In this document: positions 1 to 64,000 of the stretch, piece by piece
Numbering within the stretch: position 1 is the stretch's first letter
How the letters are laid out: each line of letters starts with the position of its first letter
Source of the DNA: Linnemannia elongata
Lineage: Eukaryota > Mortierellomycota > Mortierellomycetes > Mortierellales > Mortierellaceae
Direction: 5' to 3'
DNA: 64,000 bases
Assembly: GCA_036320915.1 (NCBI GenBank)
Contig: JAXBDG010000003.1
Span: forward strand, 1,736,001 to 1,800,000
The notes under the pieces: generated by a model
Told to the model about the DNA's origin: nothing
Database searches by the model: none
The model's input: only the letters and a program-made list of their open reading frames with translations
Translations under genes and position numbers: made by a program

Positions 1-2630
1 TTTATTCCACTGGGCAATTTGTAATATGATGTCTATAACTGAATTGTACTCAATACAAACGAGAAAAAAAGGGTGATCCTAGGGCCGAACAATTGGTTGA
101 ACTTTCACGGTCCGTCTTGTTCCCTTTTTCCTTTTTTCCTTCTCCTCTGGCATGTCCGATGACGACCCAGATCGTACGCAAACAAACACAAACCCCTGTC
201 CACTGTCCACCCGTTGCGCAGATACATTACTCGCATACTCGCACACTGCTGACTGTACAACGCGCGCTCGTCCAATTGCTCAGCATCGCAAAATGACGAC
301 CGCTTTACCCAGAAACCATGCCCTTTTTTCCTCATTTTCATTTCCAACTGCCGCCTGAATAATAATCCACCACGCGTGAAAAACAGACAGCACTCTCATT
401 TTTTGTTGGCATCCAGGTCGGACTCGCCTCTATTTGTCAACCTCTATCGGTCTTGCCTAATGATTATTCCCTTCTCTTAAAAGCACACCCTTCCTCCCGC
501 ATCAAAAAAAAAATCACTCAATTGCTCCTTTTATCTCTGTCTACTCCTCCCCGTCCGCTCCTTTGGTCTCAACTCTCACGGTCTCTCGCGCTCTGCCTTG
601 TGTATTCATCTGTTCGTCGGTGTATCTATTTCATCTTTTTGGATGCAGGTGCTGTTGATGTTGCTTAGCGTCTGTCTGTCCGTCACCCCCTTCCCCTCTT
701 CCTCCGCCATCAATGGTGTTGTCGCCTTGCATAATGTCCGTCTCCACCCCCTCTCTTTCGCCTCCTCTCTCTCTGTCTCTACATTTACACTCGTATGTCA
801 TCCTTTCGCCCCCTTGCTCGGGTTTCCCCTTTTCATCCATCGGGGTCCCCTCTCCCTTCCTCAACAACCCTGCGTCATGATCATAACTAATCGATACCAT
901 TTAGACAACTCAATGTGCTGTGTGTCGGCAACACCTTTTGGATGTGGCTTCTGGCTCCTGTGGATTCGATCCCATCCTAACCCTGCATCCATGCAAACCA
1001 CCCCCTTTCCTATCCTCCTTTCTCGCTTTCGCTTCGGCTTCTTTCGCTCCTACTCATCATCGCCTATCCTTCTCCATGCTGTAATCGCAATCATCCCCTT
1101 CCCCCTATTTACCCATTGTTGACAAACAAAAAAAACACCCACGCGAGCGCTGCTTTAAAAAAAGAGAAAAACAGGGTTTTTCTCACGTATGTACGTATGC
1201 AATCCCGCTCTGTCCGTAGAAAGCGGAAATATTTTTTTGCTGCTCTGTGCTCAACAATTGTTTGAGTCCTTTTTTTTTAGATTCAACCAGGCGGCATAAA
1301 AAACTCCCGGTTTGCTCCCGGTAGAGAATGATGGGATAGGGTCAATGATGGGGCCGAGTGAACGGAAAGCGAGGGAAAATAATTCAGGATTGATTTTGGT
1401 GGTGATGGTGAGGATTGGTGAGAGCCAGGGTGGTTATTTGGTGAAATGTCATTTTGAAGGTACCTTATTGCTAGACTACCCACATGACAGACAAACAGAG
1501 AGGAGTATAGTGAGCATGGCAAAGGCAAAAAGACGTCAGGAACCGAGAATAAGTCAAAAAAATGAACACGTCGTTGTTTATACTCCTTGGCTCCTTGGCT
1601 CCTTGGCAAGTGCGAAAACAGGAAGAACGTCTACTTCTTGCCAAGCGTTCCTTGCGTTAATAGGTTTTATTTCCATTTTGTTTTGTTGAGTGGCCACTCT
1701 TGTTCTCGTTCAAACAAGGAGGTACATGGTCTAGTCCCTGCCTTAGAACCTTCAGTGTCAAATGAAGAAAATCAGGTCAAGCAACGATGAATACGCAACT
1801 GCGCGGGCACGCAGAATTCCTCTGTGTGTGTGTGCGTTGTTGTTGCGTTATCGATCCTGCTCTTGTCTAGAAAGTCGATTTGTTGTGTGTGTTACTAACC
1901 TGTTTGGACAAATAAACAAAAAAAACATATCGCGTGGTCATGATGCGTGCGTATGTGGCCATGCACCAACTCTCAAACGTACAACATCGAACAGCAATCA
2001 TAATCCGCTCTCCGTCACTTCCTTCTGTCTTCGCTCCCTCTCTTATCCTTTCCTTGGATCCCCCATCAAAAAAATGCAGATGGGTACATGCAAGCTTGTC
2101 TTCTGGACAAAAGGATGGAGGAATATGACTCCCTTCAACTTCAAAGAAGAACAAGTATGGACAGGGGCGATGGCAAGGAGTTTTTTTTTTTTTTCCGCCG
2201 AGCATCTCTCAAGAACCTTCCATTCTTTCTCTCTCTCACACGATCTTTACCTTTTTGGTGCCCGTTCCTGATTATTATTTTTTTGCTTGTTTGGTCTCAA
2301 CTGTGTTATCCTGTTTTTGTTTTCTTCTGTCCAACAACTCCTTCTTTCATCCGCTTCGGGAATCGAAATGCGAATAGGGTTTTTCTGCCTACAGTAACCG
2401 ACCAGCTTGATAGCAGGTTTGACTACGCAGGCAAAGAGTCTAAAAAGATCAAGCGCAGTTCGTAGGAGTTGGAGATGGAGGAGTTGGAGCTGTCTGTCGA
2501 ATCACTGCACTCGAAGATGTTTCTCGATCTCTTTTGCTGTCCTTTTCGCCTTTGTCTCGCAGGATGCAGAAATGCTTGGTCGCGTGAAAAAGAAACTGAA
2601 AAAAATAAGCGACGCAGTTTACTAATCCAC

Positions 2631-2696
<66 letters not shown>

Positions 2697-3760
2697 CCCC
2701 AGTTCATTTTGTTTCTCGCTCTTGGTTATCCTCCGAAAGGAATTAAAAAAAAAAAAATGCCCTTGCCTCCCCACTGTGTGAACGTCCCAAGGTGAACGAG
2801 ATGGATTACAGTAGTCTAGGACCTGGCAGCTAACAGACAGTTGGACGGCTTCTCCATTCCTCCGTCGGTTTCAATCCCTTCATAGGTTGCGTTTTTAGAC
2901 TTTTGACTTTTTTTCGGCCTTTTCCGTTGCGCGTTTCGGGTTCTTTTCAGCCTTAACAAGAGCCAATCGACGTGCCTTCGTTGAACTAGTGGAACTAAGC
3001 ATAAAAATGCTCGAAATGTTAAGCGCTCTTTTCAATCCGGCTTCGTCTAGTTCTCGAGGGATCAACGAGTGAAAGCGATTATTGACTACAGACCATAGTA
3101 ATAAAAAGACCTCGTTTTAACCGGGCAATCTTCGTCTTCGATCACTGAGAGTGGCTTGACGAGAGTGATAAGCCTCGTATCAGAAATAAATCTCCATGAA
3201 ACAAAATGAGAAACAAACATACTCATCATGGTCCCCACCTTCTCTCCGCTGTGTCTTCCGCCGTATCCGAGGATGCTGGCACTGGCGGAAACTTTGCTGG
3301 CTTTCGCAATGGCATCATCGATCGACGGATCTTTTCTGTCTTACTCACACACCCTTACAATTACAAGACAAAACATTCTTTGATGGGGGTCTGTGGGAAT
3401 TTGATGTTCTTTGCCAGCAACTGAGAGATTCAGTCTTGAAGAAATAGCGGATCCAGGTTTGGGAGCGGTGGGGCTTAGACTTACAGATCGCAGGTCTGAA
3501 AAGAAATGGCCACCAGGATCTAGGGCTTGAGGATGACGACGAAGGACTTCCAAAACGACCTTTCCTTTCTATCTATCGTTCTATCGAAAAGAGATCAGCT
3601 CTCTCATGATACCTACTGCGGAAGGGTGGATTCTTTCTTCGTTTTCTTTTTTGTTTATTCTGACTAGAAGAGAGAAAGAGCTCTTTTTGTGTACATGATC
3701 CATAACCTGATGACTACAGTAGCTTAGTGAAAAATGTGTATCTGTCTCATACAATTTGTT
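1..3760. other. Mostly non-coding, low-complexity region; unresolved coding-like pieces near 2895-3568
   Basis: No open frame here has a recognisable family. The first 1.1 kb is pyrimidine-rich on the plus strand, and a CT microsatellite lies at 2634-2696. On the minus strand between about 2895 and 3568 several short stretches read like coding sequence with plausible splice sites, but they do not join into one frame that I can defend (see findings). I see no RNA gene or transposon. Confidence 0.5.
2634..2696. repeat. (TC)n microsatellite
   Basis: A nearly uninterrupted TC dinucleotide run of about 60 bp. It lies in a region without a confident gene. Confidence 0.97.
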
Positions 3761-4752
3761 CTAGTCGTTCATGCATCCACCTTGAATGGGGTGACTCTCC
3801 CCATCACAAACCGGCTCCTTCGTCACAATAGGTACGCCTTCTATCATTCGACACTTGTGCACATTCATGCAAAAAAAAGAAGAGATATATTGATCTAGAG
3901 AGTCGCGGCAGTACCCTGGTCAACAAGAACACGCGCACGCACTCGACCGGTCCACCCAACGGCCTTCAAAATATACAACGTCCGTCCCTCCAGACAGCAC
4001 CACTGCCCACCCTCCCAGACGACTGTCATACCCCTCGTCCTTGCATACTCGAATGCGCCACATCCTCCGCCATCATTGCTATTACTGTGGTTATTGCTAG
4101 TGCCGATTTGGAGGACCTGGATGGTCTTGAGGACCTCGTCGTCGGTGCCGAAGGGCTCGAGGGATCCGTGGTAGTGGATGTTAGAGATGTCGAGGTCCAG
4201 CCATTGACGATGCGGTTGTGCTGTTGGTATTGTTGTTGGAAGTGTTGGATGAGATATGTTGAAGCGGTGGGGATCTGAGATTGATGACAAAGGGTTCCGG
4301 AGGTAGTGAAGGATTGCCAGTTTGTCGTCGTTGGCTGTCCTATCTTGCTGCCTAGATATAAAAGTGGCGACGGTAGTCGCCGCTCTTGGACTAGGAATCA
4401 ATTGTACCGTGTGTTGACTAGGATAACCCATGTCATATCTTGCAGACTCTCCTCTAACGTGCCCGGGCACCGGCCTTGACGTGTTCCCTTTTAACTCCTT
4501 TTCAAGTCCATGCTCCTCCTTCTCCTCATTCTGGCGCTGTCCTTGATCTTCCGAACTGCCAAAACTCTCAGACGAGACTTGCGGGCGAAGATGGTATTTC
4601 CGTCGAAAGGGACTGCTGCTGTTGTTGCCACAGTAGTTTCCATCGAGGTCCCGGTATGGCCGCAAAAAGGCTGGTGGGTTGAAGGAAACATATATCCGAG
4701 TCAATATGATGACTGCTAACGAGAGCAGCGCCAATCCTCCTGTTGTGACCAT
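3761..4752 (-). CDS. Unknown protein with N-terminal membrane anchor and ParB/Srx-like C-terminal segment
   Basis: The main exon, 4752-3915, encodes a protein starting MVTTGG with one hydrophobic segment at about residues 5-24, probably a signal anchor. A polar low-complexity middle (about 40-180) follows, then a conserved-looking end. Around residues 235-275 a GAFEYAR stretch and a pattern of W, Glu-Gly-Arg-Thr-Leu and RVRARVLVD recall small ParB/sulfiredoxin-like folds; this resemblance is from memory and weak. Read straight on, the frame stops at 3895 (285 aa). I prefer a spliced model: donor after 3915 (phase 1), a 74-nt intron 3914-3841 with a T-rich stretch and an AG acceptor, then exon 3840-3761. 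This replaces the weak tail with EGVPIVTKEPVCDGE and gives 305 aa. Function is unknown. The promoter side (4980-5110) is pyrimidine-rich on the sense strand. The gene itself is likely; the last exon is less certain. Confidence 0.6.
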
Positions 4753-5130
4753 AACGCGATATGGATTTTGGTGATAGTGGTGCTGGGACTGGTGGTGTTA
4801 CTATTGTTGTTGTTGACGTCGTGTTGTGTTGCGTTGTGTCGAAAGGCCGAGTGGAGTTATTGATACTGGGAGAGATGCCACCGTCTTATAATAAGGGGGT
4901 TGTTATAGTTGTTGATCCGAGACAAGGGGGAGTGGTGGCTGTGTGTTGTGAGCTGTATGGCCACGTTGTAATTGTAGAATTGTTTGTTGGGTAAAGGTAG
5001 GGAACGAAGTCGTAGGGGGTGGGGAGAGGGAAGAGATACTGATGCGGTGGTGTTTGGATTTTTCTTTCTTCCTTAAATTGGGGCGAGAATGGGAGTTGAG
5101 GATCTTTATCAATGAAAGGGACGAGATGGC

Positions 5131-5155
5131 AAAAAAAAAAAAAAAAAAAAAAAAA
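5131..5155. repeat. Poly(A) homopolymer
   Basis: Twenty-five consecutive A residues on the plus strand in intergenic DNA. Exact length is prone to sequencing error. Confidence 0.95.
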
Positions 5156-5739
5156 GATCTTTTCTTACAGTGAAGAAGTTGTCAAAAAGGTACCAGTGGT
5201 TATATAGAAAAAGCTCTGGGGGAAGAAAAAAAAAAGTAGAAAGGATGGGGAGAGAATAGATGAACATCGTCGCCTTTTAAAATGGTTGATAGCCAGTTGC
5301 CTGTTGCTCTCACACACGAAAAGGTGAACAGGCCATGCCCTTACCACATGGTCACGCACAACCCGCCCCGCTGCCCGCTGGGAGAATAGACCATGCATGT
5401 CCTTGTTGAGTTGTAGTTTGTAAGCCCGCCTGTCAATAACGTCATGCTTGAGCAACAGCCTCTCTGCAAAGGGCTATGTCCAGGTGGTCCTTGTCGTCTT
5501 TGGCATAGGTGCGGTAGCCCAATTTACAAAAGACCGAGATTTTTTTGAGTGGCAGTTGGTGTTGATGTGCATTGGCGTCGATGTGCCTGTGCCCTTGCTT
5601 CAAGGAACACAGCCAACAAAAGGAGAAAGATGACGGGCTGGTGGATAGTGCGAAGAGACGAAGAAGTGCTTATTTTCTCGGCATGCCAAGCATCCTACAG
5701 GTCAAGATGACGTTGTTTTAATGGCTAGTGTACAAGTGC

Positions 5740-5745
5740 TTTATT
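5740..5745 (-). terminator. Poly(A) signal AATAAA of MOCS1A
   Basis: TTTATT on the plus strand is AATAAA on the transcribed-gene strand, 43 nt downstream of the MOCS1A stop codon. Confidence 0.6.
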
Positions 5746-5787
5746 CATTATAATATAGGGTGTGTGGGGCGGTAGGATGCCCTGTCC

Positions 5788-7629
5788 CTATCCGCCGATG
5801 AGGATCATGGGACGGTTCTTCATGTTGACGAGGTTGGACATGCCGGCGTGCTGCTTCTTCTTATTTTTAACTGCCATCTCGATGACTTCCCTCAGTTCAT
5901 CATCCGTCTTACCCTGGCGCATCATATCTCTCAGAGACACCTCCGTATTTCCAAACAGACACACCTTCAAGTTACCATCAGCGGTGATGCGAAGTCGGTT
6001 GCAGGTCCCACAGAAATGGTCCGACATTGAAGTGATAAACCCGATCTGACCTGCGAATCCTGGCACGTGATATGCTTTCGAGGTATCGTTGGGATCATCG
6101 ACAAGCTTCTTGAACGTAGGATGCACCGCCTGGATGTTCTTGATCAGCTCTTGATAGGGCACCAGTTTGTTCTCCTTCCACTTGTTACCTAGAATATCGA
6201 AACAATCGAGAAAAAAAAAAAAAAAAAAAAAAAAAAGAAAGGGATAAACTGTTAGTCAGTATGTGTCTGTCTCTACATACAATTGTGTACCATCCACTTC
6301 TGTCTCATGTCTCCGCAATTTTTTCCCTGGTATTTTGGTTCATTAGCTGATCGAGATTCTGCATTTTCTGTTCAATCCGTTGCTATCGTTGTTGTTGGTG
6401 CTTACCTCCAAAGGGCATGTACTCGATGAACCGAATGTCGACCTTCTTGTTCCTTGTAAACTCGACAAAGTCAAGGACCTCCTTGTCGTTGGTTCCACGC
6501 ATGACTACGCAATTGACCTTGACTGGATCAATTCCAAGAGCAAGGGCGTCATCAATGGTTTCCAAAACTCTCTCGAATCCCTTTCTGCGAGTCATCAGCT
6601 CAAACTTGAAACGATCCAGAGTATCCAGACTCAGATTGAGGAGGTTCATGCCACTGTTGACCAACGAGGGCAACTTTCGTTTCAGAGCAATGCCGTTGGA
6701 TGTCATGGCGATCGTCTTGAGTCCCATTGGTTGCAGTTGGCCCAGTTGTTCTAGAGACGATGAGCGTAAAGCATATAAAAGGTTAATGGGGCTTGATGAT
6801 GAGTCATCTTCTAACGTTTTGACGCCCTAGGTTAAAAAGTAAAGTACACATACCGACGAGTTCATTGATGTCCTTGCGTACGGTGGGTTCGCCTCCTGTG
6901 AGTCTGATCTTTGTCACGCCCTCCTGCACAAACAAGCGAGCCAGGCGGATAATCTCAGGCGTTGTCAAGATGTCGTCCTTGGGCGAGAGATCTACTCCTT
7001 CTGCTGGCATACAGTAGGTACCTAAGGAGGTGTAATGAAAAACGCCGTCTTAGTAATTTGATCGCAATTATATGGACGAAGCGCAGCATACGGTTTGTAT
7101 ACTTGTATTATCTTGTATTCTTTGTACTCTCAGGGTCCAACTTACAACGAAGGTTGCATTTTTCCGTCAACGAGATCCGCAAGTAGGTGTGCTGCCTTGA
7201 AAAGTTGTCCGTCAATACTTTGGAGAAAGGTCTTTCCTGATCAATTGCTGCGATCTTAGCCTGTAAATGTGAGAGAAGTGTACCTCGTTAGTTCATCTTT
7301 CCGTAAGTATGTCTCTAGAAGACCATTGTTCGTCAGTTTTGCTGGCAATGGCGATGGAATAAAGTTGCAAAGTAATGAACAAAAAGTACCTGAGCTCTTG
7401 CTTTCATAACTTGCTGGATAGATGGGACGATCAGGTCTTCTTCCTGAGCAAGCGCAGGCATAGAGAAGTGTCGGCGTATGTTCGAACTGCTGCTGTTATA
7501 CTGAAGGAAGGCGGCGGTGAATGCAGGGGCGGTAGGTTGTCTGTGTGCGGCTGCGGAATGAGCTCTGTTGATGGTCCTTGAGAATGCGGCGATGTGCCTT
7601 GACCGTGAGAGGAGCCCTGGCGATGTCAT
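5788..7629 (-). CDS. MOCS1: MOCS1A / MoaA: GTP 3',8-cyclase, molybdenum cofactor biosynthesis
   Basis: Radical-SAM enzyme for the first step of molybdenum cofactor synthesis: GTP to 3',8-cyclo-7,8-dihydro-GTP, then converted to cyclic pyranopterin monophosphate by MOCS1B/MoaC. Five exons: 7629-7390, 7260-7146, 7021-6854, 6750-6406, 6188-5788. All phases fit and give 422 aa. The first 4Fe-4S motif is C115-NLR-C119-TY-C122, with C119 split by an intron; GGEP at 161-164 binds SAM; the second cluster is C349-GT-C352 and C366. The protein ends in Gly-Gly, the conserved MoaA tail needed for activity in characterised MoaA. Residues 1-60, starting [12 protein letters not shown], are Arg/Ser/Ala-rich without acids and look like a mitochondrial presequence, fitting the mitochondrial location of this step in eukaryotes. 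The start at 7629 is the first ATG in frame with that presequence; a CTTACAG just before it may be the end of a 5'UTR intron. No MOCS1B is fused or adjacent. Confidence 0.95.
6211..6236. repeat. MOCS1: Poly(A)/poly(T) run inside the last MOCS1A intron
   Basis: A 26-bp A run on the plus strand, hence a T run on the gene strand. It lies just upstream of the acceptor at 6190-6189 and could serve as its polypyrimidine tract. Confidence 0.9.
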
Positions 7630-9574
<1,945 letters not shown>

Positions 9575-12500
9575 ATGGTCAATTCCAGGGACTCCCATCT
9601 CAGCGACGAACTCGAGAACATCAACCTCCCTCAAGAAGCTACCAGAGACTCAAACTCTGAAGAACATCCCTCCCCCTCCCACCGCCCTCCACCACACTCT
9701 CAACGGGACTCGCGCAGAGTCTCTATCAACTCCCTGGGCTCCAATGCCTCAAACTCGACTGTCAAATACAACAACAACAATAACAACTATGAAACAGCCT
9801 CACTAGCTTCTGGTCAAAGGACACCGACACAACAGCTACAGGGTGGACCACCCTCTTCCTTTTCAAGCACCATGAAACGACCCAAGCTTTCCGTACGCCA
9901 CTCGTCTAACGTGCTTAACGACAACTTTAGTGGCTCAGGCAGTCGTCGTCGTCGTCCAGCACACGGCAAACGCCCAGGATCAAGTCGGTCCTCCATCCGC
10001 CAACGCAACCGATCGTCGGACGAGGACGAGGACGAGGAGGACTATGATAACCAGCAGGATGATGATGACAATCGGTCAAGTCACAGTCGTGCACGCCCAC
10101 GCATGTCCCGGAGATCAACACGCATCCTGGCCGGAGACGATTATGACGACCGGTCTGGACATGATCGAGAACAATACGACAACCAGTCGGGAGAGGAGGA
10201 CGACGGCGAAGGAAGTGAGGCTGAACCTTTGACTCTCAAAGATAGACAGGAGGTAAGGTCAACCACAATCTTTGCGTTCTAATTGTCTGCGCAAGTGTGC
10301 TGACACATCCTGGACCACTCTTAGCCCTTCCCCTTTTAAAAAAGAGAGAGAAGAGATAGCCCAGCTGTTTGAATGTTTTTTCCAATGCTCGTGATCCCAC
10401 TTTAGTTGTTCCCCCTCTTGCTGTTTAATTACGCAACAACGCAGAACGACGCAGCAACGTATGGACAGTAGACATGGAGCAGAGGAACCAAGGAGCAGAG
10501 GAACCAAAGAACGGAGGACAAAGGACAAAGGACTCGTTAAGAGGAACATGCGATGGTGCAATGAAGGTGAAGGACGGCAGGATAGTGGTGGATCGATGTT
10601 TCTGATACCATCGGCCTTCTTTATCTTTGAACAAGCGAGCGAACAATGACATTTAGACCAAAAGCGAACCTAACCCAGAACTTTGGGTCACCTGTTTCTA
10701 TCCAACTGCTGTTTGGCTTGGCGCCCATTTTAACGTTGTTGACCCTTTACGTTACACCTCTTTGGTTTTATCCACGTAGACGCTTAACCAAACACATCCC
10801 TTCGGTCTGCCTCTTTGGAAACCAGCTCTATACAAAAAGTCCCGCTCCGTCATCCGAAAAGCCAACTCGGCCCTTCACTCTCAACCTTCCGCCGATCTAT
10901 ACCTCTCTGTCGGCAACGTGCTCTGGACTCTTGTCTTTGGCTGGTGGCTCGCCCTTGTTTGCTTCATCATCGGCATCATTCTCTATCTGATCCCCTTCGG
11001 AGGAAGTGCATATGGACGGGTCGTACTCGGACTTTCGTACTACCTTGTCTGGCCCTTTGGACAATATGTCGAGCGTGAATTACCACCAGGGGAACTCAGG
11101 ACTGACCGCATGCACAACGCCAGCACATTGAGCAATACTGGACATGGAGGCGATGAATCTCGACCACTCCTCTCGAGAAGCAGCTCAGTTCTGGAACGGG
11201 AACGCAAGGTGCCATTCCATCGCAAGATTTGGACCTTCATCAGACGCCTTCCCAGCACTATCTACCGTCTTCGTCTGGGAGGAATCGTCTATTACATCTT
11301 TTACTACCTGTTGATCGGTAAGGCATCTCCTTTTTGTTTGAGTGTTGTCATAACATTGCTGTCGACATCGAATGAGACGTACTGTGCAGTGCGTTATTTG
11401 TATGCATCTGAAAGAACAGATCTTTGACTGACACATATCCCTCTCCTCATAACCGATCTCCGCTACAATTTCACAACGACATCATCATCATAGGACCCCT
11501 GCATATGCTTGTCTCTTGCTTGTGCTGGTTTATGGTCGTTTCAATTCCTATGGGCAAGTTCACCTACGTTCTCGCCACCCACTTACACAGGGACCCTCTG
11601 CGACTCAACTTTAAGCGCGGCAGCTCGCTTTCACTCTCTCCTCAGCGATCGGAGATCCTTCTTTGTACTTATGACGCGATTGGATTCCAGTACTACAAGT
11701 ATACCTACGACGGCACCAACATCATCTTCATCAACTTGATGCCCGTCGTCCTATTCACTATTCTGGATGAATACGTCTTGACAAAGGTTCTCGGCCACGA
11801 CGCTCTTATAACGTCGCCTGAGGTCATCTTTTCCTTAGGACTTGCGTCCGTTATCCCTCTGTCGTACTTTATTGGCATGGCCGTCTCGTCGATTTCTGCT
11901 CAGTCATCTCTGGGCATGGGTGCTGTAATCAACGCTACCTTCGGATCTATCATTGAGATTATCCTGTACTCTGTTGCGCTTACCCAGGGTAAAGGTCTCA
12001 TCACAGAGGGAGCTCTCATTGGAAGTTTCTTGGCTGGTATCTTGTTGATGCCTGGAATGAGTATGATGAGTGGAGCCGTGAAGAAAAAGGAGCAGAAGTT
12101 CAACGCCAAGAGCGCAGGTACAGTCCCGGTCTTTATTTTATTACCGATTGAGTGCGCTTCAGTTTATGCATCAATACCAATCTGACAACGTCCTGTAATT
12201 AGGTGTCACTGCTACGATGCTTATCATGTCCCTCATTGGAGTCTTGACGCCAACATTGTTTTACTCCATCTACGGTCGCGTAAGTCATCAAGGTTCCGTC
12301 TTGGATTTTGCCTATATCAATAACAATACTCAAGGCGTACTACTAACACTTACGTTTTCGTGCGATTGTCATAGTTTGAGATTCGCTGCACACCTTGCCC
12401 TGAGTCGGTCCCTCTCCCTATCGAGGCCACTTGCCAGCGCTGCTACCACCACCAGCCCAATCCAGCAGACGATATCTTTTTCCAGAAGAATGTCAAGCCG

Positions 12501-13626
12501 TTGATGTACTTTTGCTGCATCATCTTGCCCTCTGCCTACTTGATCGGTATCTGGTTCTCACTCAGAACTCATGTCAAGCAGATTTGGCACGAACCCCAGC
12601 AGCCCTCGATCCGCGACTCGTCCATCTACAGAAAGCTCCTCCCAACACACATTGTTCAGCAATTGCTTCACTATGGATCAGGAACCCATGCGGCAGCTCC
12701 TCACCGTACTGATGCCGAGATGGGCCGGCCCGCTACTGCTACAGACTATCAGGCAACCTCCTCTCAGGGAGGCTTGGGTGAAAGACGACCCCCTCATTCG
12801 GCTCCTGAAGCAGGCGGTAGCAACACTGTTCCAGCACCAGCGCTCCATGCTGCGCAAGGATTGCTTTCGTCGCTCTCGATGGATCAGGACTCACTCAAGC
12901 ACGAGCATGACGAGGAGGACGATGAGGCTCATGGTGGACACGACTCGCCCAATTGGTCTAAGGCTAAGAGTGCCACAGTGTTGCTATCCTGCACAGTTTT
13001 GTATTCTATCATTGCAGGTAAGCCAACAGAAAATAGGGAAGATAGCCCACGTGGAGGTTGAAAAGAACCTAACAGTTACCCTTTTTTGAGTTTGAAAGAT
13101 GATCTGTTGGTGATGATGAGTGTAGAGTAGAGTAGAGCATTAATCCTCTCCTCCTGCTTTTGTTTTTGATATAGAAATCTTGGTGGACAGTGTGGATGCG
13201 GTGTCATCGATTGACGAGAAACTGTTGGGGTTGACACTGTTTGCGCTTGTCCCTAACGTGACCGAGTTCATGAACGCGATCTCGTTTGCGATGTACGGGA
13301 ACATTGCGTTGTCAATGGAGATTGGATCTGCATACGCGTTGCAGGTGTGTCTGATCCAGATCCCAGCGATGGTTGCGGTCTCTGCCTGGCTGAACTATGG
13401 CAAGGTGCAGATGTGGAAGTTTACGTTCAACCTGATCTTCCCCCGGTGGGATGTGTTTTCGATGTTGTTTTCTGTCTTCTTGTTGACGTACACCTACATT
13501 GAGGGCAAGAGTAACTACTTTAAGGGCAGCATTCTCATCTTGAGCTACTTTGTTCTTATGGCTGGCTTTTATTATGCCCCCGACTCGCCCGGGAACGGAG
13601 ATGTGAGCTTCATGATGTCCCCGTAG
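9575..13626 (+). CDS. VNX1: VNX1-like vacuolar monovalent cation/Ca2+:H+ antiporter (CAX superfamily)
   Basis: Predicted tonoplast or endomembrane cation/H+ exchanger related to yeast Vnx1. Exons: 9575-10252, 10780-11317, 11494-12117, 12203-12279, 12375-13017, 13175-13626. Phases agree and give 1,003 aa, close to Vnx1-type lengths. Residues 1-226 are hydrophilic, with Ser-rich, Asn-run and Asp/Glu-rich stretches, probably a cytosolic tail. LNQTHPFGLPLWKPALYKKS opens exon 2, the conserved lead-in to the first membrane helices in this subfamily. The two exchanger alpha-repeats are visible: GAVINATFGSIIEIIL at about 550 in exon 3, and LVPNVTEFMNAISFAMYGN at about 875-895 in exon 6. Between them sit C644xxC647 and C659QRC662, a four-cysteine motif of possible metal-binding type. 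The start is the first ATG after the CT-rich leader and needs no upstream exon. AATAAA at 13722-13727 is a likely poly(A) signal. The exchanged ion cannot be told from sequence. Confidence 0.93.
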
Positions 13627-13721
13627 AATCCCTTCTTTTCCTATTCCTTCTTCGTCTAGACAGCTCTCTCACACGCGCTTGCTTTTGTTTTGTCGCGACT
13701 CTCTTGTATGATTATTGAATG

Positions 13722-13727
13722 AATAAA
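13722..13727 (+). terminator. VNX1: Poly(A) signal AATAAA of the VNX1-like gene
   Basis: Canonical hexamer 96 nt downstream of the stop codon at 13626. Confidence 0.6.
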
Positions 13728-14220
13728 TCAAATGAACGACACGACAACACAACTACTCCTCGGGTGAAAAAATAGGCCATCGGTCTGACCGATTCTGCTT
13801 GCAATATAGATGCTACATATGGCAAAGGAAAGAGGGAAGAACGGCTACGAGAGCCATGGCACAAGCAACTGCAAGAGATGGCACAGGTTTGGGATAAGGA
13901 TAGCTAGAAAAGGTGAATGTCCCGAGAATGTAAAGTAAGACCAATTCACCATAGACGTGATGTTTCTCTTTCTCGCTCTATACCATGCGGCCCCCTCCGC
14001 ATTGCCCCATCCATTTCTGACATCCTGTTCCTAGTTTACCAATGGCTCATAAAGCGAGGCCTTTGGCTCATGATTTTTTGGTAGTTCTTTCTTTTTTGCT
14101 TACGCTTATTGCTTGTGTTTCTGTTCATTTTTCCTTCCTTCCTTCTGAGCAGTGACAAGAGGAAGCAAGGCAGGATGAGCAAAGTAGGAAAAAAAGGCAG
14201 CAACAACAAGCACAAACAAA

Positions 14221-14221
<1 letters not shown>

Positions 14222-14251
<30 letters not shown>
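14222..14251. repeat. Poly(A) homopolymer
   Basis: Thirty A residues in intergenic DNA. Confidence 0.95.
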
Positions 14252-14253
<2 letters not shown>

Positions 14254-15132
14254 TCATGACGATGGGATGGAGGGAGGACAATGCTTTGCATGAATGAACG
14301 AATAGTGGGATGGATGTTTATGCCATGCCATGCACCCCTGTGTGTGTGTTTGAGTGTGTATGGGCCTTTTTTCCTCCTCCGTCCTTTGTTTCCTTATTAT
14401 TTGTTCGCTATTTTTTATCAGTTGGTGTGTGCGTGTGGGTGGGTGTAGGTGGGTGAAGGCAGAGGGTTTATGTTTGTACGGTTTCTATTGAGATGTGTCG
14501 TAGCTGTTGTTGTTTGATTCATCAACATCTGTCTATGCTAATGTTCTTTCTCTACACCATCTGGTTTTGTTTGTATGCGGCGCACAAGGGCTGTTTTTTT
14601 TTTTTTTACTTTCAATTGACTACATTTTGTAACAAACAATACATAAAAAAAAGTTGGCCTGGATCCCCTCCTTCTCAATCTGCTACCATGCGTCCCTTCT
14701 ACCTCCTCCATCCTTCTCCTTCATTCCTCCTTTTACGCTCTTCGATGTTTGGTTTAAGGCCCTTTGCGTGGGTACGAAATGTGGTTTGGCGAAAACCAAA
14801 TATGTTTTTGCAGTCTGTGTGTGTCAGCTGCCCCACCTGCTGCTTTATTGTTGCCCTGGCGTCTTATTTGTAGACTAATCTCCTTCGATACCACACTCAT
14901 CAACAAACAACAACAACAAAGCAACGCGTCGGATGGCATGAAGACAGGAGGCTGAAGAGAGGAAAGAGTCTCGAGTTTTTTGAATTTTGTACTTTGCTAT
15001 TGTTGTTGTTGTGGTCGTTTCTGTGATTTTAGCTCGTGATGGAAGGGTCTGCCAACGAGGAACGAGAGAAGGTGTTGTCGCCATTTTTCTCATTCGTTCG
15101 GCAACACACTATTCTACCTTGTTACTGAAGCT

Positions 15133-15136
<4 letters not shown>

Positions 15137-15171
<35 letters not shown>
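15137..15171. repeat. Poly(T) homopolymer
   Basis: Thirty-five T residues in intergenic DNA. Confidence 0.95.
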
Positions 15172-18100
15172 CCTGGCGTTGTTCTGCAGGGGGTATGATG
15201 ACGAAAAAAAAAAAAAGGATGTCCGACAAACGAGGAAGCACGGCGACAACGACGGGGTGATAAAAAATGGGTAGCATGGATACGGCGGACGAACACGAGG
15301 AAACAAAAAAAAAACACGATCGACTCGCACGCAACAAAGAACGCGTTTGCCTGTCTGCTTAGTCAATCACACCAAGAGGAATGGGGAAGGAAAGTGAGAA
15401 AATAAAATACCCGTGGTAATATTCGTCAACAAAACTTTTCAAGAAGCTCATAACATGAGCTACTCCTCTCAGAAAGTGGTGACAACTTGGAACTTGGAAC
15501 TAAATTGTCCGTGGATATATGAATAAGGAAGGAAGATCTCATCCATTCATCCATCGCACCAAAGGAAACACGAATGCGTGAACAAAGTGTTAGAGCAAGA
15601 GAGGATGGATGGATGGATGGGATGGGATAAGGTGGATGACCTAACCTGGTCCTTCCTTCCTTGTGTCTCCTTCGCACTCATGTCCTTCTTTGTCCTCGTT
15701 GTTGCTGTTGGTGTTTGTGTTTGTGTTTGTGTTTGTGTCTGTTTTTTTTTCTATCAGTGAGCAAAGGAAAATAGGCCAACGTCGTTGTTTGTTGCTGTCC
15801 TCTCTTCACCTCTTGTCATCGTGTTGGGGGGAAAAAGAAAAAAGAGGATTGAGTGCTTTTGAACAACACCCTCTCTAAGTTGAAAAAGTACCTTTTCCTC
15901 GTTTGCCCATCGTCCAATCCATTGTCTCTTCTGGCCCTTTTTTCCCAATGCTCACAACATTTTTTTCTGTTTTTACCGCTTTCCTTGTTTCTTTCCCGAG
16001 TCCATCCAAGGTTTGAACAGGAAAAAAAAGGAAGGGGTGAAGGGGGGATGGAAAGGATTTTTGTTCTCACTCATTTGAACAGCGTGCTTTTGTTCAAAGA
16101 AGAGAACTAATGAGGGGAGAAAGGGGAGGTCGAGAACACGGAGGTTGACACAGCTTTTGCGCTAATCTTCCTTGACGATTACGATCGTTCTTCCTTTTTC
16201 CTCGTTGGTTGCTGTTTATTATTCCCTATCGTCCCCTTTTCCTGTTCAAAAATAACATCCAGGATTCCAGCTTCTGGACCCCAGTCATGAATTGCTATTT
16301 AGTTCCGCAAATCGGGCCTCGATTGGTTCCGTTGGAAATGAGCATCATTGCGACCATAGGATAGGGATGAAAACTCTTCATAATCCATCATCATTGTTGC
16401 GCTTTTTTTTCCTCTTTAGAACGAATGCTAAAGCAAAAGAGAGTAAGAAAGAAAAGAGCAGGAAAAAAAAAAAAAAAAAGAGTGGGAAAAAAAACTTCTG
16501 CGCTTTGGTGGTGATTATGCAATTGCGAATGGCCCCTGTATGCAAGATGGTGCTCACGGTCAGTTCGTTCTTTGTTGTTTTGTTTGCTGACTTTGCGTGT
16601 CTGTTTGTCTGTCCGCTGGGATGCTTCCTGTGGTTGCCACTTTTCATGGCGCGACCTGGCGGGATGAAAAAAGAGTTGAAGCAGGGGTTAGGTTGAGTTT
16701 GTGCAGCCTACCCGGAGTTGCAGGTGGGAAGCAGAGAAGGAGTGGGGTGCGAACATGCGAATAGCCAACCGATTAACCGATTGACACCGAACAAACACGC
16801 ACTCTTCTTTTGACAATCATCCATGCATATGGTATGGTTTGGTATGGGGGGTATCCATACACATGATGGTGCGGAGCTCCAACGGCGGTATGGTATGGTG
16901 TGGTTGATGGAACGATGGTTCATGGGATGGAGTCGAACAAACAGTCGAGCGTCGGGATGGAATGGGAAGCGGCAAGCACCAAAGAAAACAAAAGTGCGAC
17001 ACCGACCCAACTGAAAAAAAAGAGGGTTTGGCGCTTACCCTTTCTTTCTTCAATCTTTCCCGATAATCTCACAAAGTCCTGTTCTTCTTTTTTCCTCACC
17101 GAAAAACGCAAAAAAAAAAAAAAAAAAAAAAGAAACAAGAGATCCCATTTATAAAACAATGTATCCTACGACTGGTATCTATCTAAAAGGCGTTGAGATT
17201 AGGGTTGGGAGATTAGAACAAAGGAACAAGCAAAAACTTGATTTCTTTGAACAGACAGCAGGGATTGGCTGTTCTTTCTTGCCAGAATGCCTGGCACCCG
17301 CTTTCATGTTTCATTCTAGCACAAAAGAATAGAAAAGGCATAAGCAAAACAAAGCAAAACCCACCTCGTGTGCACAGAAAACAACAGCACCAACAGTTAA
17401 CCTCACTCATTTGACTCCCGCCTTGCCCTGGCCACTTGGTGCGTGTCCCTCCTTGCCCTGTCGTTTGTTTTTACTTCTTTGTTGTTGCACAGAAAAGATT
17501 AAATAACCAAAATGGAGCCGAACGACTTTTCTTTAGTACGACCTTACCCCTCCTCTCTCTTTTTGGCCGGTTTGTTCAATCAATGCGCGTAACCATTTCT
17601 CCTATCCTGGAGTAACCGACCTTTTGTACAATAGAATATGCCCTGCTTACGTTTTCTAACGTTTCCTTTGTTACGAGCGTATTGTAACTAACTATTCATC
17701 GATCACGACGACTACAGCAACTACAACAACAACAAAGGAGAGTGGTAGCTCGGATAAACATAGCGTGACAAAAGGGCATCATACTCCTCGGCATGAATGG
17801 TCGAGGGGTGAATGATGATCATGTCAGCAAACGCGTCGTTTGGAAAGTGTTACAACTAGACCCACTGGACCTTTTGGATGCATGGTTGCATTCACTTACA
17901 CTCCCCCACCCAACGCAACGGCAACATAAATAGCAAGAGACGCGAACGACGAGTGATACTTTTCATTTCATCGGCAAGATGGACTAGGCGTTTCAGAATA
18001 AGCATTTCAATCGGAGAGCTGCTTTGTTGTTGTTGTTGTTGTTGACGTTGTTTTTTGTTGTTTGTTGCCGATTTGTTTATGATCATCCTTCTCCTCATCT

Positions 18101-20611
18101 TCTTCTACCTGACAAGGCGCGTAATGTTACCTCTACATAAGATACGTGCTTGGTTCAGCACAAAAGCAAACTCCATGCATAAGCAAGCACCTATTTACTT
18201 TTGCAGTCCGTGTTCCATTTGTTTTGTTCTCCTTCGCTGGGAATGAGAAGGCACTTTTTTTGAGGCCCACAAACCGCACGGGTTGAGTCTGTGCCACGCA
18301 TACTATTTTTTTTTTCCTTCTTCTTCATCCATCGTTTTTGCGTACTTGCTCCAATGTCCCAGCATATCCCTTCGTATTTTCAATCATGCAAAAAAAGAAA
18401 AGAACCAGATAGCATCGCCTGCTTTTATTGTCATTGTGCAGTTTGATGGAATTGACACAGCGCGGGGCGCCTTGGGAATATCTGAATTGTTCAATCTTTC
18501 ATATGATCTCATGAACGCGAAGGGGAGAGAAGTGAAAGTGAGGTTAAAGCAAAGGGGAAGGGGAATGAGACAGGAAGCAGAGAAAAGAAGAAAAGAAGGA
18601 AGGGGTAACTAAGAAAAGCACCTCGGCAGATTTCGAAAGGGGAGGGGAGGATGCATTGTTGTCAACTAATGTCGTACGCAATGTTGCTGTTCTATGCAAT
18701 GTCAAAGAGAAATGTCGTTGAGGAGGAAGGAGGGAGTGTTATGCAGTATGGGGATGAAACCCTAGAAAAGGAACAAAGAAGGGGTCAGCATAATCTATAG
18801 AAGTAGTAGTGAATTGACCAAGAGTCTGTACACATGCATCTCTTTCTCTTTACCACTTTCTCTTTCGTTCATCCCTTTACTTGCTCCCCTTGCTACTCTT
18901 CCTACATAGTCCAGTCCAACAAAGTCGTGAAGGCCAGTCTCGTTTTCGCGGAATGAAAAAAAAAAGAGAGAAACGCGCATTAAAAGAAAAATAGTGTTAC
19001 ACACAAAAGGTGTTGGTAAGTAGACTATTATGGGTATACTTTCTCTCCTTCCCTTGGTCATGAGGTTTTGCTCGTGAAAAAAAAAAGGTTGGTGTTCATC
19101 CCCTTCCTTAAAAGTGTCGCGATTTTTTTTTATTAGGTCTTCAAAGTAGATACGAAGCCAGTCGTTCAATGGTCGGGTAGATCGAGCCTGCACAAGGAGA
19201 TACAGAAAGAGAAAGAGAGGAGAATGTAGAAAAGGGGTTTGTAAACAGAAACGCGCACGAGAATGTAAGCGGATAGGGTTAGAACGACACGAAGAGCTGT
19301 AGCCAAAAGACAAGTGAAAAAAAAAAGAAAGCACCGCAAGGAGGCGACATTTGGCCGGCAGAAAGCGACATCCCGCCCAAAATTGATCCTTTGTTTGCTT
19401 CTTTTACACACGGGGAGAATAAATAAAGTGTGCATAGGGATTGAATTGAGTGTCGAGTAAACAATAATCTTTTGAGAGGAAGGAGAGATGTCATAAGTCA
19501 GGGCAAGGTGTGTGTGAGTGTGCATAGGATAGTTGGGGCGATCGCCATCTGTCAAAAAAATACTTCCGTACGCATCAGAGCGCACGACGCGCGCGCAAAA
19601 TGAGGCGGTGGCTCACTATTTACAGAATACAACCAAACAATTCAATTGTGGACTATGGTAAAAATACAAAGGGTGGTATTTGTTGCACATTGGTGAGGGC
19701 AGTATGACTTTCTACGCCATTGCTTCCTTTTCTCGCGTGCAAAGGCGCTGTAGAGCTCTTTCCAAAGGTGAAAAGGGCCAAATTGTTTCAGTAATAACAG
19801 ACATTGCCTGACCTTTTGTTGTTTTCTTCGTGTCCATGAGAAACACAGTGTAATGAAGAGGAACACAAGGAAGGAACAATGCGCCACACATGTATCCGTT
19901 TCCTTCGTTTATGTTTGTTATTTTCGGATCCCAGGAATGGGCTTTCCTTAGTCAATGACGGATCTATGCATCGGGAGCGCTCAACGTGGAAAATGAGGGT
20001 AGAAACAAAATGATAACTAATAGGTCGATTTGCTGCGCGCGTCCCAATTCCTCTGGGTTTATGAAGTTCAGGCCAAAACCTGTCGTGTATCGGTTCCTGA
20101 ATTGGGGGCGCGACCAAAGATGAATCGTAGAAAGAGGGTGATCTGGAACATGTCGAATACAAAGACGTGGGAAGGGTTGATCGTTATTGGCCACTTTCAC
20201 ACCGCTCGCTCCTCACTGAACACCTTTATCATACACAGGGAAAGGGAAAGGGGAAATTTATATCAGATGTTAGGGCAATTCCTTGTCTTGGATGTATTGC
20301 ACATAGGGCAGGGTAAGGGCCAAGGAAGGGCAAGGAAGGGCAGGCAAAACAGCAAACATATAGCAATTTGCACAGGTCTCATACGGGACAGAAAGAAATA
20401 AAGGAGAAGTGTTATGGGATAGTGTTGGATGGAGGCAGCAAAGGAAAATGAACTGGACATTCCATGGATGTATCGTTTCTCATTGACAAGAAGGGAGGAT
20501 GAAAGATGAGAAACCCAATTTTGCGCCATGGTCTCACCATGAGATTTCTATGTTTCGACTGCTGCCATTGAAGATGTCCATGATCAAGTGAGGAAAGTAT
20601 GATGGAGGAGG

Positions 20612-20634
20612 ACTGCTGCCAGACTGGCAGCAGT
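20612..20634. repeat. Near-perfect palindrome, 11-bp arms, 1-bp spacer
   Basis: ACTGCTGCCAG, one A, then CTGGCAGCAGT. The arms match exactly as an inverted repeat. It could be a dyad-symmetric protein site or chance; it lies about 1.6 kb upstream of the giant gene's start codon. Confidence 0.8.
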
Positions 20635-21629
20635 TAAACCAATTCGTTCTTTGCGACAAGAGATATGAAGACAAGAAGGGGGAGACGATTGTGTCTAAGC
20701 AAGCACAGCAGGTGCAAATCCCTGTATGACAAGAAGTGGCTGTCAACAAAAAGAAAAAAAAAGGGAAAAAGAAAAAGATCCGACCTGGATGTGTGGGTAG
20801 GGTAGCTAATAGTCCAATGCTCTCAAAACAATATACTTCTTATTTTATAACTTTTGACGACGAGCGAATTGAAACGAATGGGAGATGAAGGACACCTTTA
20901 GCCCTAATATTTCACCAGTTGGGTGAAATAGGTTGTATGTTTCCGGGTGTTCTTGTCAGCAAAGCAAAGCAAAGCCGAGGAAAGGTTAATGGTGCGCAAG
21001 AGTTGATTCTTTTCCTCATGGTTCTTTCTTCCTTCATTCCTTTTGCTTGTGCTGAACAACATCAAGCATGTAGCACGATGGGTGAGAAGCATTGCCACAA
21101 TGTGAAAAGGTCAATTGGACTTTCTTTTTATTTTTTACTTGTAGCTATTTTTTATTTCTATCTCAGCAATGTCGAATGATTAAAGTTGCTTACCATACAC
21201 ACACAAAGAAGAATAAGCCGCGGGGCCATATCCCATCCAGACACACATAGCACGCATGTGGCAAGGAATGAGTGTGGCCCTTGGTGGCCAAGTTGACTTT
21301 CTGGTCAGCGCGAGGGTTGTCATGTCTTCCAATTGACGAGGGTGATAGTAGATGTGGTGCTTAGATATCCACAGCATGAGATGACAAAGGCTTGCGAAGA
21401 GACAGCATGGCAGTTTCTATTTTATCTCTTCTTTGAATCGGGTTTATATATACACATAACCTTGCATTGTGAGAGCATTGGGACAAATGGACAAATGGAC
21501 AATGGACAATGGTGTTTGTATGCCAATGATGTTGCGATTGAATTGAAATGTGCACGATTGAGTAATGTTCCTCCTCCCGGGAGTTGTTTCCCATGGTCTT
21601 CTGTTGCATATACCTTTTCTAGCCATCCA

Positions 21630-22195
21630 CCATCCATTGATACACTTCATCCTCCTCCTCCTATTTTTCTCTTTTCTTGCTTCTTTCCCCCTTTTTCTCT
21701 CTTTTTTCTTTTCTTTTTCCCTTCTTTCCCCCTTGTTCACCCCACACTTGTCTCGACATTGTGTTTGAATTCAAGAAGACCCTTTCCCCTCTTCAACCCA
21801 TTCTTCCTCTTCATCACACACACTCTCTCTTCATTCACTCATTCCTTTCTTTTTCTCACCGTCGAGTAAAAAAAACCACACTCTCACTCACACCCACTTC
21901 TCCGCCCTTCTCACAAAAAATACAAAAAAAATCAGCAGCTCCAACCTTTAACAATCCCACTCTAGGACAAAAACCAAAAAAACAACAGGCAGACGTTTCT
22001 ACTAACCATTACTAACGAAAAAAACACCAATTGAAAAGCAACACTTTTCTCTGTATTTAACTGTACATAAAAAACAGGTTCTAGGAAAGCACAAAAGCAT
22101 CGCTACTTTTTTTTATTTTTTTATTCTTTAGCACAAAAACCACCCTTCCAGCCGATTCTTCCCCTCCATCTCATTTTCTTTCAACACACAACATC
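21630..22195 (+). promoter_or_regulatory. CT-rich then A-rich leader of the giant gene
   Basis: About 240 bp of dense C/T on the sense strand (21630-21870) is followed by A-rich sequence with AAAAAC runs up to the ATG at 22196. This matches the pyrimidine-rich upstream pattern of the other genes here. Neither a TATA box nor a transcription start can be fixed by eye. Confidence 0.45.
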
Positions 22196-25100
22196 ATGTC
22201 GGCTTCGCCTACAGCTTCAAACAGATCCAGCAGGGTCTTGTCTTTCCCCAACGGGGCCTTTTATATCCAGTCCGGCATTGCTGGTCTTGTGCTCGATATT
22301 GAGAGCGGTTTCTTGAAGGACCCTCTCAAGGCCGGTGCCCGCGTTGAACTTGCCCACCGCAAGTCGACCAAGAGCTCGACCGACTCCTTCCCCGCATTGG
22401 AGCAGCAGCTCTGGAGGGCCGAGGAGAACTACATTGTCAATGTCCGCACTGGTCACGTCTTGGATATCCAAGGAGGTAAAAAAAAAAAAAAAAAATGGAA
22501 AAGAAATGTCGATTTGAAAAAATGGAAGTAATTTCAGATTTTCTCTTTATTATTGCGTCTTTGCAACCTGTCCATTGGTGAGATGGGGGAAAAGGCGCAA
22601 CAGATAAAAGAAAAGTAATGGAAAAAAAAGGAACAATGAAACGAAACGACCGGGAGAGGAAGTGATGAGCAACAGATGATAGAGAGAAAAGTTTACCCAA
22701 AGAAGAGAAGAGTTGGAGAAAGTGACGAGAGCAGGTGCCAATATGAGTTGAGTGAGAGGGAAGAGATATGAGAGAGAGGTCCAGAGGGGAAAAACAAAAG
22801 ACGACCGTTCACGGATGTTCCTTTCCATCTTCCCTATTAAAAGTATCAGATTCTCAACGGTCGTGGGAGTGAAAAAAAAAAGGGGGGGGGGACAAGAAAC
22901 AACAGGCGGAATGCATGGAAGAGAGATATGTTCTGCGTTGAAAAGGGGATAGATGGAAGGAAGGATTGAATATGGGAAGAAGGTGCATGTTCAGTCCATA
23001 GGAGACCATTTGTTCATACCACTCATTCAACATGTGTTGATAAAAAAAATGGAGATGGTGCGCCAATGAGAAGAAAACAAAGGAAATCAGTCCATTGAGC
23101 GTCAGGCACATGAATTCTTCACACACAGGAGAGAAAAGAAAAAGGAAGTGGTTGTTGAAATGCTTCCGCAAATGGTCGCGGAGTAGAAGCATCCCATGCC
23201 AACGGCATCTTCATGCACTGACTGACCATTATTATCATCAATTATCCTATTTCAATCATCCCTTAGGTGTTGTCCGTTCGGGCTCGCGTGTCATTCAAAA
23301 CGTCCGCAAGACCGGCAAGGTAAACAAGAAACAGCCATATCAACAGCAGCAGCAGCAACAGTAACAACAACAACAACGGTGACAACAGTGGCAGTGGACA
23401 GCAATATCGATAGCAGTGGATACAGTATGCGGTTGCCCACAGACAAAAGACGACAGACAGGAGACAGCAGGCAATCAATGGCGATAAGAAACTACAAGAG
23501 TCAGAGAGAGAGAGAGAGAGAGAGAGTGTGTGTGTGTGTGTGAGAGGGTGACAAAATCAAATTAAAGGAATGAATCCGACGAGGATGTGTGCCCAGATGT
23601 TAACAAAGTGGTATTTCGCCATATTTTTTTTCCTTCTGCGTGTTTTAGGATGCCGCCGGTCAGCATTGGTTAAACGATGATGGTGTTTTCACCCTGGCCA
23701 GCAATCCCAAGTTTGTCATCACAATCGACGGCGATGCAACCCGTGACGGAACCCGTATTACTATCCAAGAAAAGAAAGCATACAACGAAAAGCAAAAATG
23801 TAAGCGCCCACCATCCCACCTTATCCCATCCCATCCCGCCACTCCCCACCTTTCCACCACCAAAGAGCCAGACCAAATCCAACCCCTGCTTACAAAATCA
23901 ACTCCCGCCAAGGAACAGGCACTGAAAAGAAAAGAAAAATGTTGGCTCTCATTTCATTCATCTGCCTTGGACATTTGACTGACTCTTATTGGTCTTTTCT
24001 TTTTTATCGTTTTTCAATTTGCAATGAACAACAGGGTATTACCCCGGTGGTGGTGATAGCCGACCTGCCTCCCCATCGCCTTCAAGAGCAGAATCTATCT
24101 CTATTCGCCCCGATAACTTCCCTACAAGCTGGTTCTACATCAAGTCGGCCGCCTCTGGTCTCGTAGTCGATATCGAGCATGGTTACTTCACAGATCCAAT
24201 GAAGGCTGGTGCCCGCGCCGAGATGAACCACCAGAAGATCGACCAGGGTGACGGTCGCCACTCTCTCCTCGAGCTCCAGCTCTGGCGGTACGAGGCTGGT
24301 TACTTGATCAACCGTCGTACTGGCTTTGTTCTCGACATCCAGGGTGGTAAGGGCGCTATTTGGATCTATTGGAGCTTGTCTGTTTATATATATTTTGTGT
24401 GTTTTGTGCATTTGATGTCCGTCTGTGCGTCAATGCATGGATGCATGCAATACACATGCATGTTTGTGATCGTCTTGGTGTTTGTACGTGTATTTACGAC
24501 CAGTGGTATTTATACGTATTTTCGTCCAAAATGTCATTATTTCTTAGGCACCCTTAAATTGAACGCAAGAGTTATTCAGTGGCAACGCAAGGCTGGTCAA
24601 GAGGCCCGCAACCAGCACTGGTTCTACGAAAACGGCTTTATTGCCAATGTCTACAACTCTCGACTTGTCCTGGATATCGACGGCGATGGCTCAAAGGATG
24701 GCGCAAAGATTGCTGTCGGAGAGCGCAAGGCCATCGCCAACTCGGACCAGCAATGTAAGCACCTCATCCTGGTGTTTTTCTTTTCAGTTGTGTGGGAATA
24801 GACTCACATCTTTCTTACTAAACAAATTCTTTCTTTGTCACCCAAAATAGGGCTCTTGGAGGAGGTCAGGTTTACATGGTTGAGTGTCCCAGCAGCACCA
24901 GTAGCAATCGATGAAGTCATCGAGCGTGAGAGTAAGTTGACCGGTCCATCGTGGGAACCAACCACCAGGATATGAAGGATTGCGGTGATAGACAGTACTG
25001 GCAAAAGCCGCCTGTTAACAATAGTTCTCCTCTGTTTTTAACTAGTCCCCGCACCAGTACAGGCACCTCCTGTTACCACTGTTCTCCCCACCAACGGCTG

Positions 25101-28100
25101 GTTCTACATTAAGTCAAAATCCTCTGGTCTTGTTATCGATGTCGAACAAAGCCTCTTGTCCAACCCCATGGATCCTAACGTCCTTGTCAACATGAGCACC
25201 CAAATCAGCGACGATTCGGATTCCGACCACTCCAAGATCGAGTCTCAGCTCTGGCGGTACGATGCCGGTCAGATTATCAACAGACGCTCTGGCCTCGTTC
25301 TCGACTGCAAGCAGGGTGTTGTTCGCTATGGTGCTCGTCTGATGCAGGGTGTCCCCAAGCAAGGAAAGGAGGCTCACCACCAGCGCTGGGAGTCCGTTGA
25401 GGGTGTTTTGATTGTTCAGGGTAAGCCTACCTTCGCCATCGACATCGAGGGTGACGGCACCAAGGCTGGCTCCCGCCTTTCGCTCCAGCGCCCCAAGTCC
25501 CAGAACAACTCGGACCAACAGTGGGTCTTCCAGCTCGCTACTTTCGAGTGGCTCCAGCACGACCGCAACGTTACAAGGACCATCACCGAGCAGACTACTG
25601 TGTTATCCAAGGTCGTCCCCATCACCAAGGGCGACTGGTTCTTCATCAAGTCCAGCGCCACTGGTTTGGTCATGGATTTGGAGGCTGGCTGGATCACCTC
25701 CCCCACCGATGTTGGCGCCTACATTTCCATGAAGAAGCAGCGCTCGCTCGAGGATACCGACAAGAGCCTATTGGAGAGGCAGTTGTGGAGATACGAGGAT
25801 GGCTACTTCTTCAACCGCAGGACCGGCTATGTCATCGACATCTATGGTCGCTCTGCTGTTGTTGGTGTCAAGTTGATCCAGCAACACAAGGCCACTACTG
25901 AGGAGGACGGTCAGCACAACCAGCTCTGGAACGTTGTTGATGGCAACATCCAGTTGTTGCACAACCCAAAGCTTATCATCAACGTTGAGTCTAACAAGGA
26001 CAGCTCCCGTGTCCAGTTGGTCGAGAGCAAGTCGACTGTCAACACATGGACTCTTGAGCTCGCCCAGACCACCTGGTTGAAGCACTCCAGAGCCGTCAGC
26101 CGCTCTGCCTCCTACGACGAGGGTCTCGAGGTTGCTGAGGTCTCTGCACATGCCGAGTTCCCAGTCAACAGTTGGTTCTACATCAAGTCCAAGGCTTCGA
26201 ACCATGTCCTCGACATTGAGCACGGCTTCCTCAAGGATCACACTAAGCCCGGTGCTTACCTCCAGCTCAACCACCAGAAGCTCCGAGCCTCTGCCCAAAA
26301 GCACGCTCTCTTGGAGCTCCAGCTCTGGCGCTTCGAGAACGGTTACATCATTAACCGTCGTACTGGCTTGGTTCTCGATGCCGCTGAGGGTAGCTTGAAG
26401 GCCGGCACTCGCCTTATCCAGTGGACTCGCAATACTCAGGACAACGCCAACCAGCAGTGGGCTGTCTCCAACGGCTTCATTCACCTGAAGGGCTTCCCTA
26501 ATCTTGTTCTCGATGTCGATGGTGACGGCACCCGCGAGCGTGCTCGCATCTCCCTTGGCGAGCGCAAGGACAAGAAGAACCTTGACCAGCGCTGTAAGTT
26601 GTCGACACGATTTCAGGGAGCTTATATTAATGCACATATGAAAGTGTCACAAGTCCACTAACATACAGACATTCACCACGACCATTCCATATATAGGGAC
26701 CTTCGAGTCTGTTCAGTTCACCTGGTTGGCTCTCGAGCGCAGCTACAGCACTATTGAGAACGATGTCGAGTTACTCAAGGAGTACGAGATCAACCACTTG
26801 GCTCGTGTTGTCGACCACAGCCATGCGCCTGTCAACTGCTGGTTCTATTTGAAGTCTGGCATCAGCGACCTCGTCCTCGAGGTTGAGCACGGACGACAGA
26901 TTAACCATCTCCAGGCCGGTTCCCAGGTCAAGTTGGCCCACCAGAGGCTCAAGTCTGGCAAGCACTCGCATGCACTTCTCGAGCTTCAGCTCTGGCGTTT
27001 CGATGATGGTTACATTGTTAATCGTCGCTCTGGACTCGTCCTTGCAGTTGACAACAGTAAGCTAAGGAGTCTATATTCGTTTTATATGTTCTCTACAGCC
27101 TTTCATCATACTCTTGATACTTTGTACTCACCAACTCTCTCTCACTCTCTTTCTCTTATTTTTACTTGTGCTTTTCTAGTCGAAGCCAACGCTAAGCTTG
27201 TTCAGGCTACCAAGTCCACCTCTGAGACCCAGCGCTGGGTTATCGAGCAAGGTGTCCTCCGCCTTGCTCACCGCAGGGAGTTTGCCCTCTTCCTTTCCTA
27301 TGGTCGCCAGGGTTCCAACGCCTTCATTCGCCAGGTCCGCCGTGGTGAGATCCTTCAGAGCTGGTCCTTCTCCGAGGTTCACTTCTCTTGGTTGACTTTG
27401 GACCGCCCCGTCATTGAACAGACTGAGGAACAGCTCGATATTTTGAACGAGAGCGAGGTTACCTACCTCAAGAAGGAGCAGATCCGCATCACCAGACTTG
27501 AGAGATTCTCCAAGACCTCGTACTTCTTTATCCGCGCCTCCAACGGATATGTCGTCGACATTGAGAACGGATTCGGCATCAACCACATGCGCGTTGGTGC
27601 TCATGCCACCGTCCATCCTCAGACCACCGCTGCTTCTGCCAACCAGCATGCTCTCCTTGACATCCAGCTGTGGACCCTCAAGGATGGTTACCTGATCAAC
27701 AAGCGCACTGGTTTGGCTTTGACCATCCAGGGTGAAGCCAAGGAGAGCGTCCACTTGATCCAAGCTCTCCCCAAGGACTCCATCAAGTGGTCGATCGAGG
27801 GAGGCCACATCTTCCCGGAGCAGCACTCTCACCTTGCCCTCAACATCCGTGACGGACAAGTCATCCTCGTTGAGCGCACTGTCGCTGTCTCCTGGTCCAT
27901 ATACCAGGTCTCCTTCTCCTGGCTTGTCTGGACCGAGGTCATCCTTCTTGAAACCGAGCGGTCTGAGGACTTTGAGTTCTACGAGGAGTTCGAGGAGATT
28001 GTTCTCCGCTCCTCTGCCACCTCCACTGAAGTCATTGAGTATGCCAAGACCGAGCAGCGTATCATTGCCCCTAGCGACGCATGGTTCTACTTGGTTGCCG

Positions 28101-31100
28101 GAAATAAGGTTGCTTCTATCTCGACTACTCACTTGTTGGAGCACGGTGCTGATGGTGCCTTGATCGAGCTCTCTGTCCAGAAGCGTTTCGCCTCTGCCCA
28201 GCGCCACGCCCTTGTTGATCTTCAGCTCTGGAAGCTCGAGGGTTCCTATGTCATTAACCGTTTCACCGGTTTGTACCTGACTGTTGATGTCAACGGCTCA
28301 TTGATCCTCTCGACCAAGCAGGCTGATGCTACTCGTCAGCAGTGGACCTTCTCCGAGGAAGGCTCCCTTTCCTTGGTTTCCAACTCCTCCCAGGTCGTCG
28401 ACTTTGTCAACGAGAAGGCCGTCCTGGTCGAGCGTTCTGCCAGCAAGACCGTCTGGCTTTACGATGTCACTCAGTTCAACTGGATCACCACCATGGATGT
28501 CAACACCACCACTGATGTCCAGGCTATCGAGCGCGAGATCACCGAGTACAGAACCGTCTACACTCGCTACATCCAGTACCTCACCAAATACACCATCACC
28601 ACCACCACGACCACCACCATCACCCGCCGTATCATCCGCGTCCATCGCCAGATTCCTCTCGAGGATGCCACTGTTTTGGAGAAGGAAGGCACTGTTTGGG
28701 CCTGCCACTTGGTCGAGGCCGGTACTGGTGTTGATTATGTGATGCAGCTCGTTCGGGATAACATCAAGAACGTCTACTACATTTACATCCAGTGGGGCTC
28801 GACTGAAGGCCAGCTTGAGGGACCCTACGAGAGTACCGAGATCGCCACTGCCGAGTTCCAGGAGATCTTCAGCAACAAGGTCGGCTTTGAGTGGTCCGAG
28901 CGTGAGACCAAGATAACTACCGATGAGAGCTGGAACTCTGTCGAGTTCGAGTATGACACCATCACCGTCGAGGCCGAGCACGGTGGCGTCGTTGGCGAGC
29001 AGACTGGCGGTACAACCACCACCACCACCCGCACCACCACCAGCACACCCAAGCCAATGGTTGATGCCGTCTGTCCTATTGCCGATCAGGTCAGCGTCTT
29101 CAAGGACAACGAAATCTACACCACTACCTTGACCCAGCGGTCCACTGGCGTCATCTATGTCACTCAGTTGCTCTACAACTATGTGACCAAGACTTACTAC
29201 GTCTATCTTCGTTGGGGTGACAATGAGCACACACTGGATGGACCCTACGAAACTGTTGACATCGCCAAAGAGCACTACAGAAAGCAGTACAGCGAGACCT
29301 TCGGTATCACCTGGGAGGAGCGCAATGTTACCACTAACAGTAAGTATTTCCCTATACACTCTTTCTCAGTGAAAACATGTAACTTGCACATCCAAGTATA
29401 TTTTTTATTAACTCAGAATCCTCCTTGTTCCAAAACCCAAATTAGCTCAATGGGCTATTGTTCACCAGACTTTCGAGACCTTGGAGGAGTACGAGGACGT
29501 CTTAAGCGAGGAGGAGCAAGAGCACGATTTGATTGACACCGTCACCGTCATCTCTAAGGATACCGAGACCAGCCGCCAGACCTCTGAGCGCGAGCACGTC
29601 AAGGTTATTCGCACCATTGACACCACTGTTGAGGATCTCGCTAACAAGGACACCACCACCACAACCCAGACTCGCCACACCACTGTCACTCTTGACCAGC
29701 CCACCGTTCCCAAGGGCTCCTCATGGTTCCGCAAGATCGCTACTGGTGCCGGTGTCGTCGCTGCTGGTGCGTTGACCCAGGTTGATGGTGTCTGGAAGCG
29801 TGGCGTTAAGGTCCTTACCACCCAGAAGGCCCATGTCGACACCGTAGCCCCCATCGCCAAGACCTCATACGTCTACTATGATGATGAGGTGTACGATGCT
29901 GTCCTTGTTGAGAAGTCGACTGGCGTTACCCACGTCACTCAGCTCCTCTACGACACTACCACCACCAAGTACTACGTCTACTACCGCTGGGGCGAGACCG
30001 ATTACAAGTTGGATGGACCTCACGAGACTATCGAGTCCGCCAAGGCAGCCTTCCAGGTTACCTACCGCGAGAACTTCGGCGTTCAGTGGGAGGAACGCGA
30101 GACCACTGTGTCTGGTAAGCACCTTCAATTGTGGGTTTCTTAGGTGTTATGACAATTGCTGTCGGTTTGCTAATTTGTTGTTTACCCCCATTCACATTCA
30201 CAGAGCGCTACACTTATGAGTTCAAGACATACGAGACTTTCGAGACAATTGAGGAAATCGAGGAGGTCGTTGAAGAGGACGTTGCCATTGCCATCAATTC
30301 TCGCGACCAGGGGGTTGTGTCTGAGGGTAAGGTCGTCACCGAGGACACCACTTCCACCACGGTTATTAAGGAGGACGATGTTGTTGTTGAGCACGTCCAC
30401 ACTGCCGTTATCGTCGACAAGAAGACAGAGGAAGAAGCCGTCAAGGAGGTTGTTATCACCAAGGTTACCGGAGTGCCTACTCAGCCTGCTGTCCCTAAGG
30501 GTACCTCATGGTTCCGCCGTATTGCCACCGGTGCCGGTGCCGTCGTTGCTGGTGCCGGTGCCGTTGCTGCCGGTGCTGCCTCCGGTGCAGGAAACGCTGC
30601 CTCTGGCGCCTTGACCAAAGTCGATGGTGTCTGGAAGCGCACTGTCCAGGTGTTGACTACCCGCAAGGCTCATGTCGATACCGTCGCTCCCATCGCCAAG
30701 ACCTCGTACGTCTACTACGATGATGAGGTGTACGATGCTGTCCTTGTCGAGAAGTCGACTGGCGTTACCCACGTCACCCAGCTTCTCTACGACACTACCA
30801 CCACCAAGTACTACGTCTACTACCGCTGGGGCGAGACCGATTACAAGTTGGATGGACCTCACGAGACTGTCGAGTCCGCCAAGGCAGCCTTCCAGGTTAC
30901 CTACCGCGAGAACTTCGGTGTCCAGTGGGAGGAACGCGAGACTACCGTCTCTGGTAGGATTACTGTTTGTACTGTTGTTTGTAATTAATGTAGATGTTTT
31001 GGTGCCTCATGTGCTAACTAGTTATTCATGTTCTCAATTACAGAGCGCTTCACCTACGAAGTCAAGACCTACGAAACAATCGAAGAGTATGAGGAGGTCG

Positions 31101-34100
31101 AGGAAGTCATTGATGACGTTGAAGTCGCTGTCATCCTTGCTCGCGAAAAGGAGGTTCAGGTTGACGACAAGATTGTCAAGACTGAGGTCACCACCTCCAC
31201 GACTACCAAAGCTGAAGATGAGATTGTCCTCGAGCATACCCAGAAGGATGTCATTATCACGCAAACCGAAACCGACGAGAAGGATGTCAAGGAGGTCATC
31301 ATCACCAAGGAGACTGGTGTTGTTGCCAAGCCTGCTGCTCCCAAGGGTACTTCCTGGTTCCGCAAGATCGCCACTGCCACTGGTGCCGCTGTTGTTGGTG
31401 CTGGTGCCGTTGCCGTTGGAGCTGGAGCTCTCGCTGTCGGAGCCGTCCATGGCGCCGCCTCTGGAGCTGGACATGCTGCCCACGGTGCTTTGGAGAAGGT
31501 CGATGGTGTGTGGAAGCGCACTGTCCAAGTGTTGACTACCCGCAAGGCTCACGTCGATGCCCTCGCTCCTATCGCCAAGACCTCATACGTCTACTACGAT
31601 GATGAGGTGTACGATGCTGTCCTTGTCGAGAAGTCGACTGGCGTTACCCACGTCACCCAGCTTCTCTACGACACTACCACCACCAAGTACTACGTCTACT
31701 ACCGCTGGGGCGAGACCGATTACAAGTTGGATGGACCTCACGAGACTGTCGAGTCCGCCAAGGCAGCCTTCCAGGTTACCTACCGCGAGAACTTCGGTGT
31801 CCAGTGGGAGGAACGCGAGACTGCTGTCTCTGGTAAGTGCTAGTTTTGTTCGTAACATCATCGTCGACACAAACACGGTTTTTAATGCTAACTGAATTCT
31901 ATTCTTACTTTGTCTTCTACAGAGCGCTTCACATACGAGGTCAAGACCTACGAGACCTTCGAGACCATTGAGGAAGTCGAGGAGATCGTCGAGGAGACCG
32001 AGGCTATCGCCATCATCGCCCGCGAGCAGGAGATCGTCACCCAGGATGAGATCATCACCACCGAGACCACCACCACTACCACCACCACCACCGAGGGTGA
32101 GACTGTCCTCGAGCATGTCCAAAAGGATGTGATCGTTGACAAGAAGGTCGAGGTCGATGTTGATGTCTCCGTTGATGTTGACGTCGAGGTCGAGAAGAAG
32201 GAGGCCAAGGAGACCATCATCACCAAGGAGACTGGTGTTGTTGCCAAGCCCGCCGCTCCCAAGGGTACTTCCTGGTTCCGCAAGATCGCCACTGCCACTG
32301 GTGCCGCTGTTGTTGGTGCTGGAGCTGTTGCTGTCGGAGCTGGAGCCCTTGCCGTCGGAGCCGTCCATGGCGCCGCCTCTGGAGCTGGACATGCTGCCCA
32401 CGGTGCTTTGGAGAAGGTCGATGGTGTGTGGAAGCGCACTGTCCAGGTTTTGACTACCCGCAAGGCTCATGTCGATACCGTCGCTCCCATCGCCAAGACC
32501 TCGTACGTCTACTACGATGATGAGGTGTACGATGCTGTCCTTGTCGAGAAGTCGACTGGCGTTACCCACGTCACCCAGCTTCTCTATGACACTACCACCA
32601 CCAAGTACTACGTCTACTACCGCTGGGGCGAGACCGACTACAAGTTGGATGGACCTCACGAGACTATCGAGTCCGCCAAGGCAGCCTTCCAGGTTACCTA
32701 CCGCGAGAACTTCGGTGTCCAGTGGGAGGAGCGTGAGACTGCTGTCTCTGGTAAGTTATTATTGGTGTATCTCCCAATGTTGACTCTCAATGAGCAGTTG
32801 AAAGCATGAATGCTAATTATATTTAATGGTCCTTTCCTTCACATTCACAGAGCGCTTCACCTACGAGGTCAAGACCTACGAGACCTTCGAGACCATTGAG
32901 GAAGTCGAGGAGATCGTAGAGGAGACCGAGGCTGTCGCCATCATCGAGCGTGAGCAGGAGATCGTCACTCAGGATGAGATCATCACCACCGAGACCACCA
33001 CCACTACCACCACCACCACCGAAGGTGAGACTGTTCTCGAGCATGTCCAAAAGGATGTGATCGTTGACAAGAAGGTCGAGGTCGATGTTGATGTCTCCGT
33101 TGATGTTGACGTCGAGGTTGAGAAGAAGGAGGCCAAGGAGACCATCATCACCAAGGAGACTGGTGTTGTTGCCAAGCCCGCCGCTCCCAAGGGTACTTCC
33201 TGGTTCCGCAAGATCGCCACTGCCACTGGTGCCGCTGTTGTCGGCGCTGGAGCTGTTGCTGTCGGAGCTGGAGCTCTCGCTGTCGGAGCCGTCCATGGCG
33301 CCGCCTCTGGAGCTGGACATGCTGCCCACGGTGCTTTGGAGAAGGTCGATGGTGTGTGGAAGCGCACTGTCCAGGTTTTGACTACCCGCAAGGCTCATGT
33401 CGATACCGTCGCTCCCATCGCCAAGACCTCGTACGTCTACTACGATGATGAGGTGTACGATGCTGTCCTTGTCGAGAAGTCGACTGGCGTTACCCACGTC
33501 ACCCAGCTTCTCTACGACACTACCACCACCAAGTACTACGTCTACTACCGCTGGGGCGAGACCGATTACAAGTTGGATGGACCTCACGAGACTATCGAGT
33601 CCGCCAAGGCAGCCTTCCAGGTTACCTACCGCGAGAACTTCGGTGTCCAGTGGGAGGAACGCGAGACTGCTGTCTCTGGTAAGTGCTAGTTTTGTTTGTA
33701 ACATCATCGTCGACACAAGCACGGTTTTTAATGCTAACTGAATTCTATTCTTACTTTGTCTTCTACAGAGCGCTTCACATACGAAGTCAAGACCTACGAG
33801 ACCTTCGAGACCGTTGAGGAAGTCGAGGAGATCGTAGAGGAGACCGAGGCTGTCGCCATCATCGAGCGTGAGCAGGAGATCGTCACTCAGGATGAGATCA
33901 TCACCACCGAGACCACCACCACTACCACCACCACCACCGAGGGTGAGACTGTCCTCGAGCATGTCCAAAAGGATGTGATCGTTGACAAGAAGGTCGAGGT
34001 CGATGTTGATGTCTCCGTTGATGTTGACGTCGAGGTTGAGAAGAAGGAGGCCAAGGAGACCATCATCACCAAGGAGACTGGTGTTGTTGCCAAGCCCGCC

Positions 34101-37100
34101 GCTCCCAAGGGTACTTCCTGGTTCCGCAAGATCGCCACTGCCACTGGTGCCGCTGTTGTCGGCGCTGGAGCTGTTGCTGTCGGAGCTGGAGCTCTCGCTG
34201 TCGGAGCCGTCCACGATGCCGCCTCTGGAGCTGGACATGCTGCCCACGGTGCTTTGGAGAAGGTCGATGGTGTGTGGAAGCGCACTGTCCAAGTGTTGAC
34301 TACCCGCAAGGCTCACGTCGATGCCCTCGCTCCCATCGCCAAGACCTCGTACGTCTACTACGATGATGAGGTGTACGATGCTGTCCTTGTCGAGAAGTCG
34401 ACTGGCGTTACCCACGTCACCCAGCTTCTCTACGACACTACCACCACCAAGTACTACGTCTACTACCGCTGGGGCGAGACCGACTACAAGTTGGATGGAC
34501 CTCACGAGACTGTCGAGTCCGCCAAGGCAGCCTTCCAGGTTACCTACCGCGAGAACTTCGGTGTCCAGTGGGAGGAACGCGAGACTGCTGTCTCTGGTAA
34601 GTGCAAGTTGTGTTTGTAACATCATCGTCGACGCGAGCACAGGTTTTAATGCTAACTGAATTCTATTCTTACTTTGTCTTCCACAGAGCGCTTCACCTAC
34701 GAGGTCAAGACCTACGAGACCTTCGAGACCGTTGAGGAAGTCGAGGAGATCGTTGAGGAGACCGAGGCTGTCGCCATCATCGCCCGCGAGCAGGAGATCG
34801 TCACTCAGGATGAGATCATCACCACCGAGACCACTACCACTACCACCACCACCACCGAGGGTGAGACTGTTCTCGAGCATGTCCAAAAGGATGTGATCGT
34901 TGACAAGAAGGTCGAGGTCGATGTTGATGTCTCCGTTGATGTTGACGTCGAGGTTGAGAAGAAGGAGGCCAAGGAGACCATCATCACCAAGGAGACTGGT
35001 GTTGTTGCCAAGCCCGCCGCTCCCAAGGGTACTTCCTGGTTCCGCAAGATCGCCACTGCCACTGGTGCCGCTGTTGTCGGCGCTGGTGCCGTTGCTGTCG
35101 GAGCTGGAGCTCTTGCCGTCGGAGCCGTCCATGGCGCCGCCTCTGGAGCTGGACATGCTGCCCACGGTGCTTTGGAGAAGGTCGATGGTGTGTGGAAGCG
35201 CACTGTCCAAGTGTTGACTACCCGCAAGGCTCATGTTGATACCGTCGCTCCCATCGCCAAGACCTCATACGTCTACTACGATGATGAGGTGTACGATGCT
35301 GTCCTTGTCGAGAAGTCGACTGGCGTTACCCACGTCACCCAGCTTCTCTACGACACTACCACCACCAAGTACTACGTCTACTACCGCTGGGGCGAGACCG
35401 ATTACAAGTTGGATGGACCTCACGAGACTATCGAGTCCGCCAAGGCAGCCTTCCAGGTTACCTACCGCGAGAACTTCGGTGTCCAGTGGGAGGAGCGTGA
35501 GACTGCCGTCTCTGGTGAGTAATAGATTTTATTGTGTTATGGCGGCTTATGGGTATTATGGATTGTATTCTAACTGGACTCTTGCTTTATTTACCCACAC
35601 AGAACGCTTCACCTATGAGGTCAAGACCTACGAGACCTTCGAGACCGTTGAGGAAGTCGAGGAGATCGTTGAGGAGACCGAGGCCGTCGCCATCATCGCC
35701 CGCGAGCAGGAGATCGTCACTCAGGATGAGGTCATCACCACCGAGACCACCACCACTACCACCACCACCACCGAGGGTGAGACTGTCCTCGAGCATGTCC
35801 AAAAGGATGTGATCGTTGACAAGAAGGTCGAGGTCGACGTTGATGTCTCCGTTGATGTTGACGTCGAGGTCGAGAAGAAGGAGGCCAAGGAGACCATCAT
35901 CACCAAGGAGACTGGTGTTGTTGCCAAGCCCGCCGCTCCCAAGGGTACTTCCTGGTTCCGCAAGATCGCCACTGCCACTGGTGCCGCTGTTGTTGGTGCT
36001 GGAGCTGTTGCTGTCGGAGCTGGAGCTCTCGCTGTCGGAGCCGTCCACGATGCCGCCTCTGGAGCTGGACATGCTGCCCACGGTGCTTTGGAGAAGGTCG
36101 ATGGTGTGTGGAAGCGCACTGTCCAAGTGTTGACTACCCGCAAGGCTCACGTCGATGCCCTCGCTCCTATCGCCAAGACCTCATACGTCTACTACGATGA
36201 TGAGGTGTACGATGCTGTCCTTGTCGAGAAGTCGACTGGCGTTACCCACGTCACCCAGCTTCTCTACGACACTACCACCACCAAGTACTACGTCTACTAC
36301 CGCTGGGGCGAGACCGATTACAAGTTGGATGGACCTCACGAGACTATCGAGTCCGCCAAGGCAGCCTTCCAGGTTACCTACCGCGAGAACTTCGGTGTCC
36401 AGTGGGAGGAGCGTGAGACTGCTGTCTCTGGTAAGTTATTATTGGTGTATCTCCCAATGTTGACTCTCAATGAGCAGTTGAAAGCATGAATGCTAATTAT
36501 ATTTAATGGTCCTTTCCTTCACATTCACAGAGCGCTTCACCTACGAGGTCAAGACCTACGAGACCTTCGAGACCGTTGAGGAAGTCGAGGAGATCGTAGA
36601 GGAGACCGAGGCTGTCGCCATCATCGCCCGCGAGCAGGAGATCGTCACTCAGGATGAGATCATCACCACCGAGACCACCACCACTACCACCACCACCACC
36701 GAAGGTGAGACTGTTCTCGAGCATGTCCAAAAGGATGTGATCGTTGACAAGAAGGTCGAGGTCGATGTTGGTGTCTCCGTTGATGTTGACGTCGAGGTCG
36801 AGAAGAAGGAGGCCAAGGAGACCATCATCACCAAGGAGACTGGTGTTGTTGCCAAGCCCGCCGCTCCCAAGGGTACTTCCTGGTTCCGCAAGATCGCCAC
36901 TGCCACTGGTGCCGCTGTTGTTGGTGCTGGAGCTGTTGCTGTCGGAGCTGGAGCTCTCGCTGTCGGAGCCGTCCACGATGCCGCCTCTGGAGCTGGACAT
37001 GCTGCCCACGGTGCTTTGGAGAAGGTCGATGGTGTGTGGAAGCGCACTGTCCAGGTGTTGACTACCCGCAAGGCTCATGTCGATACCGTCGCTCCCATCG

Positions 37101-40100
37101 CCAAGACCTCATACGTCTACTACGATGATGAGGTGTACGATGCTGTCCTTGTCGAGAAGTCGACTGGCGTTACCCACGTCACCCAGCTTCTCTACGACAC
37201 TACCACCACCAAGTACTACGTCTACTACCGCTGGGGCGAGACCGATTACAAGTTGGATGGACCTCACGAGACTATCGAGTCCGCCAAGGCAGCCTTCCAG
37301 GTTACCTACCGCGAGAACTTCGGTGTCCAGTGGGAGGAGCGTGAGACTGCCGTCTCTGGTGAGTAATAGATTTTATTGTGTTATGGCGGCTTATGGGTAT
37401 TATGGATTGTATTCTAACTGGACTCTTTCTTTATCTACCCACACAGAACGCTTCACCTACGAAGTCAAGACCTACGAGACCTTCGAGACCGTTGAGGAAG
37501 TCGAAGAGATCGTCGAGGAGACCGAGGCTGTCGCCATCATCGCCCGCGAGCAGGAGATCGTCACTCAGGATGAGATCATCACCACCGAGACCACCACTAC
37601 TACCACCACCACCACTGAGGGTGAGACTGTTCTCGAGCATGTCCAAAAGGATGTGATCGTTGACAAGAAGGTCGAGGTCGATGTTGATGTCTCCGTTGAT
37701 GTTGACGTCGAGGTCGAGAAGAAGGAGGCCAAGGAGACCATCATCACCAAGGAGACTGGTGTTGTTGCCAAGCCCGCCGCTCCCAAGGGTACTTCCTGGT
37801 TCCGCAAGATCGCCACTGCCACTGGTGCCGCTGTTGTTGGTGCTGGTGCCGTTGCTGTCGGAGCTGGAGCTCTCGCCGTCGGAGCCGTCCATGGCGCCGC
37901 CTCTGGAGCTGGACATGCTGCCCACGGTGCTTTGGAGAAGGTCGATGGTGTGTGGAAGCGCACTGTCCAGGTGTTGACTACCCGCAAGGCTCACGTCGAT
38001 GCCCTCGCTCCTATCGCCAAGACCTCATACGTCTACTACGATGATGAGGTGTACGATGCTGTCCTTGTCGAGAAGTCGACTGGCGTTACCCACGTCACCC
38101 AGCTTCTCTACGACACTACCACCACCAAGTACTACGTCTACTACCGCTGGGGCGAGACCGATTACAAGTTGGATGGACCTCACGAGACTATCGAGTCCGC
38201 CAAGGCAGCCTTCCAGGTTACCTACCGCGAGAACTTCGGTGTCCAGTGGGAGGAGCGTGAGACTGCCGTCTCTGGTGAGTAATAGATTTTATTGTGTTAT
38301 GGCGGCTTATGGGTATTATGGATTGTATTCTAACTGGACTCTTGCTTTATTTACCCACACAGAACGCTTCACCTATGAGGTCAAGACCTACGAGACCTTC
38401 GAGACCGTTGAGGAAGTCGAAGAGATCGTCGAGGAGACCGAGGCTGTCGCCATCATCGCCCGCGAGCAGGAGATCGTCACTCAGGATGAGATCATCACCA
38501 CCGAGACCACCACTACTACCACCACCACCACCGAAGGAGAGACTGTTCTCGAGCATGTCCAAAAGGATGTGATCGTTGACAAGAAGGTCGAGGTCGACGT
38601 TGATGTCTCCGTTGATGTTGACGTCGAGGTCGAGAAGAAGGAGGCCAAGGAGACCATCATCACCAAGGAGACTGGTGTTGTTGCCAAGACCGCCGCTCCC
38701 AAGGGTACCTCCTGGTTCCGCAAGATCGCCACTGCCACTGGTGCCGCTGTTGTTGGTGCTGGAGCTGTTGCTGTCGGAGCTGGAGCTCTCGCTGTCGGAG
38801 CCGTCCACGATGCCGCCTCTGGAGCTGGACATGCTGCCCACGGTGCTTTGGAGAAGGTCGATGGTGTGTGGAAGCGCACTGTCCAGGTTTTGACTACCCG
38901 CAAGGCTCATGTCGATACCGTCGCTCCCATCGCCAAGACCTCGTACGTCTACTACGATGATGAGGTGTACGATGCTGTCCTTGTCGAGAAGTCGACTGGC
39001 GTTACCCACGTCACCCAGCTTCTCTATGACACTACCACCACCAAGTACTACGTCTACTACCGCTGGGGCGAGACCGACTACAAGTTGGATGGACCTCACG
39101 AGACTATCGAGTCCGCCAAGGCAGCCTTCCAGGTTACCTACCGCGAGAACTTCGGTGTCCAGTGGGAGGATCGCGAGACTGCTGTCTCTGGTAAGTGCTA
39201 GTTTTGCTTGTAACGTCATCGTCGACGCGAGCACAGGTTTTGATGCTAACTGAATTCTATTCTTACTTTGTCTTCCACAGAGCGCTTCACATACGAGGTC
39301 AAGACCTACGAGACCTTCGAGACCGTTGAGGAAGTCGAGGAGATCGTAGAGGAGACCGAGGCTGTCGCCATCATCGAGCGTGAGCAGGAGATCGTCACTC
39401 AGGATGAGATCATCACCACCGAGACCACCACCACTACCACCACCACCACCGAAGGTGAGACTGTTCTCGAGCATGTCCAAAAGGATGTGATCGTTGACAA
39501 GAAGGTCGAGGTCGATGTTGATGTCTCCGTTGATGTTGACGTCGAGGTCGAGAAGAAGGAGGCCAAGGAGACCATCATCACCAAGGAGACTGGTGTTGTT
39601 GCCAAGCCCGCCGCTCCCAAGGGTACTTCCTGGTTCCGCAAGATCGCCACTGCCACTGGTGCCGCTGTTGTTGGTGCTGGAGCTGTTGCTGTCGGAGCTG
39701 GAGCCCTTGCCGTCGGAGCCGTCCATGGCGCCGCCTCTGGAGCTGGACATGCTGCCCACGGTGCTTTGGAGAAGGTCGATGGTGTGTGGAAGCGCACTGT
39801 CCAGGTTTTGACTACCCGCAAGGCTCATGTCGATACCGTCGCTCCCATCGCCAAGACCTCGTACGTCTACTACGATGATGAGGTGTACGATGCTGTCCTT
39901 GTCGAGAAGTCGACTGGCGTTACCCACGTCACCCAGCTTCTCTACGACACTACCACCACCAAGTACTACGTCTACTACCGCTGGGGCGAGACCGACTACA
40001 AGTTGGATGGACCTCACGAGACTGTCGAGTCCGCCAAGGCAGCCTTCCAGGTTACCTACCGCGAGAACTTCGGTGTCCAGTGGGAGGAGCGTGAGACTGC

Positions 40101-43100
40101 CGTCTCTGGTGAGTAATAGATTTTATTGTGTTATGGCGGCTTATGGGTATTATGGATTGTATCCTAACTAGACTCTTTCTTTATTTACCCACACAGAACG
40201 CTTCACCTATGAGGTCAAGACCTACGAGACCTTCGAGACCGTTGAGGAAGTCGAGGAGATCGTTGAGGAGACCGAGGCTGTCGCCATCATCGAGCGTGAG
40301 CAGGAGATCGTCACTCAGGATGAGATCATCACCACCGAGACCACCACCACTACCACCACCACCACCGAAGGTGAGACTGTTCTCGAGCATGTCCAAAAGG
40401 ATGTGATCGTTGACAAGAAGGTCGAGGTCGATGTTGATGTCTCCGTTGATGTTGACGTCGAGGTCGAGAAGAAGGAGGCCAAGGAGACCATCATCACCAA
40501 GGAGACTGGTGTTGTTGCCAAGCCCGCCGCTCCCAAGGGTACCTCCTGGTTCCGCAAGATCGCCACTGCCACTGGTGCCGCTGTTGTTGGTGCTGGAGCT
40601 GTTGCTGTCGGAGCTGGAGCTCTCGCTGTCGGAGCCGTCCACGATGCCGCCTCTGGAGCTGGACATGCTGCCCACGGTGCTTTGGAGAAGGTCGATGGTG
40701 TGTGGAAGCGCACTGTCCAAGTGTTGACTACCCGCAAGGCTCACGTCGATGCCCTCGCTCCCATCGCCAAGACCTCGTACGTCTACTACGATGATGAGGT
40801 GTACGATGCTGTCCTTGTCGAGAAGTCGACTGGCGTTACCCACGTCACCCAGCTTCTCTACGACACTACCACCACCAAGTACTACGTCTACTACCGCTGG
40901 GGCGAGACCGACTACAAGTTGGATGGACCTCACGAGACTGTCGAGTCCGCCAAGGCAGCCTTCCAGGTTACCTACCGCGAGAACTTCGGTGTCCAGTGGG
41001 AGGAACGCGAGACTGCTGTCTCTGGTAAGTGCAAGTTGTGTTTGTAACATCATCGTCGACGCGAGCACAGGTTTTAATGCTAACTGAATTCTATTCTTAC
41101 TTTGTCTTCCACAGAGCGCTTCACCTACGAGGTCAAGACCTACGAGACCTTCGAGACCGTTGAGGAAGTCGAGGAGATCGTTGAGGAGACCGAGGCTGTC
41201 GCCATCATCGCCCGCGAGCAGGAGATCGTCACTCAGGATGAGATCATCACCACCGAGACCACTACCACTACCACCACCACCACCGAGGGTGAGACTGTTC
41301 TCGAGCATGTCCAAAAGGATGTGATCGTTGACAAGAAGGTCGAGGTCGATGTTGATGTCTCCGTTGATGTTGACGTCGAGGTTGAGAAGAAGGAGGCCAA
41401 GGAGACCATCATCACCAAGGAGACTGGTGTTGTTGCCAAGCCCGCCGCTCCCAAGGGTACTTCCTGGTTCCGCAAGATCGCCACTGCCACTGGTGCCGCT
41501 GTTGTCGGCGCTGGTGCCGTTGCTGTCGGAGCTGGAGCTCTTGCCGTCGGAGCCGTCCATGGCGCCGCCTCTGGAGCTGGACATGCTGCCCACGGTGCTT
41601 TGGAGAAGGTCGATGGTGTGTGGAAGCGCACTGTCCAAGTGTTGACTACCCGCAAGGCTCATGTTGATACCGTCGCTCCCATCGCCAAGACCTCATACGT
41701 CTACTACGATGATGAGGTGTACGATGCTGTCCTTGTCGAGAAGTCGACTGGCGTTACCCACGTCACCCAGCTTCTCTACGACACTACCACCACCAAGTAC
41801 TACGTCTACTACCGCTGGGGCGAGACCGATTACAAGTTGGATGGACCTCACGAGACTATCGAGTCCGCCAAGGCAGCCTTCCAGGTTACCTACCGCGAGA
41901 ACTTCGGTGTCCAGTGGGAGGAGCGTGAGACTGCCGTCTCTGGTGAGTAATAGATTTTATTGTGTTATGGCGGCTTATGGGTATTATGGATTGTATTCTA
42001 ACTGGACTCTTGCTTTATTTACCCACACAGAACGCTTCACCTATGAGGTCAAGACCTACGAGACCTTCGAGACCGTTGAGGAAGTCGAAGAGATCGTCGA
42101 GGAGACCGAGGCTGTCGCCATCATCGCCCGCGAGCAGGAGATCGTCACTCAGGATGAGATCATCACCACCGAGACCACCACTACTACCACCACCACCACT
42201 GAGGGTGAGACTGTTCTCGAGCATGTCCAAAAGGATGTGATCGTTGACAAGAAGGTCGAGGTCGATGTTGATGTCTCCGTTGATGTTGACGTCGAGGTCG
42301 AGAAGAAGGAGGCCAAGGAGACCATCATCACCAAGGAGACTGGTGTTGTTGCCAAGCCCGCCGCTCCCAAGGGTACTTCCTGGTTCCGCAAGATCGCCAC
42401 TGCCACTGGTGCCGCTGTTGTTGGTGCTGGTGCCGTTGCTGTCGGAGCTGGAGCTCTCGCCGTCGGAGCCGTCCATGGCGCCGCCTCTGGAGCTGGACAT
42501 GCTGCCCACGGTGCTTTGGAGAAGGTCGATGGTGTGTGGAAGCGCACTGTCCAGGTGTTGACTACCCGCAAGGCTCACGTCGATGCCCTCGCTCCTATCG
42601 CCAAGACCTCATACGTCTACTACGATGATGAGGTGTACGATGCTGTCCTTGTCGAGAAGTCGACTGGCGTTACCCACGTCACCCAGCTTCTCTACGACAC
42701 TACCACCACCAAGTACTACGTCTACTACCGCTGGGGCGAGACCGATTACAAGTTGGATGGACCTCACGAGACTATCGAGTCCGCCAAGGCAGCCTTCCAG
42801 GTTACCTACCGCGAGAACTTCGGTGTCCAGTGGGAGGAACGCGAGACTGCTGTCTCTGGTAAGTGCTAGTTTTGTTTGTAACATCATCGTCGACACAAGC
42901 ACGGTTTTTAATGCTAACTGAATTCTATTCTTACTTTGTCTTCTACAGAGCGCTTCACATACGAGGTCAAGACCTACGAGACCTTCGAGACCGTTGAGGA
43001 AGTCGAGGAGATCGTTGAGGAGACCGAGGCTGTCGCCATCATCGCCCGCGAGCAGGAGATCGTCACTCAGGATGAGATCATCACCACCGAGACCACCACT

Positions 43101-46100
43101 ACTACCACCACCACCACCGAAGGAGAGACTGTTCTCGAGCATGTCCAAAAGGATGTGATCGTTGACAAGAAGGTCGAGGTCGATGTTGATGTCTCCGTTG
43201 ATGTTGACGTCGAGGTCGAGAAGAAGGAGGCCAAGGAGACCATCATCACCAAGGAGACTGGTGTTGTTGCCAAGCCCGCCGCTCCCAAGGGTACCTCCTG
43301 GTTCCGCAAGATCGCCACTGCCACTGGTGCCGCTGTTGTTGGTGCTGGAGCTGTTGCTGTCGGAGCTGGAGCTCTCGCTGTCGGAGCCGTCCACGATGCC
43401 GCCTCTGGAGCTGGACATGCTGCCCACGGTGCTTTGGAGAAGGTCGATGGTGTGTGGAAGCGCACTGTCCAGGTTTTGACTACCCGCAAGGCTCATGTCG
43501 ATACCGTCGCTCCCATCGCCAAGACCTCGTACGTCTACTACGATGATGAGGTGTACGATGCTGTCCTTGTCGAGAAGTCGACTGGCGTTACCCACGTCAC
43601 CCAGCTTCTCTACGACACTACCACCACCAAGTACTACGTCTACTACCGCTGGGGCGAGACCGACTACAAGTTGGATGGACCTCACGAGACTATCGAGTCC
43701 GCCAAGGCAGCCTTCCAGGTTACCTACCGCGAGAACTTCGGTGTCCAGTGGGAGGAGCGTGAGACTGCTGTCTCTGGTAAGTTATTATTGGTGTGCCTCC
43801 CAATGTTGACTCTCAATGAGCAGTTGAAAGCATGAATGCTAATTATATTTAATGGTCCTTTCCTTCACATTCACAGAGCGCTTCACCTACGAGGTCAAGA
43901 CCTACGAGACCTTCGAGACCATTGAGGAAGTCGAGGAGATCGTAGAGGAGACCGAGGCTGTCGCCATCATCGAGCGTGAGCAGGAGATCGTCACTCAGGA
44001 TGAGATCATCACCACCGAGACCACCACCACTACCACCACCACCACCGAAGGTGAGACTGTTCTCGAGCATGTCCAAAAGGATGTGATCGTTGACAAGAAG
44101 GTCGAGGTCGATGTTGATGTCTCCGTTGATGTTGACGTCGAGGTCGAGAAGAAGGAGGCCAAGGAGACCATCATCACCAAGGAGACTGGTGTTGTTGCCA
44201 AGCCCGCCGCTCCCAAGGGTACCTCCTGGTTCCGCAAGATCGCCACTGCCACTGGTGCCGCTGTTGTTGGTGCTGGAGCTGTTGCTGTCGGAGCTGGAGC
44301 TCTCGCTGTCGGAGCCGTCCACGATGCCGCCTCTGGAGCTGGACATGCTGCCCACGGTGCTTTGGAGAAGGTCGATGGTGTGTGGAAGCGCACTGTCCAG
44401 GTGTTGACTACCCGCAAGGCTCATGTCGATACCGTCGCTCCCATCGCCAAGACCTCGTACGTCTACTACGATGATGAGGTGTACGATGCTGTCCTTGTCG
44501 AGAAGTCGACTGGCGTTACCCACGTCACCCAGCTTCTCTACGACACTACCACCACCAAGTACTACGTCTACTACCGCTGGGGCGAGACCGACTACAAGTT
44601 GGATGGACCTCACGAGACTATCGAGTCCGCCAAGGCAGCCTTCCAGGTTACCTACCGCGAGAACTTCGGTGTCCAGTGGGAGGAGCGTGAGACTGCTGTC
44701 TCTGGTAAGTTATTATTGGTGTGCCTCCCAATGTTGACTCTCAATGAGCAGTTGAAAGCATGAATGCTAATTATATTTAATGGTCCTTTCCTTCACATTC
44801 ACAGAGCGCTTCACCTACGAGGTCAAGACCTACGAGACCTTCGAGACCATTGAGGAAGTCGAGGAGATCGTAGAGGAGACCGAGGCTGTCGCCATCATCG
44901 CCCGCGAGCAGGAGATCGTCACTCAGGATGAGATCATCACCACCGAGACCACCACTACTACCACCACCACCACCGAAGGTGAGACTGTTCTCGAGCATGT
45001 CCAAAAGGATGTGATCGTTGACAGGAAGGTCGAGGTCGATGTTGGTGTCTCCGTTGATGTTGACGTCGAGGTCGAGAAGAAGGAGGCCAAGGAGACCATC
45101 ATCACCAAGGAGACTGGTGTTGTTGCCAAGCCCGCCGCTCCCAAGGGTACTTCCTGGTTCCGCAAGATCGCCACTGCCACTGGTGCCGCTGTTGTTGGTG
45201 CTGGAGCTGTTGCTGTCGGAGCTGGAGCTCTCGCTGTCGGAGCCGTCCACGATGCCGCCTCTGGAGCTGGACATGCTGCCCACGGTGCTTTGGAGAAGGT
45301 CGATGGTGTGTGGAAGCGCACTGTCCAGGTGTTGACTACCCGCAAGGCTCACGTCGATGCCCTCGCTCCTATCGCCAAGACCTCCTACGTCTACTACGAT
45401 GATGAGGTATACGATGCTGTCCTTGTCGAGAAGTCGACTGGCGTTACCCACGTCACCCAGCTTCTCTACGACACTACCACCACCAAGTACTACGTCTACT
45501 ACCGCTGGGGCGAGACCGACTACAAGTTGGATGGACCTCACGAGACTATCGAGTCCGCCAAGGCAGCCTTCCAGGTTACCTACCGCGAGAACTTCGGTGT
45601 CCGGTGGGAGGAACGCGAGACTGCTGTCTCTGGTAAGTGCTAGTTTTGTTCGTAACATCATCGTCGACACAAACACGGTTTTTAATGCTAACTAAATTCT
45701 ATTCTTACTTTGTCTTCTACAGAGCGCTTCACCTACGAAGTCAAGACCTACGAGACCTTCGAGACCGTTGAGGAAGTCGAGGAGATCGTAGAGGAGACCG
45801 AGGCTGTCGCCATCATCGAGCGTGAGCAGGAGATCGTCACTCAGGATGAGATCATCACCACCGAGACCACCACCACTACCACCACCACCACTGAGGGTGA
45901 GACTGTTCTCGAGCATGTCCAAAAGGATGTGATCGTTGACAAGAAGGTCGAGGTCGACGTTGATGTCTCCGTTGATGTTGACGTCGAGGTCGAGAAGAAG
46001 GAGGCCAAGGAGACCATCATCACCAAGGAGACTGGTGTTGTTGCCAAGCCCGCCGCTCCCAAGGGTACTTCCTGGTTCCGCAAGATCGCCACTGCCACTG

Positions 46101-49100
46101 GTGCCGCTGTTGTTGGTGCTGGAGCTGTTGCTGTCGGAGCTGGAGCTCTCGCTGTCGGAGCCGTCCATGGCGCCGCCTCTGGAGCTGGACATGCTGCCCA
46201 CGGTGCTTTGGAGAAGGTCGATGGTGTGTGGAAGCGCACTGTCCAAGTGTTGACTACCCGCAAGGCTCACGTCGATGCCCTCGCTCCTATCGCCAAGACC
46301 TCCTACGTCTACTACGATGATGAGGTATACGATGCTGTCCTTGTCGAGAAGTCGACTGGCGTTACCCACGTCACCCAGCTTCTCTACGACACTACCACCA
46401 CCAAGTACTACGTCTACTACCGCTGGGGCGAGACCGACTACAAGTTGGATGGACCTCACGAGACTATCGAGTCCGCCAAGGCAGCCTTCCAGGTTACCTA
46501 CCGCGAGAACTTCGGTGTCAAGTGGGAGGAACGCGAGACTGCTGTCTCTGGTAAGCATATTATATGTAATATCGTTTGCATTTGATGTGGGCATTATTTG
46601 TTCATTTGCTAATTACTATTTATTTATTTTCTCGTTAACAGAGCGCTTCACCTATGAGGTCAAGACCTACGAGACCTTCGAGACCGTTGAGGAAGTCGAG
46701 GAGATCGTCGAGGAGACCGAGGCTGTCGCCATCATCGCCCGCGAGCAGGAGATCGTCACTCAGGATGAGGTCATCACCACCGAGACCACCACCACTACCA
46801 CCACCACCACCGAGGGTGAGACTGTCCTCGAGCATGTCCAAAAGGATGTGATCGTTGACAAGAAGGTCGAGGTCGACGTTGATGTCTCCGTTGATGTTGA
46901 CGTCGAGGTCGAGAAGAAGGAGGCCAAGGAGATCATCATCACCAAGGAGACTGGTGTTGTTGCCAAGCCTGCTGCTCCCAAGGGTACTTCCTGGTTCCGT
47001 AAGATCGCCACTGCCACTGGTGCCGCTGTTGTTGGTGCTGGAGCTGTTGCTGTCGGAGCTGGAGCTCTCGCTGTCGGAGCCGTCCATGGCGCCGCCTCTG
47101 GAGCTGGACATGCTGCCCACGGTGCTTTGGAGAAGGTCGATGGTGTGTGGAAGCGCACTGTCCAGGTGTTGACTACCCGCAAGGCTCATGTCGATACCGT
47201 CGCTCCCATCGCCAAGACCTCGTACGTCTACTACGATGATGAGGTGTACGATGCTGTCCTTGTCGAGAAGTCGACTGGCGTTACCCACGTCACCCAGCTT
47301 CTCTACGACACTACCACCACCAAGTACTACGTCTACTACCGCTGGGGCGAGACCGACTACAAGTTGGATGGACCTCACGAGACTGTCGAGTCCGCCAAGG
47401 CAGCCTTCCAGGTTACCTACCGCGAGAACTTCGGTGTCCAGTGGGAGGAGCGTGAGACTGCCGTCTCTGGTGAGTAATAGATTTTATTGTGTTATGGCGG
47501 CTTATGGGTATTATGGATTGTATTCTAACTGGACTCTTGCTTTATTTACCCACACAGAACGCTTCACCTATGAGGTCAAGACCTACGAGACCTTCGAGAC
47601 CGTTGAGGAAGTCGAGGAGATCGTTGAGGAGACCGAGGCCGTCGCCATCATCGCCCGCGAGCAGGAGATCGTCACTCAGGATGAGGTCATCACCACCGAG
47701 ACCACCACCACTACCACCACCACCACCGAGGGTGAGACTGTCCTCGAGCATGTCCAAAAGGATGTGATCGTTGACAAGAAGGTCGAGGTCGATGTTGATG
47801 TCTCCGTTGATGTTGACGTCGAGGTCGAGAAGAAGGAGGCCAAGGAGACCATCATCACCAAGGAGACTGGTGTTGTTGCCAAGCCCGCCGCTCCCAAGGG
47901 TACCTCCTGGTTCCGCAAGATCGCCACTGCCACTGGTGCCGCTGTTGTTGGTGCTGGAGCTGTTGCTGTCGGAGCTGGAGCTCTCGCTGTCGGAGCCGTC
48001 CACGATGCCGCCTCTGGAGCTGGACATGCTGCCCACGGTGCTTTGGAGAAGGTCGATGGTGTGTGGAAGCGCACTGTCCAGGTGTTGACTACCCGCAAGG
48101 CTCACGTCGATGCCCTCGCTCCTATCGCCAAGACCTCCTACGTCTACTACGATGATGAGGTGTACGATGCTGTCCTTGTCGAGAAGTCGACTGGCGTTAC
48201 CCACGTCACCCAGCTTCTCTACGACACTACCACCACCAAGTACTACGTCTACTACCGCTGGGGCGAGACCGACTACAAGTTGGATGGACCTCACGAGACT
48301 GTCGAGTCCGCCAAGGCAGCCTTCCAGGTTACCTACCGCGAGAACTTCGGTGTCCAGTGGGAGGAGCGTGAGACTGCCGTCTCTGGTGAGTAATAGATTT
48401 TATTGTGTTATGGCGGCTTATGGGTATTATGGATTGTATCCTAACTAGACTCTTTCTTTATTTACCCACACAGAACGCTTCACCTATGAGGTCAAGACCT
48501 ACGAGACCTTCGAGACCGTTGAGGAAGTCGAGGAGATCGTTGAGGAGACCGAGGCTGTCGCCATCATCGCCCGCGAGCAGGAGATCGTCACTCAGGATGA
48601 GATCATCACCACCGAGACCACCACTACTACCACCACCACCACTGAGGGTGAGACTGTTCTCGAGCATGTCCAAAAGGATGTGATCGTTGACAAGAAGGTC
48701 GAGGTCGATGTTGATGTCTCCGTTGATGTTGACGTCGAGGTCGAGAAGAAGGAGGCCAAGGAGACCATCATCACCAAGGAGACTGGTGTTGTTGCCAAGC
48801 CCGCCGCTCCCAAGGGTACCTCCTGGTTCCGCAAGATCGCCACTGCCACTGGTGCCGCTGTTGTTGGTGCTGGAGCTGTTGCTGTCGGAGCTGGAGCTCT
48901 CGCTGTCGGAGCCGTCCACGATGCCGCCTCTGGAGCTGGACATGCTGCCCACGGTGCTTTGGAGAAGGTCGATGGTGTGTGGAAGCGCACTGTCCAGGTG
49001 TTGACTACCCGCAAGGCTCACGTCGATGCCCTCGCTCCTATCGCCAAGACCTCCTACGTCTACTACGATGACGAGGTGTACGATGCGGTCTTGGTTGAGA

Positions 49101-51096
49101 AATCTACTGGCGTCACTTATGTGACCCAACTTCTCTTCGATAGCGCAACCACCAAGTACTACGTCTACGTCCGCTGGGGTGAGACCGATTACAAGCTCGA
49201 CGGACCCCATGATACCGTTGAGGCTGCTAAGGCGGCCTTCCAGATTACCTACCGTGAGAACTTCGGTGTCCAGTGGGAGGAGCGTGAGACAACTATCAGT
49301 GGTAGGTTTTAATACGCCAACGCAGTGTATTCTGGTTCTTTTATTTTTGTCAATTACTAATTCTTTTATTTTTGCTGACATTTTGTAGATCGCTTCACCT
49401 ACGAAGTTAAGACTTATGAGACATTCGAGACCGTCGAGGTTGTCGAGGAAGTTGTTGACGAGCAGGTTGCTGAAGTCATTCTCAAGCGAGAGCAGGAGGT
49501 TATTGTTGATGACGGAACTGTCCAGACCGAGACTACGACTTCGACCACTATTACCCGTCAGGAGGAGAGTGTTTCTGAGGTCGCCTATGAGGTTGAGGTT
49601 GTCGATGGTGAGGAGATTACCAAGGTTATCACCACTACCAAGGAGACTGGTGTCGTTGCCCAGCCCGCTGTTACTAAGGGTAACTCCTGGTTCCGTCGCC
49701 TTGCCAGCGGCGCCGGATTGGCCGCTGCTGGAGCCTTGACTCAAGTCGATGGCGTCTGGAAGCGTACCGTCCAGGTCCTCACCACTCGCAAGGCCCACGT
49801 TGATGCCGTTGCTCCCATCGCCAAGACTTCGTACGTCTACTATGATGATGAGGTCTATGACGCTGTTCTCACCGAGAAGTCAACTGGCGTTACGTATGTG
49901 ACCCAGTTGCTCTTCGACAACGCCACCGCTAAGTATTACGTCTACGTCCGTTGGGGAGAGACTGATTACAAGCTCGATGGACCCCACGATACCATTGAGT
50001 CTGCCAAGGCTGCATTCCAGATCTCATACCGCGAGCAGTTCGGCGTCCAGTGGGAGCACCGTGAGACCACCGTCTCTGGTAAGTTTTTACGCACGCTATC
50101 TTAATGACCCTTACTGATTTGTTTCTTGCAAATCTCTAACTGTGTTTTCTTTCCATATTTGCTTTTTAACAGAGCGCTTCGCTTACGAGGTGAAGACTTA
50201 TGAGACCTTCGAGACAACCGAGGAGATTGAGGAGATCGTTGAGGATTACGAAGTCTCTGAGGTTGTTGCCCAAGAGAAGGTTTTGGTGGAGGATGAGCGT
50301 ATCGTTTCCACTCACCAGTCGATCACTTCCTCGCACGACGACACCCTTGTCCGCAACGTCAGCGAGCAGGTTCTCATCAAGAAGGGAGCTGAGGTTGACG
50401 CTGCCGAATTGTCCCGCACTCAGTACGAGACCTTGTCCCGTGTTGATTCTACCTCTTCTGCTGCTGGCTCCAGTGCCCTCTTCGGAGGCGCTGCTGCCAT
50501 CCTTGGAGGTGCCGCTGCTGTTGGTGCCATCCAGCACGGTGGTGCTTCTTCGACCACCGTCGTTGAGGAGACCAAGAAGGCTGTATTCGACTGTAAGTAT
50601 ACTGTAGCTTTTTGTTGTTGCATATTCTGCATTCCGACCTCCAATCTGCATATCCTAACCCTTTCTGCTCTTGTTATCTTTTCCGTTTTCTTTAGTCTCA
50701 AGCCTCCCTGTCCTCCCCGATCAGGGTATTGACGTCCAGACTGGAGCCTCAATCGGCGTGATTGACTTGACTTCAGGCACCGCCGAGGCCTACCGCGAGT
50801 TGCCCCGCCACTTGCGCCCCCGCGCCTGGGTCTCACTCCACGTCGGAGGCTGGCAGGATGCCCCCCACGAGTTGGAGGGTTTCATGCGCCTTGACGACCA
50901 GTCTGGCCAGCGCCTGATGGAGTCTGCCCGTGACGCCGCCCAGGGTAAGGCCCAGGAGGCTACCCCGATTGATAACCTCCGCCTCCCCGAGATTGTCGCC
51001 CTCTTTGCCAAGAAGTTGTACGGACACTTTGGTGAGGAGCTTCCCGCCGAGTTGACTTTGGACCGTCTTCGCCAGTTGGGTCCTCACCGTCCCTAA
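22196..51096 (+). CDS. Giant tandem-repeat protein: eight beta-trefoil lectin units plus 25 WGR-like modules, ~8,200 aa
   Basis: Thirty-four exons join without phase error into 8,201 codons. Exons 1-12: 22196-22475, 23267-23319, 23649-23799, 24035-24346, 24548-24754, 24851-24931, 25046-26593, 26697-27056, 27180-29339, 29446-30114, 30204-30953, 31044-31832. Exons 13-31 are in the array entry. Exons 32-34: 49389-50078, 50173-50592, 50696-51096. Only the exon 2/3 intron is phase 0; the other 32 are phase 1. Residues ~20-1480 are beta-trefoils, ~1530-7920 WGR-like modules, 7928-8200 a unique tail. No signal peptide precedes the first trefoil, so a cytosolic protein is likely unless the Gly/Ala segments insert in membranes. 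The beta-trefoils suggest glycan or protein binding; the WGR fold is known from DNA-end-sensing PARPs, but the key Arg is missing. A scaffold role is my inference. I do not know a described protein of this architecture. Copy number depends on correct assembly of near-identical repeats. Confidence 0.9.
22250..28480 (+). other. N-terminal region: eight R-type beta-trefoil (ricin-B-fold, CBM13-like) units
   Basis: Each unit of about 150-185 residues shows three sub-repeats. The alpha-like part is WFYIKS..GLVLDIE; the beta-like part is QLWRYE.GYIINRRTGLVLD; the gamma-like part is NPKLVLDIDGDG.. followed by a QQW. The QLW/QHW/QKW/QQW pattern is the QxW signature of R-type trefoils. Approximate units: 1 in exons 1-3, 2 in exons 4-6, 3 (25100-25560), 4 (25630-26075), 5 (26160-26735), 6 (26825-27410), 7 (27510-27935), 8 (28075-28480). 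Units 6-8 are degenerate: the VLDIDGDG of the third sub-repeat is lost and unit 8 has AGNKVASIS where others have LVLDIE. Many ends carry F(T/E)WL before an acidic linker. The R-type fold here is a binding module; no toxin catalytic domain is present. Ligand specificity cannot be read from sequence. Confidence 0.8.
28655..30953 (+). other. Divergent WGR-like modules 1-4 (exons 9-11)
   Basis: Modules 1 (~28655-28915) and 2 (~29060-29339) are the most diverged. They have QWGS and RWGD at the signature position and are separated by Thr-rich linkers (TTTTTTRTTT at ~29020). Module 3 is exon 10 (29446-30114, 669 nt) and module 4 is exon 11 (30204-30953, 750 nt). In modules 3 and 4 the last ~270 nt are almost identical to the core array, while their N-terminal acidic parts and Gly/Ala segments are shorter and different. 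These look like older members that bracket the array on its 5' side. Confidence 0.75.
31044..49301 (+). repeat. Tandem exon array: 20 near-identical exon+intron units of ~920 bp
   Basis: Exon 12 (31044-31832, 789 nt) is followed by nineteen exons of exactly 828 nt, starting at 31923, 32851, 33769, 34687, 35603, 36531, 37447, 38363, 39281, 40197, 41115, 42031, 42949, 43877, 44805, 45723, 46642, 47558 and 48474. Each is 276 residues. By position in the unit: acidic Val/Glu stretch 1-40; Thr run 46-57; alternating Val-Asp stretch 72-92; WFRK then a Gly/Ala/Val hydrophobic segment 118-163; linker ending VWKRTVQVLTTRK; WGR-like fold 196-272 with RWGE at 234-237. All flanking introns are phase 1 and 87-100 nt long. 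Units differ at a few recurring positions: GAVHG/D, HVDTV/HVDAL, IAREQ/IEREQ, DVDVSV/DVGVSV. Confidence 0.95.
49389..51096 (+). other. C-terminal part of the giant protein: last WGR-like module, acidic linker, unknown end domain
   Basis: Exon 32 (49389-50078, 690 nt) is a divergent WGR-like module with RWGE and a short Gly/Ala segment. Exon 33 (50173-50592) begins like a module (ERFAYEVKTYETFET) but lacks the WGR fold and ends with a Gly/Ala-rich stretch around GGAAAILGGAAAVGA. Exon 34 (50696-51096) encodes 132 residues of ordinary composition, with GVIDLTSGTAEAYRELPRHL, a VSLHVGGW motif and a helical end (LRLPEIVALFAKKLYGHFGEE). I do not recognise it. The stop is TAA at 51094-51096, with AATAAA 102 nt later. 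Confidence 0.8.
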
Positions 51097-51197
51097 AGGT
51101 GGAAACCCCTGGCTTATCTATGACATGCACTCGTGCACCTAATCCAACCCCTAAAAACACAAAAAAAAGTATTATTTAGCAATATCAGCAACTCATT

Positions 51198-51203
51198 AAT
51201 AAA
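51198..51203 (+). terminator. Poly(A) signal AATAAA of the giant gene
   Basis: Canonical hexamer 102 nt after the stop codon. It lies within the 267-bp gap to the convergent annexin gene, so the two 3'UTRs probably meet or overlap. Confidence 0.6.
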
Positions 51204-51363
51204 TAAGAGTTCCAAAATACATGTTGTCTCGTGGATGCATTGTTGAAGGCTGTCGTTACAGATTTTATCGAAAGATACAGCTAGCGGTAATGAATAATAT
51301 ATTTGTGCAACTGAAATGTGATAAAGAAGACTCCTGTTTCTAATCTTCCTCCAGCGACCCTCT

Positions 51364-53456
51364 TTATCCTCGTTCTGGCTCACCAATGGCCATTAACAGC
51401 GTGCGACGGTAATCTCCACTGGTCTCGCCTTTGATCCTGTCGCGCAACGACTTCTTGTACTTGGCTGTGTAATTAGCCTTGATCTGGGCCATGAAAGCCG
51501 GTGTCCGGTTGCGAACCACCAACCGTGTCAACGAGGCATCATCTGTTCCTGCACCCTCCATCGCCTTTTCCATGTTCTTGGCGATACACATTGCTGGGTT
51601 TTCGATCCACTCGACTATGTTGTTGGAAAGGATATAGTAATAAAATGACGAGCTGGTTAGGATTTAGCCTTTGAGGTTGGGGTGAGTATTGCCAAAATAG
51701 CAAATAAACACTCGATCGATGACGAACTGTAGACACAGCTCAACCCCAATACATCACGAAAACTAAAATAAAAAGTGCAAAGTGATGAGTGCACAACTTA
51801 CCCAAGTAAACAAGCGCAGTTTCGATCCATCCGGAGAACTCCTTAATGATAGCCTTGCTAAACTTTTTGCCGTAGCGGGATTCGTATTGTTTGAAGACAA
51901 GTCGAAGATGGGCATCGGGTCTGTTGGTGAGGATGTGGATGAACTGCGACTCGTCTGTGCCCATTCTACCCTCTCCCGCCTTGTACAATGCCTGGGTATC
52001 TGCCTCTACGTTGTACTGATAGTGTCCAATCTCATCACGGGTGCCCTATTGAACGTGGAAGAAAAGACTGTCAGAAATCGCAAGACATATACTCTAATAA
52101 AGTTGGATGAGTAGGATAGCAAAAAAGATATTATACCTGGATACAGACGACTAGGAGCTTCTCAAAGTATCCACTGACATCGTTCTTGACTGTTTGCTCG
52201 AGGGAGCGGTGGTATTTAGACTGGAAGACATGCTTGAGTTGTGCCATATCTGCGTTGGTCCTTCCCACAAGAGTTTGGATCAAGCACTGTTGATCAAGAA
52301 GAATAGAACAGAAAGAAGAAAAGTGGCCACAAGGTGGCAGGCAGGTTAGTACAAAGATCATTTATCCAGAGTATAAAAAGAAAAACAGTACACGCGGCAC
52401 AGGATCGAGTTGTGTCATGATTGTTTGATCTTAGTTGTTGTGTTGCCGTTGCTGGCAAACAAAAACATCAATAACATAAACACAAACCAAGGTCAACAAC
52501 ATTTGAAAATACACAAAGCGTGAACAAAGAGGCAAAGGGTAGAGAACCTGGTAGTCTCCAAGCGGCATGGTGACATCGGAACTTACGCGTTCGTTGGTAC
52601 CGGCACCAATGCAGGCCTGATAAATGAGCTCTGCATCGAGCACAATGGGTGGGAGGATAAGGTAGTGGAGTGCTCGACCGAAATGACCGCTCGTCTCTTT
52701 GTCGAGAACCTCCACCAAATCTCGTCCGTAGAACTGCTTGTACACCGAGGTCACTACTGCCAAGTGTTCTGGGGGTCTGGCAGCTATCAAGTTGAGATGA
52801 TAGATGGCGTGATGTAAGTAAAGAGTTCTGTATATTCTCGACAAGCAAGCGGTCAACAAAAGAGCTTAGCAAAAGAGCTGCGTTTTTTGTTGTTTGCTTC
52901 AGGTACCCCAGCAACAATAAACAAAACAAAAACCAAATTCTCATTGCTTACCAACAACACTAATGACTCGCTTCTCATCAGTACCAAAGCCCTTGCAAGC
53001 TGAGTGAATGGTCTCGGCATCTTGTTGAGGTGTGGGTCCACCAGCTGCGGGTTGGTAGTAGTTAGGCTGGCCCATGGGCATAGTCGGCGCATGAGCCATT
53101 GTGGGCGCATGAGTCATGGTGGGTGCGTGCTGAGGTGGTGGAGGATGAGCTCCTGCAGCTGGAGCAGGGTATCCGTAAGGAGCTGGTGGAGGTGCGCCTG
53201 GAGCGGGGTATCCATAGGGAGCGGGGGCGCCATAGGGAGCGGGGGCGCCATAGGGAGCTGGTGGTGGCGCACCTGGGGCAGCAGCAGGGTATCCGTATCC
53301 GGGCTGACCAGGTGGAGGTGCACCGCCCTGGGGTGGGTAGGCAGGGTAGCCGGGTTGAGCTGGTGGATAGCCGACGGGTGCGCCAGCAGCGTATTGTTGT
53401 TGGGGAGGATAACCAGGGTAGCCGTAGGCACCTTGACCAGGAGGGTAGTATGACAT
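51364..53456 (-). CDS. Annexin with Pro/Tyr/Gly-rich N-terminal tail
   Basis: Calcium-dependent phospholipid-binding protein, expected at membrane surfaces. Five exons: 53456-52952, 52783-52587, 52286-52137, 52045-51802, 51614-51364. Phases fit and give 448 aa. Residues 1 to about 138 are a low-complexity Pro/Tyr/Gly/Ala tail with PYG and GYP repeats followed by three APTM copies. Such tails occur in annexin A7/A11-like proteins and promote self-association. Four annexin repeats follow. Type II Ca2+ sites are visible: KGFGTDE with a downstream KETSGHF in repeat I, GAGTNE with KNDVSGYF in II, GRMGTDE with KEFSGW in III, and GAGTDD with KGETSGDY in IV. The acidic cap residue is present in I, II and IV and least clear in III. 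The start is the first ATG of the PYG tail; longer frames upstream are low-complexity 5'UTR. The gene is convergent with the giant gene, with 267 bp between stops. Confidence 0.95.
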
Positions 53457-53651
53457 CTTGGATGGAGTTTTTGCGATTTTTAGTGCTGTAACGTATAGAC
53501 TGGAGAAAAGGAAAAAAGAGCGGAAGAGAAATGAAAGAGAAAGAGAGTGAAAAAAGAAAAAATGAAAAAAACGAGGGAATGAGGAAAACGCCAAAGTTGG
53601 CTCTGAAATAATGAGGAGAAAAGAGGCGATGATCCGCCCCTTTATCAATAA

Positions 53652-53678
53652 TTTTTTTTTTTTTTTTTTTTTTTTTTT
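53652..53678. repeat. Poly(T) homopolymer
   Basis: Twenty-seven T residues about 200 bp upstream of the annexin start. Confidence 0.95.
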
Positions 53679-54014
53679 GCATATGTGTGGAAGTGTACCT
53701 CCATCCCTCTCCTCTCTTTCATGCTCTCAAAGTCAAAGTGTATCTGTTTTTGTCCGTATGTGGGTGTCTAGCCCCTTTGCTACTTTCTTCTTTTCCATTT
53801 GCCACGGCTAGTTAAAATGAACAACATCCTCCCTAAAAGGGGTACCAGGTCACCTTTGAACCACTCGCCATCCACTCCAAAATTCACTCGCCTTTCACCT
53901 TCTTCCCTCGCCCACACTGGGAAAACCGCCCTATAACCTGCCTTTCACTCCTGTCCATCATCCACACAAAACCTCCTCGGCCATATGCGTGTTCACCCTT
54001 TTTCATCGTTTCTT

Positions 54015-54015
<1 letters not shown>

Positions 54016-54045
<30 letters not shown>
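54016..54045. repeat. Poly(A) homopolymer
   Basis: Thirty A residues in intergenic DNA. Confidence 0.95.
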
Positions 54046-54049
<4 letters not shown>

Positions 54050-54747
54050 CCGCTCACCGCAACTTCTGTACCATCTTAAACATTCCTCAGCCAAACTCAC
54101 CCTCCTCCCTTTTTCTCTCTTCTCTTGTTGGAAAGCATCCACTGGGCAAGAAAATGTGTATAAATAGCAAAACTGGACTATCGGACCTCAGTGGATAGAA
54201 CCTACTTGTCAGACCCATCACAAACCAAAGAGCACCGCCCCCTCATGCGCCCAAAGTCGAAAATGCCACTGTGTGTCGAAATGACGATTCGACAACAAGA
54301 CAAGGTCATTTCATCAGCCACACAGACACTCACGCACACAAACAAACACACACAAACACTGCGTTAACATTCAAACACACACGCACGAAGGTCAAACAGA
54401 GCCTCCAAAAGATGCATGAAATGGCAATGAGATTATCCTATCTTTGCTCCTCACCATGTGGCACGGCCAAGTACACGCAAGTAGCGAGATCGCCATCTAC
54501 TGTTGATGGCTAAACTACTTGAGACGTCGACAACAAGAATAAAAGATGGCACCGTCAGTCCAATAACAAAATATTTTCATACACATGGTCTTCCAATGCG
54601 ATCCACGTTGTCATTCAGTTTGGGGAGTAATGATGTCGTTTGTTTTATTTTCGTGCCCACAGTGAACAACCAGCAAAAACAATAAAAAGATGTTCCTTTT
54701 GGAACGTAAAAAAGGGAAACGAATCCATTCTAGGTCTTCCTCAAAAA

Positions 54748-54754
54748 AAGAGAG

Positions 54755-54793
<39 letters not shown>

Positions 54794-54829
54794 AAGAAAA
54801 AAAAAGGGGGACAAAAAAGAAAGAAAAAA

Positions 54830-54860
<31 letters not shown>
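54748..54860. repeat. A-rich low-complexity tract in the kinase 3' flank
   Basis: Runs of A broken by short G/GA steps over about 110 bp. It begins about 40 bp past the kinase stop and would be U-rich in the transcript if transcribed. Confidence 0.9.
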
Positions 54861-54862
<2 letters not shown>

Positions 54863-54900
54863 TTGGGACAAAAAAAAAAATCCACAAGGAGCGAAGGTGC

Positions 54901-56778
54901 CTATGGTGGGTTGCTCAAGAGCTCTTCATCCTCAAAGGAAAATATTCCAAGCGGAACAACTTGGGCTGGAGGAGAGGAACTTGAAAAGGCTTGAGGAGAT
55001 GTTCCTGGATACGTTAGCTCCGAAAGCTTGGCAAATCCGGCTTGAACAAACTCTTGATCGAGCTTGACGTGGTTCCACGTTGTAGACGAAAACCAAGATG
55101 GGTGCGGGAGTCCCCGGAAATCGCTACTCGTGTAGTGGGATGGTTGTTGGTACAAGTGTTGGTTGAAGTATTGGTGGTCATAGCAGGCGAAAGGGTGGAT
55201 AAGGGTGGAAGAGGTGTAGTCATCATCGGAGTCATCAGGGTGGTTGGTGTTATTTGTGGAGGTGGTGGGGTTGTTGTTGCTGTTGTTGCTGTTGTTACTG
55301 TTGTTGTTGTTGTTGTTAATATTGCTTTTGGTGTTCTCGCTGGCTCCACTGGTAAAAATGTCGGCGGCAACACCATCATCGGACGAAAGGGCCTCATCGG
55401 CGGCCGTCTTGACATCATCAGAGGGTACTGGACTTGCAGGGCTTGCTTCTTCAAACTCGACGGGCAAAGAAAAGTCCATCTCCTCCTCTTCAATCATATC
55501 CGACCAAGACTTGCCCGACTGGTGAGAGGAGGCCATGGACCAGCTGGACGAGCAAGATCGAGTCCTGCTTTCAGTGCCATGTCCAGGCAGACGAGCTCCA
55601 TAATCGTCCTCCATCCGGAACATCGAGTCAATCTCGTCTTCCTCTTCGTCGACCTCGTAGCAGCTTGACGTCGAACCCTGAGCAGACGATCGAGAAGAGC
55701 CAATAGAAGAGTCATCCAACATCAAGTCGGAATCAATACGCTCCTCATTGCAGTCCTCCATGGAAGCAAAGTCGTTGGCACTTGGCTCATGGCCCACAAT
55801 GGTGTGGACACGCTGGATGAGCTCCAGGGCCTCGTAGCTATCGGCACGATCATTGGGATCGACACAGAGGACGCGCTTCAAAAAGTGAAGAGCACTTGGA
55901 GACAACTCTGGGAACATCTCGCGCAGCACATCGGAGTTCTGGGCGTAGGCGGCAAAGGTGGCGTCCATGTCGACTCGGGAAAGCTTCCAGGGGTTACGGC
56001 CGAAACGAAGGTTTAAAAAGATAATACCGAGCGACCAGACATCAGACTTTGCTGGCAAGTAGGGGCGACGGCCAGTCGAGGAGCGCGTAGGCTGTTGCTC
56101 TGGAGCCATATAGAATGAACTGCCACAGCCAAAGTCGTTAGAGACGCGCTCCTTGGTGGCAAGACCAAAGTCGGCGAGCTTGAGCGATCCATCGCTGGCG
56201 ACCAAGATGTTCTCGGGCTTGAGATCACGGTGGAAGACCTGATGGCTGTGAGAGTGAACCAAGGCAGAGATGATCTGGGTCATCGCGTCGACCACAGAGC
56301 TGTCAGAGTGGACATCGAGGCAGCGGCCAGGGAGGTGTGTCATGGGAGCGAAATCGACGCCAGAGTCGCGGGCAGCAGAGTGCTGGGAGGTGATGGTATC
56401 GTAAAGGTCGCCGCCTGAGCAGTACTCCATGGCGAGGTAGAGCGAGTCCTTGGTTTCGATGACCGAGGACATGTCGACGATGTGAGGGTGCTGGCCTTTC
56501 GTAGGTGAGGAGAGCGAGAGGTGGAGATCGATTTCTTGACGTTGGAGAAGCAACTGCGTCTGAGTGAGGCCTTTCTTGGACAGGCACTTGATGGCCTTGT
56601 ATTCGGGGAGCATACCGGGGGCAGTAGGGATGGTTTTAGCGAGGTAGATAGAGCCGTAGGTACCATAGCCGAGGACATCAAGGATCTGGTATGTAACGTG
56701 GTGGATCCCGTCACGGAGAAGGTCGCCAATTCTTTCCCGGGCACCAGTGACAGAATCAATTGCATTCAGGGTGCTCAT
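54901..56778 (-). CDS. Ran1/Ksp1/Vhs1-like serine/threonine protein kinase
   Basis: Single-exon gene, 625 aa. The kinase domain spans about 30-326. Catalytic elements are all present: Gly-loop G37YGTYG42, the VAIK-type lysine K64 in YKAIK, HRDLKPEN at 183-190, DFG at 203-205 and APE at 225-227. The activation stretch DFGCGSSFYMAPE and the DVWSLGIIFLNL helix are typical of the fungal Ran1/Pat1, Ksp1, Sks1 and Vhs1 group, kinases of nutrient response and meiosis. A ~28-residue insert (132-160) lies between the alphaD and alphaE positions. The C-terminal half is acidic and Ser-rich, then has an Asn run (about 515-535) encoded by a GTT/CTN-like repeat, then a Phe/Trp/Tyr-containing end. I chose the start at 56778 (MSTLNAID) because upstream codons of the open frame are low-complexity and CT-rich, like the leaders of neighbouring genes. 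The exact subfamily is not settled. Confidence 0.9.
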   Translation of the reverse strand: MSTLNAIDSVTGARERIGDLLRDGIHHVTYQILDVLGYGTYGSIYLAKTIPTAPGMLPEYKAIKCLSKKGLTQTQLLLQRQEIDLHLSLSSPTKGQHPHIVDMSSVIETKDSLYLAMEYCSGGDLYDTITSQHSAARDSGVDFAPMTHLPGRCLDVHSDSSVVDAMTQIISALVHSHSHQVFHRDLKPENILVASDGSLKLADFGLATKERVSNDFGCGSSFYMAPEQQPTRSSTGRRPYLPAKSDVWSLGIIFLNLRFGRNPWKLSRVDMDATFAAYAQNSDVLREMFPELSPSALHFLKRVLCVDPNDRADSYEALELIQRVHTIVGHEPSANDFASMEDCNEERIDSDLMLDDSSIGSSRSSAQGSTSSCYEVDEEEDEIDSMFRMEDDYGARLPGHGTESRTRSCSSSWSMASSHQSGKSWSDMIEEEEMDFSLPVEFEEASPASPVPSDDVKTAADEALSSDDGVAADIFTSGASENTKSNINNNNNNSNNSNNSNNNPTTSTNNTNHPDDSDDDYTSSTLIHPFACYDHQYFNQHLYQQPSHYTSSDFRGLPHPSWFSSTTWNHVKLDQEFVQAGFAKLSELTYPGTSPQAFSSSSPPAQVVPLGIFSFEDEELLSNPP

Positions 56779-59240
56779 ATTGTTACGATTGTTGCTGTGC
56801 GTGTAAGGAGAAGGTAATGTGGAGGGAAGGATTGAAGAAAAAAAAGACAAGAGAGCAAAGTAACGGCCCGTGTTTTGTGTGGAAAGGAAGGTGATGATAA
56901 GAATGCCAGGAGCAGTAGTAGTAACAGGAACAAGATAAAGAAGAGAGAAAAACACAGGTGGAGTTGACGAGAAAATAAAAAGGATGAAGTGACTCGACCA
57001 AGGAGAATAAAAAAAAAAGTATTCGACTGGGAGCAAGGACTATCGGGTAATGGCCAATGCGAACGAGATGTGATGTTGTTCTTGGTGGGTGCAAGTGGCC
57101 AATTGATGGTGAAGGGGAGCAGGTTTTTTGTACAGGATTGAAGTTAAAAAAAAAATAAAAGAAAAAAAAACGAAAGAGTGGATAGAGCGAGGACGTGTTC
57201 AAGTAAAATGTGGCGGGAACACTTTTTTTTGGGTGGATCAAAGGAGATATTAACTTACAATAGAAAGGGGCACAGAAAAAGAAAAAAAAAAGGATGGTAC
57301 AACAATTGAAGAGAACGAGCAAAGGGTAAAAGAGGGCTGGTTGGAAGGATATTGAGAGCAGGTAATTAGCCAACCAAAGAATAAAATGTGCTGGTGGTGG
57401 CAGTAGTGGTAGTAGTGGTAGTAGTAGTAATAGGAATAGAAGGAGTGGTTGGAAGGGCGGTAGTCAAGTAGGTAAGTGGGCAGAGTTCGAGGACCACGGC
57501 GTGTTCCTTAGGGAAAGGTCGGGTTGGCAGGTTGAGGCAGGAACAGGAGGTGCTTGCTTGTTGGGCAGAGAAAGTCAGAGTATGCAGCATAGTTTGTTGT
57601 TTTCTACAGGCGGAGGGGCATCGACCGAAGGGAGGGATCCGAGCTGGAGGGAGCGTCGAAGAGAATTAGAGAGAGCGAGCCATGGTCGGTTGTTGATGTG
57701 GCAGGTGAGGGTGAGGTGTAATAGGATATGAGAAGAAGAAGAAAAAGCTATGGACGTCTTGAATGTCAAGAGTACCAGAGAAAACAGGAAGAAAGGAAGA
57801 AGGGTCGTTGCTGTGTCGAAGCACGAGTCCAGGGGCGGAAGGATGGGGGACACAGCCAGGGGTTGTGGAGAAAGTAGGATAAGTGTAAAGAGGTTGAAGA
57901 GGCGGTCGTGAGTGTAAGTGTGAGTGTGAGTGAAAGTGAAAGTGTGTGACGGAGGCAGGAGAGAAGGAAGGATGATGAAGGAACAAAGAAAACAGAATAG
58001 GGGAAAAGAAGAAGGGGAGTGAGGGGAAGGAGGGGGGGGGAGAAGAGGATTAGGAGGATGATGAACAAAAGAAGAAAGAAAGGAAAGGAGAGAAGAAAGG
58101 AAAGAAGAAAGGATAGGGAAACAGACAGGGAGGAGAAATAAAGAGAGGAAAAGAAAAGACAAGAGAAGAGAAGAGAAGAGAAGAGAAGACGACACAAATA
58201 GCGTTAGTGTTATTATGTGAGCGACATTGATGAGAATGAACCCCATCAAAATTACAGGACATGAGCTACGCCCAGAGCTTGACACGACATCAAAGAAAAA
58301 AAAAAATGAAGGCGATTGACAGAGGAAAAGGTCGATCGACCATTGTCCATATCACTCGTTCATTCATTCTCCTATGTTCCACACCATAACAAATGACACT
58401 TTTGGCTCATCTTTGTCGCTGTTAATGCTGTCGCTGTTGCTGTTGCTCAGCATTGTTGCACTTTGTTGCAAATATAAAAAAGCAAAAGCAAAAAAAAAAA
58501 AAAATGAGACAGATAAAATATAATTACCTTTGAGAGTATGAGTAAGAGTGATAAATATGGACCAAAGCAGATTCAACTACCTTGGGTTGTTGGCTCAGAA
58601 TGAAAAAAGGGCTTAGTTGTGAGGCACTGGATGGATATCAAAAAAGAGCCGATTTGGATTCAGGAGCTGGGGCAAAGGAGACTTGTAGACCAATGGGAAG
58701 GCACCGCGCAGGGAGAGAGGAAAGGAAAGAAGCTGGGTCTGGGGTGTTCGTCTAGGAAGAACTAGGGTTTTCTTTTCCTGAGGGATAAAATAAAAGTCCA
58801 AAAAAAGTCGAGGTGAGGAAGAGCAGGTTGAAGGGTAGAGAAAACGGAAGAATAAAAAAAGAGAGAGCGAAAGCGAGAGCGAGAAGAAGGGAGGGAAGGG
58901 AAGGGGGGAGGAGGAGACGGAGGAAGGAAGGGAAAAGGAAAGGAGGAAGGAGGAAGGAAGGGACGGGAGAGAGTGAGGAAGGAGGTGGAGGAGAAGAGAA
59001 GAGAAGAGAAGAGAAGAGAAGAGAAGAAGAAGAGTGAGAGAAAGGAAAAGGAAGAAAAAGGGAGAGAAAAGACAATGAGTGAGTGAGTGAGGTGGGAGAG
59101 AAAAGGGACAAAAGGACAGACACAAGAGGCCAAGAGACACAGAGAGAGAGAGACAAATGAAAAGGGAAAGGCAGAGATATTGAACAAGCGGCAAGGATAT
59201 TTTGAATTGAATAGAATAAATTAATGGAGTACAATAAATA
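56779..59240 (-). promoter_or_regulatory. Long CT-rich (sense strand) region upstream of the kinase
   Basis: For about 2.4 kb the plus strand is rich in G and A, so the kinase sense strand is rich in C and T. It includes GAGAA pentamer runs at about 58154-58190 and 58990-59030 and a GGTAGTAGT run near 57395-57432. Open frames here are composition artefacts. The extent is unusual for a promoter or leader. Confidence 0.5.
58154..58190. repeat. GAGAA-type pentanucleotide repeat
   Basis: About seven copies of a GAGAA/AGAAG unit; a second similar run lies at about 58990-59030. Confidence 0.9.
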
Positions 59241-59352
59241 CATCACCCCATCCCCATGCAGTGTCCGTCTGCCTGTTTGTCTCTCTCTCTCCTCTCACAT
59301 CGGGGCACTGTCCTCTTCTCATCTTGGGATTTGTTTGTGTTGTGGGTGCCTT

Positions 59353-59455
<103 letters not shown>

Positions 59456-62101
59456 AATGTCTATGTCTACGCCTACCTTCATTCTACATCTGTTGTCTGT
59501 TGGACATTGCCCCATCCTATCCCCATCCCGGCTGTGTATGTATGAATGAGTGAAAAGCAAAGTGCAGACTGCAACGCGTGTCAGCTCCATCCATCTCTCC
59601 TATGCCAAATAACACTTTCTCTGTGGGTAATGGACACTCTTCCGAATAATTTGTTGTTCCTTTCTTCACCAAAAGAAACACGCCCATCCGTATCCATCCA
59701 ACACCCAACATCCAACATCCACACACACACACACTCCACCCCTTGAATCTATCTCCTTCTCTCCTCTTTACGTCCCTCTCCACGTCCTTGCTGCTGTATT
59801 CTATCCCCTGTTTCTATGCATCCTTCCTTCTTTTTACCCCCTTCCCTATCTAGCCATCCCACTCTCTCTGTTTGACAGATTGTAGGTATTCCTTTCCCGC
59901 AATGCTTTTTTACCCTCCTTTTTTCTCTCTCCCAAACGCCATGATGGCCCAACTGCATCTCTAGCCTCTCGTCGTCGCTCATATCATGCATAAGGCCAAA
60001 CAAGATCGCAGAAAGAAGATAAAGACACACACAAAAAAAAGAAGGGATGATACAAGTTCAAACGAACAATGAGCAAAAGGCATCACTAAGACAAGTCCCG
60101 CTAAATCAGCTTGTCCCAGCCAGCAGCTAAATAGCACAACGAAAGCTCAATGCCCATAATTGCTCTTATACCCTCCTCCTCCTCCTCCTCCTTGCTTTCA
60201 TACCGTCTGTGTCTTTCTTGCCCCGTATGTTCGTGCTTGCCTCTCCTACATTTTCTTTGTCCTACTCTACGTCTTCATAAGACTTTGAACGACATGAACT
60301 CTTCCTTTTGTTTGTTCATTTACTACTCATGCAATGACTAAGTCTTTTTTGTGTCTCTCCTTCTGCACCCCTCTCCTCCCTTTTCCTGCAAAAAAGAGAA
60401 TGCACTTTTCAAGCGCATTAACGTGAATGCACTCTGCCCTTGTTTCTTCATTGCATCAAAACACCATTTCCCCACCAAGTGGCCAACTATCGTAGCCTCT
60501 TTTTTTCACCCTCTTTTCTTCATTCTTCAAGGAAATGGCGAGGGTTATATAACCTATATTGGTCGCTTTTTTAGCTCAAAAATTGCTCAGTTATTGCTCT
60601 CGAGGATGACAGCAACAAAGACCAAAAAAAGGGCCCGGCGAACAATGAGGTTTAAATTGGGCGTGTTTTGTGTTGTATTTTGTTTGTGTGTGTTTGTGTG
60701 TTTGTATGTTTGTATGTATGGATTTGTGTGTATGTAGGATTGGATTTGCGCGGGTCCTCGATCATCAACCACAGACCCTCTCTCTCTCTCTCTCTGCCTC
60801 TGTGTGTGTATGTATGTATATCCTCTTACTCTTTTCCCTCCTTTTGCCTCCAACTTTGTCAAAGAACTTCTTTGGTCCAATCCTCTTTTTTGAAGCACGT
60901 ATCATGCGGAGAAAAAAAAATAGAGTCGAATATGCGGTGTGCTCTCAACCAGCTCACATTTAACAAACACCCTATTCTCTACTACAGCCAGCTAAAGGAG
61001 ATGGTCATGGAACACCACGTCCATCAAGCAATGCTAACATGATGCATACCCTGCCTAGATGTACATGTTTTTTTCCCGCTCTACATCCTCTCTCTCCTTT
61101 GCCCCCCTCCCTCTATGATGTTCCCTCCATATATCATCTCCCCCTATCTAGTCCCTTGCCTTACTCTCCACACAAACATAATGCATTGCCGAGAGATCAT
61201 GCCTCGCCTAAGGGGAAAAAAAGGGACATCGCCCAATCTCTCCAACTTTAAAACAGAAAATGTGAGGGTCTTGAAAAAAAGGGGATGTGTCCAGAAGCCA
61301 AAGCTGTTGGTCAGTTGAGAAGACACTAAGAACCCTCCACTAACAATAGGCGTTTTGAGAAAGACGATGCACAAAGAGAAAAAGTGAAGGAACCTGCCAG
61401 AAGGAAGGGAAAAAACAAGTCCTATAGATAAACAAGCTCGCTCCTGCCTCGAAGGAACGACTAAAGAGCAAGATTGGCCTTTCAACCTTGGCGCAATCAA
61501 CAAACAAACAAATACCATACAGAGAGGTACAAAAAACAACAAGCAACAGCATGACATACTACACCAACCGATTGACCCAAAAAAAAAAAAAAAAAAAGAG
61601 GAGACATCGAGGTTTGTTTGTGTATGAGAGCGATAGACAGACAGACAATGGGAGATGGAAAGAGGAAGAAGGGTGGTGAATGAACATCGCCCATCCACTC
61701 ATCCATGCTTCGGGCCTAAGTGAGCATTATTTTAGGTCGACCGACCACCACCACTGACCAATTGCAACCCCATCGCCCAAACAAACACACAGACGCTACA
61801 TTACGACACATATCCACCCTTCACCCCTTTTCTTCCTCAACCCACTTTTTTCTCTCTATTGGCTTCAGCCCTTCTCCTTTTGTAATGATCACGGTACGGC
61901 AGTTGTTGTTGTCCACTCAACTCGACTCAAGGTCCTCTTTTCGTTTTGAACCCGTGTTTTGAGCAATCTAGTAAACCAGAATAATACAAGGCCAATGAAC
62001 TCATTTTTGCAGTCGTTTTTGTACGAAGATAACAAATACAACCCTCCCTCTCTCCAACCTATTTTTTCATGCATGTCGTGCTCGGCAGACGACAGGGTGT
62101 C

Positions 62102-62137
62102 GCTAATGCTAATGCTAATACTAATGCTAATGCTAAT
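62102..62137. repeat. (GCTAAT)n hexanucleotide repeat
   Basis: Six tandem copies of GCTAAT, the fourth reading ACTAAT. Confidence 0.95.
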
Positions 62138-64000
62138 TCATCGATATCCACCTGAAACAAAAAAAAAATGAATGCAATGCCCATTTCTCCTCCGCTCTCT
62201 CTCTCTTACTTGACACATGACTGTCTCGTCCAAACTAGGGACATACCAATACGTCAAAGATGCCCATACACCCACGTCTTTTATCGAGGGGTAGGAGTGA
62301 GGTGAAGGTGAGAGGAGCTACCTATCGCTCGTGTTTTCTGGCGTGCAGAAGAAGGGAAAGGGAAATTCGGTATGGCAGGACGCAGGGGTTGTTTTTCTTT
62401 CTTGCCGAGGAAACTGATGCGATGACTTACCGTGGAATTTTTGCGCTTGTGGTAATATGTCGTAGAAAGAATAACGGTGGCGACTTGTCCCAACCGAATA
62501 ACAGGGAAGAAAAATAGAAGGCGAATAAAAAATTAAAAAAAATAGAGAAAAAAATGGTACGAGTAGAGCTCGAGTATGTTCAGAAACAGAAGAAGGAAAA
62601 GTAAAACAAGGTGTGACCCCGTAGATATACGAAACAAAGAAGGAGGGAAAAAAAATTGGCGTCTTTTGGAACTGCTCTTGTTGAAGTAGTGAGTCAAGAA
62701 GAAGAATAAGGTATGCCGCTGATGGTGTTGTTGTTGTTGGATGCAGAATGCTGGCTTCTGTTTTTGTTGAGAGCTGTAACGTCGTCAGGAGCTGACAAAG
62801 GGATGTGTAATTGAGAGCGATTTTCTTTTCTGTTACTCTGGCAAGAAAAAAAAGGCGCGTTTGGACAAAGATGGGATCAATGACGATGAGGTGCTTATGC
62901 TGGCTGCTCTTATGTGTGGTGTAGGGCGGTGTCTTGCAGAATGTGGTGTAGCAGGATAATGATGGTGGTGTGCGCAGGTGGTTAGAAAAAAAGAGGCGAG
63001 GAGAAAAAGGAGATTCGCTCTTTTGCTGTTATTGTTTGTACTTTGGAAAAAGCTGTTGCTCTTTTTGTTTTGGTGCACTGCTTATTGCTCGTTGTTTTTC
63101 GATCAGGTTGGGATCGAAAAATAACAATAACAATGGTTTTAATGGCTTGAGCCTTTTGTCTTCTCTAGCTAGTAAATGAACGCTGGGCTGAAAAGAGGAT
63201 AGTGCTTTCGAGAATTGAAGAATAAAGAAAAAGAAAGTGAAAAAAAGAGAATAAAGAGTGAAGAGGGGGCTAAAAAAGGTAATAGTAATAACGTCGCCGC
63301 TTCAGAACGCGTGTGGTTGCAACATCGTTGGCAGCAATCACCCTTAGCTCCCTGTCGAAACAGGTACCCGGGTCTTTTTTATTATTCATTTTACTGTTCA
63401 TATTTCGTAATCATTCCATCGAATCAAGGGTATGGTAAACGACCAAGCACTGTTTTGGTTGAAAGGCGGGTTCGTGTTTATGCGGGCTGACTTGCTTTGA
63501 GGTCAGTCGCCGACTCGAAAAGGTGGTTTCATTCACTTACTCATGCCTTCCAGTTCATTCATTCGCTTAATGGTGGTGGATGGGCTTTTCCTGTTTTATT
63601 TTTTTTATTTTTTTTTCAAACGAACCGTGTTCGTTTTTTTTTACGCCCATTCATTTTCCACTCGCCAACTTCTTGTTGTCAAATTCTCTCTCACTCTCAC
63701 TTCCTCGCTCTGCTGAGTATCCTTTCCGCGTGGCGTAATCCGTTTTTTTTTTTATTTGTGCATGTGTCGATTTTATGTCGTGCTGACTATTGTTGTCTGG
63801 TTAGATGTGTGCATTGGGGTCTCGGGCCACGATTGTTCCTTTGAGCACATGTGCTGACCCAGGAGTCAAACTATAAGGAAGAAAGGGAGAAAGATAGGGA
63901 TGGCGGGGTGGGGAAAGGCAAAGGGTTTATAACCACCTCATCTGTCTGATTGCTTTTGATTGAGGAGGTGGTCAGGGTTCATTCTTTGGAAGCATTGGTG

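What the first reader, a model, noticed from the sequence alone, without database searches (positions are those of the whole stretch)
22196..51096. One gene encodes a ~8,200-residue protein made of beta-trefoils and WGR-like modules
Thirty-four exons join with consistent phase over 28.9 kb. Very few fungal proteins reach this size. The order, eight lectin-fold units then 25 WGR-like modules then a unique tail, is one I do not know from described proteins. A cytosolic scaffold or surface polymer is possible; both are inference.
Basis: partly seen in the sequence, partly recalled or inferred. Interest (0 to 1): 0.95.

Follow-up and report, generated by a model that had tools for sequence, protein, structure and literature searches.

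The report
Giant fungal lectin-WGR repeat protein
A soil fungus carries one gene for a roughly 8,200-residue protein built from eight lectin-type domains and 25 copies of a domain known from DNA-break sensors that has lost key DNA-contacting parts, and the same copies also turn up in immune-receptor-like genes.

Summary
One splice path of 34 exons (22196-51096) encodes 8,200 aa (905 kDa) without an internal stop; 32 of 33 introns are phase 1. My profiles find 8 beta-trefoils and 25 WGR domains, then a tail. The genome is Mortierella/Linnemannia-like (inference). Of 38 relatives, 26 carry 8 trefoils and at least one WGR. An M. claussenii model not marked partial (2,663 aa) has 8 trefoils, 5 WGR and the same tail; a partial M. 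alpina model (4,632 aa) has 8 and 14.
Best reading: an intracellular multivalent scaffold whose WGR modules dock proteins, linked to the NLR repertoire. Mechanism inferred.

The parts
22196..22475 (+). exon 1: start codon, trefoil 1 (first part)
   Evidence: same start MSASPTASNRSS in M. hygrophila P0001
23267..23319 (+). exon 2 (53 nt): trefoil 1
   Evidence: same sequence in P0001
23649..23799 (+). exon 3: trefoil 1
   Evidence: hand-set 3' junction agrees with P0001
24035..24346 (+). exon 4: linker and trefoil 2 (first part)
   Evidence: RicinB_lectin_2 14.6 bits in this exon alone, below the cut-off 25.6
24548..24754 (+). exon 5: trefoil 2 (W and NQ of the sugar-type residue set; its Asp lies at the end of exon 4)
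24851..24931 (+). exon 6: end of trefoil 2, linker
   Evidence: hand-set junctions agree with P0001
25046..26593 (+). exon 7: trefoils 3, 4 and most of 5
   Evidence: RicinB_lectin_2 4.3e-24, Ricin_B_lectin 4.9e-19; all 7 own-genome matches at E<=0.001 lie in this gene
26697..27056 (+). exon 8: end of trefoil 5, trefoil 6 (first part)
27180..29339 (+). exon 9: rest of trefoil 6, trefoils 7 and 8, WGR 1 and WGR 2
   Evidence: WGR1 and WGR2 fall in two clades of 29 and 30 rows, each 100/100
29446..30114 (+). exon 10: WGR unit 3 (223 codons)
30204..30953 (+). exon 11: WGR unit 4 (250 codons)
31044..31832 (+). exon 12: WGR unit 5 (263 codons)
31923..49301 (+). exons 13-31: 19 homogenised WGR units of 276 codons, one per exon, separated by introns of 88, 90, 91 or 100 nt
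   Evidence: pN/pS 0.104
49389..50078 (+). exon 32: WGR unit 25 (230 codons)
50173..50592 (+). exon 33: unit N-terminal linker without WGR, Gly/Ser/Ala-rich stretch
50696..51096 (+). exon 34: conserved C-terminal tail and stop
   Evidence: 75-82% identical in the 4 relatives aligned

Best explanation
One gene makes a giant, most likely intracellular, multivalent scaffold. SHOWN BY SEQUENCE OR MODEL: eight N-terminal beta-trefoils, two of which keep the ricin-B-type D/W/N-Q residue set; 25 WGR domains joined by acidic linkers and a basic Gly/Ala-rich stretch; a tail conserved in the relatives that reach it; homogenised array units; the same units in NLR-like and other signalling proteins. INFERRED: the trefoil head binds a glycan or another ligand, the tail anchors the protein, and the WGR array gives many near-identical protein-docking sites on a long, strongly acidic, flexible rod. 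The WGR domains have lost several DNA-break contacts and so probably work as protein-interaction modules. Because NLR-like proteins carry these modules near their C-termini, the giant and the receptors probably share a binding partner or bind each other. Array length can change by exchange between units without breaking the frame, since every unit is one exon between phase-1 introns.
For: Gene model. Domain counts. Eight trefoils followed by WGR in 26 of 38 relatives. Whole order trefoils-WGR-tail in P0005. WGR relation. WGR Arg in 0 of 173 cores, Asn129 and Lys130 columns empty in 173 of 173, Asn127 in 3 of 173; roles of these residues in PARP2 from PMC8190142 (passages). Purifying selection. 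Exons 96.9% identical between units whose downstream introns differ in class (129 pairs) while those introns are 63.5% identical, shuffle mean 58%. Tree: a starred clade of 37 rows holds 23 window units, 12 units I labelled NLR (4 of them from P0030, labelled by its tail only), 1 VIT-type and 1 other. ARM_5-NACHT frame next to units in this genome; remnants of exons 33 and 34 there. D/W/NQ at trefoil 2 in 22 of 29 and at trefoil 5 in 21 of 29.
Against: No expression, localisation or binding data. Two PARP2 contact positions are not lost: Trp151 is kept in 140 of 173 cores and Lys183 in 80 of 173; Tyr201 lies outside the cores and was not assessed. No structure for linker or tail (pLDDT under 50 for unit residues 1-179; tail model mean 48.2). 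A lectin-type head without a secretion signal has no obvious cytosolic ligand. Most unit-bearing relatives are automated, partial models (32 of 38 are named partial), and several fusions could be merged models. WGR units were found at one locus besides the giant, while ARM_5 has at least 100 loci, so the immune link may be incidental domain capture.
Confidence: 0.45

Rival explanations
1. A leash: the two conserved ends bind two cellular structures and the array is only a length-setting, elastic spacer, as recalled for the giant fungal septal tether leashin (recall, no call). WGR units need no partner.
For: Ends conserved, middle variable in copy number: 5 WGR in M. claussenii, 14 in a partial M. 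alpina model, 25 here. Charge of residues 1701-8000 about -496.
Against: The WGR core is under purifying selection (pN/pS 0.156) and its core Gln and Trp are kept in 173 and 171 of 173; units also sit in ones and twos in other proteins, where they can hardly be spacers.
Confidence: 0.25
2. A cytosolic defence lectin against fungus-eating animals, as known for fruiting-body lectins (recall): trefoils bind the predator's glycans and the array gives size or stability.
For: Ricin-B-type trefoils with no sign of a secretion signal; sugar-type residues kept in trefoils 2 and 5.
Against: One trefoil locus in this genome and one conserved eight-trefoil head in 26 of 38 relatives rather than a variable toxin set; trefoils 6-8 lack the Asp at the scored position in 29 of 29; the WGR array is not explained.
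Confidence: 0.1
3. A membrane-threaded or surface protein: the Gly/Ala/Val stretch in each unit is a membrane helix.
For: Each 276-codon unit has a stretch with a Kyte-Doolittle mean up to 2.08 over 19 residues.
Against: The stretch is much shorter in exons 10 and 32 and in M. claussenii (sequence); no hydrophobic segment near the N-terminus.
Confidence: 0.1
4. The region is several genes or an assembly error.
For: No transcript evidence; near-identical repeats can be miscounted.
Against: Single open splice path; the order of intron classes along the array is not periodic, unlike a looped assembly; the whole order in P0005 and trefoils plus 14 WGR in P0057.
Confidence: 0.06
5. The WGR array binds nucleic acid, as in PARPs.
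For: Genuine WGR fold; the motif Trp kept in 140 of 173 and Lys183 in 80 of 173.
Against: Arg in 0 of 173, Asn129 and Lys130 columns empty in 173 of 173; in the window's 25 cores Lys183 is kept in 1; WGR core pI 4.5.
Confidence: 0.06

Closest known systems
WGR domain of PARP1/2/3 (PF05406)
   Different: No PARP catalytic domain in the parts scanned; WGR Arg replaced mostly by Glu, Ser or Asp; loop columns empty; tandem array, where PARPs have a single WGR (recall).
Ricin-type beta-trefoil lectins (PF14200, PF00652)
   Same: Pfam hits above cut-off in exons 7 and 9; best PDB match of exon 7 is 6lci mdaA-1, E 6.2e-10, then plant lectin chains; D/W/NQ in trefoils 2 and 5.
   Different: Eight in a row, no sign of a signal peptide, trefoils 6-8 without the sugar Asp.
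Fungal NLRs with highly conserved WD, ANK or TPR repeats (HNWD family; PMC4986451, passages read)
   Same: Highly similar repeats, exchanged within and between genes; NACHT proteins among the carriers.
   Different: The repeat is a 223-276 codon linker-plus-WGR unit; no NACHT in the giant's exons scanned; purifying selection in this array, where that paper reports positive selection.
Gilbertella persicaria trefoil protein P0038 (Mucorales)
   Same: Nine trefoils by my profile; 24% identity over 50% of the query.
   Different: No WGR unit by my profile.
Leashin-type giant septal tethers (recall only)
   Same: Giant fungal protein with conserved ends and a long repetitive middle (recall).
   Different: No homology tested.

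Membership tests
WGR domain (PF05406) | Curated Pfam score (22 bits) | tested here: inconclusive
   No hit for a single array unit; exon 9 scores 16.2. Relatives P0012 (27.7) and P0010 (24.4) pass, P0005 (16.4) does not. The own-genome PF05406 search missed the array.
WGR domain (PF05406) | Sequence profile relation to PARP WGR | tested here: met
   14 of 14 PDB sequences matched at E<=1 are PARP1-3, best 3e-7; hhalign 94.9%, E 4.3e-8 to own PARP
WGR domain (PF05406) | Fold | tested here: met
WGR domain (PF05406) | Trp-Gly-Arg signature and DNA-end contacts | tested here: not met
   Arg in 0 of 173, Asn129 and Lys130 columns empty in 173, Asn127 in 3; but Trp in 140 and Lys183 in 80 of 173; roles from PMC8190142 passages
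PARP / ADP-ribosyltransferase | Catalytic domain | tested here: not met
   No PARP catalytic Pfam hit in the 8 window pieces scanned, in P0030, P0032, P0034-P0037 or in P0005, P0010, P0012, P0033
Ricin-type beta-trefoil lectin | Trefoil with QxW repeats | tested here: met
Ricin-type beta-trefoil lectin | Sugar-binding residues | tested here: inconclusive
   Full set in trefoils 2 and 5 only (22 and 21 of 29, pattern-based lower bounds)
Ricin-type beta-trefoil lectin | Glycan binding | not testable with these tools
   needs a glycan array
Fungal NLR (STAND) | NACHT or related NTPase in the same protein | tested here: not met
   Not in the exons of the giant scanned (4, 7, 8, 9, 10, 18, 33, 34). 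In the frame beside the C1 units ARM_5 is 4.1e-51 and NACHT 31.5 bits, cut-off 26.7
Fungal NLR repeats with high internal conservation | Repeats over 85% identical over 100 residues | tested here: met
   19 units 94-100% identical
Fungal NLR repeats with high internal conservation | Exchange within and between genes | tested here: inconclusive
   Mosaic variants and intron classes within the array; window and NLR-labelled units in one starred clade; exchange itself not observed
Fungal NLR repeats with high internal conservation | Diversifying selection | tested here: not met
   pN/pS 0.104 overall, 0.156 in WGR, averaged over units of one genome; single sites not tested

The most novel reading that the evidence does not exclude
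The giant is a guarded hub of the fungal cell, and its WGR unit is the bait: NLR-like receptors, VIT-VWA proteins, GTPases and an ion channel have captured units, at the C1 locus together with remnants of the giant's 3' end, as integrated decoys or docking keys, so that one homogenising repeat serves as the common password of a cell-wide alarm network in Mortierellomycota.
Probability: 0.15. Interest if true: 0.92.

Novelty: new variant of a known kind. Interest (0 to 1): 0.8.

Why it matters
It would be among the largest proteins predicted in fungi outside the peptide synthetases (recall), with relatives through the Mortierellomycota genera returned by the searches and no description in the papers searched. 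It shows a DNA-break sensor fold turned into a tandem repeat that has lost key DNA contacts, and a repeat shared between a conserved giant and NLR-like proteins. That makes the question of what fungal NLR repeats recognise testable with a defined domain of about 92 residues. Two relatives (P0033, P0034) are labelled ADP-ribosyltransferases in UniRef although no catalytic domain was found in them.

Tried and rejected
The own-genome Pfam WGR search found only a place on C12, which its ORFs show to be a PARP-type protein (my reading), and missed the array; Pfam alone would have rejected the WGR reading. A single unit against PDB gave only E 0.069 to PARP2, mixed with unrelated hydrolases; the profile was needed. 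The tail model is too weak (mean pLDDT 48.2) and was not searched. Fascin matches to trefoil 8 are below cut-off (17.6 and 20.4 bits, cut-off 23.1) and I do not use them. In relatives, CDGP passes its cut-off in P0030 (29.8 against 24.3) but covers only 32 residues of a repeat; I take it as chance, as I do the sub-threshold DUF6316, NT5C and PAPS_reduct matches. A read of the PARP locus with stops as X gave no Pfam family. Paper searches for WGR domain with ricin and fungi, mdaA with beta-trefoil, and WGR with NACHT and fungal returned 0 papers; searches gave no title or abstract start describing this protein. Of those lists I read passages of PMC11291939, PMC4986451 and PMC9815663 only ('wgr' occurs 0 times in the main text of each), and passages of PMC8190142; the rest I saw as listings. 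P0058 (M. alpina: ARM_5, a sub-threshold NACHT, WGR, 8 trefoils, 8 WGR, NLR-type tail) may be a true fusion or a merged model; I could not tell. The tree bootstrap had not settled, so I rely on starred forks. Four-fold identity in the array also depends on intron class (92.1% different, 93.9% same), so homogenisation is not strictly bounded by introns. In one search some cells are missed by my pattern (7 of 29 at trefoil 1), so counts are lower bounds. Rows dropped: 188 WGR hits at E <= 1e-5, 15 shorter than 70 residues left out, 173 used. After a recount I raised the nucleic-acid rival from 0.04 to 0.06, because Trp151 and Lys183 are partly kept; no other odds changed.

Full report
WHAT WAS CHECKED. 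The window is contig C23:1736001-1800000 of a 51.1 Mb, 32-contig genome. The closest relative of its first 2,000 residues is a Mortierella hygrophila protein (94% over 96%), so I take the genome as a Mortierellomycete (inference). A splice-aware dynamic programme forced to start at the ATG 22196 found its best stop at 51096 with 34 exons. Three junction regions were then set by hand, giving 8,200 aa, 905 kDa, pI 4.8, no internal stop, introns phase 1 except intron 2. The scoring model was trained on ORFs of the same locus, so the support that counts comes from elsewhere. P0001 of M. hygrophila has the same start and the same sequence across the hand-set junctions. Changes among array units fall mostly at third codon positions (18/10/69). 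pN/pS is 0.104 over 19 units: 0.095 in the linker, 0.037 in the Gly/Ala-rich stretch and 0.156 in the WGR core.

ANATOMY. My profiles, seeded in part with the window's own sequence, place 8 trefoils (starts at residues 22, 194, 380, 559, 738, 926, 1112, 1299) and 25 WGR cores starting at residues 1491 to 7835. Pfam supports the trefoils (RicinB_lectin_2 4.3e-24 in exon 7 and 1.2e-7 in exon 9). Each array unit is one exon: an acidic linker (pI 4.2), a basic Gly/Ala-rich stretch (pI 10.6) and an acidic WGR core (pI 4.5) (exon 18). The last two exons carry a truncated unit and a tail that is 75-82% identical in the four relatives aligned. By a crude hydropathy scan the first hydrophobic segment is at residue 2047, so there is no sign of a secretion signal.

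RELATIVES. One search (residues 1-2000) returned 38 proteins: 37 with trefoils or WGR units by my profiles, and one Mucorales protein (P0038) with nine trefoils and no WGR. 26 of 38 carry 8 trefoils and at least one WGR. 32 of 38 are named partial and 22 of 38 lie on contigs under 20 kb, as expected if near-identical repeats break assemblies (inference). P0005 from M. claussenii is not marked partial: 8 trefoils, 5 WGR and the tail., aimed at long proteins, gave 3: P0012, P0057 (M. alpina, 4,632 aa, partial, 8 trefoils and 14 WGR, units 3-14 being 89-100% identical in the core) and P0058. In this genome all 7 matches to exon 7 at E<=0.001 lie in the giant itself. So the head is conserved and array length differs between lineages.

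EVOLUTION OF THE ARRAY. In a tree of the 173 cores, the first and second WGR positions fall in clades of 29 and 30 rows over many species (each 100/100). Of the later units, the 23 of the window lie in a starred clade of 37 rows with 12 units that I labelled NLR, one VIT-type unit and P0002; a starred clade of 9 holds the Actinomortierella units; the M. alpina units form only an open, unstarred group. The bootstrap had not settled. Within the window, exons are 96.9% identical between units with different classes of downstream intron (129 pairs) and 97.7% with the same (42 pairs), while introns of different class are 63.5% identical (shuffle mean 58%); the last 90 nt of the exon follow the intron class (94.9% against 99.2%). 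This fits exchange tracts that end inside exons. The intron-class order is not periodic, which argues against a looped assembly.

THE NLR LINK. At E<=0.001 these units were found in one other place of this genome, C1:4752768-4755218 (the tool calls such counts lower bounds). Just upstream on the same strand lies a 1,256-aa frame with ARM_5 (4.1e-51) and NACHT (31.5 bits, cut-off 26.7); that the two form one gene is inferred, with M. hygrophila P0034 (ARM_5, NACHT below cut-off at 23.4, 3 WGR) as the annotated parallel. The last unit there runs into a piece like the giant's exon 33 (42% over 147 columns), then two short remnants of exon 34 (25 aa at 76%, 24 aa at 62.5%) with the middle missing, then an NLR-type tail shared with P0034 and, by BLAST, with P0030, P0039, P0049 and P0058. 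A whole-genome search with exon 34 did not pick up these remnants. I read this as a copy of the giant's 3' end beside a receptor gene. ARM_5 has at least 100 loci in this genome (100 scored of 122 candidates), so this is one of many. Among the 58 proteins bear PF23948 (ARM_5) in the listed annotation and 12 of these have a WGR match by my profile, some only as a stub at a cut end (P0053 has none). Four are VIT-VWA proteins with units (P0036, P0041, P0044, P0052); two are GTPase proteins with units (P0035, P0046; a third, P0032, has trefoils and no scored WGR); one is an ion channel (P0037; P0043 only below cut-off). The NLR label is not one clade (0 of 200 bootstrap trees) and needs at least 3 changes on starred branches, which may be one gain and two losses, so repeated capture is suggested, not shown. 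Many of these models are partial and automated.

HOW IT PROBABLY WORKS. Shown by sequence or model: anatomy, conservation, fold, loss of several DNA contacts, homogenised units, presence of units in receptor-like proteins. Inferred: intracellular location, ligand binding by the head (trefoils 2 and 5 keep D/W/NQ in 22 and 21 of the 29 proteins scored; trefoils 6-8 have no Asp at that position in any of the 29), anchoring by the tail, protein docking by WGR units. Closest in behaviour are the repeats of fungal NLRs with high internal conservation (PMC4986451, passages read), but that paper reports positive selection on such repeats and I find purifying selection in this array. PMC11291939 and PMC9815663 (passages read) speak of Mortierella NLRs or their domains and hold the word WGR 0 times.

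VERDICT. The protein belongs to a conserved, unnamed family and is no one-off. The surprising parts are a WGR array without the WGR arginine and its presence in NLR-like proteins.

Noticed in passing
C1:4752010-4759099 of the same genome (L012, L013, L016): ARM_5-NACHT frame followed by WGR units and remnants of the giant's last exons, about 50 kb from the contig end.
   Followed up: partly
whole genome G000: At least 100 ARM_5 loci (100 scored of 122 candidates), a very large NLR-like repertoire.
   Followed up: no
P0058 (M. alpina, 4,407 aa): ARM_5, sub-threshold NACHT and WGR followed by 8 trefoils, 8 WGR and an NLR-type tail: true fusion or merged model.
   Followed up: partly
P0033, P0034: Labelled NAD(+) ADP-ribosyltransferase in UniRef although no catalytic domain was found.
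   Followed up: yes
window 54904-57039 (-): Protein kinase ORF downstream of the giant (Pkinase 1.2e-47).
   Followed up: no
window 52944-53726 (-): ORF with a weak annexin match (20.3 bits, cut-off 25).
   Followed up: no
window 11412-12182 (+): Sodium/calcium exchanger ORF (25.9 bits, cut-off 24.9).
   Followed up: no
window 32826-35264 (-) and similar: Long antisense open frames, up to 813 codons, opposite the array; perhaps shadows of the repeated codon usage.
   Followed up: no
P0049 (Gryganskiella cystojenkinii): One WGR unit plus the NLR-type tail; no Pfam family at E<=0.01 in my scan, PF27087 in the precomputed list.
   Followed up: no
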